In this document: piece after piece, positions 1 to 64,000 of the stretch | How the letters are laid out: every line of letters starts with the position of its first letter | Position numbering within the stretch: the first letter of the stretch is position 1 | NCBI RefSeq assembly: GCF_003605405.2 | Contig: NZ_QYTW02000003.1 | Location: forward strand, 62,001-126,000 | Direction: 5' to 3' | DNA from: Siminovitchia terrae | GTDB lineage: Bacteria; Bacillota; Bacilli; Bacillales; Bacillaceae_C | Length of the DNA stretch: 64,000 nucleotides | Program-made: the position numbers and the translations under genes | Notes under the pieces: generated by a model | Database searches by the model: none | What the model was told of the DNA's origin: nothing | What the model saw: only the letters and a program-made list of their open reading frames with translations

Positions 1-341
1 TCCATTTCATCTGGAGGAACTTTTTCGTCATATAATGATGCTAAAAAGTTCCTGACCGACCCTTTATACATCCTATCTAATACGCTTTGGGCTTCTCTCT
101 TTCTATACTCTTTTATTGAAAGAAGTGGGATGTACACATTTGACCTACCATCTTTTTTTACATCCAGCATCCCCTTGTCCACCAACCTTGTCAAAAACGT
201 GGTAAGGGTTTGGGATTTCCATCGTTTCCCTTTTTCACGATTAAAGAAGTCTAATAATTCTGTTGATCTGAACGATCGATTTTGTTCCCATATTACATTC
301 ATCAACTCCTCTTCGGTTTCAGACAACTTATAAAAATTCAC
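1..341 (-). CDS. BlaI/MecI/CopY-family transcriptional repressor (C-terminus beyond window)
   Basis: Reading leftwards from a GTG at 341, the product begins MNFYKLSETEEELMNVIWEQ and continues through TTFLTRLVDKGMLDVKKDGR, the winged-helix pattern of the BlaI/MecI/CopY family. These dimeric repressors bind TACTACA/TGTAGTA dyads and are usually inactivated by a neighbouring BlaR1-type sensor peptidase. GTG 341 is preferred over GTG 350 because AAGGGGTGA then sits at a normal distance. Two matching dyads lie immediately upstream, so autoregulation is likely. The partner gene, if present, would be beyond the left edge. Family assignment is firm; the regulated target is unknown. Confidence 0.85.
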   Translation of the reverse strand, partial: MNFYKLSETEEELMNVIWEQNRSFRSTELLDFFNREKGKRWKSQTLTTFLTRLVDKGMLDVKKDGRSNVYIPLLSIKEYRKREAQSVLDRMYKGSVRNFLASLYDEKVPPDEM

Positions 342-364
342 CTCTTTCACCCCTTTGAAATTTA

Positions 365-417
365 TACTACATAACTGTAGTATTTAAACAGTACTACACG
401 TCTGTAGTATATGTCAA
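365..417 (-). promoter_or_regulatory. BlaI-type promoter with two operator dyads
   Basis: Two 18-bp dyads of identical design, TACTACA-N4-TGTAGTA, occupy 365-382 and 392-409, 27 bp apart. On the minus strand a TTGACA (-35) lies at 412-417 and a weak TACTGT (-10) at 388-393, so the upstream dyad covers the core promoter and the other the start-site/leader region. This is the classical arrangement of BlaI/MecI-controlled promoters; autorepression is inferred. Confidence 0.75.
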
Positions 418-448
418 TAAAAAATCGGCTGTTGGTTTGTAAAATGTT

Positions 449-638
449 ATCAAATATGCCTTGGCGTATTTGCGCCCAGATTTTATTGAGCTCCGCCCGA
501 TAAATTTCCTCTAAAAATCTGTGGCATCCGCTGGAGGCTTTAACTTTATTCAGCCGGGGTTTGAACCCCCACTGAATGGAATACCAATATGCATTCATCT
601 CACCACTTGCAGAACTGGGAGACTTCTGCTGAATGAAG
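449..638 (-). repeat. 190-bp structured repeat, copy 1
   Basis: Full-length member of the repeat family described in the findings. On + it runs from ATCAAATATGCC to GCTGAATGAAG and is followed by TTAAA. It contains a 10-bp-arm hairpin at the ATTTGAT end, the TTATCGAGC/GCTCGATAA hairpin, a GGGGTTTGAACCCC hairpin and a CAGAAGT/ACTTCTG hairpin. Minus is given as the element sense because the insertion motif TTTAA then precedes it. Confidence 0.9.
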
Positions 639-773
639 TTAAAATCCATTACTTCTTTTAATTAATTTTTAGGGAATATCCCCTAAGTCAATAATAGGAC
701 ACCAGATAAAACTACTATCCGGAAACAAAACTAAATAGAATATGTAGCAAAACAAATAAAGGAATGATTGGAA

Positions 774-1520
774 ATGAAGAGGCCATTAAATCCTGAGGAT
801 CTGTTTGAATTAAAAATCGTCAGTGATCCACAAATTTCCCCTAATGGGAAGAGCATTGTCTATGTCGAAACAAGGATGGATCCTGTTACCAATAAATATT
901 GCAGCCGCATCTGGATCGTTTCCACTTGCGGAGAAACCGAACCGCAACAATTTACATCCGGTCCTTGTCTAGATTTTGCTCCCCGTTGGTCCCCAGACGG
1001 CAAATGGCTAGCTTTCGTATCCACAAGGCGGGGGCATCCTCAACTTTGGATCATGCCCAGTACATGTGGCGAGGCCGAACCTCTCACTAATATTCGGTAT
1101 ATAGGTGGCATTCCTGTGCGGTCTCCAGATAGCCGAACCATCGCTTGTGTCGTTCATGTTAGCGCGGAAGGCCCGGAAGAGGACCAGGGTCGAAAAAAAA
1201 ACGCCAATACAACGTTTTCAGAAGATGTGATCGTCATTGATCGTCTTGAGTATAATTTGGACACCACTGGTTATTTAGTCGGGAAACATTGGCATCTTTT
1301 CACTATCCCTGTCGTAGGTCCTGATCGCGGTAAATTCCAGCAACTCACGTTTGGTGACTACAACTACTCTTCCCCGCCATGGTCTCCCGATGGACTATAC
1401 ATCGCTTTAGCTGGAAACAGGACACCAGAACGTTTAGACCTTGCTTTGGTCAATGATATTTGGGTGATTCCTGCTAAAGAGGGAGAAACTCACCGGTTAA
1501 CTCGCGATATATTCATCTGA
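774..1520 (+). pseudogene. Truncated S9 peptidase copy (N-terminal third)
   Basis: Residues 1 to about 243 match the first third of the intact S9 peptidase at 13240-15279 almost word for word (same MKRPLNPEDLFELKIVSDPQ start and the same WSPDGKWLAFVSTRRGH propeller motif), and about 110 bp upstream is also conserved between the two loci. Homology stops near 1503, after HRLTR, and a short unrelated tail ends at 1520. The whole alpha/beta-hydrolase domain with the catalytic triad is missing, so this cannot be an active peptidase. Several Gly/Ser to Cys changes (STCGE, GPCLDF) indicate decay. It is a partial segmental duplication lying between repeat copies 1 and 2. Confidence 0.85.
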
Positions 1521-2255
1521 ATAGGAACTAGAAGCAAGTTTATTTAAAGATTTTTCTTTAAACCCATAAGTTTCTCCCCAATATTTCAACTTCGATTCAG
1601 CCATAATATGTTCCTTAAATGCATCTTATAGACTTTTATCACGGTCCACTTTGCAAAGAAGATGATGGGCATCCTCTGATAGAAATTCATCAATCAAATG
1701 CGCCTTGGCGTATTTGCGCCCAGATTTTATCGAGCTTCGCTCGATAAATTTCCTCTGAAAATCTGTGGCATCCGCCGGAGGCTTTAACTTTATTCAGTCG
1801 GGGTTTGAACCCCCACTGATGGAATACCAATATGCATTCATCTCACCACTTATAGAAGTGGGAGAGTTCTGCTGAATGAAGTTAAAAACTCGATAAATAG
1901 CTTTCATTATTGTTTGATCTTCATCTGTAACAAAACGCCATTTTCGTAATTTAAGTGTTTGTTTTATTAGCCAAAGTTGAGCGAGAGTTGTGTAATTTGA
2001 ATTGATATGAAGACGGTCAATATACTTATTTCTTCTTGTGAATTCATTAAGTAACGTTTCGCACTCTATATCTGTTTCATCATCGTCTTCCGTGGGTGGC
2101 TGAGGTGAATGAGAGAAAAACGAAGTTTTACAACGACTCTTTTGACTGAGTTCTTCATAGGCTTTGATAATAGTTACGTAGAGACTTGGATGGATATACA
2201 AGGAAAATACTGCGTTGCCTTCCAACATAAACTTCCGAATCAAAAGAAAGAACAA
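1504..2255 (-). pseudogene. Degenerate transposon-like gene interrupted by repeat copy 2
   Basis: On the minus strand 2255-1882 encodes a stretch ending KWRFVTDEDQTIMKAIYRVF. After removal of the repeat at 1693-1881 the frame runs straight on as NDEFLSEDAHHLLCKVDRDK, then meets one in-frame TAA and continues to about MAESKLKYWGETYGFKEKSL. One ancestral gene was therefore split by the repeat. I do not recognise the family with confidence; context suggests a mobile-element or plasmid-type protein. The left end is cut where the truncated S9 copy begins. Confidence 0.5.
1693..1881 (-). repeat. 190-bp structured repeat, copy 2 (inside a gene remnant)
   Basis: Full-length copy (189 bp), ATCAAATGCGCC to GAATGAAG on +, followed by TTAAAAA. 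It interrupts the reading frame of the remnant at 1504-2255; deleting exactly this interval joins GTTTTTAA to TGATGAA and restores a continuous frame, which fixes both boundaries and shows no target-site duplication. Confidence 0.9.
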
Positions 2256-2332
2256 AAGATGCGTTCGAAGATGGAATATAAGTTTCTTTACGAGTATTAA
2301 TCCAATTCCTGCCTATTGGCTGGGTCTGTATT

Positions 2333-3025
2333 TTATTTAATTATTTTACCTGGATTCCCGACGACCGTCTTATTGGCTGGAACATCCTTTGTAATCACAC
2401 TTCCCGCTCCAACGATAGCATTTTCACCGATGATCACAGCTGGAAGGAGGGTCGCGTTATTGCCGATTTTGGCCCCCTTGCAAATAATGGGCCCCTGATG
2501 CTTATAGTTCCCCATCCCCATATACTTATCGTTTGAGGACGAACAGCATGGACCAATGAACACCTCATCCTCAATCACCATATCAGCAGTTATATAACAG
2601 CCTGTTTGAATCGTCACACGTCTGCCAATTTTTGTATTTGTCTCGACAATAGCATTTCTGCCAACAATACTGTCCTCTCCGACAATGACCATTTCGCGAA
2701 TACTAGATAAATCCCCCACAAATACCCCATTCTCAAGGGTCACATGGCGGTAAATCACACTATTGCAGCCTATTGTTACATGATCCTCTATGATTAGTGG
2801 ATTGAGTATTTGTCCGGGCTTTCGTGTCATTTTTTTATTCGAGGACGTCGTCTTACCTAAAACGGTCAGATCGCCGATTTGCACGTAATTGCCAATGATC
2901 GTATCCTTTTTTATGACTACATGATGACCGATCGAAACGTGATTACCAATCACGACATTCTCTTCAACAACAACGTTCTCCCCCAGCGTAACGTCATTAC
3001 CAATTTTCGCTGTTGCATGAATCAT
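2333..3025 (-). CDS. Hexapeptide-repeat N-acetyltransferase (WbpD/WlbB-like)
   Basis: The 230-aa product is almost entirely isoleucine-rich hexapeptide repeats ([20 protein letters not shown] and onward), the signature of a left-handed beta-helix acyltransferase that works as a trimer with acetyl-CoA. The C-terminal half has the usual [31 protein letters not shown] ending split over residues about 190-225, as in sugar-nucleotide N-acetyltransferases of the WbpD/PglD type. It closes a leftward polysaccharide operon that also supplies a 3-dehydrogenase and 3-aminotransferase, so acetylation of UDP-GlcNAc3NA is the natural role. GGAGCAAGGG precedes the ATG. Substrate is inferred from neighbours. 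Confidence 0.8.
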
Positions 3026-3079
3026 TCCCTTGCTCCTTTCTTTTGATAAGGAATGATGAAACAGAACTTCACTGATTCC

Positions 3080-4075
3080 TTAAAGTTTCCGATAAATTTT
3101 TATTAATTTATCTGTAACCCGTTCAGCCGCATGATAGGTTTCCACGTACTTTCTGCTTGCTACACCAATATCATGACGTTTTTTCGGATTCTTAATTAAA
3201 TCTTGTAATACATCCTTCAATGTTTCTGGTGTTGCTTGCACAATCGGCAGGTCTTTAGGAAACTTCCTACGGACATCATCACGGATAAAAGCCACAACAG
3301 GTTTGCCCATCGCCATCGCTTCAACACTGAACATTCCATAGGTACCACATAATAACTGATCAATGATGATATCCGCTTCTCTATATTTAGCGAGCGCCTG
3401 ATCGTGGCTCATCTTTTCAAGAAGTTGATAGGTGAATTTACCTTTTCCTTTGAGCTTCTTTCTGAGCTTCTTTATTGCTGCTTCGATATGATCAGAGCCT
3501 TTAAAAGCACGGTTCGTCGGGGCGTGGATAATAAGCGGATTTTCTTTATCGATCGATGGATATGAGACAGTAAAATCCTCAACATTACATGCAAGCGGGA
3601 GAACATACACTTTTTTATAGTAGTCTTTTACATAAGGATAGGCCTCATAATCTTGTACAATGGCGGTATCAATGTGCGCTGATATTATTTTTAACTGCCT
3701 ATCAATTTCCTCATCGGAGAAATAAGTGGGAGGAAGCTTATAGGGATTTAACGAACCAACCATTTTTTCCGTGCGTACATCACTCCCCCAATGATGCATG
3801 ACCATCTTCTTACCTAATTTTTTTAATAGTCCCAGATCAGAGAAATCATAAAAAAATGTATTTGCATTATGAAAGTGGATAATATCGCTTTTTTGCACTA
3901 TAAATTCAAGATCCTTCAGAATTTCAAAAGCGTCGGAATTAATGATTTCGCCTTGATAGTTTAAATAGGTGTGAAAGGTATTATATCCTGCCGCTTGATG
4001 ATCCTTTTTTCTTAATTCCTTACAAAGAATCCCCATTTGACCTGCTATTTCAGTTGATGCATGGACAATTTTCAT
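3080..4075 (-). CDS. Glycosyltransferase family 4/1-like protein (YtcC-like), copy A
   Basis: 331 aa beginning MKIVHASTEIAGQMGILCKE. The C-terminal half carries the GT-B donor-binding pattern: ADIIIDQLLCGTYGMFSVEAMAMGKPV, with the acidic residue and SVEAMA loop used for nucleotide-sugar binding. It is clearly paralogous to the gene at 5279-6268 and resembles B. subtilis YtcC, a spore-coat polysaccharide enzyme. The longer reading frame to 4159 is not used: GGAAGGAGAG lies 8 nt before ATG 4075, and the paralogue starts at the same residue. It probably transfers a sugar to the spore or cell-surface glycan made by this locus. Confidence 0.82.
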   Translation of the reverse strand: MKIVHASTEIAGQMGILCKELRKKDHQAAGYNTFHTYLNYQGEIINSDAFEILKDLEFIVQKSDIIHFHNANTFFYDFSDLGLLKKLGKKMVMHHWGSDVRTEKMVGSLNPYKLPPTYFSDEEIDRQLKIISAHIDTAIVQDYEAYPYVKDYYKKVYVLPLACNVEDFTVSYPSIDKENPLIIHAPTNRAFKGSDHIEAAIKKLRKKLKGKGKFTYQLLEKMSHDQALAKYREADIIIDQLLCGTYGMFSVEAMAMGKPVVAFIRDDVRRKFPKDLPIVQATPETLKDVLQDLIKNPKKRHDIGVASRKYVETYHAAERVTDKLIKIYRKL

Positions 4076-4216
4076 ATACATCTCTCCTTCCGCTATAGTA
4101 TATTCACGGAAGAAAAGTTGGTCATTTCTTTTTCTATAATTGGGGAGATGCGTACTCACCGTTAATCCTATGATACATACGCTGTACTAGGATAAAAAAG
4201 AAAGGATGGGATATGC

Positions 4217-5230
4217 TTGTCACTATTTTTGACTGCAGATGAACTAGGAATCCAAAATCATCTGTGCTTGCTCCCATATGGAGAAAAGAGTGAGAATCCA
4301 ACTTGGACAACAAAAAAATTAGAGCCGTATCTGCATTATCTAGAAAATGGCGTGAAAGTCGATAGAATGTTCAACGGCCTTATTTTTCAGGCGATTAGCG
4401 GAAGAAAGAATCATTATCTGTATCCAATGTATGCTTATCTAGGTCAGGAAGCAGAAAAAGTAGATTGGAACCTAGCGATAAGCAGACTCTTTGAAAGAAA
4501 GGTCAACTTTGATGCAGTTGCCAGAAACACAGCCGCTGGAGAAACAACAGACATATGGGTAACACTGCCTTACCCAATGCGTACGCAAACGGGGTTTGGT
4601 CGAAGAGAGTTGAATTTCAAAATAGAAAGGGACCGTTTCTTGGCCTTAAAATGGTGGATCCGTAAATTCCTTAGACGATGGAACCGGGCCACCCATCTGC
4701 ATGACAAATTAAATTTTCGCGGCTTTGTTTGGCCTCGTGCGTCAATCGATGAGATTGATGGAAAACTAGTCAGGAAAGTAAACGCCTATATCCGGCTGAA
4801 AGGATACATGTCACTTTGGCTCCAGCAATACGGATCTGCAGGCTGTATAAAGTGGCAACGGTTCGGCTTTGATGCGGCCTGTTCCCATCCCAATTTTTAT
4901 GGAGCCATGGGGCCTGACCATAAATGGATTAATACTGCCACTATTTTTGCCGAGCATTATAATACAGGTATTCAAATCACTGCAGGCAAAGGAGCAATGT
5001 ATAAGGATAAACTGCTGCTTGATTATTTAGATTACGGGTATGATACGGGATATATGGAAAAAAGCCTTCTTGTCTATCAATTTCCTTTTCAAACGATGCA
5101 GGATCTGATTAAGCAGCATCCTGATGAATATGCGCTGCTTCATTCCTTTATCAATAATTCGTATAAACCGGCAAGGAAATCTTCCGCTATCCGGAGAAAA
5201 CGCCGCTCAAAGAAGAAGGTTTCCCGATAA
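4217..5230 (+). CDS. DUF4855-like protein
   Basis: 337 aa, TTG start supported by AAAGGATGG about 8 nt upstream (the nearby ATG at 4213 stops after a few codons). The beginning, CLLPYGEKSENPTWTTKKLEPYLHYLENG, fits the DUF4855 pattern of a Leu-Pro-Tyr-Gly strand followed by a Trp-Thr helix, and the FGFDAACSHPNFYG segment is also typical. The tail is very basic (SAIRRKRRSKKKVSR), suggesting association with an anionic polymer. It runs opposite to its neighbours, inside the polysaccharide locus. DUF4855 has no assigned reaction; a role in spore surface assembly is inference only. Confidence 0.6.
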   Translation: MSLFLTADELGIQNHLCLLPYGEKSENPTWTTKKLEPYLHYLENGVKVDRMFNGLIFQAISGRKNHYLYPMYAYLGQEAEKVDWNLAISRLFERKVNFDAVARNTAAGETTDIWVTLPYPMRTQTGFGRRELNFKIERDRFLALKWWIRKFLRRWNRATHLHDKLNFRGFVWPRASIDEIDGKLVRKVNAYIRLKGYMSLWLQQYGSAGCIKWQRFGFDAACSHPNFYGAMGPDHKWINTATIFAEHYNTGIQITAGKGAMYKDKLLLDYLDYGYDTGYMEKSLLVYQFPFQTMQDLIKQHPDEYALLHSFINNSYKPARKSSAIRRKRRSKKKVSR

Positions 5231-5238
5231 GAATGGAG

Positions 5239-5272
5239 AAAGCTGATGGCCATGACCATCAGCTTTGTTATT
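5239..5272. terminator. Bidirectional terminator between convergent genes
   Basis: Perfect 11-bp stem AAAGCTGATGG/CCATCAGCTTT with a 6-nt loop, flanked by A-rich and T-rich sequence, placed between the convergent DUF4855-like gene and glycosyltransferase B. Confidence 0.75.
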
Positions 5273-5278
5273 CGGAAG

Positions 5279-6268
5279 TTATACCTTAATATTTTCATAA
5301 ATCTTAAGCAGCTGTTCCGCCACAACATCGTTAGTATGATAGGTTTCTACATAACGACGGCCTCTGATCCCCAGCTCTCTACGCAGGTGGGGATTCTCCA
5401 ATAATTGCTTCACCTGCTCATCAAGCAGGTCAGGATTGGTATTCACAATCGGCAATCCGGCAGGAAAGGTTGAAACGAGATCTGGCCGAATATAGGTTAA
5501 AACCGGCTTGCCCAACGCCATTGATTCGACACTCAGCAATCCATAGGAGCCGCACCGAACTTGATCAATGATGATGTCAGCCTCCTCATAAAGCTTGATG
5601 ACCTCCTCATGCTTCATCTTTTCAATCCGGCGATAATGAAAATCGTACTGACCTTTTAATCGTTCAATCGCTTCCTCTATATAGTAAGTCCCCTTAAAGT
5701 CAGGATTTGTCGGAGCGTGAAGAATCAAAGGTCTATCCTTTTGAACCGATGGATAGGATGGCTGAAAAGAGGCTATTTCGATGGCAATCGGGACCACATG
5801 CACTTTTTCATAGTATTCCTTCACATAGTCATATACCTCATAATCCTGAACAATCGCTTCCTTGATATGTTTGGAAATGCGCTTAAGCTTTGCATGGATG
5901 ATTTCATCAGGAGGGGAATCCCCGGTATAAACGTAAGGGTTATTGCGTCGGGCTTGGTCATGAAAACGAACATCGTTCCCCCAATGATGCATAATCATCT
6001 TTTTTTTTCGTTTCCGAATTTCCGATAAATCTGAGAAATCGGTTGATAGTGTCGTGCCATAATGAAAATGAAATAAGTCATAGGTATCCAGAATTTCTTG
6101 ATATCGCTCCTTCAGGCCCTGTTCATCTGTATTAATCAGATGATCTGTATACTCTAAATAGGAGTGAAAGGTATTATACCCAACAGAACAGTGCCCCTTT
6201 CTCTTCAGGGCACTGCTCAATACTCCCATTTGGCCAGCGATTTCGGTTGTACCGTGAAAAATCTTCAA
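5279..6268 (-). CDS. Glycosyltransferase family 4/1-like protein (YtcC-like), copy B
   Basis: 329 aa starting with TTG as MKIFHGTTEIAGQMGVLSSA; the start lies one base after the TAG of the upstream epimerase gene, so the two are translationally coupled. The GT-B donor site reads ADIIIDQVRCGSYGLLSVESMALGKPV. It is a paralogue of the gene at 3080-4075 along its whole length (same HHWGNDVR and AIVQDYE segments). Two linked paralogues suggest two successive transfer steps or alternative acceptors in one glycan. It is the last gene of the four-gene operon 9388 to 5279. Confidence 0.83.
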   Translation of the reverse strand: MKIFHGTTEIAGQMGVLSSALKRKGHCSVGYNTFHSYLEYTDHLINTDEQGLKERYQEILDTYDLFHFHYGTTLSTDFSDLSEIRKRKKKMIMHHWGNDVRFHDQARRNNPYVYTGDSPPDEIIHAKLKRISKHIKEAIVQDYEVYDYVKEYYEKVHVVPIAIEIASFQPSYPSVQKDRPLILHAPTNPDFKGTYYIEEAIERLKGQYDFHYRRIEKMKHEEVIKLYEEADIIIDQVRCGSYGLLSVESMALGKPVLTYIRPDLVSTFPAGLPIVNTNPDLLDEQVKQLLENPHLRRELGIRGRRYVETYHTNDVVAEQLLKIYENIKV

Positions 6269-6269
6269 C

Positions 6270-7211
6270 CTATCCCTCTCCTTTTAGCCAGTTATAGGTC
6301 TTTATAATCCCCTCGGTCAAAGAATGGGTATTTTTCCAATTTAACTCCTGCTGAATTTTAGCAGCAGAAATGCATCTTCTTTCTACTACATCTACCTTCC
6401 GCTTTGGGGCAAATGCAAGCCTTGGCTCTGCTCCACTTGCCTTTTGCACCTCATTTGCCAGATTTAATATGGTTGTTTCAATTCCAGAACCGACATTATA
6501 GACATTACCGATCGCTTTGCCGTCAACTGTTGCTAGTATAACCGCATCCATTGCATCTTCAACATAAGTAAAATCTCTGGTTTGACTACCATCGCCAAAT
6601 ATCGTCATCGCCTCATCACGAAAGGCAGCTTCAAAAAATTTTGCAATAACACCGCAATAGGGGTTCGTTGCTAATTGACCCGGACCATAAACATTGGAAA
6701 ACCTTAAAATTGTCACTGGTAATTTGTACATTTGATAATAAACCTGGCAATAATGCTCCATTGAGAATTTGCTGGCTGCATACGGCAGCTTGATATTATA
6801 GTAAGATTCAGGTGTAGGCAGTGTGGAGGCGTTACTATAGATAGAGGTTGTTGAAGCATAGATGAACCGTTTTAACTGCGGACAGCAGGCCTGTGACTTT
6901 TGCAGCAGCAAATAACCACCATAAAGGTTCGTCATAAAGTCATCAGTCATATTTTCAACGGATAAAATGAGATTTTTGCAGGCAAAATGAAAGATATACT
7001 CTACCTTTGGAAGAACTTCTTCAAGGACTTTTTCATTTGTTATACTTTCTTTATAGAAAGTCACTTTTTCTGATTGTGGGATAGCTGCGTGATTTCCAGT
7101 TGATAAATTATCAATAATATAAATATGCTCCGAGATTGGCAGCAGCCGTTTTACTAACTGAGATCCTAGAAACCCTGCTCCGCCGGTCACCACTACTTTT
7201 CCAAGATTCAT
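6270..7211 (-). CDS. NAD-dependent nucleotide-sugar epimerase/dehydratase (YtcB-like)
   Basis: 313-aa extended short-chain dehydrogenase: TGGAGFLGSQLVKRL is the NAD-binding Gly motif near residue 10, and STTSIYSN...YAASKFSMEHY contains the YxxxK catalytic pair at about 149-153. The FTYVEDAMDAV strand and NVYNVGSG segment are typical of UDP-sugar 4-epimerases. It overlaps the upstream oxidoreductase gene by 4 bp (ATGA). In B. subtilis the matching gene lies in the ytcABC spore-coat group. A UDP-hexuronate or UDP-HexNAc 4-epimerase role is likely; exact substrate unknown. Confidence 0.82.
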   Translation of the reverse strand: MNLGKVVVTGGAGFLGSQLVKRLLPISEHIYIIDNLSTGNHAAIPQSEKVTFYKESITNEKVLEEVLPKVEYIFHFACKNLILSVENMTDDFMTNLYGGYLLLQKSQACCPQLKRFIYASTTSIYSNASTLPTPESYYNIKLPYAASKFSMEHYCQVYYQMYKLPVTILRFSNVYGPGQLATNPYCGVIAKFFEAAFRDEAMTIFGDGSQTRDFTYVEDAMDAVILATVDGKAIGNVYNVGSGIETTILNLANEVQKASGAEPRLAFAPKRKVDVVERRCISAAKIQQELNWKNTHSLTEGIIKTYNWLKGEG

Positions 7212-8290
7212 AATTCACTTTCTTCCTTTCTGTTCATATCGGAGGTAGAAAATGACGGGAATGGATAGGACATCGTCTGTTTAGCCAAATAGGACTGGTA
7301 TATCGAAAAAATAATTTCAAGCGCTTTTTTCCCTTCTGATCCATCGATCAGTACATGCTTGTTCTCAGACTTCACTGCCTCAATAAAATTTTCATACATA
7401 TACACCTGTTCCATCCTATTCTCGAGCAGCTGCTCTAATTCCTCGAGCTTCGTATCCTCTCCTTCAATATGCCAGCGCGAAATCTGATTGAGCGAGGGGC
7501 CATTAAGGACAATCGTTCCTTTCTCTCCAAAAATGGATAAGGAATAACCCATGTTAGCAGGCTTCGTGACAATATTGGCCTCAATCATGCCCATTGCTTG
7601 ATTCTGAAAATGGATAATTCCCAAGGCGACATCCTCTGTTTCTTTTACCTGTGAAAAATGACCGATTTCCCCATAAACAGTTTGAACATCGCCAAGAAAC
7701 CATTGAAGTAAATCAATAACGTGGATGCCTTGATTAATTAACATTCCTCCGTCACTGGCCCATTTACCTCGCCATGCCGTTGATGTGTAGTAGTCCAATG
7801 TACGATTGATCCGTAACGATGCTACACCTAGATAAAGGCTGCCGAGCTTTCCGGAATCAATTATTCCTTTAATGGTTTGCATAATCGGTCGAAAGCGGAG
7901 CTGATGACACACCATGAGCTCCCGTTGTTGTTGGACAGCCAAGGCTACTAATTCATTCGAATCTTCGATTGATAGGGCCATTGGCTTTTCGAGCACAACA
8001 TGCTTGTTTGCCAGCAGCGCCGCCTTTGCCATTATCGCATGCAATCCGGAGGATGAAGTAATAATGACCGCATCAACAGTAGAATCCTTTAGCAATTCTT
8101 GATAGTCCTGATAGGACTTAACCAAGTCCTCTTGACCTGACATCGTTAGATAATATTGTTTCATTTCCTCCATACGTGCTTCCTGCAAATCACTAACAGC
8201 TGCTAGCTTTGCTTCTTCACAGCTGGCTAATGCCTGGATATGCTTACTCGAAATAAAACCGCAGCCAATCAGCCCAAAGCGAACGGTCAT
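7208..8290 (-). CDS. Gfo/Idh/MocA-family oxidoreductase (WbpB-like 3-dehydrogenase)
   Basis: 360 aa. FGLIGCGFISSKHIQALAS is the N-terminal Rossmann motif and HVVLEKPMALSIEDS carries the family EKP signature with the catalytic-region lysine; GMLINQGIHVIDLLQWFLG is the usual helix beside the substrate pocket. The gene starts directly after the aminotransferase stop codon and uses a GGAGG embedded in the end of that gene. Next to a DegT-type aminotransferase and a UDP-HexNAc 6-dehydrogenase this is best read as the enzyme that oxidises C3 of UDP-GlcNAcA. The reaction is inferred from family and neighbours. Confidence 0.8.
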   Translation of the reverse strand: MTVRFGLIGCGFISSKHIQALASCEEAKLAAVSDLQEARMEEMKQYYLTMSGQEDLVKSYQDYQELLKDSTVDAVIITSSSGLHAIMAKAALLANKHVVLEKPMALSIEDSNELVALAVQQQRELMVCHQLRFRPIMQTIKGIIDSGKLGSLYLGVASLRINRTLDYYTSTAWRGKWASDGGMLINQGIHVIDLLQWFLGDVQTVYGEIGHFSQVKETEDVALGIIHFQNQAMGMIEANIVTKPANMGYSLSIFGEKGTIVLNGPSLNQISRWHIEGEDTKLEELEQLLENRMEQVYMYENFIEAVKSENKHVLIDGSEGKKALEIIFSIYQSYLAKQTMSYPFPSFSTSDMNRKEESEL

Positions 8291-9388
8291 TTAATTTCCT
8301 CCTTCCTGACGTAGGATGGAAACAATTTGATCCTGTTCCTCTTCCATTAAGAATGGATGCATGGGGATTGCAAATAACTTTTCCGATAACCTTTCTGCCA
8401 CTGGAAAATCTCCCTCTTGATAACCAAGTCCACTGTAAACTTCTTGTAGATGGAGACAGCGTGGATAATAGACACCGGATTGAATGTTAGCCTTGGCCAA
8501 GGCTGCCATTAGCTCCGCACGTCGATCCGATTCCAAACAATATAAATGATAAATATGATCGTCTGCTTCCTGCGGTATCCTTATATGGACCGCATCCGCA
8601 AGCAATTGGCGATACCGGTCTGCCAACGCTCTTCTTTTTCCATTCCATTCTTCAATGTTAACAAGGTTAACCAGCAAGATGGCTGCGTGCAGTTCATCTA
8701 ACCGGCTGTTATAACCAATTCGATCATGATAATACTTTTGGGCCGTACCATGAGCTCGCAATTTGCGAATCTGACTAGCCAACTCTGAATCGGAGGTTGT
8801 AATCATACCTCCATCTCCCATTGTTCCTAAGTTTTTCGTTGGGAAAAAGGAGAAACAAGCAGCATTCCCCAACCCACCGACAGGCCGGCCCTTGTAGGAC
8901 GCTCCAAAAGCCTGACATGCATCCTCAATTACAAATAATCCATACTTTTTTGCTAATGCATTGAGTTCATCCATATCGGCGGGTTGTCCGAATAGGTGAA
9001 CAGGAATAATGGCCTTTGTAGCGGAGGTTATTTTTTTCTCTACTTCCTTAGGATCGATGTTGAATGTGACTGGATCGACATCGGCAAAAACAGGTGTTGC
9101 TCCGACACGTGAAATGGCCTCAGCACTGGCAAAGAAGGTAAATGGTGATGTAATTACTTCATCACCCGCACCAATTCCGTATCCATCTAGAGTCAGCACT
9201 AATGCATCCGTACCGTTGGCCACCGCAATTGCATCTGAAACACCGAGCCGCTTCGCGATTTTTACTTCTAGCTCACGCACTTTTGTTCCTAGGACGTATT
9301 GGCCTCTTTCAATAACGGCATCGATTTCCTGCAAAATTTCATTTTTTACACTTTGAAATTGACGTTTTAAATCTACTAGGTTTATCAT
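8291..9388 (-). CDS. DegT/DnrJ/EryC1 aminotransferase (WbpE-like)
   Basis: 365-aa PLP enzyme of the sugar aminotransferase family. VIPVHLFGQPADMDEL and VIEDACQAFGASYKG contain the PLP-contacting Asp and Gln, and SFFPTKNLGTMGDGGMI holds the Schiff-base lysine. The C-terminal VYYPRCLHLQ and FPVAERLSEKLFAIPMHPFL blocks are also conserved. First gene of the leftward operon; AAGGGGGAAGG precedes the ATG. With its neighbours it would convert the 3-keto sugar to UDP-GlcNAc3NA using glutamate. Family certain, substrate inferred. Confidence 0.85.
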   Translation of the reverse strand: MINLVDLKRQFQSVKNEILQEIDAVIERGQYVLGTKVRELEVKIAKRLGVSDAIAVANGTDALVLTLDGYGIGAGDEVITSPFTFFASAEAISRVGATPVFADVDPVTFNIDPKEVEKKITSATKAIIPVHLFGQPADMDELNALAKKYGLFVIEDACQAFGASYKGRPVGGLGNAACFSFFPTKNLGTMGDGGMITTSDSELASQIRKLRAHGTAQKYYHDRIGYNSRLDELHAAILLVNLVNIEEWNGKRRALADRYRQLLADAVHIRIPQEADDHIYHLYCLESDRRAELMAALAKANIQSGVYYPRCLHLQEVYSGLGYQEGDFPVAERLSEKLFAIPMHPFLMEEEQDQIVSILRQEGGN

Positions 9389-9442
9389 AGCCTTCCCCCT
9401 TCATCTCTAAATCAATTAAGTTAGTAATTTTATTTTCACAGC

Positions 9443-9451
9443 TAATCTATG
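9443..9451 (-). promoter_or_regulatory. Possible SigK-type -10 element for the leftward glycan operon
   Basis: Minus strand reads CATAGATTA, a match to the late-sporulation sigma-K -10 pattern CATAnnnTA, about 55 bp before the aminotransferase start. No convincing AC-type -35 lies 16-17 bp upstream, so this is suggestive only. Confidence 0.3.
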
Positions 9452-9589
9452 ACATTCCTTTCGATATGGAAACGGCTTGCAACCATGTATCCTGTCCAAT
9501 TTTTTTATGAAGACTTGTCATTTTTTGAAATAAACTTCACCTAAATTTTAATAGTTGGATACCTGTCCATTCCATTCTCTTTCTCTTTA

Positions 9590-9598
9590 CATATTTTA
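9590..9598 (+). promoter_or_regulatory. Possible SigK-type -10 element for the sugar dehydrogenase gene
   Basis: CATATTTTA matches CATAnnnTA about 40 bp before ATG 9637. The divergent operon has a similar element at 9443-9451. The -35 region is poor. Known SigK control of ytc genes in B. subtilis makes the idea reasonable but unproven. Confidence 0.3.
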
Positions 9599-9636
9599 AC
9601 TTGTATTTAAATTTTTCAGACAAGGAGCGTTGTAAA

Positions 9637-10944
9637 ATGGAAAGCCATAATTCACAAAAGGAAAGGGATAAAATAGCGGTTATTGGTCTTGGTTATGTAG
9701 GCCTGCCCTTGGCTGTCATGTTGGCTGAAAAAGGCTTTCGGGTGATTGGAATTGACCGGGATGCCAATAAGGTAACCATGCTTCAACAAGCTCGCAGCTA
9801 TATAGGCGATGTCAGTGACAGTACATTAAAGGCCTTGGCCGACACCGGGCGTTTCCAGTCAACTGGTGACTTTGATAAATTGCAAGAGGTAAATTCGATT
9901 ATTATTTGTGTACCAACACCTATTACTGTTCAGAAAACCCCCGACCTCACCTATATTATTAGTGTCGGGAACGACATTCAGACGCGGCTGCATAAGGGGC
10001 AGCTTGTCATTTTGGAAAGCTCTACTTATCCAGGGACTACAACAGATGTATTATTGCCTATTCTTGAAAAAAGCGGATTAACAGTGGGGGAAGATTTCTT
10101 TTTGGCCAATTCCCCAGAACGGATTGATCCCGGGAATGACCGCTATCGGGTCGATGAAATTCCTAAGGTATTAGGGGGGACGACGGAAAATTGTCTAGAA
10201 AGAGCTTTGTCTTTATATAGCCAAATCTACAAACAAGTTGTTCCTGTTTCTTCAACCGAGGCCGCCGAATTAACGAAGCTGCTAGAGAATACTTTTCGGT
10301 TTGTGAATATTTCCTTTATTAACGAAATGGCCATTCTTTGTGACCAATTAAAGGTGAATATTTGGGAAGTCGTAGCGGCTGCATCCTCTAAGCCCTATGG
10401 TTTTACTCCGTTCTATCCCGGGCCAGGAATTGGCGGACATTGTATTCCGGTTGATCCATTCTATCTGCAATGGAAGCTACAGGAAATGAAGACAAGTAGC
10501 CACTTCATCAGCGTATCAGACTTCATCAATACACGAATTATCCAATATATCGTCTCTCGGACAGAAGAACTTCTAAAAACCAAACCACTCTCAACGGCCA
10601 AAGTTCTTCTTTACGGAGTTACCTATAAAAAAGACGTAGCCGATATTCGTGATGCACCAAATTTACAGATCATCGAGCAATTGATGGAAAAAGGGGCTGC
10701 AGTCTATTATCATGATCCATATATACCTTCTATTAAAGTAGCAAACAAAGACTTCTCCAGTATTGAATTGACAGATGAGCTGATCAGCAAGATGGATTGC
10801 GTCATCATCCTAACGGATCACTCCGTCCTGCCACTTGAACAGCTTTTACAACAAGCCCCGCTAGTGTTTGATACAAGAAATGTGACCCTTGGAAAACAGG
10901 GTAATGCAACAGTTGTCCGGCTTGGTGATGGGACGGTCCTGTAA
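9637..10944 (+). CDS. UDP-HexNAc 6-dehydrogenase, UDP-glucose/GDP-mannose dehydrogenase family (WbpA/YtcA-like)
   Basis: 435 aa. IAVIGLGYVGLPLAVMLAEKG is the N-terminal NAD motif; ESSTYPGTT and NSPERIDPGN are family blocks; PGPGIGGHCIPVDPFYL contains the catalytic Cys of the two-step alcohol-to-acid oxidation; VTYKKDVADIRDAP marks the C-terminal domain. The SPERIDPGN and IGGHCIPVDP forms are those of the WbpA/WecC (UDP-HexNAc) branch. ATG 9637 is chosen because CAAGGAGCG precedes it; an in-frame TTG at 9601 has no such site. Divergent from the operon at 9388, it would provide UDP-GlcNAcA to the aminotransferase route. Confidence 0.87.
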   Translation: MESHNSQKERDKIAVIGLGYVGLPLAVMLAEKGFRVIGIDRDANKVTMLQQARSYIGDVSDSTLKALADTGRFQSTGDFDKLQEVNSIIICVPTPITVQKTPDLTYIISVGNDIQTRLHKGQLVILESSTYPGTTTDVLLPILEKSGLTVGEDFFLANSPERIDPGNDRYRVDEIPKVLGGTTENCLERALSLYSQIYKQVVPVSSTEAAELTKLLENTFRFVNISFINEMAILCDQLKVNIWEVVAAASSKPYGFTPFYPGPGIGGHCIPVDPFYLQWKLQEMKTSSHFISVSDFINTRIIQYIVSRTEELLKTKPLSTAKVLLYGVTYKKDVADIRDAPNLQIIEQLMEKGAAVYYHDPYIPSIKVANKDFSSIELTDELISKMDCVIILTDHSVLPLEQLLQQAPLVFDTRNVTLGKQGNATVVRLGDGTVL

Positions 10945-10980
10945 GCTCAGCCTAAACTGATTCCATTAAGTTGCTAACAA

Positions 10981-11010
10981 CATCGGCAAGCCGATGCTTT
11001 TTATTTTTCT
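10981..11010 (+). terminator. Rho-independent terminator
   Basis: Stem CATCGGC/GCCGATG with an AA loop followed by CTTTTTATTTTT, 36 bp after the dehydrogenase stop codon. Confidence 0.85.
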
Positions 11011-11084
11011 ATAGAAAAAACTCAAACAAAATCGAGGACACTAAAAAACTTATGTTTTTTGTCATTTTAATCTTAGGTGGATAC

Positions 11085-11140
11085 AAAAGGCCATTTTCCG
11101 TATGCGTTCTAGTCGGAAAATGGCCTTTTGCCTTTTCTTT
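11085..11140 (+). terminator. Second strong hairpin terminator
   Basis: Perfect 16-bp stem (AAAAGGCCATTTTCCG at 11085-11100 and its complement at 11114-11129) followed by a T-rich tract, downstream of the first terminator. Confidence 0.75.
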
Positions 11141-11607
11141 TTTATTTAAGATTTTCACGATTCGCTTGATGTTAACTGCAATTATCGCTGTGGCTCATTG
11201 AGTTTCCATACCAAATAAACCAGCAGATGATATCGTTTCGTACCCTTGTCTATGTTATAACTCACTATTTTTTGCCTCAATTTATATCGAGAGCTGTTCC
11301 TTAAACTCTTCACTGTTTTAAAATGCTTCTTGTTTCTTATGTTCAGATACTAACAGCACTCCAATTATCAAGGTGAGTTCTAAGCACAGTGCAGAATTTA
11401 ACGATAAATCAAATATTACAGAAAATTATATAGTGATAATTGGAAGTAGAAGGGTTTGTCAAATAAAGTGTGTAAGTCCACTTTATTCAAGGTATTTTAA
11501 CACCAACATACTTCTTTTCGACTTCTGTTAATTCTGTTAGTGCATACTCAATAGATTCTGCCATTACTTGAAAGCCTTTTATTTACTTTTTAGAAGGTGC
11601 ATAAAAT
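11141..11607. other. Intergenic stretch, little recognisable
   Basis: No gene is supported. On the minus strand 11564-11487 there is a 25-codon open stretch (MAESIEYALTELTEVEKKYVG) that looks like the end of a protein but has no ribosome site; it may be debris of the same origin as the neighbouring ImmA-like fragment. Confidence 0.4.
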
Positions 11608-11829
11608 ATGATGCGGTTACTAGAAAAGAAAATTCACAAGATTTATTTTTCCCTTAATGTAGTTAATCCCTATCAAATTGATCATCTAAGTATTATAGAT
11701 CAAATAGCAGATTTACTAGGATTTTCTATCCATTATTATGATGAACCAAGTGAAGCAAATAATTGTGTCGGATCGTCTGCATCTAGACTCGAAAAGAAGG
11801 GCACAAAGCTCCCTTCATCCGCGGTTTGA
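11608..11829 (+). pseudogene. Possible ImmA/IrrE-type peptidase N-terminal fragment
   Basis: A 73-codon frame with AAGGTG before its ATG. The first about 45 residues (KKIHKIYFSLNVVNPYQIDH, then IIDQIADLLGFSIHYYD) resemble the N-terminus of ImmA/IrrE metallopeptidases, which cleave phage or ICE repressors; the HExxH zinc site is absent because the frame turns into unrelated sequence after SEANN. It would be the relic of a prophage or ICE control region. Similarity is short, so confidence is low. Confidence 0.3.
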
Positions 11830-12036
11830 AATGCGTTATTGACTTTGTGTTGACCAGAAGAGTTCTTCCGTGGGCCTTTTTTCAATATTTCATAGACATG
11901 GGAATAGACCTATCAGACAAGTGACGATTTTTCTCTCATTTTATGCGTTTGTCCAATGCACTTATTAAAACCTACATATAGTATTTTATGGGTTTGTATT
12001 AATACATCCCAAATTCGTTCAGCGGAGGTGTTTAGT

Positions 12037-12129
12037 ATGGGAGGAATGGGAACTGGATTTGCTTTGATAGTAGTATTATTTATTTTGCTTATCATTGTAG
12101 GAGCTTCTTTTGTTGGAGGCGGATATTAA
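12037..12129 (+). CDS. YjcZ-family sporulation miniprotein (30 aa)
   Basis: 30 aa: a short Gly-rich start followed by one membrane helix, [20 protein letters not shown], the hallmark of the YjcZ/SscA family of sporulation miniproteins found in spore coats of Bacillus. AGCGGAGGTG precedes the ATG at 7 nt spacing. The helix shares [11 protein letters not shown] exactly with the second miniprotein at 12503, so they are paralogues separated by a repeat insertion. Function in the family is spore coat assembly or germination; no specific role can be assigned here. Confidence 0.85.
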   Translation: MGGMGTGFALIVVLFILLIIVGASFVGGGY

Positions 12130-12216
12130 TTACTTCAGTGTTTACTTCGTTGAGATTCAATCGAATTTAAGTGGCAGTCGAACCTGAAAGCCACTAGAAT
12201 AGCCAGTTCATAGGTA

Positions 12217-12406
12217 ATCAAATGCGCCTTGGCGTATTTGCGCCCAGATTTTATCGAGCTCCGCTCGATAAATTTCCTCTGAAAATCTGTGGCATCCGCC
12301 GGAGGCTTTAACTTTATTCAGCCGGGGTTTGAACCCCCACTGAATGGAATACCAATAGGCATTCATCTCACCACTTACAGAAGTGGGAGATTTCTGCTGA
12401 ATGAAG
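12217..12406 (-). repeat. 190-bp structured repeat, copy 3
   Basis: Full-length copy between the two YjcZ-family genes, ATCAAATGCGCC to GAATGAAG on +, followed by TTAAAT. It has the same internal hairpins as the other copies. Confidence 0.9.
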
Positions 12407-12502
12407 TTAAATAAGTGGAGCACACATTTTTTTGTCCACATGTCCCTATTCGTTTTACACTTACCCGGATAATTTGTATTAGTCCTGTAAGGGGGGATAT
12501 TT

Positions 12503-12643
12503 ATGTCCTACGGCTGTGGGAAAAGATGTGGGTACGGCGGTTATGGGTATGGAGGTGGTTACGGCATGCGTATTTCCTTTGTGTTAATCGTGGTGCTTTT
12601 CATTCTGTTGATTATTGTCGGCACAGCATTTATCCGTTACTAG
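12503..12643 (+). CDS. YjcZ-family sporulation miniprotein (46 aa)
   Basis: 46 aa: a Gly/Tyr/Cys-rich head ([18 protein letters not shown]) and a single C-terminal membrane helix with [11 protein letters not shown]. This is the standard build of YjcZ-family proteins. The two cysteines in the head could allow disulphide crosslinking in the coat. GGGGGG lies about 6 nt before the ATG. Paralogue of 12037-12129. Confidence 0.88.
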
Positions 12644-12710
12644 CCTCTTAAGGAATGAAGCAATAACCGGAACAGATTCCGATTCCATTTCGGCTCATCT
12701 TAACCGCTAG

Positions 12711-12745
12711 GAGCGCTTCATTAAAGCGCTCTATTATCCGTTTCA
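12711..12745 (+). terminator. Hairpin after the YjcZ gene
   Basis: GAGCGCTT/AAGCGCTC stem with a 5-nt loop, followed by a modest T-rich tail; plausible but weak terminator. Confidence 0.5.
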
Positions 12746-13239
12746 TGGTATCTATACTATTTTAAAAACAAGAAAAAGCCCCCTACAATGAGGAGGGATG
12801 TGTAATGTTAAATGGAGGCCAGATTATTGGCTTTTTATTTTTATTTAATCCCTCAACTTTTTTTAGCTGCTGCGTATTCTGCACGGCCGTACCTTTATAG
12901 TTTTTGATAACGTGTTTGACAGCAAGCTTTACAAAAAAACCCGCTTTATTCTAGAAAGATGCTAATACGTTGTTAAACAAGCCTCCCATCGTTTAAAGTA
13001 ATGTTGTTCTACAACTGGCGCAATACATAGGCGGAATATTAGATATTTGTTCCTTTAACCTACCAGCAGGCATTGACAAGGCCCCCAGAATATTTGAACT
13101 TCAATTCTTCCTTTGGCCAAACATCAATTAATTTTTTAGGCAATCCCCTAATTCAACAATTGGATCCCATGGTAAAACTTCTATCCGGATAACAAGTTAA
13201 ATAGAATATATAGAAAAACAAATTAAGGAATGATTGGAA
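12746..13239. other. Upstream region of the S9 peptidase
   Basis: No convincing gene. The last about 110 bp (from roughly 13130) is the sequence also found upstream of the truncated S9 copy at 660-773, so it probably includes the shared promoter and leader. Confidence 0.5.
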
Positions 13240-15279
13240 ATGAAGAGACCATTAAATCCTGAGGATCTTTTTGAATTAAAGATCGTTAGTGATCCGCAAA
13301 TATCCCCTGATGGAAAGAGCATTGTCTATGTCGAAACAAAGATGGATCGTGTTACCAATAAATATTACAGCCGCATTTGGTTCGTTTCCACTAGCGGAGA
13401 AACCGAACCGCAACAATATACATCCGGTCCTGGTCTAGATTATGCTCCCCGTTGGTCCCCAGACGGCAAATGGCTAGCTTTCGTATCCACAAGGCGGGGA
13501 CACTCTCAACTCTGGATCATGCCCAGTACAGGTGGCGAAGCCGAACCGCTCACTAATATTCGATACATCGGCGGAATTCCTGTATGGTCTCCGGACAGCC
13601 GTACCATTGCTTGTGTCGTTCACGTCGGTCCAAAAGGCCCAGAAGAGAAGCATGGTCGAAAAAAAACACCAAGACAACGTTTTTCAGAAGATGTGCTCGT
13701 CATTGATCGTCTTGAGTATAAGTTGGACACCACTGGTTATTTAGTCGGGAAACATTGGCACCTTTTTACTATCCCTGTCGTAGGTCCTGATCGCGGTAAA
13801 TTCCAGCAGCTCACGTTTGGCGACTACAACTACTCTTCCCCGGCATGGTCTCCCGATGGACAATACATCGCAGTAGCCGGTAACAGGACACCAGAACGTT
13901 TAGACCTCGCTTTAGTCAATGATATTTGGGTGATTGCTGCTACAGGGGGAGAACCTCACCGGTTAACCCGAAGTCAAGGGCCTGCCAACCATCCAGCATG
14001 GTCCCCTGATGGACAAGTGATTGCTTATGTTGGACACGATCGGAGTTACGGCAGTTATACGAACCCAGGCATTTGGATGGTTGCTGCATCCGGGGGAGAG
14101 CCATGGGAATTAACTAACGGCTTCCCCTATCCCGTAGGTGATAAATCAATTGGGGACATCCGCGGTCATCAGGAGCCTTCGATTAGCTTAACTTGGGCTC
14201 CTGATGGTCACAACATTTATACATGTGTAAGTAAGGCCGGAGCCGTTCATCTTTGGCGCTTTTCACTTCCAGATAATCAAGCAATTCAAATGACCACTGG
14301 GAATTCAGTCATTTACAATGTAAGCTTTACTCTGGACACTCGTCAGGTGGTGATGGCCATTACTACAGCTACGCTGCCAAATGACATCTGGGTTGCTGAC
14401 ATCTCTAATGAAACGATTACCAACAAACGTCGTCTAACAAGAGTGAACCAAGATTGGCTCAGTCAGCTTGCCATTTCCGAGCCGATCCGTTTTTCCTCAC
14501 GTTCGGCGAATGGTCCGGAGGTCGAAGGTTGGATTCTTTATCCGCCTGGGAGGATGTCTGCACGAAGTCTAATTCCTGCGATCCTGGAAATCCACGGTGG
14601 ACCGATGATTATGTATGGCTATGTCTTCTTCCTTGAATTCCAACTGCTAGCTTCACAAGGTTTTGCCGTGATTTATACCAACCCTCGCGGGAGCATGGGC
14701 TATGGACAGGAGTTTGTCGCAGCTATCCGAGGCGATTGGGGAAACCATGATTATATGGACTTGATGGCGGCAATGGACTACGTTCTTTCGAAGGGATTGC
14801 TCGATCCAAACCGTCTTGGTGTTGCGGGCGGAAGCTACGGTGGTTATATGACTAACTGGATCGTCACCCAAACCCACCGTTTCAAAGCTGCCGTCTCGAT
14901 GAGAGGCATCAGCAATCTGTATAGTTTATTTGGTACGTCAGACGGTGGATTTTTAAAGGCCGATGAATATAGTGGGCCACCTTGGGTGTTTCCGGAAAAG
15001 TATATGAAGCGCTCGCCAATCAAGTATGTGGCCAATGTTCGAACACCGCTCTTAATCATTGGAAGCACCCACGATTTTCGAGTTCCTATTGAACAGGGTG
15101 AACAATTTTATACTGCCCTGAAGTTTCAGGGACGTAACGTGCGCATGGTCCGCTTTCTCAATGATACCCATGAGCTGTCACGTTCTGGAAACCCCTGGCA
15201 TCGGGTGATTCGACTGGAACATATTCTAAGCTGGTTTCAGAAACACCTTAAGTTGACTACTGGTACAAATAATAAATAA
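13240..15279 (+). CDS. S9 family (prolyl-oligopeptidase type) peptidase, YuxL-like
   Basis: 679 aa. The N-terminal about 400 residues form a beta-propeller of TolB/WD-like blades (repeated WSPDGK motifs), which restricts access to small peptides. The C-terminal alpha/beta-hydrolase domain contains GGSYGGYMTNW with nucleophile Ser532, then DFRVPIEQ (Asp) and DTHELSRSG (His) completing the triad. No signal peptide is seen, so it is cytoplasmic. The likely activity is acylaminoacyl- or oligopeptidase cleavage. ATG 13240 is preferred over TTG 13234 because AAGGAA lies about 10 nt before it. The first third is duplicated at 774-1520. Confidence 0.9.
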   Translation: MKRPLNPEDLFELKIVSDPQISPDGKSIVYVETKMDRVTNKYYSRIWFVSTSGETEPQQYTSGPGLDYAPRWSPDGKWLAFVSTRRGHSQLWIMPSTGGEAEPLTNIRYIGGIPVWSPDSRTIACVVHVGPKGPEEKHGRKKTPRQRFSEDVLVIDRLEYKLDTTGYLVGKHWHLFTIPVVGPDRGKFQQLTFGDYNYSSPAWSPDGQYIAVAGNRTPERLDLALVNDIWVIAATGGEPHRLTRSQGPANHPAWSPDGQVIAYVGHDRSYGSYTNPGIWMVAASGGEPWELTNGFPYPVGDKSIGDIRGHQEPSISLTWAPDGHNIYTCVSKAGAVHLWRFSLPDNQAIQMTTGNSVIYNVSFTLDTRQVVMAITTATLPNDIWVADISNETITNKRRLTRVNQDWLSQLAISEPIRFSSRSANGPEVEGWILYPPGRMSARSLIPAILEIHGGPMIMYGYVFFLEFQLLASQGFAVIYTNPRGSMGYGQEFVAAIRGDWGNHDYMDLMAAMDYVLSKGLLDPNRLGVAGGSYGGYMTNWIVTQTHRFKAAVSMRGISNLYSLFGTSDGGFLKADEYSGPPWVFPEKYMKRSPIKYVANVRTPLLIIGSTHDFRVPIEQGEQFYTALKFQGRNVRMVRFLNDTHELSRSGNPWHRVIRLEHILSWFQKHLKLTTGTNNK

Positions 15280-15294
15280 GGAAATAAAACATAG

Positions 15295-15332
15295 AAGACG
15301 TTCGGACCCGCGCCGGACGTCTTTCTTTATAT
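15295..15332 (+). terminator. Rho-independent terminator of the S9 peptidase gene
   Basis: 11-bp stem AAGACGTTCGG/CCGGACGTCTT (one G-T pair) with a 7-nt loop, followed by TCTTTAT. Confidence 0.8.
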
Positions 15333-15758
15333 TGGGTTTGGTTTTTAGAATCCAATTTGTTGAAGGAATCAACATCGTAGTACAGTGAAAAGACGAAACT
15401 TACGTACAAGTTATTTTATGAAACATTCTAGATGTCATTGATATTTCTAATTTCTTTCTGATGGATCAAGAATAGTCCAATAAATTTCGTATGATTAGCC
15501 ATGATTCTCTATGGAACACTCACAAATAGTACAGGATCTATTCTATTGTTTAAATTTTGCGAATATCCATTCCGAATCATGATTTAATCCCCCTACTTAT
15601 AATTTCTAAACAGGATGCTATTCGTGTAATGTGTTTCTCCTTGAAAAAATTCTATCTAAATGTATTCAATGAAGGGAACTTCATTCCAAATATATATACA
15701 TGATTTTAATGTCACAAACAAGATCGGGTTCTTTAAGTTTTAAAGCAGGTGCTTCTTT
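15333..15758. other. AT-rich intergenic stretch
   Basis: I see no coding frame, RNA or repeat that I can support here. Confidence 0.5.
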
Positions 15759-16265
15759 CTATTCCATAGTCATATCCTTCATCATTTTTGCTTGAATGTC
15801 CTTAAAGGTATCAGTGCTAAAAATGCTTTGAGCTTTTTTCTCTAATTCATTTATGATTTCATCATTTTCTAGTAATACCTCTCTTATCCGCTGTATTAGT
15901 TGAAGGGCGCTTGGTCCAGTGACTTGCTTGGCAATTCGTTCGAGAAGAACCTTCGCATCAACTGAAAATTTAGGGACGAAGCTAAGACACATTACCATAT
16001 TGATCTGAAGGGCTTTGCTATATTCCTTTGTAAACGCACGGCGAACACCACCTCTTACACCTGCATAACCATATGAAATCTCGGAAACAGCCCGATAAAA
16101 AAGAATCATTCCATCTGCATGACTTGATTCCGGATTTAACCGAAATTCACTCACTAAAGATACTAAACGCTGTACTATAAGTTTAGCCGACTCCATTGTT
16201 TGCCACCAATCCAACAAATGATGCTGCTCCTCCGCGCTTAATTTCATGTATTGTGAATTTGACAT
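15759..16265 (-). CDS. Unknown 168-aa protein, second of a paralogous pair
   Basis: 168 aa, no membrane segment or signal peptide. It shares a common plan with the upstream gene, also 168 aa: a block FRLNPESSHADG...VSEISYGYAGVRGGVRR aligns with FRVIPSMRAAPG...VADIGYGFDAVQGTIHR, followed by a conserved-length helical tail ending in a charged segment. The pair therefore arose by tandem duplication. I do not recognise the family. The gene is separated from its partner by 22 bp and has a ribosome site, so the two are probably co-transcribed. Confidence 0.7.
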   Translation of the reverse strand: MSNSQYMKLSAEEQHHLLDWWQTMESAKLIVQRLVSLVSEFRLNPESSHADGMILFYRAVSEISYGYAGVRGGVRRAFTKEYSKALQINMVMCLSFVPKFSVDAKVLLERIAKQVTGPSALQLIQRIREVLLENDEIINELEKKAQSIFSTDTFKDIQAKMMKDMTME

Positions 16266-16287
16266 TTTTCATTCCCCCTTTATGCCC

Positions 16288-16794
16288 TTACAAGCGTGGA
16301 ATAGCTTGTATATTCTCGATCCGTTTACGTATGGTTTCCCATTCAGGACCCAGTAGAGTCCGACCGAGTCTGATCGCTTCTTTGATTCTTTCCCCAATTT
16401 GATGATTTAAATAGCGGCTTTGCTCAACCAGATAAAAAACATCGGGATTTGCTCTTTTTACAGCCAGTTCAAAATTAGGGCTTAATTGTTTTAGGCTGAT
16501 ACCAAGTGTATCAAGGTCGAACACCAGCATTTCCTTTACTAAAGATAAGGATTCACCTTGTCGAATCCGATGAATCGTTCCTTGTACCGCATCAAAACCA
16601 TAACCGATATCTGCAACAGAAGCATGGTATGGATTCAATCCCGGTGCAGCCCGCATGGATGGAATAACTCGAAATCCTGTAGTAATGGAACACACTACTT
16701 CTTTTGCAGCCATCCCTTTCTCTAAGGCTGCATGAATGGCTTCAAGATAAGAATCTGTTTGACCGGAATCCATACCCTTGAAGGTAATTGTCAT
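16288..16794 (-). CDS. Unknown 168-aa protein, first of a paralogous pair
   Basis: 168 aa with an ATG preceded by GAGGAGGGAC. The middle has a glycine-aromatic motif (DIGYGFDAVQG) also found, with changes, in the next gene, and the C-terminal half is predicted helical (HQIGERIKEAIRLGRTLLGP). No catalytic motif is visible. The promoter side carries a direct repeat (16826-16880). The function is unknown; a small cytoplasmic hetero-oligomer is one possibility given the equal lengths and linkage. Confidence 0.7.
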   Translation of the reverse strand: MTITFKGMDSGQTDSYLEAIHAALEKGMAAKEVVCSITTGFRVIPSMRAAPGLNPYHASVADIGYGFDAVQGTIHRIRQGESLSLVKEMLVFDLDTLGISLKQLSPNFELAVKRANPDVFYLVEQSRYLNHQIGERIKEAIRLGRTLLGPEWETIRKRIENIQAIPRL

Positions 16795-16825
16795 TGATTT
16801 GTCCCTCCTCTTTGTAATCTATAAC

Positions 16826-16880
16826 TATGTACTGGGATCCTTGAAAATTTATATTATGTACTAAGATACTTGAAATTTAT
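16826..16880. repeat. Tandem direct repeat upstream of the 168-aa pair
   Basis: Two imperfect copies of a 26-27 bp unit, TATGTACT..GAT.CTTGAAA..TTTAT, at 16826-16852 and 16855-16880. Their position just before the operon start suggests a regulator-binding or leader element. Confidence 0.55.
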
Positions 16881-16887
16881 AATTGTG

Positions 16888-17085
16888 ATTAGGCCTATTC
16901 AAGCAACGTTTTCTCCGAAGGGAAAGTCTTTATATATTGTCGATTTTGGAATCTTAAGGAGCCCGTCCTCAGGAAAAAAGCCAATCCGTAAAACCGGTAC
17001 TTTTTGGCGCGTTAAGAAGGATGAAAGACAATTTCGGCGTATCCATTGCCTTGGATACATACCTGAAAATCAGGTACAAGCCTGA
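16888..17085 (+). pseudogene. Remnant of a beta-propeller sugar-dehydrogenase-like protein
   Basis: A short open stretch encodes RPIQATFSPKGKSLYIVDFG and then PIRKTGTFWRV. This matches the last blade of PQQ-type sugar dehydrogenase or SMP-30/TolB-like propellers (usually RP..V.FSPDG..LYV.DFG...TGV.WRV). The rest of the gene is missing and there is no proper start, so it is a 3' fragment. Confidence 0.4.
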
Positions 17086-17199
17086 TTTATTGATTGCCTA
17101 ACTATAGATGCACCAATATCTTTGCCGTTGACTTTGCCCTTAGGGTAAGGTGTATAAAAGAATTGAACAAAGTATCGATATTTAAAGTATTTAATCCGA

Positions 17200-17382
17200 A
17201 TCAAATGCGCCTTGGCGTATTTGCGCCCAGATTTTATCGAGCCCCGCTCGATAAATTTCCTCTGAAAATCTGTGGCATCCGCCTGAGGCTTTGACTTTAT
17301 TCAGCCGGGGGTTGCCCCCACTGAATGGAATACCAATATGCATTCAACTCACCACTTACAGAAGGACTTCTGCTGAATGAAG
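17200..17382 (-). repeat. 190-bp structured repeat, copy 4
   Basis: 183 bp; same ends as the others but with small deletions in the GGGTTTGAACCC hairpin and in the AGAAGTGGGAGACTTCT hairpin. Followed by TTAAAAA. Confidence 0.88.
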
Positions 17383-17387
17383 TTAAA

Positions 17388-17959
17388 AAGTGCTATTTTC
17401 CCAAGTCCCTCTCCATTCCTTCTTTCCCAATGCTAAAACCGACTTTCCCTATTATTTCAGCTGTTATATAGTCTTCCCGAGAAAAAATATTAGAGATTAG
17501 AATGGAGATGTATCATTTCTTGGACTTGATTACAGTTAGGAAATAAACTGAATAGAGAGTGAAATCCTGCGGATTTATGAGTGGAGAAAATAATTATAAA
17601 GCGATTAGAAGTAACACAAGTCTAGTACCGGCAAGAGAATGAAGAATTAATCGGTAAAAAGAAAAAGACTGAATCCATATTGGATCCAGCCCGAATTGTT
17701 ATTGGTTTTGGATTTTAAAAACTTAATTAATAATGATGTGCTCCCGTCTCTTTTTTCTCCTCTTTTCTCTCTTCTGGTTACCGACTTTTCAACAGGAGAT
17801 AGCCATACTTTTTTACTCAAACTTTATTTCCAAGTTGCAACAAACTTCATTTTGAATAAAGATTCATCAAAATAGAGTTAACTTTTAAAAAAAGTTTGAT
17901 AAGAAACAGGTTACTTAGCAATAAAAAGAATGGTTAGGAACATTCTATCTCTAGAAGAG
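17388..17959. other. Intergenic stretch with possible gene debris
   Basis: Minus strand 17490-17391 keeps a short open stretch (REDYITAEIIGKVGFSIGKE) that may be the end of a lost gene next to repeat copy 4. Nothing else is supported. Confidence 0.35.
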
Positions 17960-18721
17960 TCAAAATGGTACACAATTAGAATAATGAATAATATAACCAT
18001 TCTCTTTAGACCAGTCCCATAAACCATTCCAAAAGTTTTCACATACATCAAGTATTTTTTTAGAGTCATACAGATGACCTGACATCACCATTTTGCAAAG
18101 TGCATCAAATCCTTCTGGCTTATCTGTAAAAGCTATGGCCTCGGGTAATACTTGAGTAGATGTCGTAAAATATCGTTTGTTGTGTAAGCCTAAAATCATC
18201 GCACCTGTAGTTGCTATTTTTATAGCCAAGGTAGGTAAGAATGTTTCCGGGCCTTGAATTTCTATATTTCTCAATTTACCAATATATTCGTACATTTCCT
18301 CAACTAAAGTTTTACAAATCGCTTCTTTAAAAATTGTATTATCCACAGAACTTGCTTTTTGTCTGAGCTCTTGGAAAAATTCTTCGGGATCATAAATTGG
18401 TAGTATAGAGAAAAATTGTCCATGAGTAAGCGGCCAATCATCTTCTACTGTAGTAGCCTCTTCTACAATATCTTCTGCACTATCCACGTTTACCTCTGCT
18501 TTCCAATCACCTGATGTCCATTCATAGCAATAACCATCTTCTAAAGAATTTAAAATACATTTAATTTCAATATCTGAAAATGGACCATCTGTTTTTCTAG
18601 CTAAAGAACCATAGATACCAATAGCTTTAACCTCTGAACCATATTTTTCTAATAATTGATTTGCTATCATAAAAGCAATTTTTATTCTCTCTTCTCTTGT
18701 AACTTTTCTTGGACCAATCAT
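17960..18721 (-). CDS. ANT(4')-I-like aminoglycoside nucleotidyltransferase
   Basis: 253 aa, the same length as the staphylococcal kanamycin nucleotidyltransferase, and collinear with it: TREERIKIAF, VKAIGIYGSLARKTDGPFSD, WPLTHGQFFSILPIYD, QGPETFLPTLAIKIA, VMSGHLYDS and ENFWNGLWDWS all have direct counterparts. The metal-binding Asp50 and Glu52 and the catalytic base Glu145 of that enzyme fall at the same residue numbers here. It should adenylylate the 4'-OH of kanamycin, neomycin or tobramycin in the cytoplasm. It is clearly diverged from the plasmid gene, so activity level is unknown. A repeat copy lies on each side. Confidence 0.85.
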   Translation of the reverse strand: MIGPRKVTREERIKIAFMIANQLLEKYGSEVKAIGIYGSLARKTDGPFSDIEIKCILNSLEDGYCYEWTSGDWKAEVNVDSAEDIVEEATTVEDDWPLTHGQFFSILPIYDPEEFFQELRQKASSVDNTIFKEAICKTLVEEMYEYIGKLRNIEIQGPETFLPTLAIKIATTGAMILGLHNKRYFTTSTQVLPEAIAFTDKPEGFDALCKMVMSGHLYDSKKILDVCENFWNGLWDWSKENGYIIHYSNCVPF

Positions 18722-18858
18722 ATACGTATCTCCTTTTTAATAGAAATATTGAATGAGATAATATATAAATGGTCAGGGAGGACCACGGGCTTAACGGGGG
18801 ACTTTATCTGCTGTCATTTAATAACACCTCTCATAAAATTAAATACAATTTATTGATT

Positions 18859-18940
18859 ATCAAATGCGCCTTGGCGTATTTGCGCCCAGATTTTATCGAG
18901 CTCCACTTGATAAAATTCCTCTGAAAATCTGTGGCATCCG
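18859..18940 (-). repeat. Partial repeat, left module only (copy 5)
   Basis: Runs from ATCAAATGCGCC to GTGGCATCCG and then stops; the module containing the GGGTTTGAACCC hairpin and the GAAG end is absent. Its stem has CTTGATAA in place of CTCGATAA. Confidence 0.85.
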
Positions 18941-18981
18941 TATTTGTAATATCTCTTTCTCGATTATACAAATTGGGGGGG

Positions 18982-19158
18982 TTAAAGAAAAGCAAACGTG
19001 TTAACGATAGCTGTTATAATAGCACAGCACCCAAATAGAATTACCCACCTTGCCCATTTATTTTCAGTGCCCTTACGTCTACTTATAAACAATGAGACAA
19101 AACTTATTATTAACACTAGTATACCCAATATCAGTTCTGATATAATTCCTATTTTCAT
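18982..19158 (-). CDS. Small two-helix membrane protein
   Basis: 58 aa starting MKIGIISELILGILVLIISF: two hydrophobic helices separated by a basic loop (SRRKGTENKWARW), so both ends face the same side. ATG 19158 is preferred because AAAGGAGC lies 8 nt before it; longer in-frame starts up to 19221 lack a good site. It is the last gene after the ABC permease in the same direction, with about 90 bp between, and may be an accessory subunit. No family recognised. Confidence 0.55.
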   Translation of the reverse strand: MKIGIISELILGILVLIISFVSLFISRRKGTENKWARWVILFGCCAIITAIVNTFAFL

Positions 19159-19251
19159 TCCTTTTGCTCCTTTATTCATCGATTCAAACAGTTTTTGAAT
19201 CAATCCCATCGTAATGTCCAAAAAGGCATCCGACTACCGAACAACCAGAAC

Positions 19252-19950
19252 TTAATTCAATTCAATACGTTCAATATTCCGAATAGTAAACGCAACAATA
19301 CCAAGAGCAATTACTGCCAAGGCCAGCGGAATGTAAATAATATTAGCCAATGAAAAATTCGGACCCATCGATTGGCTTGTCACACTAACGATTAAAAGTG
19401 AAGAAATAATCGTTGCTGGTGTCGAATATTTCCTCATCCCGAAATATAGCGGTACGAGTGCTGCTACTGCAGTCGTCAGGCTAAACATGATTACTTTTAT
19501 TATCCCCGCAAAAAAATCGCTTGGAGTTAAACTGATTGTAGAAGTAAAGTGAAAGATTTGATTCAATCCAATAAAACCAATCATCACCACTATATGAGAA
19601 ATTGTCATTGCAATGAATGTCATACAAACAATAAGAATCAATTTTGCGCTAAGGATTTTTTTACGATTGATTGGGTAGGAAAACATGATGTGAATCGTTC
19701 GATTCTTAAACTCCTGAATAATCATTTTTGAAATAAGTACTGCGGCAAATACGATAAAAACACCTCTAACACTTGCTCCACTTATCGTAAAAATTCCTGT
19801 CACATCTTTCATCATTTCGGTGCCTTCACTTTTTTCAATTACAGAAATCATACATAATAAACCCAGAATAAATATATTTGCAAGAATAGCACCTTTGACA
19901 AACCATCCTAACTTATTCTTTTTTGATTCAAGTCTTATTAAATGAAACAA
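19252..19950 (-). CDS. ABC-2 type transporter permease (YcbO/BcrB-like)
   Basis: 232 aa with about six hydrophobic segments (for example [14 protein letters not shown] and [18 protein letters not shown]) and a cytoplasmic [10 protein letters not shown] stretch typical of ABC-2 permeases after the second helix. It lies downstream of the matching ATPase; the intergenic space is occupied by repeat copy 6. Together they would form a transporter of the BcrAB or lantibiotic-immunity kind, as in B. subtilis ycbLMNO. The substrate is unknown. Confidence 0.8.
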
Positions 19951-19970
19951 AATAATCGACTCCTTGACTT

Positions 19971-20162
19971 ATCAAATGCGCCTTGGCGTATTTGCGCCCA
20001 GATTTTATCGAGCTCCGCTCGATAAATTTCCTCAGAAAATCTGTGGCATCCGCCGGAGGCTTTAACTTTATTCAGCCAGGGTTTGAACCCCCCCACTGAA
20101 TGGAATACCAATATGCATTCATCTCACCACTTACAGAAGTGAGAGACTTCTGCTGAATGAAG
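19971..20162 (-). repeat. 190-bp structured repeat, copy 6 (inside an ABC operon)
   Basis: 192 bp; lies between the ABC ATPase and permease genes of one operon. The flanking motif is ATTAA rather than TTTAA in the element sense. Its structured RNA would be part of the operon transcript. Confidence 0.9.
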
Positions 20163-20203
20163 TTAATATGTTACCATTGATACTTGTTCTCTTTAGCCAA
20201 AAG

Positions 20204-21127
20204 TTAACTAACGACCTGATCTAACTCAACTTTTTTGATGAAATACTCTTCTAATGTTGTCCGTTTTTTATCAATAGACTCAATATTGATATCTTCAAGT
20301 ATTAATGTCTTAGAAATAGAAGATTGAGGCACTTCTGTAGCATAGATGCGAATGGTTTGATCATCAACCACCTTAAAGTTATTAATACCTAATTTATCAT
20401 GCAGCACCATAGCCGCTTTTCTTTGATTGCTCGTCACCAATTCTATGTACTCTGTATTACTCTCCTTTATCGAATCCATAGACGCCTCCTCCATCAGTTT
20501 ACCGCCTTTAATGACACCGATCGTGTCTGCGATCTGCTCAATCTCACCAATAATGTGGCTGGAAAGGAGCAAGGTCATACCGTATTCTTGATTAAGCATC
20601 TTGAATAATTTTCTCATAGCCTTAATCCCTGCAGGATCCAGTCCATTAATGGGCTCATCTAGAATCAAGAATTCCGGCTTTGTGATGATCGCTCTGGCAA
20701 CACAAAGACGCTGTCTCATCCCTAGTGAAAGTTCTTTGGGCAGCTTATTCTCAACATTTTCAAGCCCAACCCGATCCAAAGCATCATGAATCGCCTGCTT
20801 GCTATGGTATCCCATATAAGCACAATGCAGCTCTAAATTTTCGCGCGCAGTCATTTTCTCATAAAAAATCGGGTATTCGATCATACTGCCTATTCTCTTC
20901 AAGTATTCGAAAGAATCATGTTTGAGTGGTTTTCCGAAGATGGTGATCTCTCCATGTGATGGCTTAATCATATTAGTTAACATCTTCATAATTGTTGATT
21001 TACCTGAACCATTCGGTCCAAGAAATCCATAAATCTCACCTTGTTTAATATTCATCGTTACATTCGATACAGCATTATGCCCTTGGAAAGTTTTTGTTAG
21101 ATTTCTTGTCTGTACAACATAGTCCAT
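20204..21127 (-). CDS. ABC transporter ATP-binding protein (YcbN/BcrA-like)
   Basis: 307 aa. Walker A GPNGSGKST at 37-45, signature LSLGMRQRL near 133, Walker B FLILDEPINGLDP near 155, H-loop LLLSSH. After about residue 220 it has the extra C-terminal domain seen in BcrA-type peptide-antibiotic exporters. Second transcription block after the kinase gene, which ends 97 bp upstream. It would power the permease at 19252. Regulation by the adjacent two-component system is likely by analogy with similar loci. Confidence 0.87.
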   Translation of the reverse strand: MDYVVQTRNLTKTFQGHNAVSNVTMNIKQGEIYGFLGPNGSGKSTIMKMLTNMIKPSHGEITIFGKPLKHDSFEYLKRIGSMIEYPIFYEKMTARENLELHCAYMGYHSKQAIHDALDRVGLENVENKLPKELSLGMRQRLCVARAIITKPEFLILDEPINGLDPAGIKAMRKLFKMLNQEYGMTLLLSSHIIGEIEQIADTIGVIKGGKLMEEASMDSIKESNTEYIELVTSNQRKAAMVLHDKLGINNFKVVDDQTIRIYATEVPQSSISKTLILEDINIESIDKKRTTLEEYFIKKVELDQVVS

Positions 21128-21223
21128 GATGCCCCTCCTTGTTTTCTAACTGGTTTCAGTCTAGCAAGCAGCCCTTGCTTTTTTCTGTCTTAATTCTTAC
21201 GAAAATCTTAAGAAAACTGTGCG

Positions 21224-22159
21224 CTACTTATTAAGTCGTTTCAATGAAAATGTAAATGACGTTTTTTCAAATGGAATGGATTGTATGGAAATGTCTCCTT
21301 GCATTTCTTCAACCAGTCTTTTTGTAATAGTTAAACCTAGACCACTTCCCTGGAAGGATTTATTTCTTGATTCTTCAAGCGTGAACATACGTTCAAATAC
21401 ACGCTCCTGTTCAGTTTCATTAATTCCTTTTCCTTTATCGAAAACTTCGACATAGACCCTCGTTTCATCATGAAACACCTTTAAACCGATCATCTTGCCA
21501 TCCGCACCATAGCGCAGACCATTTGAAATCAAGTTATTTAATACCCGGTTTAAAGCTTCCTCATTGCCGAGAGCAAAAACGGGATTTTCTGGTATCTCAA
21601 TGACCACTTCCAACCCTTTGATTTGGATCCATTCATAGAACAATAGGATATTATTTTTACAAATCTCAGTTAGATTAACTTTTTCAAGCGGAATACCTTT
21701 ATCACCGGATTCTAACTTAGCCAAGTCAAAAAATGTATTCATTAACGTAATGAGTTCTAATGTCTTACTTTGTACTTGTTGCAGCAAGCGGACTCTTTCT
21801 TGTTCATTAATGTGAGGCTGGTTCTGAAGCATTTCAATATAGCCTGCGATCACTGTTAGCGGTGTTTTAAGATCATGGGAGACATTCGCCAGCATCCGTT
21901 TCATAGAGGCTTTCATTTTTTTATACTGACGTACATTTTCTTGATAATCATCAACCATTTGATTTAACTGATCTAGCATTTCGATAAGTTGCCTATCATC
22001 TGTGACGATGAGAATTCTCTCACTTGATTGTGAGGCTTTCATCTGTCCAAGTTTATTTGTTATATAAGCGAGATTCTTGTTTCTTGCCTTCTTTGATTGA
22101 TATTGATAGATTATACAAATAAGAAGGGCAATTATGACACAGCTTAATATAGTAGTCAT
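21224..22159 (-). CDS. Sensor histidine kinase (YcbM-like)
   Basis: 311 aa. One N-terminal membrane helix (residues 4-20), almost no extracellular loop, then ANVSHDLKTPLTVIAGYIEM with phospho-acceptor His95, an N-box NLISNGLRYG, and GKGINETEQERVFERMF and GSGLGLTITKRL G-boxes. Lack of an external domain suggests that the ABC transporter or the membrane itself is sensed. The coding region directly abuts the regulator gene (stop ending at 22160, start at 22159). Confidence 0.88.
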   Translation of the reverse strand: MTTILSCVIIALLICIIYQYQSKKARNKNLAYITNKLGQMKASQSSERILIVTDDRQLIEMLDQLNQMVDDYQENVRQYKKMKASMKRMLANVSHDLKTPLTVIAGYIEMLQNQPHINEQERVRLLQQVQSKTLELITLMNTFFDLAKLESGDKGIPLEKVNLTEICKNNILLFYEWIQIKGLEVVIEIPENPVFALGNEEALNRVLNNLISNGLRYGADGKMIGLKVFHDETRVYVEVFDKGKGINETEQERVFERMFTLEESRNKSFQGSGLGLTITKRLVEEMQGDISIQSIPFEKTSFTFSLKRLNK

Positions 22160-22858
22160 TTAAAAATCTCCCAGCTTGTACCCGATCCCCCATATTGTTT
22201 TGATATAGGCTGGTTTCGATGGGGTATCCTCGATTTTTTCTCTTAGTCGGCTTATGTGAACATTAATAATATTTTCATCACCATAGTAATCGTCCTCCCA
22301 GACGGAACGATAAATCTGCTCTTTTGTAAAAACTTTCTTTTGATTTTCAAAAAACAAACAAAGAATCTTCCATTCCTTTGATGTTAAGTTGATCTCAATG
22401 CCGTTCTTTGTCGCACAATGATTCTCCGTGTCCAATTCAATCTCATGAACTTTGATTATTGTTGTATTTCGTTCTATTTGAGGAACTATGTACTGCGTGG
22501 ATCTTCTTATAGCTGCTTTCACTCTTGCCGCAAGCTCAACCATTGAAAATGGTTTAGTGATATAATCATCTGCTCCTAAACCAAGTCCTAGTGCTTTATC
22601 CACTTCGCTATCTTTTGCTGACATAATAATGACGGGAATGTAACTCTTAGTCCGAACCATTTGAAGAAAGTCCATACCATTTAACTTTGGCAACATTAGG
22701 TCTAATAAAACCAAATCATAATGCTCATGCTTAAAGGCATTCACTGCTTCCTCTCCATCAAAAACACATTTAACATGAAAAGCCTCATTATTTAAATATG
22801 TTTTTACCATATTACTAATAGCCGGATCGTCTTCAACAAGTAAAATAGTTTTCTGCAT
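22160..22858 (-). CDS. OmpR-family response regulator (YcbL-like)
   Basis: 232 aa. Receiver domain with acidic ED at 10-11, phospho-acceptor Asp53 in LVLLDLMLP and Lys in DDYITKPFS; a C-terminal winged-helix domain ends in INVHISRLREKIE and TIWGIGYKLG. First gene of the operon RR-HK-ATPase-permease. By comparison with similar Bacillus systems it should activate the transporter genes when a cell-envelope-active peptide is present. Confidence 0.9.
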   Translation of the reverse strand: MQKTILLVEDDPAISNMVKTYLNNEAFHVKCVFDGEEAVNAFKHEHYDLVLLDLMLPKLNGMDFLQMVRTKSYIPVIIMSAKDSEVDKALGLGLGADDYITKPFSMVELAARVKAAIRRSTQYIVPQIERNTTIIKVHEIELDTENHCATKNGIEINLTSKEWKILCLFFENQKKVFTKEQIYRSVWEDDYYGDENIINVHISRLREKIEDTPSKPAYIKTIWGIGYKLGDF

Positions 22859-23331
22859 CCAAAAGCAACGCCTTTCCTGTAATACTTTTATATAATACTT
22901 TTATATTCTTAATTTCCAAATTCAATCAATAGCATCGTTTCGTTTCATACAATCACTAGTTCGGTTTTATAATATCAATATAATTTAATAATAATTTGCT
23001 CTATGGGTACACATTGCATACTGTCAGCACTCGGCGGGCTATTTTTATTGATTATCGTATTTATTTCTTCAGAAGGAATCATAGTGAAACTACCATACTA
23101 TATAATATTTGTAAAATGGATCATTTTACCTACTTGTATGGTTTTTGATATAATTACGTTCCTTTTAGAATGATGATCGGATGACCTCCGATTCTATTTC
23201 TTCTTTTCCCACCCTAAAATATTTGGAAAAATACTGAACACAAGAGAAAAGGTCTTGAAACTTACCGGACAAAGGAAGAATGGATATTGGATTAATAAAA
23301 CCGATAGGATTCCTACCTATTTTCCCATAAA
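22859..23331. other. Intergenic stretch between the two-component operon and the TOMM cluster
   Basis: A 56-codon hydrophobic frame occupies 23003-23173 on + (MGTHCILSALGGLFLLIIVF onward, two possible membrane helices) but has no ribosome site, so it is not called as a gene. Otherwise AT-rich with no feature. Confidence 0.35.
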
Positions 23332-23381
23332 AAAAACCGAAGGCATGTCGGAGAACAAACAAGAAGAACCTTCGGGTTTGA
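23332..23381 (-). terminator. Terminator of the TOMM operon
   Basis: On the minus strand AAACCCGAAGG and CCTTCGGTTT pair around a 24-nt loop and are followed by a run of eight T. It lies 240 bp after the SagB-type gene stop. Confidence 0.6.
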
Positions 23382-23620
23382 AACATTATGTTTATTTAAG
23401 GGCCGTTCATTTTTATGAGGAATGTCATTATAGTACCAACGTATCTTTTGTCATTTCCTTTAATGCAACAGCATTGGGAAAGTATGAAAACTCTCGCTGA
23501 GTTTTTGAAATAGGGGCAAAGCCCTAAAAAGCGGTGTTATAATTAAAAGAACCGTAGTATTAAAACATTGGGAGGGGGGGACGCGTGCCCCAGATAACAA
23601 CATTCTACTCTAGTCCCTTT

Positions 23621-25183
23621 CTAGCTATGCAAACTACCTTTTAACCAGGCGCGTGGACGGTATGGACCTACCGGGATTTGGATCAAGCAGGTTTTTCCTT
23701 TCGAATCAATCCTGTAAAGTTCATCACAATGGTTCGCATCAAACCCTAGCAGTGGATGCCCTCCCATCCCTAAAGCATTCGACATCAAGAGCAGGCGTTG
23801 CACGAGGATGCCTGCTTCCATCTGTTGAATGCGATATCCTCTATACCCCCATTCTTCTCTGAAGTGACCCCTTTCGCCAACGACATGCAAACAAAGCGGA
23901 ACTTGATACAGATTCACATTAGGTATTGTTAATCCATTTTGTAAAAACTCCCGGTGATCCCCTTGGTTTATCTTTCGAAGTGTATGAGCGCTATTGTCAT
24001 AAGAGTAGGCACCATCTGGAACTCCCTCTACGTTATAAAAACTGCCATACAAAGAAACACGAGTCTCAATATTCCCATTCGTTTCATCAAGGTCATTCTG
24101 ATATGAGAAAGAAAGTGTTTCTTTCAATAAAGTGGATAGTTGTGTTTGACTCACTTTCCCTATCATAAAATCGATTTCAGGTGAATGCCGCTTCCTGCAA
24201 ACGGATGCGAGATCGTACGAAAAGCTCTCCGTAAACGGCAGCAAGATCATCTCCGTACCCAAGGAATGTTCCCGACTATTATTTTTCCTAGTTTTCACAA
24301 ATGACTTCGTTGTTTCAATCATTGAAGCTTTATTAATTTTTCTCAGCATCGGATAATCAATGACTCTCTTCGAACGGTTATAAGTAACATGCTTTAATAA
24401 TGGCACTTCCCGGCACAATTCAGAGGCAGAGGCATCTTTTTCTCTGTGATGATTGTTGTCAACATAATTGTTCAACTGATTCATAGATAATGGGATCACC
24501 GCATATACACTTTCATCCTGATCGGTTAGCCCAAGCAAATGATTGATTGCCCGATCAAGAAATTGGTAGCATACCCACGAAGAGAACCCCATCCTATTGG
24601 CCACTTCTAACGACTGGCCAATTAACACACCTGCATCCAGCCCTTGGAGCCTGTAGGAAAAATTATTGTATTTATAGAAATTTTTCCAAAAAACCGTCGA
24701 GACAAAAACGGTGCAAAAACAATTTGGAATATGATGACCATTTTCCAGACTTCTGGATAAGTAGAAATCGTAATTTCCTTCGCGCACTAATATAAGGCGG
24801 TGATGTGCAACATCGTAATGGTAAATTCCCTCTGGAGCTTCTTCCAGCTTTATATACACGTACAATTCATTAGGGTACAGTGCCCCTCCAGAGGGAACAA
24901 ACCTCCGTATCGACTGGGCTTTTCCCTCATAAAAAGCGGATTGAGAGTATTGAGTAAGCCCGTATACATACCATAGGAAATGACCAAGCTCCTCTAGTCC
25001 AGGCTTTAAATGTTCTCCCCTTCTCTCAAGTGTCAAGGGCACATCTGCGGTAAGCGGAATCTCTGGTAATCCCCGGTACAGTTTATAGGGCAGCGGTGCG
25101 TCTTCCCAATCCACCTGCCAATCCGGCGGAGAGACTTTTTCCGTGTCAAAATGCAGATGGTGCAGAAACGTTTCCAGCTCCAC
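23621..25183 (-). CDS. SagB-type peptide dehydrogenase (azoline oxidase), duplicated nitroreductase fold
   Basis: 520 aa, about twice a single nitroreductase domain. Each half carries the SagB/ThcOx pattern: RRFVPSGGALYPNELYVYI with GIYHYD in the first, and a diverged SFYNVEGVPDGAYSYDNSAHTLR with YRIQQMEAGILVQRLLLMSNALG in the second. These FMN enzymes oxidise thiazolines and oxazolines to thiazoles and oxazoles on modified peptides. It is the last gene of the leftward cluster, 22 bp after the YcaO gene. The precursor peptide core at 29771 has eight Cys, so thiazoles are the expected product. Confidence 0.85.
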   Translation of the reverse strand: MELETFLHHLHFDTEKVSPPDWQVDWEDAPLPYKLYRGLPEIPLTADVPLTLERRGEHLKPGLEELGHFLWYVYGLTQYSQSAFYEGKAQSIRRFVPSGGALYPNELYVYIKLEEAPEGIYHYDVAHHRLILVREGNYDFYLSRSLENGHHIPNCFCTVFVSTVFWKNFYKYNNFSYRLQGLDAGVLIGQSLEVANRMGFSSWVCYQFLDRAINHLLGLTDQDESVYAVIPLSMNQLNNYVDNNHHREKDASASELCREVPLLKHVTYNRSKRVIDYPMLRKINKASMIETTKSFVKTRKNNSREHSLGTEMILLPFTESFSYDLASVCRKRHSPEIDFMIGKVSQTQLSTLLKETLSFSYQNDLDETNGNIETRVSLYGSFYNVEGVPDGAYSYDNSAHTLRKINQGDHREFLQNGLTIPNVNLYQVPLCLHVVGERGHFREEWGYRGYRIQQMEAGILVQRLLLMSNALGMGGHPLLGFDANHCDELYRIDSKGKTCLIQIPVGPYRPRAWLKGSLHS

Positions 25184-25205
25184 TCTTCAGCCTCCTACTC
25201 TACCA

Positions 25206-27146
25206 TTATGGGAATGGATGGGGATTTGGATTTAGCTGTTCATACGATAACGGCGCCTTCATAAATCCTAGTTGCATTGGTACCCTTAGGACCCTCTCCA
25301 GCCCTTTCACACGGGTTAGATGATGCCCAAATGTCATCGGCAACATTCCAGGAATCAATACCTTTACACAGAATAACCCGTTCCGTTCGGTTATTGGTGT
25401 TGTTTGGTCAACCACAATAACTTCAAGGTTTAATCGGCGAAACCTGTTGAGAATATCCTGGAGATCATCCTTTAAATCGTTATTTCTCGGCGGCTGCTTG
25501 AATTCCTCAGCAAATGTACGTAAAGGACGATGATCATCCAATAAAAAATTTAGTCGTTCCTCAGCTTCCGGGAGACCGTACAGCAGGCCATGGTCTTCCA
25601 TGGTGCGCACAGCGAACGGATCCTGCAGCATCCTTTCATATTTCTGCCGATTTTCCTCCAGTTTTTCGTCATGCCTAGACATCATTCCTGCGAGTTCGTA
25701 AATCGTGCTTTTTACAGCCCTTACAGGATCAGGGCTAGCTCCGGCTGCACAAATGAGGTTTAACCCCTTTGATCTTCTGTTTTTTGCCACTCCCCAAACG
25801 CTCGTAATCCCATGTTCCATCGTCGAATTATAAAAATGAAGGTCATATCCCGCCACCTCACGCACCCGATCGACCATCAGCTGTAAATCCTTGTCACCGG
25901 CAGAGCTGAGGTCAATGCGCGGAAGTGGGAGCTGAGCATACCAGGTTAACAAGAATGAGTCTCGTTCGACGACCTCCATAATGGCATGGAATATGGCTTC
26001 CTCCAAACTCCCCCCCAATGCACATCCATTTGAAGTTTCATAAACAAAGCCTTCTCCATAGCCCAAACTGTAATAGGCGAGTAACTCCGGAACCAGAATA
26101 GGACGTTCGTGTAAAAACGAGTAGCCCCAGACCCAATTCATTGGGGCATCAGGATAAAACGGTTTAAACGGAAAATGAGGCTTTTCATATTGCTCCTTAT
26201 CATGTAAACCTACCCTTGTAGGATTTAGTGCTTGATTCTCTAATTGACGATAACTATCACGTACTATCGTCCTTTTTCCTCGGGGCCCGAGCCCACAATA
26301 TCGCTCCAGACCTTCTAAGATTGCAGTCAGCTCACTCATTTCATAAGAATTGGACCTTCCTGCTACTCCCTCATCCGCTCCAAACAGCGGCATGTTGACT
26401 ATAACATCTGCAAATGGCAGCGTGAAATCCTGTACTTTCCCATTCATGACACCAGTACGCTCATCGAGGTAATCTTTGACTAACACTGCTTTTAATTCAT
26501 CCATCGAACGGCAGCGATAGCGACCAGCAGTAATTTTAGGACTAGATTCTAAGCGAATTTGAGCACTTTCCGATGTGTCATCAGGCAAATGACTACAGAT
26601 CGGGCACAGTGGGTCAGGCAAGAAAAGGTGACTAGAGTTCGTTAACGTTCTCAGGTTAGTAATGAAGACCTTTTCTTCCAAGCTGCTCGGTTGTCTTTGT
26701 AAAAACCTCTGCACTTCGTTACATATCAAAGTTGCCATATGCGATAGGCCAGTCCGTGATGTCCATGCATCTTGCCTCGCACTTTCTTCTGCTGCCATTC
26801 TCATCTGAAACTCCCACATTTCTCGGCTATCGGCTCCAGCTATCATGCGCCGTAGATCAGCACAGCGAGAACATCCAGGTATATCTGGGTGTACGAATGG
26901 ACCAATGATTCCTTCCCCAAACAAAACGAAACCTCGAAGCCACGGGATACCTATGGCTCGGAATCTTTCTTCCGCTTTTTGATGAACCGATGGATGCCAG
27001 GCATCGTGCAGAACCAGAGCTATTTTTGTATCTTCGGGAACCTTTTCTACTATGCTTTGACGCTTTACGATGAAGTTTTCAGACAATTGTTCGTAGACAA
27101 AATCCGCTAATAACCCCTGTCCGTCAATTAGAATATGGGCAGCCAT
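25206..27146 (-). CDS. YcaO-domain TOMM cyclodehydratase, SagD-like with N-terminal partner domain
   Basis: 646 aa. The first about 200 residues are the E1/ocin-type partner domain with two zinc Cys pairs, C92xxC95 (GCSRCADLR) and C181xxC184 (DPLCPICSH). From about 240 the YcaO domain follows, with NSYEMSELTAILEGLERYCG and SLEEAIFHAIMEVVERDSF, the ATP/Mg-binding acidic helices. It ends in NPNPHPFP, the Pro-rich tail that marks azoline-forming YcaO enzymes. It uses ATP to cyclise Cys of a leader-bound precursor. The ATG overlaps the stop of the ThiF-like gene by one base. Confidence 0.92.
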   Translation of the reverse strand: MAAHILIDGQGLLADFVYEQLSENFIVKRQSIVEKVPEDTKIALVLHDAWHPSVHQKAEERFRAIGIPWLRGFVLFGEGIIGPFVHPDIPGCSRCADLRRMIAGADSREMWEFQMRMAAEESARQDAWTSRTGLSHMATLICNEVQRFLQRQPSSLEEKVFITNLRTLTNSSHLFLPDPLCPICSHLPDDTSESAQIRLESSPKITAGRYRCRSMDELKAVLVKDYLDERTGVMNGKVQDFTLPFADVIVNMPLFGADEGVAGRSNSYEMSELTAILEGLERYCGLGPRGKRTIVRDSYRQLENQALNPTRVGLHDKEQYEKPHFPFKPFYPDAPMNWVWGYSFLHERPILVPELLAYYSLGYGEGFVYETSNGCALGGSLEEAIFHAIMEVVERDSFLLTWYAQLPLPRIDLSSAGDKDLQLMVDRVREVAGYDLHFYNSTMEHGITSVWGVAKNRRSKGLNLICAAGASPDPVRAVKSTIYELAGMMSRHDEKLEENRQKYERMLQDPFAVRTMEDHGLLYGLPEAEERLNFLLDDHRPLRTFAEEFKQPPRNNDLKDDLQDILNRFRRLNLEVIVVDQTTPITERNGLFCVKVLIPGMLPMTFGHHLTRVKGLERVLRVPMQLGFMKAPLSYEQLNPNPHPFP

Positions 27147-29101
27147 CAGAATCCCTCCTCTCGTACCTGTACACCAAACACCCCTGCCATTTCCTGTTTT
27201 AAAAAAGGTTCGAATGTAAGATCATAAACTAATAACCGTTTGTTGTTTTGGTTCAAGACCTGAATGGAAGATTGCAATAGCTCAGATTGCGACAATTCAT
27301 TAGAAGAAGGGATATCGAGTTTGCTTTCCATTTTTTTAAGAAAAACCGCTGACTCCATCTCTTTCCTCATGATGGAATTCTCCTGGCTTTGAGAATCCAA
27401 AAGCGCTTGTTTCAGTGCATTTTGCAAGGCTAATGTCGTATTTAAACCTACACTTGAATACCAACGGCCATTCGTTCTTACGCCTATCACGGGAAAGCCT
27501 GATATATCCTCTTTCAAGCCAATTGTTGGGGAACCGTTCAAGGTAGTCAGGGCATTTAAATAAAATCTGCATGACCTATCTTTTATTGATCCTATTTGCA
27601 TATGAAATATCGTATCCCGTTGATCACTTTTTCTTTTTCTCAATTCTTCATTTAAATAAACTTGCAGCCCTCGACAAACTGCCTCTTCGATTGTTTCTCC
27701 TGCTCCGATACCTATAAATCCCTCGGTTATGTTCACGCTAACCTGATCATTCTGTTTTTTGAATTCCAACGAATCGATCATTTGTGAAACATACATTTCA
27801 ATCCCTGTTAGGCCCGCATCTCTTTTTGCTTCTTCATGTGTTAGGCCGGCACAGACAACTTCTGACAGGAGCTCGGCCGGTCCCTCAGACATTGGATTAA
27901 CCGCTTGAACAGAGCACTGTGCAAGTGGAAGCTGTGACAGACTTCGTTCCTCCCATGTATGGAAAATGCCAGTCTTTTCGGAAGTTAATCGACTGAAATG
28001 TTCCAAAAGGTTAAGCGTCGGGTTATCTCTGACCGGTTCCTGTTTGAGCCTTACATCAAGATCTTCAACAAGTTTGGGCGTTAAACCTCTAGATGTAACC
28101 AACGGATGTGTGATGAATGATAACCAATCACCTTCCAGCGTATCAAGATCAAGCAGGTAAATTTGATTACTCTGGTTTGAATCCCCAATTCCTGTAACAT
28201 GCTTGAAAAGCTCAAATACAGTGACATTCGCAAGAATTGATCCCGGTGTTGAAGAGAATAGCGGCGGCCGCTGTTCTGTCTGCAATGCAGATCGGTGGAT
28301 TCGGCTCCATGCGGACTCCCAGCACCCTTCCGATTCCGGATGAAATAATGGACCAGAGAGCCCCACTTGCTGTATGCATATAGCGGGGATAAATGACTTA
28401 CTTTCCTCTTTGCAAACTTGGTTAAGCGCCCTTAGTTCATTTACATTTCCATCCTGCGAAACGTACATAATCCAATCATAGGGCTGCACAGCCTCTTTCC
28501 AGAAGCTCCTTCCCGCCTCTTTTTGAAATTGCACCTCCGCTAACTCTACATCGGAATCCGTCTTGCTGGCATTCTGCACTAGTTCGTTCAACCGCAACCG
28601 ACTTGTAGGAATGGAATCTGTTACCAAGACATTTATTTTAGGCAGCCCTGATTCGAATAACGCTGAAACCAATGAAACTAGCAAGGGGCCCGAGCCAACA
28701 GCCAGAACTTTAGCTTGACGGTATTTTTGAAAACGATACGCACCAGATTCCACAAAATTCTCTATAAATTCAATCTGCGAAGCATATTTTTCAAGAACGG
28801 AACTATTTAATTGATGGGGAGTATCTTTGCTTACATCCCGAACAAAGCCATTCTTGTATAGCGTTTCTCCGATCTCATAAACCCTGTTCCGATACGGTAC
28901 TGTTAGTCCTTCTGTCAATTCTCCCAAAGTTTTCTCCCCATCAAACATCGGTATCAACTTCTCAATCCACTGATAAATTGTATTTCCTTCCATCCGAAAT
29001 GAACTTAAATTATTTCGAAAATACACACCACCCTTAGAATCAGGGAGGAAAAATGTATCCCTATTAACCTTTAGACGTGTGGACGAGTTAAGTTTTGACA
29101 T
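27146..29101 (-). CDS. ThiF-like bacteriocin maturation protein (ocin-ThiF family, leader-binding F protein)
   Basis: 651 aa. The N-terminal 100 residues look like the leader-binding RRE-type wing (GGVYFRNNLSSFRMEG, FDGEKTLGELTEGL), followed by an E1/ThiF Rossmann segment KVLAVGSGPLLVSLVSA at 131-147. This is the partner annotated in Bacillus as putative thiazole-containing bacteriocin maturation protein; in heterocycloanthracin systems it binds the precursor leader and presents it to the YcaO enzyme. First gene of the three-gene operon, with an AGGAGGAGCT ribosome site. Confidence 0.88.
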   Translation of the reverse strand: MSKLNSSTRLKVNRDTFFLPDSKGGVYFRNNLSSFRMEGNTIYQWIEKLIPMFDGEKTLGELTEGLTVPYRNRVYEIGETLYKNGFVRDVSKDTPHQLNSSVLEKYASQIEFIENFVESGAYRFQKYRQAKVLAVGSGPLLVSLVSALFESGLPKINVLVTDSIPTSRLRLNELVQNASKTDSDVELAEVQFQKEAGRSFWKEAVQPYDWIMYVSQDGNVNELRALNQVCKEESKSFIPAICIQQVGLSGPLFHPESEGCWESAWSRIHRSALQTEQRPPLFSSTPGSILANVTVFELFKHVTGIGDSNQSNQIYLLDLDTLEGDWLSFITHPLVTSRGLTPKLVEDLDVRLKQEPVRDNPTLNLLEHFSRLTSEKTGIFHTWEERSLSQLPLAQCSVQAVNPMSEGPAELLSEVVCAGLTHEEAKRDAGLTGIEMYVSQMIDSLEFKKQNDQVSVNITEGFIGIGAGETIEEAVCRGLQVYLNEELRKRKSDQRDTIFHMQIGSIKDRSCRFYLNALTTLNGSPTIGLKEDISGFPVIGVRTNGRWYSSVGLNTTLALQNALKQALLDSQSQENSIMRKEMESAVFLKKMESKLDIPSSNELSQSELLQSSIQVLNQNNKRLLVYDLTFEPFLKQEMAGVFGVQVREEGF

Positions 29102-29169
29102 TCAGCTCCTCCTTATTCCTAATCTTTACGAATTGTGCATTATCATTTTATGTACTTTTAGTTGTCCAG

Positions 29170-29660
29170 TATGATAAAGGAAAAGTGGAGGGCGACGATT
29201 AGCGACGTATAGACTGGAGTGACTCCGACGAGATAAAGGAAACACGGGGACAAAGGAGACTTATCGTAGGAAGAGGTGCGAAGGCTGCTAGTCGCTGGAA
29301 CCCGGAGCTGGACAATAAGAAAAGTGGAAGCGCTCGTTTAGCGATATACAAACTGGAGTGCCTCTGACGAGATAGAGAATAAGGAAGTGCGAGAGTGCCT
29401 GCTTATCGGCGACAAGCATAAGGCAAGCGTTGAAGAAGTCGTAGTTTGCCTTCAGAAGCGATTGACTTATGACCTCGAGCCGACAGGCTCAGGACGCTAC
29501 ATCCTGTCGCTTCGCTTGCACTAGCACATCCATTTGCGTCGGCCAGACAACACGGTGACGAAGGCCGCCTCAGACCGGCACATCCTGTGGCTTCGGTGCA
29601 CTAGGACGTCCTGTCCGTCGGAGCCGATGCTGAGCGCTAGAGCTAGACAGGGAGAAATTA
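29170..29660. repeat. GC-rich intergenic repeat region with internal direct repeats
   Basis: A GC-rich island in AT-rich surroundings. Blocks beginning AAAAGTGG and containing TTAGCGA, ACTGGAGTG and GACGAGATA occur near 29180-29250 and again near 29320-29390; a second pair with ACATCCTGT and CTTCG..TGCACTAG lies near 29500 and 29580. It ends in GAGCTAGACAGGGAGAAA. No coding frame is convincing. It resembles the long intergenic repeats common in some Bacillaceae, but I cannot name a family. Confidence 0.5.
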
Positions 29661-29699
29661 TCCACAGTAGTAAAATTTTTAGTTTCCCATACACCCCAG

Positions 29700-29743
29700 A
29701 AAAGAAATGCCTTGCACCAAATCGTGCAGAGGCAATTTCTTTT
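29700..29743 (-). terminator. Long hairpin after the TOMM precursor gene
   Basis: AAAAGAAAT-GCC and GGC-ATTTCTTTT arms with an inner GCAC/GTGC stem form a 44-nt hairpin 28 bp after the precursor stop codon, with a U-rich outer arm. It probably ends the abundant precursor transcript and partly insulates it from the enzyme operon. Confidence 0.65.
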
Positions 29744-29770
29744 CATAAAATAACCATTTTTTCTTTTGAC

Positions 29771-29992
29771 CTAAATAAAGAATCCTCCAAAACAGCCAAA
29801 GCCAAAACCAAAGCAACCAAGGCCAAAACAACCACCACAGCGAAAACCGCCACAACGGAAACAACCGCCACAACGACCACATTGCCTACTGTCAAACTGA
29901 AGCGGAACTTGGCTGTGATAAGTCATAGGAATTAATTCACCAACATGGTAATTACCCATTGCTAATCCCTGTAATTCGTTTTGAAAATGCAT
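29771..29992 (-). CDS. Heterocycloanthracin/sonorensin-family TOMM precursor peptide
   Basis: 73 aa. The leader MHFQNELQGLAMGNYHVGEL is followed at about residue 37 by a core made of Cys, Gly, Phe and Arg: eight cysteines, mostly in Cys-X-X spacing (CGRCGGCFRCGG, then FRCGGC), ending in a Gly/Phe tail. There is no Ser or Thr in the core, so only thiazoles can form. Leader and core fit the heterocycloanthracin/sonorensin precursor family. GGGGAGGT lies 6 nt before the ATG. It is 670 bp upstream of and in the same direction as its three maturation enzymes. Confidence 0.9.
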   Translation of the reverse strand: MHFQNELQGLAMGNYHVGELIPMTYHSQVPLQFDSRQCGRCGGCFRCGGFRCGGCFGLGCFGFGFGCFGGFFI

Positions 29993-30184
29993 TTGTACCT
30001 CCCCTTTCTATTTAATAATCAGGGTAAACCACACCAGACAAGAGAGTTGAATTGAAATAATTTTCGGTTTCCCATTATTAAAAACTTCTACTCTCCTCAA
30101 CAAAATATGTTGGTTTTAGGTTGTTGTTACTGATGTAAGAGCCTATTTCACGTTGTATTATAGAACGTTACAGGAAGTACTTAT

Positions 30185-30375
30185 ATCAAATGCACCTTGG
30201 CGTATCTGCGCCCAGATTTTATCGAGCTCCGCTCGATTAATTTCCTCTGAAATTCTGTGGCATCCGCCGGAGGCTTTAACTTTATTCAGCCGAGGTTTGA
30301 ACCCCCACTGAATGGAATACCAATATGCTTTCATCTCACCACTTACAGAAGTGGGAGAACTTCTGCTGAATGGAG
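30185..30375 (-). repeat. 190-bp structured repeat, copy 7
   Basis: 191 bp with more substitutions than most (GCACC for GCGCC, GATTAA in the stem, GAATGGAG end), so probably an older insertion. Followed by TTAAAA. It lies 16 bp beyond the stop of the nucleotidyltransferase gene. Confidence 0.88.
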
Positions 30376-30391
30376 TTAAAATTGCTCTTTT

Positions 30392-31213
30392 TTAGTTCTG
30401 ATTTTTATACATCTTATTGCAATAATTAAGTATGTAGTTCATACATTGTATGGTGTCATTAATCCTGTGTTTCTTGGAATTATAGTAACGTATATCTAAC
30501 CCTTCTGAAATGCTAATCACTTCTTTAATGATGTTATGCCATATTTCTGGCATATGATTGATTGCATATTTACCTGCTTCTACTTTTGAAATGATCTCAT
30601 GTTCTCTAAGTGTATAGAATTGGCGTAACATCCCGGTAATGGACCACTGTAATTCCTGATCTAAAAATTTATTTGGTAATAGAGGTGCTATTCTTTTGAA
30701 TTTTTTTAAAGTATTCATTCGATTGAACCAATAGGTATTCATATTGGTTAGTACGTAATTAGCCAGATCACTCTCATCAACATCAAAGTGGAATGAGGTA
30801 ATATTAGGACCAATAATACCGATTCCTTTGTTTTTCAGAATCCACCAAGTAATCGGGTTAATCTCATGATTACTCCAACGTACTTTTCCTTCATTTACAT
30901 ATAAACATTTTTTTGTTTCAGTCGGCTTCTTACCTATGTCTTCCCAAAGAAGATAGCATCCGTCCATTCCTGTTTTTTTATATTTATTTTTTAACTCTCG
31001 ATGAGAGTTAGATAATGCTTTTATCTCTGCTTCAGTTAATTGGCGGTTAACAATTGCAATGAAATCAATATCACTAGAGCCATTAATATAAGCATTAAGA
31101 GCAATTGAACCGTGTAAATATAATCCTTCAAGCGTATTAGGAATTCGTTCGTTAAATAACGCAATATAATCCCTTAAAATATTTTGAACTGAGATTGGAA
31201 CTCTTGAATCCAT
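30392..31213 (-). CDS. AadA-like aminoglycoside (spectinomycin/streptomycin) nucleotidyltransferase
   Basis: 273 aa. LYLHGSIALNAYINGSSDIDFIAIV is the GS-x(n)-DxD nucleotidyltransferase motif near residues 32-56, and the C-terminal helical part (NTYWFNRMNTL, QWSITGMLRQFYTLREHEI, SKVEAGKYAINHMPE) fits the DUF4111 domain of ANT(3'')/ANT(9) enzymes. Those enzymes adenylylate spectinomycin or streptomycin. Divergence is considerable, so another small-molecule target is possible. The gene is tightly bracketed by repeat copies 7 and 8, each within about 20 bp. Confidence 0.7.
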   Translation of the reverse strand: MDSRVPISVQNILRDYIALFNERIPNTLEGLYLHGSIALNAYINGSSDIDFIAIVNRQLTEAEIKALSNSHRELKNKYKKTGMDGCYLLWEDIGKKPTETKKCLYVNEGKVRWSNHEINPITWWILKNKGIGIIGPNITSFHFDVDESDLANYVLTNMNTYWFNRMNTLKKFKRIAPLLPNKFLDQELQWSITGMLRQFYTLREHEIISKVEAGKYAINHMPEIWHNIIKEVISISEGLDIRYYNSKKHRINDTIQCMNYILNYCNKMYKNQN

Positions 31214-31230
31214 AAAATAACTCCTATTTA

Positions 31231-31417
31231 ATCAAATGCGCCTTGGCGTATTTGCATCCAGAATTGATTGAGCTCCGCTCGATCAATTTCCTCTGAAAAT
31301 CTGTGGCAACCGCCGGAGGCTTTAACTTTATTCAGCCGGGGTTGAACCCCCACTGAATGGAATAACAATATGCTCATCTCACCACTTACAGAAGTCGGAG
31401 ACTTCTGCTGAATGAAG
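31231..31417 (-). repeat. 190-bp structured repeat, copy 8 (compensatory stem change)
   Basis: 187 bp. The stem reads AATTGATTGAGC / GCTCGATCAATT. Relative to the consensus the T-A pair has become G31266-C31284 and an extra A-T pair is gained, that is, both strands of the stem changed together. Followed by TTAAAT. Confidence 0.9.
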
Positions 31418-31465
31418 TTAAATCCACACCCACTCAAACATAAAAAGAGTGATAAGTTCTTTCTA

Positions 31466-31643
31466 TCAGATTATTTGATTACTCATTTTTAACATTATAA
31501 CGTACCAAACGTTATCTATTTCATCATCACTAATCTCTTTTGACTCTGCTTCTGATTTATTTTTCCCTATTTCAAATTCACATCTTTCCTTTATTATATA
31601 AACGCTAGATGAACTATCAAAGAAATTTTTGTTTGTTATTCAT
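31466..31643 (-). pseudogene. Frameshifted small gene divergent from MerR
   Basis: ATG 31643 (MNNKQK) follows GAGGTGGGG, but the frame stops after eight codons. One base shift gives a long frame reading DSSSSVYIIKERCEFEIGKN and ending DEIDNVWYVIMLKMSNQII. The interval is 178 bp, not a multiple of three, consistent with one indel in a gene of about 58 codons. Family not recognised. Its ribosome site lies in the left arm of the 58-bp palindrome. Confidence 0.45.
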
Positions 31644-31649
31644 TGACCC

Positions 31650-31707
31650 CACCTCATTAATATCTTGACTTTAACGCCAACGTTAATGTCAAGATATTAA
31701 TGAGGTG
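31650..31707. promoter_or_regulatory. 58-bp near-perfect palindrome, presumed MerR operator between divergent genes
   Basis: Arms 31650-31676 and 31681-31707 pair at 26 of 27 positions around CCAA. The arms carry CACCTCATTAATATCTTGAC and its complement, so both divergent genes get the same GAGGTG ribosome site and a mirror-image TTGACT/TTGACA -35-like box. The inner TTAACG/CGTTAA would sit between -35 and -10, where MerR proteins bind. Confidence 0.65.
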
Positions 31708-31713
31708 ATTAGT

Positions 31714-32469
31714 TTGTATACAATTTCAGAAGTAAGCAAAAGATTTAATATTTCGCAGCGTACATTGCGATATTATCATGAAATTAATTTACTTATACCC
31801 AATGTTAATCATAAGACAAACTACAGACATTATGATGACGCTCATTTGATTGATTTACAAATTATTATAAGTTTAAAAAAAATGGGAATGAGTCTCGATC
31901 AAATAAAAGGCATGTTAGAAGGTATTAGATCTAAAAATACAAACCACCGTTTAGAAAATGCCATAAATCTAGAAATCTCAGTTATAGATAAAGAAGTTGC
32001 AAAATTAATGAATAGAAAGAATAAACTATTAAGACTTAAAAATGGAATAGAATTAAATCCTACAATGATTTCTTTTGATATACAAAGACTTTTAGAATAT
32101 ATAACGCATAATGATATAAATAAAGAAAGTACTTTTCCAATTCAAAATTTTAGTGCCGAAGAAATAGAAATATTAAAAGGACTTCCTAATTTAGATGACC
32201 CTACTGCTGTTAATAGAGACATGAAAGAACTCTTACAAATGATTGGTCGCGGTATCTCAAAGTCAAATGATTTACTAGAAAAACAAATATATACAAAATA
32301 CCTTAAGGTCGTACCTCCACTATTTAATTACAACTATAATTTAGAAAAAAAGTATTTCGATGTATTAGAAGAAAGCGCATCAAAAGAGGCTAAAGTTATT
32401 CCCTTTAACCAATCGTTTTTCAATTATGTCAATCAGATACTAGTAAAATTTGATGATAGGAGGCATTAA
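31714..32469 (+). CDS. MerR-family transcriptional regulator
   Basis: About 251 aa. LYTISEVSKRFNISQRTLRYYHEINLLIP is the MerR winged-helix start, followed by a long helix (LENAINLEISVIDKEVAKL) and an unrecognised C-terminal ligand part. TTG 31714 fits AGGTGA at 31703-31708; GTG 31705 overlaps that site. It should bind the palindrome immediately upstream. The next gene begins 3 bp after its stop. Confidence 0.85.
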   Translation: MYTISEVSKRFNISQRTLRYYHEINLLIPNVNHKTNYRHYDDAHLIDLQIIISLKKMGMSLDQIKGMLEGIRSKNTNHRLENAINLEISVIDKEVAKLMNRKNKLLRLKNGIELNPTMISFDIQRLLEYITHNDINKESTFPIQNFSAEEIEILKGLPNLDDPTAVNRDMKELLQMIGRGISKSNDLLEKQIYTKYLKVVPPLFNYNYNLEKKYFDVLEESASKEAKVIPFNQSFFNYVNQILVKFDDRRH

Positions 32470-32471
32470 AA

Positions 32472-32963
32472 ATGCCTATACTAACACTAATAATTATTTG
32501 CGAAATCTTATTCTGGGTGTTTGCAGTTCTTGGCGTTTTCTTCAGATCCATTACCAAAATGCCAAAGCTTGGAGCATTTTTCTTAATCCTCATACCTATA
32601 GACGATTTTCTACTAATTATTTTTAATATTGTATCATTATTAATAGGCGAACCTTTTAATTATAGTCATAGTTTATCTGGACTTTATTTAGGTATAACAT
32701 TAGCGTTTGGCGAAACGATTATTAAATGGGTGGATAATAAAATTAATAAAGTTAAAACAAACAAGAAAAAAGACTACAAATATGAAATGTTTTACTTTAA
32801 AAAATGGGTACTTGCAGTATTCATTTACCTAGTAGTTATGGCTATTTTTTATATTATACTCTACCTCAAAGGCAAACCTTATAATACTTTTGAAGCATTA
32901 CCTGGATTCGCTATTGTTACTGTTATTTGGTATATGACAGGACCTCTATGGGTAAAAAAATAA
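32472..32963 (+). CDS. Integral membrane protein co-transcribed with MerR
   Basis: 163 aa with about four to five membrane helices (LIIICEILFWVFAVLGVF, FFLILIPIDDFLLIIFNI, WVLAVFIYLVVMAIFYIIL, and a final LPGFAIVTVIWYMTGPLW). The ending and the basic cytoplasmic loop (KINKVKTNKKKDYKYE) resemble B. subtilis YmcC-type proteins of unknown function. Start is 3 bp after the MerR stop with AGGAGG in the end of that gene, so translation is coupled. Probably the effector of the MerR switch. Confidence 0.7.
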   Translation: MPILTLIIICEILFWVFAVLGVFFRSITKMPKLGAFFLILIPIDDFLLIIFNIVSLLIGEPFNYSHSLSGLYLGITLAFGETIIKWVDNKINKVKTNKKKDYKYEMFYFKKWVLAVFIYLVVMAIFYIILYLKGKPYNTFEALPGFAIVTVIWYMTGPLWVKK

Positions 32964-33016
32964 AAATAGAGCTTTATATTTTTTCTTAATTATTTCCTCT
33001 TTAAGTTTTAATTGTA

Positions 33017-33118
33017 GCTTTAACTTTATTCAGCCGAGGTTTGAACCCCCGCTGAATGGAATACCAACATACATTCATCTCACCACTTACAGAAGTGGGA
33101 GACTTCTGCTGAATGAAG
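33017..33118 (-). repeat. Partial repeat, right module only (copy 9)
   Basis: Starts at GCTTTAACTTTATTCAGCC, exactly where the internal 16-bp inverted repeat of full copies begins, and ends GCTGAATGAAG followed by TTAAAT. The module with the ATTTGAT end is absent. Confidence 0.85.
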
Positions 33119-33176
33119 TTAAATTATAGCTTAATCCTCATTTTTAATTTATTTGGGTTTATTTAACGCTTACCGT

Positions 33177-33554
33177 TTAAAATATAACACCTGAAAAATT
33201 CCCTTTTAATACTTCTTTTTCATTCTGATTTTCACAAGAAAAGGACGCAGAAATGGCTGTTCTATTGTTTTTTTGCCTTTCGTATTTTTCAATTTTAACT
33301 TCACAAATTATTGTATCTCCCGTAAACACAGGCCTTAAAAACTCAAAATTCATAGTTCGAGCTAGTATGTTATTATCTCCACCTACTTTTGTTGGTAGAG
33401 TTGCCGTCAATAACCCTTGAATTACAAGTCTCCCCTGTTCATCTGGGATAATATGATGATTCCCTTTATCACCTGAAATTTCTGTAAATAATCCAACATC
33501 TCTCACAGAAAAAGTTCGTTCAAACAAAATTATATCTCCTACTTTTAATGACAT
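33177..33554 (-). CDS. MaoC-like hotdog-fold dehydratase
   Basis: 125 aa. FTEISGDKGNHHIIPDEQGRL is the hydratase-2 motif, with the Asp and His of the catalytic pair, and VIQGLL is the following helix. NFEFLRPVFTGDTIICEVKIEKY is the usual second strand block. Single-domain proteins of this type act as (R)-specific enoyl-CoA hydratases or thioesterases. It lies 31 bp downstream of a metallo-hydrolase gene in the same direction. Substrate unknown. Confidence 0.8.
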   Translation of the reverse strand: MSLKVGDIILFERTFSVRDVGLFTEISGDKGNHHIIPDEQGRLVIQGLLTATLPTKVGGDNNILARTMNFEFLRPVFTGDTIICEVKIEKYERQKNNRTAISASFSCENQNEKEVLKGNFSGVIF

Positions 33555-33585
33555 ATAAATCTCTCCTTGAAGGTTTTATACTGTA

Positions 33586-34569
33586 TTATTTGAGAAAATC
33601 TTGAGGTTCCCATTCTATCGGCTTTATGGTCCTATTCATCCATTTCTGTTGCGGTGCTATGTATGGGGTCGTGGCGATTAAAAGATTATTGTGCCAGCTA
33701 GCTGCTCCGGAACGAATCATTTCGTCGAGCAGGATCTGAATAAATTCTTCAGGTTGAAGCTGGAAAGAGTAACGTGCAAAATCTTGGAACCAACCACACT
33801 TTAATAGGTAGTTATCGATTTCTTCTTTTGCCAATCCGTTTTTAATGATTAATGTGAATGCAAAAATCCTCTTACAGGCATGCCATGAAATTTTTTCCGG
33901 CATTTTTAACCACTTTTCAAATCTTTCCCTTGCCGCATCAATAGCAGCCAAAGGATCCTCCATTTGAGGTCCATGTCCTGAATATGCCTGTTGAATCCGA
34001 AGCGTAGACAATCGATCTAAACTTTCAATAGATCGTTGGAGAGATGAGACACCCTCTCGAAAGATATTTAACCATCCGATATCATTCTTGTGAAAAAGAT
34101 CCCCGCAGATTAATATCTCTTCGGTAGGTTCATATAAAGAAAGATGCCCTAACGTATGTCCTGGTGTATGCAAGACTTTCAAGGTTTTACTTCCTGTATT
34201 AATCTCATCGTTATCTGAGAGTTTTGTATCGACTCGATAAGGTTCTACAGGTTGATCTAACCACTCTGCACAACAGGCTTCAGGGTCACAATAATTAATT
34301 AAATCGGCTTCCCATTTATGAGCAGCAATCGTAACACCATAATTTTTTTGAAGTTTGAAATTGCCTCCTACATGATCACTATGATAGTGAGTGTTCACAA
34401 TAAGGTGTAATTCTTCTGGTGATACACCTACCTCTTTAATTAATTGCTCTGTATCTTTCGCATCACTTCCAAAACCAGTATCAATAAGGATCGGGAGTTG
34501 ATCCTTAATAAGGATCATGTTTGCACTTGGAAATTTTCTTTCAAAAAAAATAATACTGGATTTTTTCAT
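33586..34569 (-). CDS. Metallo-beta-lactamase-fold hydrolase
   Basis: 327 aa. NTHYHSDHVGG is the HxHxDH zinc motif at about residues 75-80, followed by HTPGHTLGHLSLY and the Asp of ICGDLFH; YSGHGP gives the last His. The C-terminal 110 residues form a winged-helix-like extension found in glyoxalase II-like or acyl-hydrolase subfamilies. ATG 34569 is chosen because GGAGG lies 8 nt before it, although the frame is open to 34626. Upstream there is a scrap of a second MaoC-like gene. Confidence 0.83.
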   Translation of the reverse strand: MKKSSIIFFERKFPSANMILIKDQLPILIDTGFGSDAKDTEQLIKEVGVSPEELHLIVNTHYHSDHVGGNFKLQKNYGVTIAAHKWEADLINYCDPEACCAEWLDQPVEPYRVDTKLSDNDEINTGSKTLKVLHTPGHTLGHLSLYEPTEEILICGDLFHKNDIGWLNIFREGVSSLQRSIESLDRLSTLRIQQAYSGHGPQMEDPLAAIDAARERFEKWLKMPEKISWHACKRIFAFTLIIKNGLAKEEIDNYLLKCGWFQDFARYSFQLQPEEFIQILLDEMIRSGAASWHNNLLIATTPYIAPQQKWMNRTIKPIEWEPQDFLK

Positions 34570-34627
34570 AAGATATTCCTCCATAAATTCATTGAATAAA
34601 CAATGACGATTCGAACGTTCACTCAAT

Positions 34628-34690
34628 TATATTGTTGATAGAGTCTCCATCAATAACCCTTGAATTACATGTTAATCTGGAGTTATTTGA
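34628..34690 (-). pseudogene. Fragment of a second MaoC-like gene
   Basis: Minus strand encodes VIQGLLMETLSTI, matching VIQGLLTATLPTK of the MaoC-like protein; TCAATAACCCTTGAATTACA is identical at both places. A short relic of duplication. Confidence 0.5.
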
Positions 34691-34819
34691 TGAAGCCTTC
34701 ATTTAGTCTAAAAAAAATGCTCCAGTGGTTTCGATAACATGAAGATAACTCAAGCGTCTGTTCATCATGTACAAACTGCTGTGCCTTCGACGTGTTTTAT
34801 AGCTTCCTCAATATAAACA

Positions 34820-34850
34820 AAACCGGCCTCTTACTGACAGCCGGCTTCAT
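34820..34850 (-). terminator. Terminator of the lipoprotein amidohydrolase
   Basis: CCGGC/GCCGG stem with a 12-nt loop followed on the minus strand by TTTTG; six bases beyond the gene stop. Short stem, moderate confidence. Confidence 0.5.
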
Positions 34851-34855
34851 AAAAG

Positions 34856-36721
34856 TCATTCCTTATTATTTTCAAAAACAATTTTCCCATCAAACAATGT
34901 AAGCTGAGGAGACGAATTTGACACATCTTCTACGTCGGTTTTCTCTATATCAATGTCATACATAATCAAGTCTGCCTTTTTTCCCTCCTCGATTGATCCT
35001 GTTTCTTCTTCCATAAAGTTGGCATAGGCACCACCATAAGTGGAGGCTTTCATGATTTCCTGGATGTTCAACCGCTCCTCGGCCGGTTTAAGCGGTCCTA
35101 TGTTTGGCGCTTTCACTTCTTCATCCGGATCAGCTGTTCTCGTCAAATCCATACCCTCATACCACATATCATGTATTCTCTGAGGGATTGTGCGTTTCAC
35201 CGCCCCATATAAAAGCCAGCCTATATCAGGTTCAGAGACAGAGAAATCACTGTGTATAGCCAAATTTACCCCTTTGTCCAGAAGACTCTTCACAGGATAT
35301 GTGTTGTCTGCTCGTTCTTTGCCAAGATATGGAACATAAAGCTCCCAGTAGTAATCGTCCATGGCGAACCAGTAAGGGGCAATAACTGCATTCATTTTGA
35401 GATCTCCCATCCTCTTTGCATCTTCATCACTAAGCATCTGGACATGTGCAAATGAGTGTCTGGAGTCACTATCTCCGTTAGTTTCACGCACTTTTTCCAA
35501 AGCATCCAAGCTGTATTTTGCAGCAGCATCACCTATTTGATGTATATGAAGCTGGAAACCAGCCTTGTCAATTTTTGTAAAAATGGCCTCCATTGTATCG
35601 TCTTCCCACACTTTGATGCCTCTCCAACCATCGTCACTGTTGTTGTATGGTTCCAGCAAGTATCCTGTCTCTTCTTCCAACACTTGATCGGCAAAAAATT
35701 TAAAGGAATTTATCTGGAAGTAATCTGTGGTAAACTCTTTGGACTGTTCTATTGCTTTATCGATATATTTCTCGTAGCCTGCTATATCTTTTGCCATTTC
35801 CGGAGACATGCCCCAGGCACCTCTCACACGCATAGTAAGTTTTCCTTCCTCGGCCAGCTCCTGATAGGCATTATAATAATTATCATTGTCAATACTCACA
35901 ATTGCATCAAAAACTGTTGTTAAGCCCTCTTCATTGAACCATTCTTGAACCCAAAGTATGGCCTCTTTATATTGCTCCTTTGTATAATCGGGCTCCTGGT
36001 CTTTGACCAACTGCATTGCAGATTCTTGAAGAAGTCCTGAAGGTTCTCCAGTTTTCGGATCACGCTGAATAACGCCACCAGTCGGGTTTTTCGTGTCCTT
36101 ATTGACTTTGGCTTTCTCTAACGCTTTGGAATTTACCCACATGGAATGGCCGTCAGCGGAAGTAAGAATGATCGGCTTGTCACCACTTATTTTATCAAGA
36201 TCTTCCTTTCTGGGGCCTACCCTATCAAAAGATGAACGCATAAATCCTGAACCAGCGTATACCTCCATGTCGGGATTCTCTTCGACGAACTCTTTGATCA
36301 CTTCAAGATATGCTTCTTTTTCGAAGGCCTCATGTAAATTTATTTCATACAAATATGCAACTGCCCCATACACCGGGTGCATATGACTGTCTACAATACC
36401 AGGCATTACGGTACCGCCTTTGGCATCTATTTTGCTGGTATCGGGACCTACCAGCTTCTCGGCACCAGCATTATCCCCAACATAAGTGATTAAACTGTCT
36501 TTGATGGCAACCGCCTGAGCCGAAGTGCCTTTTTCATCTGCGGTAAAAACTGATGCGTTTGTAATGACAATGTCAGCTTCATTTCTATCGTCATTAGCGA
36601 CGTTTTTGTCTTTGTTATTGTCTTGGTCCTTACTGACTTCGTTGCCGACACATGCGGATAAAGAGAAAATCAGTATGAATATGAAAGAAGTAATACAAAT
36701 TCTTTTTAAATTTGTACCCAA
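34856..36721 (-). CDS. Lipoprotein amidohydrolase (YtcJ-like)
   Basis: 621 aa. The N-terminus has a hydrophobic signal (ITSFIFILIFSLSAC) with lipobox LSAC, then an Asp/Asn/Lys linker, so the enzyme is anchored outside the membrane. The amidohydrolase fold shows VMPGIVDSHMHP (metal HxH), LHIHQIGDAAA, HSFAHVQ and AIHSDFSVSEP (metal Asp). Secreted YtcJ-type enzymes are unusual; cytoplasmic ones hydrolyse N-substituted formamides or related amides. TTG start with AAGGGGGC upstream. It is divergent from the AraC regulator at 36946. Confidence 0.85.
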   Translation of the reverse strand: MGTNLKRICITSFIFILIFSLSACVGNEVSKDQDNNKDKNVANDDRNEADIVITNASVFTADEKGTSAQAVAIKDSLITYVGDNAGAEKLVGPDTSKIDAKGGTVMPGIVDSHMHPVYGAVAYLYEINLHEAFEKEAYLEVIKEFVEENPDMEVYAGSGFMRSSFDRVGPRKEDLDKISGDKPIILTSADGHSMWVNSKALEKAKVNKDTKNPTGGVIQRDPKTGEPSGLLQESAMQLVKDQEPDYTKEQYKEAILWVQEWFNEEGLTTVFDAIVSIDNDNYYNAYQELAEEGKLTMRVRGAWGMSPEMAKDIAGYEKYIDKAIEQSKEFTTDYFQINSFKFFADQVLEEETGYLLEPYNNSDDGWRGIKVWEDDTMEAIFTKIDKAGFQLHIHQIGDAAAKYSLDALEKVRETNGDSDSRHSFAHVQMLSDEDAKRMGDLKMNAVIAPYWFAMDDYYWELYVPYLGKERADNTYPVKSLLDKGVNLAIHSDFSVSEPDIGWLLYGAVKRTIPQRIHDMWYEGMDLTRTADPDEEVKAPNIGPLKPAEERLNIQEIMKASTYGGAYANFMEEETGSIEEGKKADLIMYDIDIEKTDVEDVSNSSPQLTLFDGKIVFENNKE

Positions 36722-36945
36722 TAAATAAGCCCCCTTTTTATCCCTTTAGATAATTATTATATAACAGTCTATTCCCTCTATTCAGACTATTGATTGTTAG
36801 GATTTATAACAGAAGTTGCTATTTCCTTTTGCAACTCAACTTGGATAAATAACAACTTCCAGGGTTTATTGTTCATCCCCATGCAGCATGTTATAATTAT
36901 TCGAAATATACAAAAAACGTTTTTATATGACCTGAGAGGTGCCTT

Positions 36946-38826
36946 ATGAAGACTATTAATAATGCTGGAAAATTTGATTTTAGTCCGCTGATTGAACACA
37001 GAATAAATGAAGACTCATCTCCAGTACAGGTCTTTGCGGCAAAAGTTGAAAATTATCCGATCCATCTCCATCAAGAGTTGGAAATAATTTATGTGTTGAA
37101 GGGCTCCGTAATGCTTCGGTCAAGCGTTGATAGAATAAAGCTGTCAACAGGGGATATTTATATAGTAAACAGCATGGACATGCATGAAATTTCAATTTTT
37201 GATGATGAAAACTTACTGCTTTTTGTTCATATCGATCTAGAGGCATACAAAGATTATTCACCGGAAATTGACCGTATTATCTTTGCATCCCAATCTTCAA
37301 GCGACAATACCATTACAGCAATAAAAAAATTCATTTTAGAAATCTACATTGAAAAGCAGGCAGAAAATGTATTCAACAAGAAACTTAACAGTCTGGCAAT
37401 AAAACTCATCCTCCATCTTATCAACAATTGTCAGTTTGCAAGCAGATATGGAAATACGTTAAATAACAACAATAAATTCAAAGGCAAAAATATTTTTCAC
37501 ATACAACGCATACAAAGAATAGCTGATTACATATATGAGAATTTCAATCGAAAGATCACATTAGAAGAAATAGCTGAAAGGGAATTTATAAGCAAATATT
37601 ACCTCTCCCATACTTTAAAACATGCGGTAGGCTCCAGCTTCCAAGAAATCCTTACTCTTGTACGTATTGAGGAATCTGAAAAACTCTTGCTATCAACAAA
37701 CCGTTCAATAGAGGAAGTGGCGCATCTTAGCGGCTGTTCATCGCCGCTGTATTATTCGAGGAACTTCAAGCGTTATTTCGGAGATACTCCATCCGCATAC
37801 AGAAAGAAAAAAATATCCAACATTATAAGTAACTCTCCTCCTGAATTGGAAGTTATAAGCAGCAAAGATATCATGAAAACGCTCATTTTACTTTCTGAGG
37901 GAAAAGTGAAACAGCCGGAGACAAAAATAAACACCCCTGTTATTTTACCGATAGACCTCGAAGAAAAACGCATTGGAAATCATACCGATATTTCGATGAA
38001 TGTTTGTCTTCGCATAAAAAATATAAAAGAGATGTTTGAGCCATATTTTACTGATATGATTTATAAAATCTGTAATGATTTGACTCTGTCCGCCATTGCT
38101 ATTCAGTATTATCAATTGATAGAGATGTATGATTTTTTTGGTTCGTGGAATTGGATGACCCCCCTTTTTCAAATAATGAAAGAAAATGATCTAGTATTGA
38201 TTGTCTCAGAGCAGAATGCGAGCGAACTTCAAGCATATTGCCTTGAAAAAGGAGTAAAATGTGAGCTAGGCAAAAGGGGCCAAACAAAAAAAAGCGAAAT
38301 TCTCCAAAAAACCGCAAAATTTTTTTGCTTAAATAGGGATATTCATAAAATTGAAACGGCAACAACCACCTACATAATGCTTGAAGAGGATATGCTTCTT
38401 ATCAATAGCAACGGAAATTTATTGCAAAAAAGAGAATACAATAGATTATCTTTTTTGCCTTTAATGGAAGGCACAATCATTTACAACGGTGAAAATCATA
38501 TAGCAATCCATAACAATGAGGGCTTTTGTATTTTCATTTACAATACCGAAATGATCGATACTAGAGAATTTATTTTGAAGATTAACAACATTGATAGGAA
38601 TTACAGTATTATAGAATACTATTTTAAAGATGAGGATTACGGTGCATCGGATATATATAAAATGTTGGGCTCCCCTAAACAATTGGCACAAGAAGTTGTA
38701 ACGGCAATAGAAAGAGCAGCCTTTCCCAAAGCCAGCTTTTCTACAATCGGAGAATCGTTTTTTCATGATTTGTATATTGTGCTCTCTCCGGGTGAAAGCG
38801 TACTTATTTATATGAGACAAGTATAG
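36946..38826 (+). CDS. AraC-family regulator with large C-terminal domain
   Basis: 626 aa. Residues about 30-110 are a cupin sensor (NYPIHLHQELEIIYVLKGSV, STGDIYIVNSMDMHE). Residues about 185-285 are the AraC double helix-turn-helix (ITLEEIAEREFISKYYLSHTLK, IEEVAHLSGCSSPLYYSRNF, FGDTPSAYRKK). The remaining 340 residues lack a typical regulator domain; the end (SFFHDLYIVLSPGESVLIYM) looks like the tail of GH39-type glycosidase folds, which are found degenerate in similar AraC proteins. It probably controls the adjacent lipoprotein amidohydrolase. Confidence 0.82.
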   Translation: MKTINNAGKFDFSPLIEHRINEDSSPVQVFAAKVENYPIHLHQELEIIYVLKGSVMLRSSVDRIKLSTGDIYIVNSMDMHEISIFDDENLLLFVHIDLEAYKDYSPEIDRIIFASQSSSDNTITAIKKFILEIYIEKQAENVFNKKLNSLAIKLILHLINNCQFASRYGNTLNNNNKFKGKNIFHIQRIQRIADYIYENFNRKITLEEIAEREFISKYYLSHTLKHAVGSSFQEILTLVRIEESEKLLLSTNRSIEEVAHLSGCSSPLYYSRNFKRYFGDTPSAYRKKKISNIISNSPPELEVISSKDIMKTLILLSEGKVKQPETKINTPVILPIDLEEKRIGNHTDISMNVCLRIKNIKEMFEPYFTDMIYKICNDLTLSAIAIQYYQLIEMYDFFGSWNWMTPLFQIMKENDLVLIVSEQNASELQAYCLEKGVKCELGKRGQTKKSEILQKTAKFFCLNRDIHKIETATTTYIMLEEDMLLINSNGNLLQKREYNRLSFLPLMEGTIIYNGENHIAIHNNEGFCIFIYNTEMIDTREFILKINNIDRNYSIIEYYFKDEDYGASDIYKMLGSPKQLAQEVVTAIERAAFPKASFSTIGESFFHDLYIVLSPGESVLIYMRQV

Positions 38827-39127
38827 ACTGAAGAGTAACAGGCTCACCGTAACAATTTTCCGGAATACGCCACCCATAGCTTCAGAAACCTTCCAACATT
38901 TTATCCATAGTAAGTATTCACATGCTATGGTTAAGAATAATAGAAATCATTTTGCGATCCCATTAATCGCTTAAATAGTAGCGAAATTCATACTGTTGTC
39001 CTTGAATAGAGGCTAAATTTGTGTATATTTAAAAATAATTATATAAGATAGACATTTTCTAGGTTCCGTAACAATATGTAGTTTGGTTTCAGATAAAACT
39101 CACAGTCCTGCTGTGTCACGGATGGAT

Positions 39128-39178
39128 AAAAGCCTGGGAGATACTGTACAACAGTTATCTCCCAGGCTTTTTTTACGG
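39128..39178 (+). terminator. Strong Rho-independent terminator
   Basis: Perfect 16-bp stem AAAAGCCTGGGAGATA with its complement at 39156-39171, 12-nt loop, then TTTTT. It ends transcripts coming from the AraC gene. Confidence 0.85.
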
Positions 39179-39862
39179 AAAAGAATAGAATTGGATGTAG
39201 TGTTTGAATGAATACAATTGTATTAAAGTAATTATCGCTGCAATATTTGAAGTTTCTTGGGTCATCAGATTCGCATATGATTTTTGTATTTTGAAGGAAC
39301 AGTTATATCTATATTGTCAGTTTTTATCTAATGTAAATTTCGATCTCCCCTTCTTATGTTGTTTCCTATTTGAAATTTTTTGTTATATGCCTTGTAAAAT
39401 CAATTTATCTAACATTATTTTTCCAGAAATCCCAAAAACATCGGGTGGGCTCTATAAATTCAGAATATTATTAACAAATTGATATTGACGTCGAGTATAC
39501 TCGATTATTTAGAACAAAATTATCCATAAAGGAAAGCACTTTACTTCTTTAATGAATACCAAGCATTGGATTCTCAGAATTGGCCTGACCTGCGAGAAAG
39601 AAGCTGTTTTAATATAAAAATATTTTTCCGACTAAAATGTAAGCGGTTAAACATTGCCTTAGACTTAGAAAATAAGGGAGATGTTCGTATTTTGATTCAG
39701 TGAGTTATGCTGGAATATCGATGAAAGGTAGATTTAAAAAGCTCGATTAACAATAGGAGGAAATGAATTGGTCGCATATAAAATATGGGCATCACATTAG
39801 TTTGATATTGTACCTATAAACTAGACAATTAGAAAAACACAAAACTAAGGAGGTTACTAGTT
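39179..39862. other. Upstream region of the second amidohydrolase
   Basis: No supported gene. It includes ATTGACG next to a perfect 14-bp palindrome TCGAGTATACTCGA (39491-39504), possibly an operator, and the ribosome site AAGGAGG just before 39863. Confidence 0.45.
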
Positions 39863-41473
39863 ATGAATGCAGATGTCATCATCCAAGGGAATAATATTTT
39901 TACAGGAAGAGATAACCAAACGATGAAAGGTTTTATAGCGATTAAAGATAAGTCAATTGTTGCCGTTGATACAGGACAAAACATGGACAAATATATCGGA
40001 AACGGAACAAAAGTCTTTCGTTTCGACAATGAACTCATTACGCCAGGCTTTCACGATTTCCACATCCATTTGTTTTTAGGGAGCTTGTCTCACGATAGTG
40101 TGTCTGTACACGAGGCGCGCTCGGAACGAGAAGCTGCCGTGATGGTCAAACAGTTCGCGGATAGCCGCCCCGATGATCCATGGGTATTAGGCTTTAATTG
40201 GTACCATCCGGATTGGAACGAGGCGAAGTTACCAACGTTCCACTCGTTAGATGAACTCATTCCAAATCGTCCTGTACTGGTGTTAAATGCCGAAGGACAC
40301 AGTGCTTGGCTGAACAGTAAAGCGTTAGACGTGTTAGGCATTGATGAACACACACCGAATCCTCCGTCTGGGGAAATTTCACGGGATGAACATGGCAATT
40401 TGACTGGGTTGCTTTATGAAGGGGCTATTCGCAATGCGTTACCGGCGTTCCAACTCCCCCGCCAACGCAGAGTGAGCATTTTCAAAAAATTTTTAGCACA
40501 GGCTGCTAAGTTGGGAGTTACCGGTGTTAGCGACATGTTTGCTGCAACTGGGTACGAATTAGGTGACTTGGGTTTGTATCGAGAGTTCGAACAAAACGGA
40601 ACATTAACGACCCGGATAAATTTTTTAACGGCGTTAGACGGTGACCTCGACCGAGCACGTACGTTACGTAATACATACACATCAAGCCTCCTCCGTTTTT
40701 CAGGACTTAAGCAGTTTCTTGACGGTGTACCGACGACATATACAGCATTGATGGTCGAACCGTATGCAGACAATCTATCCACAAAAGGGGAGCCGTTTCT
40801 ACCTCCTGAAATGATAGAAAAATGGGTGCTTGAAGCAGACCGGGACGGATTTCGTGTCCGTTTGCATGCATGTGGGGATGGGGCAGTTCGGCTTGGACTG
40901 GACGTTTATGAAACGGCAAAGAGGAAAAATGGAAGACGAGATTCCCGTCACACTATAGAACATATCGAAGTAATTCATCCTGATGATATCAAGAGGTTCG
41001 GTCAATTGGGTGTTATCGCCTTGATGCAACCAGCGCATATGGCCCTCACCGAGTCGTTCACCGATAACGCGTACCTGAATCGATTAGGACTAGAACGCCA
41101 ACCATTCACTTGGCCGATAAAATCGTTGGTCCAATCAGGTGCTCCGATGGCTTTAGGTAGTGATTTTCCGGTCGTCGAATTAAATCCAATGCTAGAGATT
41201 TACCGTGCAGTGACACGACTTCACAATGATGGGGAGCCAAAAGGGGGATGGAATCCAGCTGAGAAAATTACTCTCGCTGAGGCGTTAAGATATTACACAC
41301 TAGGCACTGCCTACGGTAATTTTATGGAAGACGTGCTAGGGACGATTGAAGTGGGCAAGTACGCTGATGTCGTAGTAATGGATCGGAATTTGTTTGCAAC
41401 AGAGCTGGAAGAAATGCTCGAAGCGAAGGTTAAATTGACAATACTGAATGGACAAGTTATTTATGAAGATTGA
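39863..41473 (+). CDS. Cytoplasmic YtcJ-like amidohydrolase
   Basis: 536 aa, no signal peptide, start ATG preceded by AAGGAGG. Metal ligands are visible in ITPGFHDFHIHLFLG (HxH), RVRLHACGDGAV, RHTIEHIEVIH and ALGSDFPVVE. SGEISRDEHGNLTGLLYEGA is a YtcJ-family signature. It is homologous but not closely related to the lipoprotein version at 34856. It sits directly before a PuuP-like permease fragment, suggesting imported amine or amide substrates. Exact substrate unknown. Confidence 0.85.
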   Translation: MNADVIIQGNNIFTGRDNQTMKGFIAIKDKSIVAVDTGQNMDKYIGNGTKVFRFDNELITPGFHDFHIHLFLGSLSHDSVSVHEARSEREAAVMVKQFADSRPDDPWVLGFNWYHPDWNEAKLPTFHSLDELIPNRPVLVLNAEGHSAWLNSKALDVLGIDEHTPNPPSGEISRDEHGNLTGLLYEGAIRNALPAFQLPRQRRVSIFKKFLAQAAKLGVTGVSDMFAATGYELGDLGLYREFEQNGTLTTRINFLTALDGDLDRARTLRNTYTSSLLRFSGLKQFLDGVPTTYTALMVEPYADNLSTKGEPFLPPEMIEKWVLEADRDGFRVRLHACGDGAVRLGLDVYETAKRKNGRRDSRHTIEHIEVIHPDDIKRFGQLGVIALMQPAHMALTESFTDNAYLNRLGLERQPFTWPIKSLVQSGAPMALGSDFPVVELNPMLEIYRAVTRLHNDGEPKGGWNPAEKITLAEALRYYTLGTAYGNFMEDVLGTIEVGKYADVVVMDRNLFATELEEMLEAKVKLTILNGQVIYED

Positions 41474-41508
41474 GAATCTAGACAATAAAGATAGAAGGGA
41501 TGGATGTA

Positions 41509-42474
41509 ATGAGAACTGAAGCTGAATTTAAACGAGTACTTACGTTATTTCCCGTTGTATTATTCGGTCTAGCTTATATGGTTCCCCTGACAGTCTTTAC
41601 AACGTATGGTATCGTGTCCCAATTGACGAAGGGAATGCTTCCTGCCGCTTATATTGTTACGTTACTTACGATGTTGTTTACGGCTTACAGTTACGGGCGT
41701 ATGGTTAAAGCATATCCTTATGCCGGTAGCGCATACACGTATGCCCAAAAATCACTGAACCCGCACATTGGATTTTGTGCGGGATGGATATTGTTGCTTG
41801 ATTATTTATTTCTGCCAATGCTTAACTATTTAGTGAGTGACATTTATTTGAACGCTGAATTCCCATCTCTTCCCGCCTGGGCGTGGAGCCTTTTGGTAAT
41901 CATCATCGTTACGTTGATTAATGTTAGAGGGATTAAACTCGTTGCGGGTGTAAATTTTGCGTTAATTGCATTTCAGTTCATTTTTATTACCGCGTTTATC
42001 ATTTTGTCAATAAAAGGTCTTCTTACTGGTGAAGGGGCAGGGACGCTTTTTTCAACACTGCCATTTTTCAATCCTGATGGATCGGTTTCGTTAGTGTTCT
42101 CCGGCGCTGCCATTTTATGTCTCTCATTTTTAGGATTTGATGCTGTGACGACAATTTCAGAAGAAACAGTAAATGCGAAGAAAATCATACCGAGGGCGAT
42201 TTTTCTTGTCACTATTATCGGTGGGGTATTGTTTATAGTCATTTCTTACCTTGGGCAGCTTATTTACCCGGACTACATGTCATTTAATGATCCTGATTCT
42301 GCCGGGTTAGAGATAGCAGCGCTTATTGGTGGGAATGCGTTTAAAGCATTAAGGGGTCACTACTTACAAACACCGCCGCTTTTCTACTTATACCAAAGGT
42401 TGAAAGAGCTGTCACAACGGCTTTGTGAAAATGACTGTAAAGATGTCTGCATGGAATCTACCGGAAAATACTAG
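41509..42474 (+). pseudogene. Truncated PuuP-like amino acid/polyamine permease fused to IS110 remnant
   Basis: The first about 280 codons are a clear APC permease with close resemblance to the putrescine importer PuuP (FGLAYMVPLTVFTTYGIVS, YPYAGSAYTYAQKSLNPHIG, FLGFDAVTTISEETVNAKK). After GGNAFKAL the reading frame turns into RLKELSQRLCENDCKDVCME followed by STGKY and a stop, which is an IS110-type transposase segment. Four to five membrane helices of the transporter are therefore lost. ATG 41509 is chosen because AGAAGGG lies 9 nt before it. Probably inactive. Confidence 0.8.
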
Positions 42475-42510
42475 ATTTCCGTGTTTAATGTACCTGTAAC
42501 ATCACTTTTG
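42352..42510 (+). mobile_element. IS110-family transposase fragment
   Basis: Encodes LKELSQRLCENDCKDVCMES, then TGKY-stop-ISVFNV, where intact IS110 transposases read MESTGxYWxPVFN. The Trp codon has become TAG. Neither end of the insertion sequence is present. Confidence 0.6.
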
Positions 42511-42699
42511 TACATCCTAAGTTGTATTGTAAAAATAAAGTGAGTATTTAACACTATGGAAACAATAAGGATAGAGGTTAAACACCGGCCGAACATTTTT
42601 TTGACATTCATTTTTTTTAAGCTGTAAGAATACATAACACGACTTTCTTAAAATCTATCATGTTAATGGTTATCTTTTATTATATAACCCTGAAAAAAG

Positions 42700-42745
42700 T
42701 CAAAAAAACGGCCTAAGGATTCTACTCATCTGTGGCCGTCTTTCA
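42700..42745 (-). terminator. Terminator of the agmatinase operon
   Basis: ACGGCC/GGCCGT stem with a 20-nt loop and, on the minus strand, a following run of seven T; 13 bp after the agmatinase stop. Confidence 0.6.
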
Positions 42746-42757
42746 TTATTTACATCA

Positions 42758-43750
42758 CTATAGAGGCACCTGTTCTTTCTCAAAAGATCTCTCTTCTTTT
42801 CTTTCTCTTTCTTTCAGGACATAGCTAAGTAAATCGAGAGAAATACGAGCTGCAACCTGACCTGTCATTCCCGTCGGATCATAAGGTGGTGCTACCTCTA
42901 CAATATCAAAACCGATGACATTTCCTCTTTTAGCTATTCCCTCAAGTAATTCGTTTATTTCATCATATAGAAGCCCTCCGGGTGATGGGGTTCCTGTTCC
43001 TGGAGCAATTGATGGATCTATTCCGTCTATGTCAATCGTAACATAATATTTTTCCCCTGCAGGAATATGTTCAAGTACTTGCTCTAATCCCATTTCTCTC
43101 ATCTGCCGTGGGGATAAAATGACACTTCCATAATCTCTTGCGGCGTCAACATCTTCTTTTTTGCTGCTGCTGATACCACGAATGCCAAATTGGAAGATTT
43201 GCTGTACATGATCCAATTCAGATAAACGGCGAATACAGTTTCCGTGCCCGTATCTCATTCCGGACCGATGGTCCGCCCAATCCAAGTGGGCATCAATTTG
43301 AATGACATGAAATGGTCCCAATTCCTCCAATCCTTTGCCAACAGGAGCTGTAATAGAATGGTCTCCTCCCAAAACAACGGGTAATGCTCCTTTTGATACA
43401 ATCTTTCTAATTGCTGCTTCTGTATTTTCATGACATTGCATGATATCGCCATGGACCATGTCAACATCTCCACAATCAACAATTTTCCAATCGGGGCCTA
43501 GATACATGATGTCGTTTTCAATATCGTACGCACCCTCCAAACCAAAACTATAAAGGGTTGACCCTTCACGAATTCCCCTTGGCCCCATTCGGGCACCAGA
43601 CTTCCATTGTGTCCCCATATCGTTCGGAACACCAATGACTGCAACATCTGCATTCAGTTTCTCCAAGTCCTTACACATAGGATATTTTCCAAAAGTACAG
43701 ATTCCTGTAAACGGTAAGTTTAAAAATTGCTTTTCATTTTTGTTGTCCAT
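42758..43750 (-). CDS. speB: Agmatinase-family ureohydrolase
   Basis: 330 aa. The manganese ligands of the ureohydrolase family are present: GGDHSITAP, IQIDAHLDWAD and VTIDIDGIDPSIAPGTGTP. The length and N-terminal PFTGICTFGKYP stretch match agmatinase-like rather than arginase enzymes. It would cleave agmatine to putrescine and urea, although guanidinobutyrase or another guanidino hydrolase cannot be excluded. It follows an aldehyde dehydrogenase, an alcohol dehydrogenase and a PuuP-like permease gene in the same direction. Confidence 0.83.
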   Translation of the reverse strand: MDNKNEKQFLNLPFTGICTFGKYPMCKDLEKLNADVAVIGVPNDMGTQWKSGARMGPRGIREGSTLYSFGLEGAYDIENDIMYLGPDWKIVDCGDVDMVHGDIMQCHENTEAAIRKIVSKGALPVVLGGDHSITAPVGKGLEELGPFHVIQIDAHLDWADHRSGMRYGHGNCIRRLSELDHVQQIFQFGIRGISSSKKEDVDAARDYGSVILSPRQMREMGLEQVLEHIPAGEKYYVTIDIDGIDPSIAPGTGTPSPGGLLYDEINELLEGIAKRGNVIGFDIVEVAPPYDPTGMTGQVAARISLDLLSYVLKERERKEERSFEKEQVPL

Positions 43751-43891
43751 ATAGTTTCCTCCACTTGTTAAATTAATAGCGTAAAAAACCGCCGTAAAAA
43801 CTGCTCCAAACAGTAGAATAATAGATTGATTTAATCCTAGAGAAAATTCCTTAAAAAACTAGTGTCCCAGGGGGACACTATAAAATGCTTC

Positions 43892-45364
43892 CTAATTCCC
43901 AAACCAGTTGGTTGGCTCAACTTCTAAATTGATATTGATTTGTTTTGCTTCAGTGAATTCTTCCAAACCAAAGGTTCCCAGCCCGCGGCCAATTCCGCTT
44001 TGTTTATAGCCCCCCCAAGGAGCTTCGTTATAAGCGAGGTTATAGGCATTGACCCATGTAATCCCCGCACGTATTTTTTTAATGACTCTTAAAGCCTTTG
44101 CTCCGTCTTGGGAAAAGACGCCTGCCGCAAGGCCGTAAGAGGTATCGTTCGCCAGTAGGATGGCCTCCGCTTCATCTTTAAATTTTTGAACGACCAGAAC
44201 AGGACCGAATATCTCCTCTTGTACAATTTTCATGTTAGGCTTTGTATCAATAAATATGGTAGGCTCAATAAAATACCCTTTCTCAAGCCCATTTTCTGTG
44301 ATTCGTCTACCACCGCAAGCCAATGTTGCTCCTTCTTCGATTCCGGTTTGGATATATTTGAGCACTTTTTCCATATGTGATTTGCTGACGAGAGCCCCCA
44401 TTTCTGTGGAAGTTTGATCGCCAGGACCCACGCGTATTTCTTTCGCTTTTTTTACCAATCTATCAAGGAATTTTTCATGAATGCTTTCTTCAAGTAGTAA
44501 ACGCGACCCAGCATTGCACACCTGCCCTGCGTTCATAAAAATTCCAAATAAAGCATAATCAACTGCAGTTTCAAAATCTGCATCCGCAAAAACAATATTA
44601 GGAGATTTGCCACCGAGTTCCAATGATATATTTTTGATGTTTCCGGACGCTTTTTTCATAATACTTCTTCCAGTAGTTGTACTTCCTGTAAATGAAATCA
44701 TATCTACTTTATCGTTTTCAGCAATTTCATTTCCAACTGTTGCTCCATCGCCCATGACAAGGTTGGCGACTCCCGATGGTATTCCAACTTCTTCTATTAT
44801 CTCGAATAACTTGACAGTTGTTATCGGTGTAACACCGGATGGTTTATATACTACTGTATTGCCTGCTGCAAGAGCAGGAGCTAATTTCCATGCACCAGTT
44901 AACAAAGGAAAATTCCATGGAGCGATGAGACCACAAACACCGACAGGTTCCCGTACAACCATCGCTTGAACCGGATCAGACACGGGGTATGTTTGGCCAT
45001 CCGGTTTTGTAATTAATCCAGCATGATAACGAAAACAATCTACGGCATCAGCAATGTCATACTCTGATTCTCTGAAAGGTTTCCCGGTATTAGCAGATTC
45101 AAGTTTGCTTAGCCTCGATGCATTTTCTTCAATTTTATCCGCAATTTTAAACAAATAGGACGCTCGTTCAGCAGCCGGCAGATCAGACCAAATTCCCGAA
45201 TCAAATGCCTTACGCGCCGAATCAATAGCCGTTCTAGCGTCTTCTTCATTCCCTTTAGCCACTTCAGCAATGATCTTGCCGTTTGCCGGATTGATTACAT
45301 CGTCCGTCTCCTTGCTGAAGGAATCCAGCCACTCACCGTTAATAAACATTTGTAATTTTAACAT
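43892..45364 (-). CDS. Aldehyde dehydrogenase (betaine/aminoaldehyde type)
   Basis: 490 aa, the same length as GbsA. Catalytic blocks: [20 protein letters not shown] (Asn), [24 protein letters not shown] (Glu) and [12 protein letters not shown] (Cys nucleophile). ATG 45364 has CGGAGGT 7 nt upstream; the longer open frame to 45415 is not needed. The fold and neighbours suggest oxidation of an aminoaldehyde such as 4-aminobutanal or 4-guanidinobutanal; betaine aldehyde is the alternative because the partner alcohol dehydrogenase resembles GbsB. Confidence 0.88.
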
Positions 45365-45471
45365 TGGCAATACCTCCGGTTCATTATTTTTTTGGCTTTC
45401 TTTTTTAACATGCACGCCAGGATGAGAAATCCCGTGAACTTGTGATTAACGCTTAAATCTCGAAATCTCTT

Positions 45472-45661
45472 ATCAAATGCGCCTTGGCGTATTTGCGCCC
45501 AGATTTTATCGAGCTCCGCTCGATAAATTTCCTCTGAAAATCTGTGGCATCCGCCGGAGGCTTTGACTTTATTCAGCCGGCGTTTGAACCCCCACTGAAT
45601 GGAATACCAATATGCATTCATCTCACCACTTACAGAAGTGAGAGACTTCTGCTGAATGAAG
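45472..45661 (-). repeat. 190-bp structured repeat, copy 10 (inside a catabolic operon)
   Basis: Full-length copy placed 10 bp after the alcohol dehydrogenase stop codon and about 108 bp before the aldehyde dehydrogenase start. Followed by TTAAAAA. The operon transcript would contain its hairpins. Confidence 0.9.
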
Positions 45662-45671
45662 TTAAAAATTC

Positions 45672-46847
45672 TTATATTGAAGTCATAGTTTCTTCCTCGT
45701 ATGCTGACTGGAATAATTTCAAATAGTCATCGTACGTCAGTTTTCGTGAATTTGTGTTTGTGCATAAATGCTTGAATGCTCCTTCAGCGAGAAAGGGGAA
45801 GTCGTCCGGATTGACATCGCTTAAGCTGCTAAAGCTTGGTATCCCGATGTGATTTGCAAGCTCTTTTAATAAACGCACTCCTTCAAGTGCAGTTCCCTCA
45901 GGTGATTGTCCAGGCCTTGCGCCTAGTTTTAAAGCTATTTCCGCATGTTTTTCGGGATCGGAAGGAATATTATTTTCAAAAACATAAGGAAGGAAAATGG
46001 CATTTGCCACGCCGTGGGGCGTATCGTAAAGGCCTCCCAAGGGCTCGGCCATTGCATGAACCGCTCCAAGATCTGCATTGTCAAATGCCATACCTGCAAT
46101 CAGGCTGGCTACGAGCATATTTCTTCTTGCTTCCAGGTTATTTCCATTTTCTACAGCCTGTGGAAGATATTTTGCAATTAACTCAATTGAGTATAGACTT
46201 AGACCATCTGAAATCGGCTGTGAAATATTGCTTGTATATGCTTCAATTGCATGAGTTAGTGCATCCATTCCTGTTGCAGCTGTCAAGGAACGAGGCAAAG
46301 ACAGGGTTAATTCCGGATCTAAAATGGCAAGCTTTGGAGCTATTCTTATATCCAAAATAGCCTCTTTTTGTTTCGTGTCTGTATCTGTAATGACAGAACC
46401 TGTTGTAACCTCACTGCCGGTACCCGACGTGGTCGGAATACAGATCAGCGGAGTTATCTCCTGCTCAAGCAGATTTACCCCGTAACGCTCTCTGAGTTCC
46501 CCGCCATGTGTTAACAATGTACCGATTGCTTTTGCCGTATCCATTGAACTTCCTCCACCGAGACCAACCAATAGATCGATGTTCTTGTCTTTATATTGCT
46601 GATAGGCTTTTTGACAATCAACGTCTTTGGGGTTGGGGGTGACCTCGTCATATACAAGATAATGAATTCCTTCCTGGTCGAATGCACAAGTTACTTTTTC
46701 TAGAACACCGGTTTTCGCCAATCCCTTATCTGTAAGAATAAGGGCCATTGTTCCTCCAAGTTCTTTCGCTCTTTTTCCGACATGTTTAACAGTTCCGTTT
46801 CCAAATTCTATGGATGTAGGCAGATTGAATTGAAAGTTCCAAACCAT
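45672..46847 (-). CDS. Iron-containing (type III) alcohol dehydrogenase, GbsB-like
   Basis: 391 aa. [13 protein letters not shown] is the NAD-binding motif near residue 97; [19 protein letters not shown] and [14 protein letters not shown] are family signatures, and the iron ligands lie in DALTHAIE and [22 protein letters not shown] (His pair). Oxidises an amino- or choline-type alcohol to the aldehyde used by the next gene product. It precedes the aldehyde dehydrogenase and follows a permease gene on the same strand. Confidence 0.88.
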
Positions 46848-47005
46848 GACTCTCTTCTCCTTTATGTTGTATTTTCAATACGAGGTTTTTTATTGGGAAT
46901 ATTCCATCTCTTGAACTTTTTCAAATTGATTCTAACCTTATCGGTTGGATGATCACCTCCCTAGAATATCGACATTCAATTCGTGCTTCACTTTTCTTGC
47001 TCTTA

Positions 47006-48349
47006 TCACGGTGTAGCTTTTTGGTCAAATTGAATTTCGGAAAGTTTTTTGTTAGACAGTTTAGTCAAATATATAAGGTAGACAAAGCCGCAGACCATCC
47101 AAACTCCCCCGATAATTAATGCTGAGGTTTCCAAGTTTGTCCACAACCAAAAAGTAAGTGATGCCCCGGTGAGCGGCAAACAAAGATACTTTACAAAGTC
47201 TTCTAAAGTAGAGCGCTTACAATTTCTGATAAAATAATGAGCAATCACTGATAGATTAACAGAGGTAAAAGCCATAAGCGCACCAAAGTTAATAAACTTT
47301 ATTACTTGTTCAAGAGTCAAAACGATGCCAATCATGGAAAATAAAGCAATGACAGTGATTGCCCGAGACGGCGTTTTAAATTTTGGATGCACATATCCAA
47401 ATACATTTTTCGGCAATACGGAATCCCTTCCCATGGCAAACAACACACGTGATGCACTCGTTGTTGCAGCAATGCCAGAAGTAAAATTTCCCATTAACAT
47501 GACAGCAATAAATAATGCTTTGAAAAAGTTTCCACCTATAATAGCTGCTATTTCAAGTGATGCAGAATCGGCATGCTTGAATGAAAACCCTGGAAGAACC
47601 AATTGTGAAAGATAGGAGGAAGTTATATATAAAAAACCGACAATGAGCAGCATAATAATAATTGCTCTAGGAATGGTTTTTTTGGGATCGACTGTTTCTT
47701 CAGACAAAGTAGTGAGCGAGTCGAAACCAAGAAAGCTAAAGCATAGGATAGCCGCCCCCGATAAAACGACCGGTATAGGAACATCAGGACTAAACAATGG
47801 CTTACTGGAAATGAGCGTCCCCGCTCCCACTCCTCCCAATAGGCTTTTGATGGATAATATGCAAAATAAACTAACAAACACTATCTGAGTGATTACAAAA
47901 ATTTTACTCATGAGAGCCGATATATTAATGCCTAAGATACTTGGGATCACAATAGAAGCAGTCCAAAGAATAATCCAGATAAAATGCGGAATTCCAGGAA
48001 GAACCACACTTAAATAGATTGTCGACATCAAGGCTGTAACTAAAGGTGTCAACATATAATCCAGCATGATTGTCCAGCCGACAATAAATCCTACGCCAGG
48101 ATGCATGGATTTTTGAGCAAAAGTATAGGCCGAGCCTGCAATAGGATATGCTTTTGCCATTTCTGCATAGCTGAGTGCTGTAGAAAATATGGCTAAAAAT
48201 GCAAGGATATATGCGCCGGTTATGACTCCATGTGAGGTAACAGTCGCTATTCCATACGTATTGAAAAACACTGCGGGGTTATTCCATGCAATCCCTAAAA
48301 TAACAACTTGAGATAGGGTTAATATTCTTGCAAGCTTTATTTTTTCCAT
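47006..48349 (-). CDS. PuuP-like amino acid/polyamine permease (APC superfamily)
   Basis: 447 aa with about 12 membrane helices. YPIAGSAYTFAQKSMHPGVGF, SGAAILCFSFLGFDSLTTLSEETVDPKKTIPRA and SRVLFAMGRDSVLPKNVFGYVHPKFKTPSRA all parallel the putrescine importer PuuP (sequence family blocks quoted in pieces). It is the intact paralogue of the truncated permease at 41509. Leader gene of the alcohol dehydrogenase/aldehyde dehydrogenase/agmatinase group; divergent from a MerR regulator. Confidence 0.82.
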   Translation of the reverse strand: MEKIKLARILTLSQVVILGIAWNNPAVFFNTYGIATVTSHGVITGAYILAFLAIFSTALSYAEMAKAYPIAGSAYTFAQKSMHPGVGFIVGWTIMLDYMLTPLVTALMSTIYLSVVLPGIPHFIWIILWTASIVIPSILGINISALMSKIFVITQIVFVSLFCILSIKSLLGGVGAGTLISSKPLFSPDVPIPVVLSGAAILCFSFLGFDSLTTLSEETVDPKKTIPRAIIIMLLIVGFLYITSSYLSQLVLPGFSFKHADSASLEIAAIIGGNFFKALFIAVMLMGNFTSGIAATTSASRVLFAMGRDSVLPKNVFGYVHPKFKTPSRAITVIALFSMIGIVLTLEQVIKFINFGALMAFTSVNLSVIAHYFIRNCKRSTLEDFVKYLCLPLTGASLTFWLWTNLETSALIIGGVWMVCGFVYLIYLTKLSNKKLSEIQFDQKATP

Positions 48350-48531
48350 TTAGATCCTCCTGTCTATTTGGTTCTTCACCCCTAATGCTCTAATACTTAC
48401 GTATTTTTCTCCTTTCCAAATCTCTCTTAAATTGAGAAAAATTCAGCTAATAATTGTCCATGTATTCTCTCCTTTTCAATTGGTATAATAATTCGGATGG
48501 TTTTAAAATTTCCTTATTTGAATTCTAAAGT

Positions 48532-48546
48532 TTTGTGTTACACAAA
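48532..48546. promoter_or_regulatory. Operator-like dyad between permease and MerR gene
   Basis: Perfect palindrome TTTGTGT-T-ACACAAA in the 255-bp divergent intergenic region, about 57 bp before the MerR start. A candidate binding site for that MerR protein. Confidence 0.45.
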
Positions 48547-48603
48547 TGTCAACAGTTATATTTCTTTTTTTGGAACAATAATTTTTCAAAGGGGATACAA
48601 TAA

Positions 48604-49434
48604 ATGAAAGAAAAATTAACTATTGGAGAAATGGCTAAACTAAGAAACTTAACTACTGAGACGCTACGACACTATGATCGAATTGATTTATTTAAACCGC
48701 AATATATTGATCCCCACTCGGGATATCGTTATTACTCTATCTATCAGTACGAGATTTTAGGCACCATCAAAGAATTGCGCCAGTTGGGTTTGAGTACCGA
48801 TGAAATTAAAGGCTACTTCGATGAAAGAAGTTTTAACAACTCCTTAGAATTACTTACATTCAAACATCTAGAACTTGTTTCAAAACTTAAAGAGTTAACT
48901 GACTTGGAAGAAAATATTAGAGAGAAAATTTCATACCTGAAGCAAGTTGAGAAAGATGATGAAGATAAAGAGGTAATATTTCGTAAGATAAAAAGCAGGA
49001 AGTTAATCACGTTAAATGAAAACATTAACAACAATCTACAACTTTGTTACGGTGTTATCAAGTTGGAGAATATGTTGAACGAAAAGGCGCCGATTTTGGC
49101 CAGCAATAGACTGGGCATTATCATTAAAGAAGAAGACCTTAGATTGCATAAATTTGAAGAACCGTCTGTTATTTTTATTGTTGCAAAAAACAAACAGAGG
49201 ATACCCAAAAAACACCAACGGACAGTTCCGGGTGGGCTGTTCGCGTGTATCCGTTATAATGGAGAATTACTTTGGAATCGAAGTGAAAGCTTAGCCAAGA
49301 TCCTTAACCACCTTGATAAACATGGGTATCGTATTAAAGGCGATGCACTGCAAATCATGTACGTAGATATTACAATTACAGACAAACCAAATGAGATTAA
49401 ATTCGAAATTCAAGTCCCCATTGAAAAAGTATGA
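48604..49434 (+). CDS. MerR-family regulator, BmrR/BltR-like
   Basis: 276 aa. The DNA-binding part reads LTIGEMAKLRNLTTETLRHYDRIDLFKP with YRYYSIYQYEILGTIKELRQLG following; then a dimer helix (KLKELTDLEENIREKISYLKQ) and a C-terminal GyrI-like ligand domain (GGLFACIRYNG, GYRIKGDALQIMYVD). Such proteins activate divergent promoters when an amphipathic or cationic ligand binds. The divergent permease operon suggests a polyamine-related ligand, which is inference. Confidence 0.85.
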   Translation: MKEKLTIGEMAKLRNLTTETLRHYDRIDLFKPQYIDPHSGYRYYSIYQYEILGTIKELRQLGLSTDEIKGYFDERSFNNSLELLTFKHLELVSKLKELTDLEENIREKISYLKQVEKDDEDKEVIFRKIKSRKLITLNENINNNLQLCYGVIKLENMLNEKAPILASNRLGIIIKEEDLRLHKFEEPSVIFIVAKNKQRIPKKHQRTVPGGLFACIRYNGELLWNRSESLAKILNHLDKHGYRIKGDALQIMYVDITITDKPNEIKFEIQVPIEKV

Positions 49435-49442
49435 AAAAAATG

Positions 49443-49480
49443 GGCCGTCCATCAGCTTCTATTTAATGGACGGCCTTAGT
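49443..49480. terminator. Hairpin after the MerR gene
   Basis: Perfect 10-bp stem GGCCGTCCAT/ATGGACGGCC with a 13-nt loop; the T-run is stronger on the minus side (seven A before it on +). Confidence 0.65.
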
Positions 49481-50033
49481 AAGGTATCTATTAAAGATAT
49501 ATCAGTCGTTTACTATAACGAACTCTCCTTTTCGTTCATTAGGTATTTCTTTAGGGAGTCTTTTTCTTACCTCTATCACTGACTTATATATTTAAAACGG
49601 GAATGCTCAATAAATCGCTGTATTTATTTCCTATAATTACAATATTGAGAAAATACTAACAGTGATACAGGTAAAAAGGATCCCTTTTTAGTACTTTTCG
49701 CCAAAATCTTATTTTTACTATGTGTATCATGCTAGTAGAAAAGATAATTACTGATTCAATAGCATATCTCAAAATTAAATATTCGCAGGTCGCATAAATT
49801 TATGATTCTTTAGGAGTAAGCGTCAAATATCCCACCTATTGGTTTGTAATAAAGTTTGATTAAAATGGATTCATACCTAGCAGATTTTAAGTATCGGATT
49901 TATAAAAAAGTTTGAACATTTTCCACCTATGTTTTCCTTAATCTCGCACTTCAATGGAATAACGAAATAAGGGCTTAGTCTTAAAATCGCTTATTGCTTG
50001 TGAACTATGTTAAAGGAGAATATACTACTCATT
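49481..50033. other. AT-rich intergenic stretch
   Basis: No gene supported. Contains a small AAAAAGG/CCTTTTT hairpin near 49675 and nothing else recognisable. Confidence 0.45.
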
Positions 50034-50799
50034 TTATCCCTTTCCATTGAGAATTTGCTGCATACATTTTTCACCCCTTGACACTCGAGTTTTGGATTGT
50101 TTGGGTGAGAATAATGAAGAATGTAAACTCTTTCCCGTCCCGGCGTCAATGCTTCAAAAGAAGTTTTCAAGGCAGGAATTTCTTCGAATTTATTTTGAAG
50201 TTCTTCAGGAATGAAATATTCTTCATGCTTTTTTAATTCCACTTTCAAACCGGCTTTTTCAACTTCAATGGCTTGATAAATATAGGCTTTCAAGATGGGT
50301 TTCATCTCGAGTATTTCTTGAGAAACGGTGAACCGAATCTGGCGCGCGCCTGTACATTCTCCGTTTGTTGGATTAGAATCCCATGGGCATCCTTTAACAA
50401 GGTACCTTTGTGAACAGGAGCGCACAATATTCTATCAAATGCGCCTTGGCGTATTTGCGCCCAGATTTTATCGAGCTCCGCTCGATAAATTCCCTCTAAA
50501 AATCTGTGGCATCCGCCGGAGGCTTTAACTTTATTCAGCCGGGGTTTGAACCCCCGCTGAATGGAATACCAACATGCATTCATCTCACCACTTGCAGAAG
50601 TGGGAGACTTCTGCTGAATGAAGTTAAATCCATGTATTAAAACTATGTTTTTTTCTCAAATATGTAACAAGTATGCATCCACTTAAATTCTTCGGTCAGC
50701 TCACAGTAAAGAACGATATTTCTCAAATTCTTATCTTCTTCCACTTTTTAGCTTTACTTAATATTTCATCAAACTTAGGTTCATACTACTATTTGTCAT
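50034..50799 (-). pseudogene. Decayed YdeI/OmpD-associated (DUF1801-type) gene split by repeat copy 11
   Basis: Read with several small frame corrections, the minus strand from ATG 50799 gives [117 protein letters not shown] and MQQILNGKG, in that order. This is a whole YdeI-family protein of about 195 codons. It is broken by at least four indels and by repeat copy 11, which sits exactly between GFK and EYC coding sequence. Not functional. Confidence 0.85.
50434..50623 (-). repeat. 190-bp structured repeat, copy 11 (inserted in the YdeI-like gene)
   Basis: Full-length. In the element sense the gene reads CATGGATTTAA, then the element CTTCATTC..ATTTGAT, then AGAATATTGTGCG. Removing 190 bp gives CAT GGA TTT AAA GAA TAT TGT, coding HGFKEYC as in intact homologues. 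No bases are duplicated or lost. Confidence 0.93.
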
Positions 50800-50847
50800 C
50801 AAGGAACAGTCCTCTTCAATTTTTCAATCCAGCATCTCCAACTAAAA

Positions 50848-52098
50848 TTAAGCAGTTATTTTTTGCGGGAAAATTTTACTCATTTTACTTAACAAAATAA
50901 ATAAAACCACAATGATTAATATAATCGGGGCTAACTCTTTCGGGAAAAATAGCATTAGAGCTAGTCCTACTAGTAAAGGTGTCTTTAAAATAGCGATCGA
51001 AGCACTACTACCTATAACAGCTACGATAAAGAGCATATCTAGTTGTGGAAATAAAGTAGCGATAGCGTAGCCTTGTAAAATGGAAGCAAATATAACTGGT
51101 AAAACATTTCCACCAATCCAACCTGACTTTAAACAAAACTCCATAAAAATCAGTTTTAAAACAGAACCCAAAATTAAAATAGTAATCGAAAGTGTCGGTA
51201 TTAAACTAGGTAAATCTCGCATAGAAAGTTGGCCGGAAAAGAGTAGATTAGGAGCGATTAAAGACATTAAACCAATACCAATACCACCGATAACAGCACT
51301 TAAAATTATTTTATTGTTCATTTTAGAAAAGAATTTATTCATTGCTATTTCCATAAGCTCATAAAGTTTACTAAACAAAGTGCCAAACAAAACAAAAGGA
51401 ATAAAAAGAAACAATTCATCCAACCCCCAACTACTTTCCCCTAACTTTGTCACAAAAGGGGGCTGATCTGATATTTTAATTAAAATCATAAACGTCACCA
51501 TACCGTTAACGATAAATAACATATATAATAATTTCTTAAATAAAAGCAGCTTTTTCTCCTTAGGAGCCCGATCAGGATTATAGGGAATAAGGTAGTTATG
51601 CGGTAAGGCTAATTTTTTCAGTCTAACTAACCAAGATTCCTTTTTCCATTCGTTGTAGGAAAAATAATAGTAACGCATTTTATCTCCCTGCCATACCGAT
51701 AACGCAATAACAGAACTTAATATGGCTGCTGCAGGACCTACACTTGCACCAAAGATTAAAATTAAAAAAGCAACTAAGAAATTGATATATATATATGAAT
51801 AGTCAATTCTTTGAGTTGTTTTTAATTCAACAATAGCATCATTAGCTGTTTTAGGTAGATTCCCCCACTTATACCTGCTAACACCTACTAAAACACCACC
51901 AAAAATACATAGTAATAATGTATAAATGGAGGGTACTTCGAATTTATTGGATATGTCAGTCCATAAAAAATCTGTCAAGCCATTAACTAAAATTAAAAAA
52001 ACAGAAGATATAAAACCGATTATCCCACTTAGAATTAAGCCATAAACAATTAATCCGATTATTTTAAAGTACTTCTCGGTCAAAATAAAATTCACCAC
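50848..52098 (-). CDS. ClC-family chloride channel/transporter-like protein
   Basis: 416 aa with about 10-11 hydrophobic helices. GASVGPAAAILSSVIALSVW corresponds to the GxEGP selectivity helix but lacks the gating Glu (Val instead), and GWIGGNVLPVIFASILQGYA matches the second GGxFxP region. A long basic cytoplasmic loop (RLKKLALPHNYLIPYNPDRA) divides the two halves. The missing Glu suggests channel-like rather than proton-coupled behaviour, if functional. No operon partner; starts beside a TnsA remnant. Confidence 0.78.
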   Translation of the reverse strand: MVNFILTEKYFKIIGLIVYGLILSGIIGFISSVFLILVNGLTDFLWTDISNKFEVPSIYTLLLCIFGGVLVGVSRYKWGNLPKTANDAIVELKTTQRIDYSYIYINFLVAFLILIFGASVGPAAAILSSVIALSVWQGDKMRYYYFSYNEWKKESWLVRLKKLALPHNYLIPYNPDRAPKEKKLLLFKKLLYMLFIVNGMVTFMILIKISDQPPFVTKLGESSWGLDELFLFIPFVLFGTLFSKLYELMEIAMNKFFSKMNNKIILSAVIGGIGIGLMSLIAPNLLFSGQLSMRDLPSLIPTLSITILILGSVLKLIFMEFCLKSGWIGGNVLPVIFASILQGYAIATLFPQLDMLFIVAVIGSSASIAILKTPLLVGLALMLFFPKELAPIILIIVVLFILLSKMSKIFPQKITA

Positions 52099-52266
52099 TT
52101 TTTAAATGTATATTAAACTCTCTCTAGTTGCATTAAGCAACTATATTCATTTGAAATACAAATAATTTTAATAATGTCGATATAACTATACTAGACTTTA
52201 CCATGAAAGGGCTAGTCATTTCCTATCTAAATTGCAGGTTTGGAATTTGTTTAAAAGCGCGCTTTA

Positions 52267-52522
52267 ATAGAAGAAACCCACCCGTTTTAAAAAAAGATTG
52301 ATCAAAATGCGGGGAGAGTTGATTTCAGTTAAAAAAGAATAGTTTTGTTCAAAATCTGATAAGAATTCATGCTGTCTTTTTTTATTCCTTTTAATCGTGT
52401 GGAGCGACCTTTTGAGGATATATCTTGAATCTTTAGCCACGTTTATGCTCTGCACCAATACCTAAACCTCGTCCTTCTTTAATCCACTTTTCCGTTATAG
52501 ATATTATTGTTCTTTTTGACAT
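52267..52522 (-). pseudogene. TnsA endonuclease N-terminal remnant (Tn7-like)
   Basis: From ATG 52522 the minus strand encodes MSKRTIISITEKWIKEGRGL then GIGAEHK, and after one frame shift IQDISSKGRSTRLKGI and KKRQHEFLSDFEQNYSFL. This is the N-terminal pattern of TnsA (KWIKEGRGxGxGxxYxPWLxxxDxxSxGRSxRxxGxKTxRxHxxLSDxE). The catalytic half is missing and there are at least two frameshifts. No TnsB, TnsC or TnsD was seen nearby. Confidence 0.65.
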
Positions 52523-52528
52523 AAAAAC

Positions 52529-52557
52529 ACCCTTTGGATAATCATATCCAAAGGGGT
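52529..52557 (-). terminator. Hairpin upstream of the TnsA remnant
   Basis: 12-bp stem CACCCTTTGGATA/TATCCAAAGGGG with a 4-nt loop, followed on the minus strand by TTTTT just before the TnsA ATG. Confidence 0.5.
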
Positions 52558-52905
52558 AAGACGGGAATTTCAAATCCTTCCTCCACAGCCTTAATAATTA
52601 AGCTATTTTTATTATAACTTCCTGTTCCACTTCCTTCATCCATTACCTTTGATCAAAATGGTTCTTTGCTTACCTCATTGATATAGTCATTTTATAAAAA
52701 AGTTTGATGATTTAATATGAAAATCCTAACAGCTTAATGGCATTCGAAGTTCATATCATGAAGTTTTTTGTGGACACTCAAGAGAACGTAAAATCGTGAT
52801 TTCATTTAATTAATTTGGTGAAATACCTAAGACGACAATTGATTAAAGCCTCTTGCGTATGCTCTTTTATGATTATTTCATACAAGTATAACTTTCCTGA
52901 CTATA

Positions 52906-54102
52906 TCAATCGACTTTTCGATAAGGAACCTCAACTCCTTCATCGATAAATAAATGATTAGCAACATCCATATAACTCATCGTATTACGTACCCAATAAT
53001 ATGACTCATCTATTTTAAAAAGTGGCATAGACAACTGATGCTCAAATGAAATCATAAATTGTACATCTTTTTCAATTGTAAATCTTGTGCCAAGTCCATC
53101 TGCTAATTCATATCGACCTGTAATATCCTCTTTATTAGTGAGTGGTAAAGTTTCTACATTTTTTGGTGCTTCTACAGCATATTGTTTTCCCATTAAGTAA
53201 TCCATAATTTCTTGTTCATATTTCGGAAACACTTCTTGATTCGTTGCTAACACAACCACTTCCTCTGTGTATATATTTATAAAGGCTTGTGCTGAGCAAC
53301 CAACCCATCCACCTGTATGACCAACCCACTCATTTTGAATGATAAAACCAAAACTATAATTCTCAGAGAGTTCTGTTGGTGTTAACATAAATTGTACAAT
53401 CTCTTTGCTAATGTACCGACCTTTTAAAAATGCTTTTAAAAACTTCGCCACCTCTGCCACTGTTGCATAAATACCACCGTCACCAAATCCATCATTATAT
53501 TTTTCAATTTCGTGTAAATATGGGTCATCAAGAACCTTTCTATATTGTTGCTCCTCATAATCAAACGTTTGACCATGAGCTTCCCATTGTTTTGTAGGTT
53601 GAGTTGTTGTATGGGTAAGATTTAATGGTTCTGCAATATATTGTTGTAAATACGTTTCATACGATAAACCGCTCACTTCCTCAATTATTTTTGCAAGCAA
53701 CACATAATTCGTATTACTATAAGACCAATGCTCATTTGGAGCATATTGTGGTAGCATTACTTCGATAAATGTTTCAATACTTATTGTTGAATCTTCTGCG
53801 ATATACTCTGGAATACCAGATGTGTGTGTAAGTAATTGTGCTACTGTTACTTCTGTAAAATGCGGTACCTTAAACCAACTTGTAATTTTATCTTCTAACC
53901 GTAACTGTCCTTTTTCGATTAGCTGGAACGTCATTACTGCTGTATACATTTTACTTAATGACGCCAAATTAAATTGTGTATTTTTGTTAATGAGCTGCTT
54001 CTTTTCGAGTTCTTGATAACCATGATAATACTGCTTAATTTGTCCGTTTTTTTCATAATACACTGCACCGTTAAACGCGATATTTTTAAGTAAACCCTCC
54101 AC
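52906..54102 (-). CDS. Serine hydrolase, class C beta-lactamase/DD-peptidase fold
   Basis: 398 aa, no signal peptide, so probably cytoplasmic. Active-site motifs in order: S48LSK (NLASLSKMYTAVMT), Y128SN (WSYSNTNYVLLAKIIEE) and HTGG (WVGHTGGWVG). LLTHTSGIPEY is also typical. A C-terminal beta-barrel-like domain of about 90 residues follows. Members act as esterases or D-amino-acid peptidases; penicillin resistance is less likely without export. It lies downstream of a MarR gene with operator-like dyads before each. Confidence 0.85.
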   Translation of the reverse strand: MEGLLKNIAFNGAVYYEKNGQIKQYYHGYQELEKKQLINKNTQFNLASLSKMYTAVMTFQLIEKGQLRLEDKITSWFKVPHFTEVTVAQLLTHTSGIPEYIAEDSTISIETFIEVMLPQYAPNEHWSYSNTNYVLLAKIIEEVSGLSYETYLQQYIAEPLNLTHTTTQPTKQWEAHGQTFDYEEQQYRKVLDDPYLHEIEKYNDGFGDGGIYATVAEVAKFLKAFLKGRYISKEIVQFMLTPTELSENYSFGFIIQNEWVGHTGGWVGCSAQAFINIYTEEVVVLATNQEVFPKYEQEIMDYLMGKQYAVEAPKNVETLPLTNKEDITGRYELADGLGTRFTIEKDVQFMISFEHQLSMPLFKIDESYYWVRNTMSYMDVANHLFIDEGVEVPYRKVD

Positions 54103-54129
54103 TTATTAACCCCCTAAATAAATTAGCTA

Positions 54130-54143
54130 TCTAACATATTAGA
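54130..54143. promoter_or_regulatory. MarR-type dyad before the serine hydrolase
   Basis: TCTAA-CATA-TTAGA between the MarR stop and the hydrolase start; the half-sites are those of the dyad at 54611 in the opposite arrangement. Confidence 0.4.
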
Positions 54144-54156
54144 CATGAAGAAATTT

Positions 54157-54591
54157 TTATAATTCCTTCATCGCAATCTCCCTTAACTTTCCTACAATGC
54201 GTTCTAATTCATCTAACTCATTTGATGAAAGTTTGCTGTAAATTTTATCTGCGATTTGCTGTTCTACATAATCTTGCTTCGAAAAATACTCCAATCCATT
54301 TTCATCTAACGTTATAAATACTTCACGTCGATTTTGTAGATTAATTTCTCGCCTGATATATTTATTCTTTTCCAATTTTGCTATTAATTGGCTAACTGCA
54401 CTAGAGCTAACATTCATTTCAATCGCAATTTCACCGACCGTAATACGTTTTGCTAAATACACAATATCTAATACGACCGCTTGTTGTGTTGTAATACCGC
54501 TATTTAAATAATGCTTATAATGTTTATATATCAAACGGTTTATTGTATATTCAGCTTCATTAATGGACTTGACCTGTTCATATAAAGACAA
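54157..54591 (-). CDS. MarR-family transcriptional regulator
   Basis: 144 aa. ITTQQAVVLDIVYLAKRITVGEIAIEMNVSSSAVSQLIAKLEKNKYI is the MarR winged helix-turn-helix (given here in sequence order, residues about 33-80), and REVFITLDENGLEY is the wing. It precedes the serine hydrolase with a 54-bp gap and likely represses both through the TTAGATATCTAA-type sites. Confidence 0.87.
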   Translation of the reverse strand: MSLYEQVKSINEAEYTINRLIYKHYKHYLNSGITTQQAVVLDIVYLAKRITVGEIAIEMNVSSSAVSQLIAKLEKNKYIRREINLQNRREVFITLDENGLEYFSKQDYVEQQIADKIYSKLSSNELDELERIVGKLREIAMKEL

Positions 54592-54610
54592 AAAACCACC
54601 CGCTAATATG

Positions 54611-54622
54611 TTAGATATCTAA
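54611..54622. promoter_or_regulatory. MarR operator candidate
   Basis: Perfect palindrome TTAGATATCTAA just upstream of the MarR gene, in an AT-rich promoter context. Confidence 0.5.
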
Positions 54623-54742
54623 TATATTATCAAGTGATCTGTCAAACGTCAATCTTCTATTTTGCGTACTTGTTTTGAAATGTTGATTTTTCCGTCAAAA
54701 TTCCGGTTCATCTTTATGTTAATCCAACACCTATTTGAACTA

Positions 54743-54786
54743 CTCCCACTTAACATCCTTATGGTATGGTCTGTTTGAAGTGGGAG
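54743..54786 (-). other. IS200/IS605 right-end hairpin (omega-RNA 3' region)
   Basis: CTCCCACTT/AAGTGGGAG 9-bp stem with a 26-nt loop, 36 bp after the TnpB stop. In TnpB elements the transposon right end is also the 3' part of the omega RNA. It shares TCTCCCACTTC with the 190-bp repeats. Confidence 0.5.
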
Positions 54787-54821
54787 ATTCCTAAGAACAC
54801 CTTCGTAACCGAAAGTTTTGA

Positions 54822-55045
54822 TTAGGCTATCCCCGTAGTTCCTACGGTTAGAAGTCTTATAGCTTCGTTTCTAAGGTTTTGTCCTGCGTTAATATCTCTA
54901 TCGTGATGTGTGCCACAAGATGGACAGTCCCATTCACGAAGATTTAGATCCTTAACGTCTTTATTTTGGTAACCACAACATGAACATAGTTGAGAACTTG
55001 CGAATGTCTTTGACACAGCCACTACTTGCTTGCCATACCATTTTG
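54822..55045 (-). pseudogene. tnpB: TnpB (IS200/IS605) C-terminal remnant
   Basis: Encodes [22 protein letters not shown], then [30 protein letters not shown]. That is the TnpB zinc ribbon (CSxCG...CPxCG) followed by the DRDxNAAxN box with the last RuvC Asp. The first two RuvC residues and everything N-terminal are absent; the upstream side is fused to an IS256-type remnant. Not able to cleave DNA. Confidence 0.85.
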
Positions 55046-55320
55046 TTTCCAATTCTTTAATACGCAAAAGGCATTCTCATTAGGGAATGTTCTTTTTTTG
55101 GTCACTCTCTTGAAGCTGGAATGGGTTCTTTCCACAGCGTTGGTTGTATACATGATTTTACGAATGGCGCTGCCATAGTCAAAGAGCTGCTCGACATGAT
55201 GAAAATTGCTCATCCATACGTCAATGGCTCCTAGATAGACCGTTCATTGTTGTTTGAAGGATTCAAAGGCACTTTGGCAAGCCTTCAGACTGGGGCCTAT
55301 ATACCCCTCTTAATTCTGCG
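55030..55320 (-). pseudogene. IS256-family transposase C-terminal remnant
   Basis: Encodes SLKACQSAFESFKQQ-stop-T, AIDVWMSNFHHVEQLFDYGS, AIRKIMYTTNAVERTHSSFK and [10 protein letters not shown], then, after a frameshift, RIKELETKW. The FxYPxxIRKxIYTTNAxE block is diagnostic of IS256/Mutator transposases. It contains one stop and one frameshift and runs directly into the TnpB remnant. Confidence 0.75.
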
Positions 55321-55378
55321 TGAATGCTTTATAACTCCTACTTTTTTTATTAGCCGATTGATTTTTTTAGCAACATGA

Positions 55379-55421
55379 CATATCATATTGATATGTCAAA
55401 TTGATATATCAATATGATATG
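55379..55421. promoter_or_regulatory. PadR operator palindrome
   Basis: CATATCATATTGATAT at 55379-55394 and its exact complement at 55406-55421, separated by 11 bp; a nested TGACATATCA/TGATATGTCA pair lies in the left half. Immediately before the PadR ribosome site. Confidence 0.65.
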
Positions 55422-55439
55422 AGGAAGGAGATTGTAACA

Positions 55440-56048
55440 TTGTCAATTGAACAATCTATTCTTGCTATTTTAAGTTTTTGGCCTAGTACTGGCTACGATA
55501 TTAACTCGGAGGTTGAACATAAAGCTGCCGGGTTATATTGGGGAATGAGTTATGGAAGTATTTATCCGAAATTAAAGAAACTTGAAGAAGAAGGGTTTAT
55601 TTATCCCATCGAGCAAGAGGAAAAGGGCCGTAAAAAGAAACTTTATGAACTTACCCCAAAAGGGTGGGAGGAATTTGAAAACTGGCTTCGATTACCTCCG
55701 GCCTACCCAAAAGTTAAAGACGAATTATTAATGAAGATGTCCACTTGGCACGAAGATATAGAAAGCTCAATATTAATTGGTCATCTACTAAAAAGAAAAG
55801 AGACAACTGAGGATTTACTTGAATTTGTGAAAGGCTGGCCAACAAACGGAATTTCTTACATCAGTAATTTTGGTATGCTATCGATTCGCTATGCCGAAAT
55901 ACGGCTAGAAGCTGAGTTGAAGTGGATTGAAGAATCGATAAATGCATTGGAAAAAAATCAACTCCCAAAAGGACAGGATCCCAATAAGAATACAGAAAAA
56001 CTACTAGCAAGGCGTAGAGAAGCAATCCAAGACGAAAAGGGGAAATAA
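55440..56048 (+). CDS. PadR-family transcriptional regulator
   Basis: 202 aa. SIEQSILAILSFWPSTGYDINSEVEHKAAGLYWGMSYGSIYPKLKKLEEEG is the PadR winged helix with the characteristic SxGSIYPxLxxLE turn; a C-terminal four-helix dimer part (Vir-like) follows. TTG 55440 is supported by GGAAGGAG 8 nt upstream; the frame is open from 55401 but inside the operator. It is followed 3 bp later by an MFS exporter, the usual drug-responsive pair. Confidence 0.87.
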   Translation: MSIEQSILAILSFWPSTGYDINSEVEHKAAGLYWGMSYGSIYPKLKKLEEEGFIYPIEQEEKGRKKKLYELTPKGWEEFENWLRLPPAYPKVKDELLMKMSTWHEDIESSILIGHLLKRKETTEDLLEFVKGWPTNGISYISNFGMLSIRYAEIRLEAELKWIEESINALEKNQLPKGQDPNKNTEKLLARRREAIQDEKGK

Positions 56049-56051
56049 CAA

Positions 56052-57314
56052 ATGAATGCTGGCATATTTAAGCCTTTAAAATTCCGTTCATTTCGTTCAT
56101 TATTTGGTGCCCAGATATTTTCGGATCTTGGTAATTGGCTTGATCTGATTACTTTACAGGTTATTGTTGCTTACCATTGGGGACTAGATGAGATGGCCCT
56201 TGCCGCAGTGATTATTGCATTAGGCCTACCTTGGGTGATTATAGGTCCCTTTGCAAGTGTATTCGTAGATCGACTTCCAAAAAAGCAAATGATGGTTATT
56301 TGTTTATTTTTAAGAATCCTGTTTGTAGGAGGATTATTCTTTGCCCCTAACCTTTACGTCCTTTTAATATTTGTGTTTTTGAAGGGAACAGTCGCAGGAA
56401 TTTACGATCCGGCAAGACAAAGTATGATTAGGTTTACGATTCCCGATGACCACCTTCCAGAGGCGGTAACACTTAGCCAGCTTTCCAGTAATACGATGAA
56501 AATCATGGGCCCTGCACTTGGTGGAGGCATCATAGCTTTGTTTGGAGCAAAAAGTCCATTCTTATTTGAAGCTGTTGGTTTTTTCATCGCTATATTATTA
56601 TTATTAACTCTTCCCAACATGGATGAACAAGAAACGAATGCTAAGAATAAATCTAAAAATATAAATAGGGATAATGGTCATTTTTGGAAAGAACTATTAG
56701 ATGGCATTAAGCACATTTCCTATACCCCACTATTAAAAAGTTCAGTTATCCTATCCTCCATAGCGTTTTTCATCATTTTCCTGTACGATGGACTATTTGT
56801 ATTTATTGCCCAAAATCTCGGCTTCACTGAAGGGAATTTTGGATTACTGATTAGTGCTCTAGGTTTAGGAAGCGTGTCAGGTTCCCTTTTAATGGGTAAC
56901 TGGACACATTGGAAAAGAAAGCCTTTACATTTAATGTCAAGTGCATTTCTTTTTAGCGGTTCTTTAATCATTACAATAGGGCTTGGTAGTATAGGGATTG
57001 TTAATCTTCCTCAAGTTGGTTGGGTGATTGGCGCATTTTTCCTTGGTTTTATGAGCTCTGGTGAGTCGGCACCTTATGGATTTGTTTTACAGTCTGAGAC
57101 GCCTAAGCACATGATGGGAAGAGTATCTGCTGTGGCCACATCATTACAAACATTCTCTATGCTTATTGCACCTGCTGCGGGATCTCTTCTTGCCAAGTGG
57201 ATTGGAGTTTCAATTGTCTTGATAGGAGCAGGAGGAGCAACCTGCTTATTGGGTACAATTGTCCTCATTTTTATCGCTCGAAATGATGTTCAAGAAAAAC
57301 ACTTCCAAGCATAA
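56052..57314 (+). CDS. MFS transporter, drug-exporter type
   Basis: 420 aa with about 12 helices in two bundles of six around a central cytoplasmic loop (NKSKNINRDNGHFWKELLDG). FASVFVDRLPKKQ is the MFS A-motif between helices 2 and 3, with a second version (MGNWTHWKRKP) in the other half. It is similar in type to MefA/BmrA-like macrolide exporters. Control by the PadR gene before it, with which it forms an operon. Confidence 0.85.
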   Translation: MNAGIFKPLKFRSFRSLFGAQIFSDLGNWLDLITLQVIVAYHWGLDEMALAAVIIALGLPWVIIGPFASVFVDRLPKKQMMVICLFLRILFVGGLFFAPNLYVLLIFVFLKGTVAGIYDPARQSMIRFTIPDDHLPEAVTLSQLSSNTMKIMGPALGGGIIALFGAKSPFLFEAVGFFIAILLLLTLPNMDEQETNAKNKSKNINRDNGHFWKELLDGIKHISYTPLLKSSVILSSIAFFIIFLYDGLFVFIAQNLGFTEGNFGLLISALGLGSVSGSLLMGNWTHWKRKPLHLMSSAFLFSGSLIITIGLGSIGIVNLPQVGWVIGAFFLGFMSSGESAPYGFVLQSETPKHMMGRVSAVATSLQTFSMLIAPAAGSLLAKWIGVSIVLIGAGGATCLLGTIVLIFIARNDVQEKHFQA

Positions 57315-57779
57315 AAGTTAATTTTGATACAGCTTTACTTTTTACCAATTTTTATTCTCGACAATAGATCGAAGTAACTAGCGCCTAATTTCTCACTTAC
57401 AGAACCGAAATATAGGTTTTTCCTGACGGTACCCCATTATTAGGAATTTGATAAGAAAATCAACTCCATTTTTCAACTCATCTATGTATAATTAGTTTTT
57501 TGATGAAATCACACAAATACAATAAAACGCATTTTAATTTGATCAAAAGTTGCTGTGATTGTGAAACGACCTCATTTAAAAGCTTTGGCTACGCCATGTA
57601 CCCCTTTTTGCTTAGACATACTTCAACTTGATAAGAGGTTCTAGATAAATAAAATCCTTATCCTCACCAATAATGATATTTTGTGAAAGGCTTTCTTATC
57701 ATTAGCAGGAATAAATTTAAGAACACCTTAATGTTGATCATCTGAACCAAGCATAAGCCAGGCCAACTTTTTTCGAATG
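57315..57779. other. Intergenic stretch with debris
   Basis: No intact gene. The right end continues into the serine-recombinase remnant; the rest shows nothing I can support. Confidence 0.4.
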
Positions 57780-57985
57780 GCAGCGATGTTAACAATCTCA
57801 TATTCAAAGTGAAAAGATTGTACTTTTTTCAGCATCTTATCTAATTCAGGTTTTATTTCCTAGGATGATCCCACTTCGTATTCCCATTTGTTTTGTATAC
57901 AAAAATCAATAAGTGATGCTACTTATCTTCTTAGCACTTAGTTTCCTCGGGTCTTGATTTTCGACTATAAATAGCCGCCTGTTCA
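57780..57985 (-). pseudogene. Serine recombinase N-terminal remnant
   Basis: Minus strand, with frame corrections, reads EQAAIYSRKSRPEETK, then LIDFCIQNKWEYEVGSS-stop-EIKPELDKMLKKVQSF. This is the large serine recombinase start (YSRKSxxEE with the catalytic Ser, and the RPxLxxMLxxV helix). At least one stop and one shift. Probably left by an excised phage or ICE. Confidence 0.55.
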
Positions 57986-58157
57986 ATGATATTTTTTTCT
58001 TAACTCCATTCACCTCACCAATGTTGGTCCGGACCTGAATGACGGATTGCGCTTTTTTAAGAGAACAGGAAATCATTCATTCCCAACGCTTCCGCGAAGC
58101 AGTATAAATTTTGTAAGAGGAACGGGATAGGAAAATGTTATTTTAATCTTTATATTT

Positions 58158-58190
58158 AAGGTGACTGTCACCGAATGACAGTCACCTTCA
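58158..58190. terminator. Bidirectional terminator hairpin
   Basis: Perfect 13-bp stem AAGGTGACTGTCA/TGACAGTCACCTT with a 5-nt loop, six bases beyond the glycine-zipper gene stop. Confidence 0.75.
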
Positions 58191-58195
58191 TTTCG

Positions 58196-58513
58196 TCAAG
58201 CTTTCCTATTTACAACCATCTGGCTGCTTACCATATTCCCTAATTGATGTCCGACGGAATGGCCCAGCTGCCCTCCCACAATGGCTCCTGCCACGGAACC
58301 CACTGCTGTTCCGACACCTGGAAAAATAGCTGTCCCCAGCATGGCGCCATACTCGACTCCTGCCATGATCCCTAGGGTACCTGTCATGTTTTTCGTAGTA
58401 CCGGTAGTGTATTGATTTTTATCCAAATGACCATTTCTTAGTTTTTTATGATCTTGAATCTGGTTGACTGCCCCCGCAATTAAACCAGTCCATAATGAAC
58501 CTCCTTGAAGCAT
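58196..58513 (-). CDS. Glycine-zipper membrane-associated protein
   Basis: 105 aa. The second half (LGIMAGVEYGAMLGTAIFPGVGTAVGSVAGAIVGGQLGHSVGHQLG) is full of GxxxG spacings, forming a glycine-zipper hairpin that inserts in or packs on membranes. AAGGAGGG precedes the ATG. It belongs to a small leftward group with the next gene and is divergent from the large P-type ATPase, as similar small proteins are in other Bacillus clusters. Function unknown. Confidence 0.7.
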   Translation of the reverse strand: MLQGGSLWTGLIAGAVNQIQDHKKLRNGHLDKNQYTTGTTKNMTGTLGIMAGVEYGAMLGTAIFPGVGTAVGSVAGAIVGGQLGHSVGHQLGNMVSSQMVVNRKA

Positions 58514-58581
58514 TTACTTTCCCTCCTTTTTCCCCTATAGAGTTCCCGCAGAAGGTTGAAATACCAATGGCAAAAATTATG

Positions 58582-58911
58582 CTATTTATAAACTCCCTCT
58601 GTTCTTTGAAGACTTGTCTTTATGTATTCATTGCTCAATACATTCCTGACACTTTTATCTATCGTTCTATTTTGTTCCTCCGCCGCTTCCATTAAATATT
58701 TAAAGGAATCCGTGATCTTTCGCTGTCCATTTTTGCTTTTGTTTGCAGATTGCTTTTCCGGCATTTCTGCTTTCGCCGATTCAATGAGCCCGATGATGGA
58801 TGCCATGCCTTTTACAAGCCACTGCCTTAAAGTTTTTCTTGCATTTGGTGATTGAAAGATTAGGGTTAAAGCATAAACAAGAAACACCCCAATCAAAGTG
58901 CGCCTATTCAT
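58582..58911 (-). CDS. Small membrane-anchored protein of unknown family
   Basis: 109 aa. One N-terminal helix (TLIGVFLVYALTLIF), then a basic, helical tail (ARKTLRQWLVKGMASIIGLIE, KYLMEAAEEQNRTIDKSVRN). GGAGAAAA precedes the ATG. First gene of the leftward pair, divergent from the ATPase by 156 bp. It may be a membrane-stress or ATPase accessory factor; I cannot name a family. Confidence 0.6.
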   Translation of the reverse strand: MNRRTLIGVFLVYALTLIFQSPNARKTLRQWLVKGMASIIGLIESAKAEMPEKQSANKSKNGQRKITDSFKYLMEAAEEQNRTIDKSVRNVLSNEYIKTSLQRTEGVYK

Positions 58912-59067
58912 ATAAATTTTCTCCTTTTTAGGAAATAATGTCCCCTACCTATCCAAAGTTATTCCCACCCCTTCACTGGAATAAAAAAAGGGCACTGCCC
59001 CATAATATTTTTAACATGGCTTTTTGAGCAGCCATATAAATACAGACAGTACAAGGGGCGTTCATAT

Positions 59068-62000
59068 ATGTATCAAAATCACCTCAAAGAGAGGTTTATA
59101 AGAATTTTGCCAGGCCGAATTCGCCTCGATGTGGCCGGCCTTAAAGGTAATGAAAGCCTGGCTCTATTTATACAAGAAAAGATAAAAATGGCCAAGGGTC
59201 TGATCAATGTCATTCCAAATATCAATTCGGGACGTGCCCTGATCCTCTTTAAACCTGATATGCCTGCCCATCAAGTTATCGAGATTGTTGAAAAATATGA
59301 AATGGAATATTTAAAGCAAACGGACAGGAGCGAACCTGCAACTATAAATAAATCTTATCCGGAAACATCTGGGATTATTTTTAACAAGGCCTCTGGCGAA
59401 AGACACCGCGTTCCCCTTCCTTTGCTTGTTTCCGCAGGATCTTTTTGTGTGTTGGGAATCAAACAGATCATTGCCGGAAAATCAGCTTTGGCCGTATCAC
59501 CAATATCCTTTTATGCTGCAGCCGGATTTTCTGTCTTAATTGGATATTCTTTTTTACGAAACGGGTTTAAAAAGGCGGTAAAGGACAAGAGGAAAAGTGA
59601 CTTTATACTAGGATCCAGTATTTTTGCCATTTCCATTTTGCGGGAAAACTTAGTCATGCTGGCAGGATTAGGCCTATTGCAATACCTTAATTGGAAACTG
59701 GGCCGGCCTGTATTTTCTTTCGGAAACCCAAATGAACATGCGAACTACTCCCGCAAAGTAAGAAATTATAGTGAAAAAACAAGTAAAATCGGTATGCTAC
59801 TTGCAGGGACTACATTATTACTGACAAGAGACCCACTTCGATTCCTGGCTGTATTATTTGCGGTAAATCCAAGGCCGGTAACTTTCTCAAATGAATATAC
59901 ATGGAGCAGCGCCGAATATATTGCAGAGCAGAACGGATTTGCGATTCCGGAAAATGGGTCATTGTCCCAATTGGTACAAACTGAAACAATATTATTTGAG
60001 GACACTGCACAAATTTTTAAGGAGCAGAATCAAGATAAAGTTCAGTGCGTTACAAAAACCTATGATGAAAGCAAATTGTGGTGTTTGGCTTCATCACTTT
60101 TGAAAAAAAGTCACCACCCGTGGAAGAACGCAATCATCGATTCTGCCGGCAAAAGGAAAGGAACCACTCGGACAGCATTTAACGTAAAAGAAGGAAACAA
60201 TGGAATTCAGGGAATAATAAGCAATAACCATGTTTGCATGGGAAATATGGAATATTTGAAAGAAAACGGATTGGCAAAACATGAATATATGTTTGAAACT
60301 AGAAAATGGGAAAGAGACAGTCACGATTTACAATACATCTTTCAAGATGGTGAATGTTTAGGATACTTTATAAGAAAGGGCCTCTCTTATACAGATGCGT
60401 TTACTCGCCTGAAAAAAAGCATGGACAGCCGCTGGAAAGTCGGTGTAATTCAGAACAGCTTGAACATATGCCCGAAAGAACTGGAGAAAAACGGGATTGA
60501 TTTAAAATGGCTGTATATGGACAAAGAAGAGATTGCGAAGCGAATAAATGATTTAAGAGCTGCTGGAAAAGATGTCTTAGCAGTGAAAAAAGAAAGCTTT
60601 CATAACTATTCAAGTAACAATTGCCCGATTCCGACTACAACATTTGAAGATTCTAAAAATCTTCCTTCTTTGATGAAGTTTGCAAAAAAAATGAATAAAA
60701 TATTGGATCAGCAGCTGTCAATCGCAAAAATGTGGAATGCAGCCGGTTGCCTGCTGGCTCTTCCCTTATCCTATTCAGCGCCCTTGATTCATGCCGTGGC
60801 GGATACATTCAATCTTACCTTTATGATACAGGGAATGTATTTCAGTAAAAAATATGCCCCTGATAAAAATCCGGAACTGATTGCCCAACAGGAAGTTGCC
60901 GCAGCTACCAGTTATACAAAGGAAAGCCGCGCCCTGTCTTGGCACTTCCAGCCTGTCAATGAGGTTCTGTCAGCTTTTTCGGTGAATAAGGATGACGGAT
61001 TATTCAATGAGCAGGTTGAAACATTAAAAAAACAGTTTGGAAACAATCAACTGCATACGAATAGCAGGACTCCATTTTCGAAAGCTTTGCTGGAACAATT
61101 TAAGGAGTTTACAACAATTGTTTTGCTTGGGGCATCACTTTTGTCCATTTTTACCGGCGGAATTGTTGACGGGATTGCCATGGCATGTGTTCTCGTTGTG
61201 AATGCCCTCATTGGTGCAGTTCAGGAACAAAAAGCCGAGCGGGTTGTCGAGTCATTAAATCAATTCCAGCCTCCGGTGTGCCGTGTTGTTCGGAACGGTC
61301 AACAAATGGAGTTATCCGGAACCGAATTAGTTCCCGGGGATATCGTTTCTTTTGAAGCGGGTGATCGGATTCCGGCAGATATCCGTATAATCGAGGCTTG
61401 GAATTTGGAAGTGAATGAAGCGCCATTGACCGGAGAATCACTTCCGGTGGAAAAAAGCCCTAATGAGCTGGAAGATGACTGCCCTCTTGCTGAGCAAAAA
61501 AATATGTTGTTCTTGGGTACAAACGTGACGCGGGGAAAAGCAGTCGGAGTAGTAGTCAGAACTGGGATGCAAACTGAAATCGGCCATTTAATGTCTCTCT
61601 TTAACAATGATGATAAGGAATTGACTCCTTTGCAGCAAAAGGTGACATCCATTTCTAAAGTTTTCTGCAAAGGGGCCGTAGTAGCAGGCGTCTTTGTTTT
61701 TATTGCCGGACTTTTGCGTGGAATACCTATACTAGACATTATTGCGACTTCTGTCACACTCGCTGCATCAGCCATTCCTCAGGGCCTGCCAATTGTGATC
61801 ACAATTGCATTAAGTGCTGGTGTTTATAGAATGCTGGAGAAAAATGTCCTGATCCGCAAACTTTCTTCCTTGGAGACTTTGGGAAGAACAACAATCATTT
61901 GCTCCGATAAAACGGGGACTTTGACAAAAAATGAAATGACCGTAAAAGCTGTCAGCACCATCGGCGAAGATTGGAAAGTGTCTGGCAGCGGCTATGAGCC

Positions 62001-63645
62001 AATTGGTGCTATCCAAAACAGTGATGAACAAAAAATAAACGCATCTGATCACCCTGACCTTGAGCAGCTCCTAAAAATCGGGTTGCTTTGTAATGACAGT
62101 CTATTGGAAAAGACGCCAAAAGGCTGGGTAATACAGGGCGATCCAACAGAAGGTGCACTTTTAAGCCTGGGGGCCAAAGCGGGGAAAACAAAGGCAAATA
62201 TGGTTCATTGGATCCGTTACAATGAAATTCCGTTTGATTCAGGAAGGGGAACGATGAGCGTAGCTTGCCATGAAGAGAAACAGGACAAAGACTGCTATAT
62301 ATTTACAAAAGGGTCTGTCGAGGCAATTATTGATCGATGCAATCAGTACCAAAAGGACGGAAAAGTTTTCCCTCTAACAAAAGAAATAAAGGAGTGGATC
62401 ACAAGCCAAAATAAAAAATATGCAGAGCAATCATTAAGGGTTCTTGCTTTTGCATACCGCCCAATCCAATCTGGACATGAAAGTGAGCAAGTTGAAGAAG
62501 AGGAGTTAATTTTTGTGGGCCTTGCGGGAATGATAGACCCGCCTAAACAGGAGGTCAAGAAAAGTGTACAAGATGTGATCAGGCTTGGAGTAAAGCCGGT
62601 CATGATAACAGGTGACCATCCTATAACGGCCTTTGCCATCGGCAAGGAATTAAATATCGTAACTGATTCGGCTGAAGTTCTTTCCGGAATGGAACTGGAC
62701 CAACTGAGTGAAGAACAGCTCGTAGAAAAAATAAAAGATGTCTCTGTTTTTGCAAGAGTATCCCCTGAGCAAAAATTACGGATTGTCAACGCCTACCAAA
62801 AGCTCGGCCATATTGTCGTGATGACGGGTGATGGTGTGAATGACAGCCCTGCTATTAAAAAAGCGGATGTCGGCGTTTCCATGGGGATTGCAGGAACGGA
62901 TGTAACAAAAGAAACTTCGGATATGGTGCTGAAGGAGGATGACTTCACCTCTATTGTTGATGGCATTAAGCGGGGAAGAACTATCATCGGCAATATCCGA
63001 AAAGCATTAGGTTGTCTTTTAACCGGGAATCTATCCGAAATTTTAGTCACGACCACAGCAGTATTGATTGGGCTCCCGATACCGTTGGTTCCCATCCAGA
63101 TATTATTAATGAACCTGTTGACGGATGCCATTCCGGCAACGATTCTGGCTGCAAATCCGGGCAACAAAAATTTGCTGACAAAACAGCAGGATATTGCCGA
63201 CAGGTCACTTTTTCAAAAAATTGCAGTACGCGGATTGCTTCTTTCCGCAGGTGTTGTTGGGATCTTTGCATATAGCCTGTCAGCCGGTATGCCTTTAGCT
63301 ATCGCACAAACGATGGCTTTTGCCACATTGGTTGCGGGACAGCTTGTACAAACATTTTCATGGAGACAAGAAGGCACCATTGGACCGTTGGCTGATTGGA
63401 AAAAAGACCAGTACTTTATAGCCGGACTAGGCATCTCCTGGCTTACTTTGGGCTTAGTGATGTATATCCCTCCCCTTGCGTCCGTATTTCAGACAGCACC
63501 TCTGACGCTTGGGCAATGGCTGCCTCCTCTGTTGGTTGCCGGTTCAGTACCGGCTGTTTCAAAAATGATTCAGCCGGCCATCGAGCGTCACTTAAATCAT
63601 GTTAATGACAGAAAACCGCAACCTGCGCTCCAGCCAGTCATTTAG
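59068..63645 (+). CDS. Large P-type ATPase with N-terminal pseudo-ATPase half (CtpI-like)
   Basis: 1525 aa, about twice the usual length. Residues about 10-90 form an HMA-like fold (RILPGRIRLDV, but no CxxC). Residues about 110-560 look like a decayed P-type ATPase: membrane pairs, then TETILFEDTAQIF at 306-318, where the phosphorylation motif DKTGT has become EDTAQ. The second half is complete: TGESLPVEKS, PQGLP at 904-908, DKTGTLT with Asp947, MITGDHPITA, GDGVNDSPAIKKADVGVSMG, and C-terminal helices. PEGLP of P2 ATPases is PQGLP here, so the ion is uncertain. AAGGGGCG precedes the ATG. Confidence 0.85.
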   Translation: MYQNHLKERFIRILPGRIRLDVAGLKGNESLALFIQEKIKMAKGLINVIPNINSGRALILFKPDMPAHQVIEIVEKYEMEYLKQTDRSEPATINKSYPETSGIIFNKASGERHRVPLPLLVSAGSFCVLGIKQIIAGKSALAVSPISFYAAAGFSVLIGYSFLRNGFKKAVKDKRKSDFILGSSIFAISILRENLVMLAGLGLLQYLNWKLGRPVFSFGNPNEHANYSRKVRNYSEKTSKIGMLLAGTTLLLTRDPLRFLAVLFAVNPRPVTFSNEYTWSSAEYIAEQNGFAIPENGSLSQLVQTETILFEDTAQIFKEQNQDKVQCVTKTYDESKLWCLASSLLKKSHHPWKNAIIDSAGKRKGTTRTAFNVKEGNNGIQGIISNNHVCMGNMEYLKENGLAKHEYMFETRKWERDSHDLQYIFQDGECLGYFIRKGLSYTDAFTRLKKSMDSRWKVGVIQNSLNICPKELEKNGIDLKWLYMDKEEIAKRINDLRAAGKDVLAVKKESFHNYSSNNCPIPTTTFEDSKNLPSLMKFAKKMNKILDQQLSIAKMWNAAGCLLALPLSYSAPLIHAVADTFNLTFMIQGMYFSKKYAPDKNPELIAQQEVAAATSYTKESRALSWHFQPVNEVLSAFSVNKDDGLFNEQVETLKKQFGNNQLHTNSRTPFSKALLEQFKEFTTIVLLGASLLSIFTGGIVDGIAMACVLVVNALIGAVQEQKAERVVESLNQFQPPVCRVVRNGQQMELSGTELVPGDIVSFEAGDRIPADIRIIEAWNLEVNEAPLTGESLPVEKSPNELEDDCPLAEQKNMLFLGTNVTRGKAVGVVVRTGMQTEIGHLMSLFNNDDKELTPLQQKVTSISKVFCKGAVVAGVFVFIAGLLRGIPILDIIATSVTLAASAIPQGLPIVITIALSAGVYRMLEKNVLIRKLSSLETLGRTTIICSDKTGTLTKNEMTVKAVSTIGEDWKVSGSGYEPIGAIQNSDEQKINASDHPDLEQLLKIGLLCNDSLLEKTPKGWVIQGDPTEGALLSLGAKAGKTKANMVHWIRYNEIPFDSGRGTMSVACHEEKQDKDCYIFTKGSVEAIIDRCNQYQKDGKVFPLTKEIKEWITSQNKKYAEQSLRVLAFAYRPIQSGHESEQVEEEELIFVGLAGMIDPPKQEVKKSVQDVIRLGVKPVMITGDHPITAFAIGKELNIVTDSAEVLSGMELDQLSEEQLVEKIKDVSVFARVSPEQKLRIVNAYQKLGHIVVMTGDGVNDSPAIKKADVGVSMGIAGTDVTKETSDMVLKEDDFTSIVDGIKRGRTIIGNIRKALGCLLTGNLSEILVTTTAVLIGLPIPLVPIQILLMNLLTDAIPATILAANPGNKNLLTKQQDIADRSLFQKIAVRGLLLSAGVVGIFAYSLSAGMPLAIAQTMAFATLVAGQLVQTFSWRQEGTIGPLADWKKDQYFIAGLGISWLTLGLVMYIPPLASVFQTAPLTLGQWLPPLLVAGSVPAVSKMIQPAIERHLNHVNDRKPQPALQPVI

Positions 63646-63671
63646 ACTTTATGGGAAGGAGGAAAGATAAA

Positions 63672-63905
63672 ATGAATGAAGAATACAACAATGCCCAAGA
63701 TAACTCAAATCCTCTTTATAACGGTATAATTAATGCCTTGCAGCTTATGCGCCCTGCAGCTGTTTTAGGAATCAAAGGTTTAATGGAGCTTGGCGAAAAG
63801 ACTAAAACACTCACAGCATACGCCCGTGAAGAATTCGAAGACCTTGTAGCTGAAGCCCAATTTGAAAGAATGAAACAACAGATTGATGAGGAACAAAAGG
63901 AGTAG
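63672..63905 (+). CDS. Small DUF5132-like partner of the P-type ATPase
   Basis: 77 aa starting MNEEYNNAQDNSNP; the centre (LMRPAAVLGIKGLMELGEKT) is amphipathic and the tail (AREEFEDLVAEAQFERMKQQ) is acidic and helical. This fits the small proteins of the DUF5132 type often found next to HMA-type ATPases. ATG 63672 has AAGGAGG upstream; the open frame to 63651 is not needed. It lies 26 bp after the ATPase stop, so co-transcription is likely. Assignment is tentative. Confidence 0.6.
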   Translation: MNEEYNNAQDNSNPLYNGIINALQLMRPAAVLGIKGLMELGEKTKTLTAYAREEFEDLVAEAQFERMKQQIDEEQKE

Positions 63906-63914
63906 CTAATTAAT

Positions 63915-63947
63915 GGCAGCGGACTTCTTGCAAGAATGCCCGCTGCC
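63915..63947 (+). other. Hairpin between the small partner and the next gene
   Basis: GGCAGCGG/CCGCTGCC stem with a 17-nt loop and no T-run; attenuator-like rather than a full terminator. Confidence 0.4.
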
Positions 63948-63971
63948 GATTAAACTCGGGAGGTATTCCAA

Positions 63972-64000
63972 TTGAGTGGCCAAAATAATGAAATAACTCA
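63972..64000 (+). CDS. Start of a further gene (cut by window end)
   Basis: GGGAGG at the expected distance precedes TTG 63972, which opens MSGQNNEIT and runs off the window. Product unknown. Confidence 0.4.

Follow-up and report, generated by a model that had tools for sequence, protein, structure and literature searches.

The window, a 64-kb stretch of DNA analysed at its full length, contains many copies of a short structured repeat, and the question it raises is what these copies are and how they came to be dispersed. A preliminary description had proposed that they behave like non-autonomous elements of the IS200/IS605 type, and this is supported by the one-sided TTTAA motif, the empty sites without duplication and the differences between species described below. 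We conclude that the repeat is very probably a non-autonomous single-strand mobile element of the HUH/Y1 (IS200/IS605-like) class, a homogeneous palindrome-associated transposable element (PATE). A classical MITE, moved by a DDE transposase, was rejected, as terminal inverted repeats and target duplication are both absent. For Bacillales, this means a PATE-like family of very high copy number in which the genomic evidence is unusually clean: empty sites with exact junctions occur, the target is five letters long and the orientation bias is nearly perfect.

Copies in the window and in other genomes

Comparison of the copy at position 449 with the window by blastn recovered the nine full and two partial copies reported previously. 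The eight other full copies are 90-95% identical to the 449 copy (E = 4e-72 to 2e-88), and in all nine (9/9) the element sense is on the minus strand. The full copies at 449..638, 1693..1881, 12217..12406, 30185..30375, 31231..31417, 45472..45661 and 50434..50623 adjoin a TTTAA target (in element sense) at 639-643, 1882-1886, 12407-12411, 30376-30380, 31418-31422, 45662-45666 and 50624-50628, respectively. The 12217..12406 copy, which was used as the reference, has the minus orientation despite a plus-strand ORF on either side. The copy at 17200..17382 has small internal deletions and TTTAA at 17383-17387, and that at 19971..20162 has ATTAA as its target. The latter copy is common to G003 and G001, where it lies at the matching place (G003:C49:18677; G001:C10:21493-21498) in an unbroken homologous block. 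For the 30185 copy, the homologous left flank in G005, the one side that could be compared, leads directly to the target motif, with no element. The partial copies, also on the minus strand, comprise a right-end part (18859..18940; element positions 109-190) and a left-end foldback (33017..33118; element positions 1-102) with TTTAA at 33119-33123. The site at 22886..22902 (no strand assigned) is empty in the window and occupied in G003 (C49:21594-21792) and G001 (C10:18578-18776), with an inexact junction and a 14-bp length difference.

In 464 kb of the own genome there are 71 full copies, that is, copies extending from element positions 1-4 to 187-190; 12 partial matches were listed apart. 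By naive extrapolation, this corresponds to several hundred copies per genome, and a genome-wide search in which the best 40 of 598 candidates were scored gave at least 41 matches. The full copies are 160-196 nt long, too short to encode a transposase. The family is found in several Bacillales genera. G032 has its own recent subfamily, copies in G060 reach 88% identity, and the repeat is also present in Amphibacillus sediminis, Sporosarcina limicola, Sporosarcina sp. E16_8, G005, G030 and G040. It is absent from G002 and G004, which belong to the same genus as the host. The positions of the copies differ between species, with no single conserved locus; neither such a locus nor inverted repeats with target duplications, the two outcomes that the preliminary description had named as counting against its proposal, appeared.

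Searches of phage and plasmid collections gave no match to the element at E 1e-5. Three stretches of viral contigs were retrieved with two exact patterns: L402 holds a full copy (77%), L404 has a 24-base right-end match only, and the match in L403, inside a coding gene, was dismissed as chance. Two left-end-only matches in L022 were similarly discarded as short fragments. A text search of the literature with left-end strings of 15-17 bases returned no paper, which is weak evidence of absence because papers seldom print such strings.

Target site, ends and folded structure

TTTAA lies directly before the left end in 62 of the 71 full copies in the own genome, compared to a background of 0.0025 per base per strand, while the right flank is unconstrained in the same 71 copies. 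Insertion next to a short fixed motif, as expected of such elements, was thus found, on one side only. Among copies taken from the best matches in other genomes, TTTAA was present at the left end in 18/20 (G001), 20/24 (G003), 11/13 (G005), 14/22 (G032), 3/3 (G022), 3/4 (G040) and 1/3 (G024) cases, the target motifs being more varied in G032. In the named genomes, 27 of 34 full copies follow TTTAA; this count was set aside as circular and is not used as evidence, because the loci had been retrieved with a pattern that itself contains TTAA.

At three loci, the orthologous empty site in a sister species consists of one unduplicated TTTAA, and the junction is exact: L158:2798 compared with L355 (G002) and L369 (G005), L158:13416 compared with L362 (G003), and L258 (G003) compared with L167 in the own genome. 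Between L382 (G003) on the one hand and L387 (G001) and L166 (own genome) on the other, TTTAA is kept and is followed by a difference of 1-2 nt. Many occupied/empty pairs are imprecise or diverged, some of them without TTTAA in the empty state. The imprecise or diverged pairs include the copy near the RAYT gene discussed below (L079/L080 versus L158, L359 and L360), L098 versus the window, L166:19600, L166:14768, L167:11606, L147:19026, L158:18722, L243 and L277. In the tandem copies of L007/L166, one TTTAA is shared and the right end of one copy abuts the left end of the other, as expected if one target had been used twice. We also considered an internal TTAAA, complementary to the target, as a guide of target choice. 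In this comparison, 125 of 153 full copies were scored, the 28 without a recognisable inner motif being left out. Of the 17 copies with the inner motif TGAAA, 10 are at TTTAA and one at TTTCA; target choice therefore does not strictly follow the inner motif.

In element sense, the TTTAA target is followed by the left end CTTCATTCAGC, and the element, about 190 nt long, finishes with ATTTGAT. Both ends were already described as constant, and this holds for the full copies in the window with the exception of the 30185 copy, which has CTCCATTCAGC instead of CTTCATTCAGC. There are subterminal palindromes at both ends and no terminal inverted repeats; the earlier statement that long terminal inverted repeats and target duplication are missing agrees with the 71 copies and the orthologous empty sites. 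The two subterminal hairpins previously proposed fared differently. The 10-bp terminal hairpin (CAAATACGCC/GGCGCATTTG) was upheld, with pairing in 89% of cells in 46 copies and three pairs in which both sides have changed. In some copies, such as 17200 with its 5-base deletion, the CAGAAGT/ACTTCTG hairpin is degraded, and its bases are paired otherwise in the predicted minimum-energy fold. The preliminary description had missed that the outer tip TTTAACTTCATTCAGC recurs in inverted form inside the element as GCTGAATAAAGTTAAA, closing a long foldback.

The single strand is predicted to fold very stably (z = -9.1; z = -5.6 for a second fold), which, together with the blastn E-values (4e-72 to 2e-88), shows that the family does not reflect chance. 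Base pairing was well above that in slid controls. The covariation support for the predicted fold is only partly convincing. Cell-based scores were higher than in all shuffles. For the two counts that resist the effect of relatedness, the full fold had 20 pairs changed on both sides versus 17.6 (116 of 500 shuffles as high) and 84 pair types versus 80.2 (66 of 500 as high), and the simple hairpins exceeded the shuffles weakly in both (10 and 34 of 500). RNAalifold returned only three pairs from the raw full alignment.

Orientation, proposed mechanism and related elements

With GC skew as a proxy for the direction of replication, the element-sense strand is the G-rich strand, i.e., the lagging-strand template, in 70 of the 71 full copies in the own genome (binomial p about 8e-21, with copies treated as independent). 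TTTAA itself shows no strand preference (1145 versus 1205). Orientation follows replication, not the flanking genes: the G-rich strand is used by 22/23 copies between convergent or divergent ORFs and by 3/3 copies for which both ORFs are opposed, 6 copies at fragment edges being left out. In G032, which belongs to another genus, 21 of 25 copies in 20-kb stretches use the G-rich strand and four are counter-oriented; the corresponding genome search gave 30 matches, some of them pieces of one copy. The copies are intergenic, since joined junctions fell inside an ORF of at least 120 aa in only 1 of 60 cases, versus 1373 of 2000 random positions (11 of the 71 copies, near fragment ends, were left out). 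The strand bias is expected of Y1 transposition and was absent from the preliminary description. No such bias was seen in the counts of a published IS605 survey, with 10 of 22 tnpA genes on the leading strand (PMC7290912). In the present family, the lagging-strand rule of single-strand transposition becomes visible across a natural genome.

A transposition pathway can be proposed from these features. The element would fold into two domains, at the left end a foldback of about 104 nt, closed by pairing of the tip with its inverted copy inside the element, and at the right end a hairpin. While the lagging-strand template is in single-stranded form at the replication fork, the folded ends of the element would be recognised by a Y1 transposase provided in trans, which would cut after TTTAA on the left and after TTGAT on the right, and the excised strand would be rejoined 3' of another single-stranded TTTAA, without duplicating it. 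We infer the enzyme class and the cleavage positions, as well as a circular single-stranded intermediate.

The homogeneous PATEs of Haloquadratum walsbyi, as described in PMC3119063, resemble the repeat in lacking terminal inverted repeats and target duplication, in having near-terminal palindromes, and in being too short for a transposase, with many near-identical copies and strain-specific insertions. According to the same account, their ends recur in IS605-type transposons; the Bacillales repeat, for which the searches recovered no partner of this kind, further differs in being bacterial, in its extrapolated hundreds of copies and in its demonstrated strand bias (PMC3119063). IS608, ISDra2 and group A IStrons are described as inserting, without duplication, on the 3' side of a short motif rich in T (TTGAT, ATTAT, or, in group A IStrons, TTTAT), and they share subterminal palindromes and a preference for the lagging-strand template with the repeat; they encode TnpA, whereas the repeat has about 190 nt, no genes and TTTAA as its target (PMC4227781, PMC6006769). 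REP/BIME sequences, with their RAYT (TnpAREP), are likewise portrayed as high-copy intergenic palindromes whose movement is attributed to a Y1 enzyme acting in trans, but these REPs are single hairpins of 20-65 nt, many with a GTAG-like foot (PMC3733652, PMC8266576, PMC6006769). The repeat differs from them in its 190-nt length, two domains and fixed target, and the local RAYT has different palindromes. The bcr1-bcr3 repeats of the Bacillus cereus group are, in the published description, also short, interspersed and of a mobile type, with the T-rich pentanucleotide TTTAT, and their mobility was ascribed to a mechanism like site-specific recombination (PMC6542083). Our repeat had no nucleotide match at E 1e-5 in the plasmid collection, where some bcr copies would be expected. 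The comparison raises the question of whether other unexplained Bacillus repeats, such as the bcr group, are the same thing.

Candidate enzymes and other explanations

With many copies and no detectable cognate enzyme, one is led to ask which Y1 enzyme moves the repeat. The preliminary description had suggested looking for a full-length element with tnpA and/or tnpB that shares both ends; among the loci scanned there was none. The element ends were found at none of the 56 Y1 matches (from 18 of the 21 genomes searched; all were examined, and some genes are split into two) and at none of 30 TnpB loci (30 of 34 matches, from a search of seven genomes), with flanks of roughly 1.5 kb scanned, or less at contig ends. 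Furthermore, no Y1 lineage was common to all repeat-bearing genomes examined. The IS200/IS605 label consequently denotes a mechanistic class and not a proven IS derivative. An autonomous element with the same ends may exist elsewhere, in other genomes, or may be extinct.

The own genome has a single RAYT-type (REP-associated) Y1 gene (G000:C13:34510-35073), for which the NCBIfam model NF047646 gives 1e-19 and a score under its cut-off (70.9 versus 80 bits). If this were the cognate enzyme, a RAYT system would be moving a 190-nt bipartite element to TTTAA, which we consider rather improbable. Of 60 genomes, five, among them the own genome, have a RAYT homologue with at least 70% identity, and each of these bears the repeat (Fisher p about 8e-5, ignoring shared ancestry); the homologue in G032, where the repeat forms a recent subfamily of its own, is 71% identical, and G002 and G004, from the host's genus, have neither homologue nor repeat. 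When any RAYT match is counted, however, there is no association (8/11 repeat-bearing genomes versus 32/49, p = 0.74). Five of eight further repeat-bearing genomes also had a match, but none was found in repeat-bearing G005, G030, G040, A. sediminis, S. limicola or Sporosarcina sp. E16_8, and G060, with copies up to 88% identical, has only a 48% homologue. Palindromes of the GGGGTCTGACCCC type lie on either side of the RAYT gene in G000, G001, G003 and G032, so that the REP of this gene is probably another sequence, although no more than 5 of these palindromes were counted in 464 kb of the own genome. Element copies occur within 1.5 kb of the gene only in G001 and G003, about 800-850 bp away; a REPtron arrangement, with element copies flanking the RAYT gene, was not seen, the GGGGTCTGACCCC-type palindromes being there instead.

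The IS200-type TnpA from the L018 lineage, which would have to use imperfect ends, is also an unlikely source. Its gene is uninterrupted in G000, has a relative in A. sediminis (88% identity, one in-frame stop) and broken or partial counterparts in G003, G001 and G005, and is thus partly found in genomes without RAYT; the right end of the L018 element is also hairpin-like and finishes with TTTGAT. Its left end (GAAAACCCCTGGC...) and flanks, however, are unlike those of the repeat, with no TTTAA before the left end. Moreover, the only counterpart in G022 is a short fragment with distant similarity, none of the G032 loci matched, and the G064 TnpA is 27% identical. It is similarly doubtful that the family has no autonomous parent and owes its hundreds of copies to a domesticated Y1 enzyme, RAYT-type or related, encoded by a single resident chromosomal gene and able to recognise the 190-nt single strand with its two domains and to insert it at TTTAA. 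If so, the repeat would represent a REP-like system in which full-size elements transpose to a specific target, and other Bacillus repeats, for instance bcr1 with TTTAT as its motif, may be of the same kind. Y2/HUH rolling-circle elements (IS91/ISCR or helitron-like) also insert beside a one-sided short motif without duplication, and these two features and the strand bias could fit other HUH elements; since the repeat has a fixed right end and a structured hairpin domain at either end, both of which are more in keeping with Y1 than with Y2, we regard such an origin as very improbable. Least credible of all is a reading of the repeats as conserved regulatory RNAs or terminators and not as mobile DNA. 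Their stable predicted fold and intergenic location would suit such a role, but the empty orthologous sites contradict it as the main explanation, positions are species-specific, orientation tracks replication, and Rfam at gathering thresholds had no match in the whole window. Individual copies could still have been co-opted.

Copies, target and distribution

The nine full copies of the repeat in the preliminary description (starting at 449, 1693, 12217, 17200, 19971, 30185, 31231, 45472 and 50434 of the window) and the two partial ones were all found at those coordinates, with the element sense on the minus strand in every full copy. The ends proved constant, as had been proposed: in the element sense they are CTTCATTCAGC and ATTTGAT, with a variant left end, CTCCATTCAGC, in the 30185 copy. 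The partial copies, at 18859–18940 and 33017–33118, closely match the right and left structural domains, respectively; their extents suggest that the domains may have been lost or moved separately.

A search of the draft genome (5.30 Mb in 68 contigs) gave at least 41 matches, the best 40 of 598 first-look candidates having been scored. Direct examination of 464 kb, comprising the window and 20 stretches of 20 kb, some picked for containing a copy, yielded 71 full copies, mostly 189–191 nt long (range 160–196), and 12 partial rows. The part of contig C23 that was covered (264 kb, window included) contains 30 of the 71, from which naive extrapolation would put the genome total at about 600 copies, an estimate rather than a count.

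TTTAA lies directly upstream of the left end in 62 of these 71 copies; the background frequency of the motif in this sequence is 0.0025 per base and strand. The remaining pentanucleotides are GTTAA and ATTAA (two each) and TTGAA, TATAA, TTTAT, TTGAT and TCTAA (one each), and the right flank shows no base preference. The same motif precedes left ends in other genomes searched (G001, 18/20; G003, 20/24; G005, 11/13; G032, 14/22; G022, 3/3; G040, 3/4; G024, 1/3). It is also found in 27 of 34 copies of named genera, a figure that is not independent, since the loci were fetched by a pattern containing TTAA. Two head-to-tail copies on contig C7 (L166:7539–7918) abut directly and share a single TTTAA, which would follow if one target served twice.

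The repeat was present in 11 of the 60 genomes searched, own included (E 0.001): four of six of the genus, six of another genus in the family, three of which (G026, G028 and G030) gave partial matches only, and one of another family. Among the matches listed for named genomes, the exact left-end pattern occurred in Bacillus norwichensis, Bacillus sp. HF117_J1_D, Bacillus sp. V3B, Niallia endozanthoxylica, Amphibacillus sediminis, two Sporosarcina, Alkalihalobacillus macyae and two uncultured Bacillales or Bacillus assemblies. Mean pairwise identity of sampled full copies was 0.91 in the own genome, 0.89 in G001, 0.87 in G003 and in G005 (these three samples being best matches to an own-genome copy), and 0.79 in G032, where the closest pair reached 0.96. 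These within-genome identities suggest repeated, partly recent amplification. One contig of the IMG/VR viral collection (L402) carries a full copy at 77% identity, and phages may thus be carriers of the element.

Empty sites, placement and orientation

Joining the flanks of each element and comparing them with all collected loci gave 38 distinct rows, several of which match merely another repeat or a tandem neighbour. Exact occupied/empty pairs were obtained at three loci, with TTTAA single in both states: L158:2798 of the own genome, empty in G002 (L355) and G005 (L369); L158:13416, empty in G003 (L362); and L258 of G003, empty in the own genome (L167). A fourth, L382 of G003, is nearly exact, differing by one or two bases after TTTAA from the own genome (L166) and G001 (L387). 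At L158:19212, compared with G005 (L364), TTTAA is kept and the right flank has diverged; the same holds for the G003 and G001 copies that match this G005 site. The site at 22886–22902 of the window, empty here and occupied in G003 and G001, is imprecise, with a 14-bp length difference. The empty state is imprecise or lacks TTTAA for the copy close to the RAYT-type gene (L079/L080 versus L158, L359 and L360), L166:19600 (TTTGA), L166:14768, L167:11606, L147:19026, L158:18722, L243 and L277. No occupied/empty pair shows a target duplication, in agreement with the earlier claim. The 19971 copy is common to the own genome, G003 and G001. G005 is without the 30185 copy, the same left flank leading directly into the target motif (left flank comparison only). 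Since insertions and absences both occur between genomes, a fixed conserved locus, the outcome that would have contradicted the IS200/IS605-type reading, is rejected.

Of 60 joined junctions, one is located in an ORF of at least 120 aa; for random positions the figure is 1373 of 2000. When the element is kept in the sequence, 6 of 71 copies are inside some ORF of at least 100 aa. This intergenic placing is compatible with insertions in genes being selected against, or with the element favouring intergenic DNA. In three copies, the TAA of the target terminates an element-strand ORF.

In 70 of 71 own-genome copies, the element sense lies on the G-rich strand. This is, in most bacteria, the leading strand, identical in sequence to the lagging-strand template. 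TTTAA is no commoner on the G-rich strand (1145 versus 1205). With six edge copies left out, the orientation rule holds in 22 of 23 copies between convergent or divergent ORFs and in all three between two opposite-strand ORFs; transcription therefore does not explain it. In G032, which belongs to a different genus and has its own subfamily, orientation follows the local GC skew in 21 of 25 scored copies; two of the 20-kb stretches have a skew of just 0.021, one in agreement and the other not. IS608 and ISDra2 are described as behaving in the same way with respect to strand (PMC6006769), and a published IS605 survey in Halanaerobium reported no such preference (10/22; PMC7290912).

Predicted structure

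The 12217 copy with its TTTAA has a predicted single-strand DNA fold of −49.1 kcal/mol (z = −9.1 versus shuffles); for a G032 copy, z = −5.6. The predicted left domain folds back over about 104 nt, its tip and the target pairing with an internal inverted copy, and the right domain stops just ahead of an unpaired tail. Across 46 diverse copies the full fold was 86.8% paired, falling to 31–53% once the partners were slid, a control in which the fold is favoured by its derivation from one of the compared sequences. Cells changed on both sides numbered 64 versus 36.8 in shuffles (0/500 as high). The less relatedness-sensitive measures, pairs changed on both sides (20 versus 17.6; 116/500 shuffles) and pair types (84 versus 80.2; 66/500), were not unusual, and RNAalifold alone gave three pairs. 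Simple hairpins scored somewhat better (89.8% paired; 8 pairs versus 4.6, 10/500 shuffles), and the two foldings may therefore alternate. The predicted structure is likely to be real, with moderate support from covariation.

Candidate enzymes and related elements

A full-length tnpA/tnpB element sharing the ends, sought as a parent, was not found: within flanks of about 1.5 kb, the two element ends surrounded none of the 56 Y1 match rows (from 18 of 21 genomes searched) and none of the 30 TnpB matches examined out of 34 (7 genomes searched). The repeat near such genes, where present, is a separate copy, complete or shortened. Of the four Y1 matches in the own genome, L018 is an uninterrupted IS200-type gene, L020 is of RAYT type and the other two are degenerate. 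At 70% identity or more, the RAYT-type gene is confined to repeat-bearing genomes (5/5); it was not found in the repeat-bearing G005, G030, G040, Amphibacillus sediminis and two Sporosarcina. Its flanks bear GGGGTCTGACCCC-type palindromes, which usually mark a RAYT's own REPs. The IS200-type lineage, mostly broken genes, is present in another part of the repeat-bearing set, and its ends differ from those of the element. The mobilising enzyme may have been lost, may reside in genomes beyond those searched, or may be a RAYT or IS200-type candidate acting at a distance.

At L158:9488–10194 (contig C13 of the own genome), the RAYT-type gene is part of a unit of some 700 bp that has these palindromes at its borders and looks like a Bacillales REPtron; G005 is without the unit and retains one similar palindrome at the spot. 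Around RAYT-type genes in L143 (G017) and L146 (G008), palindromes of about 50 bp recur within 20–40 kb, those of L143 containing GGGGTC(T/A)GACCCC.

The published description of PATEs (PMC3119063) fits the features of the element, except that no parental IS is known for the latter. In having a T-rich target next to its left end, the element resembles group A IStrons (TTGAT, ATTAT or TTTAT; PMC4227781), and its motif recalls the TTTAT of the bcr repeats of the Bacillus cereus group (PMC6542083). The finding is real, and the proposed non-autonomous IS200/IS605-type mechanism is well supported; the family is an unusually abundant and clean addition to an already known class of elements.

Between the direct copies at 30185 and 31231 lies an aminoglycoside-nucleotidyltransferase-like gene (30392–31213, minus strand) with a Pfam AadA_C match and weak NCBIfam ANT(9)/AadA matches far under cut-off. 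This block recurs at 96% elsewhere in G003 (L108), where a variant of the element, shorter and diverged, flanks it on one side. Another interspersed repeat, unrelated to the element, lies at about 29314–29634 and has some 30 matches among those listed in G002, a genome of the same genus with no match to the ~190-nt family. At 59068–63645 on the plus strand, a P-type ATPase ORF of 1525 aa has a long N-terminal extension with a sub-threshold match to a heavy-metal-associated domain.
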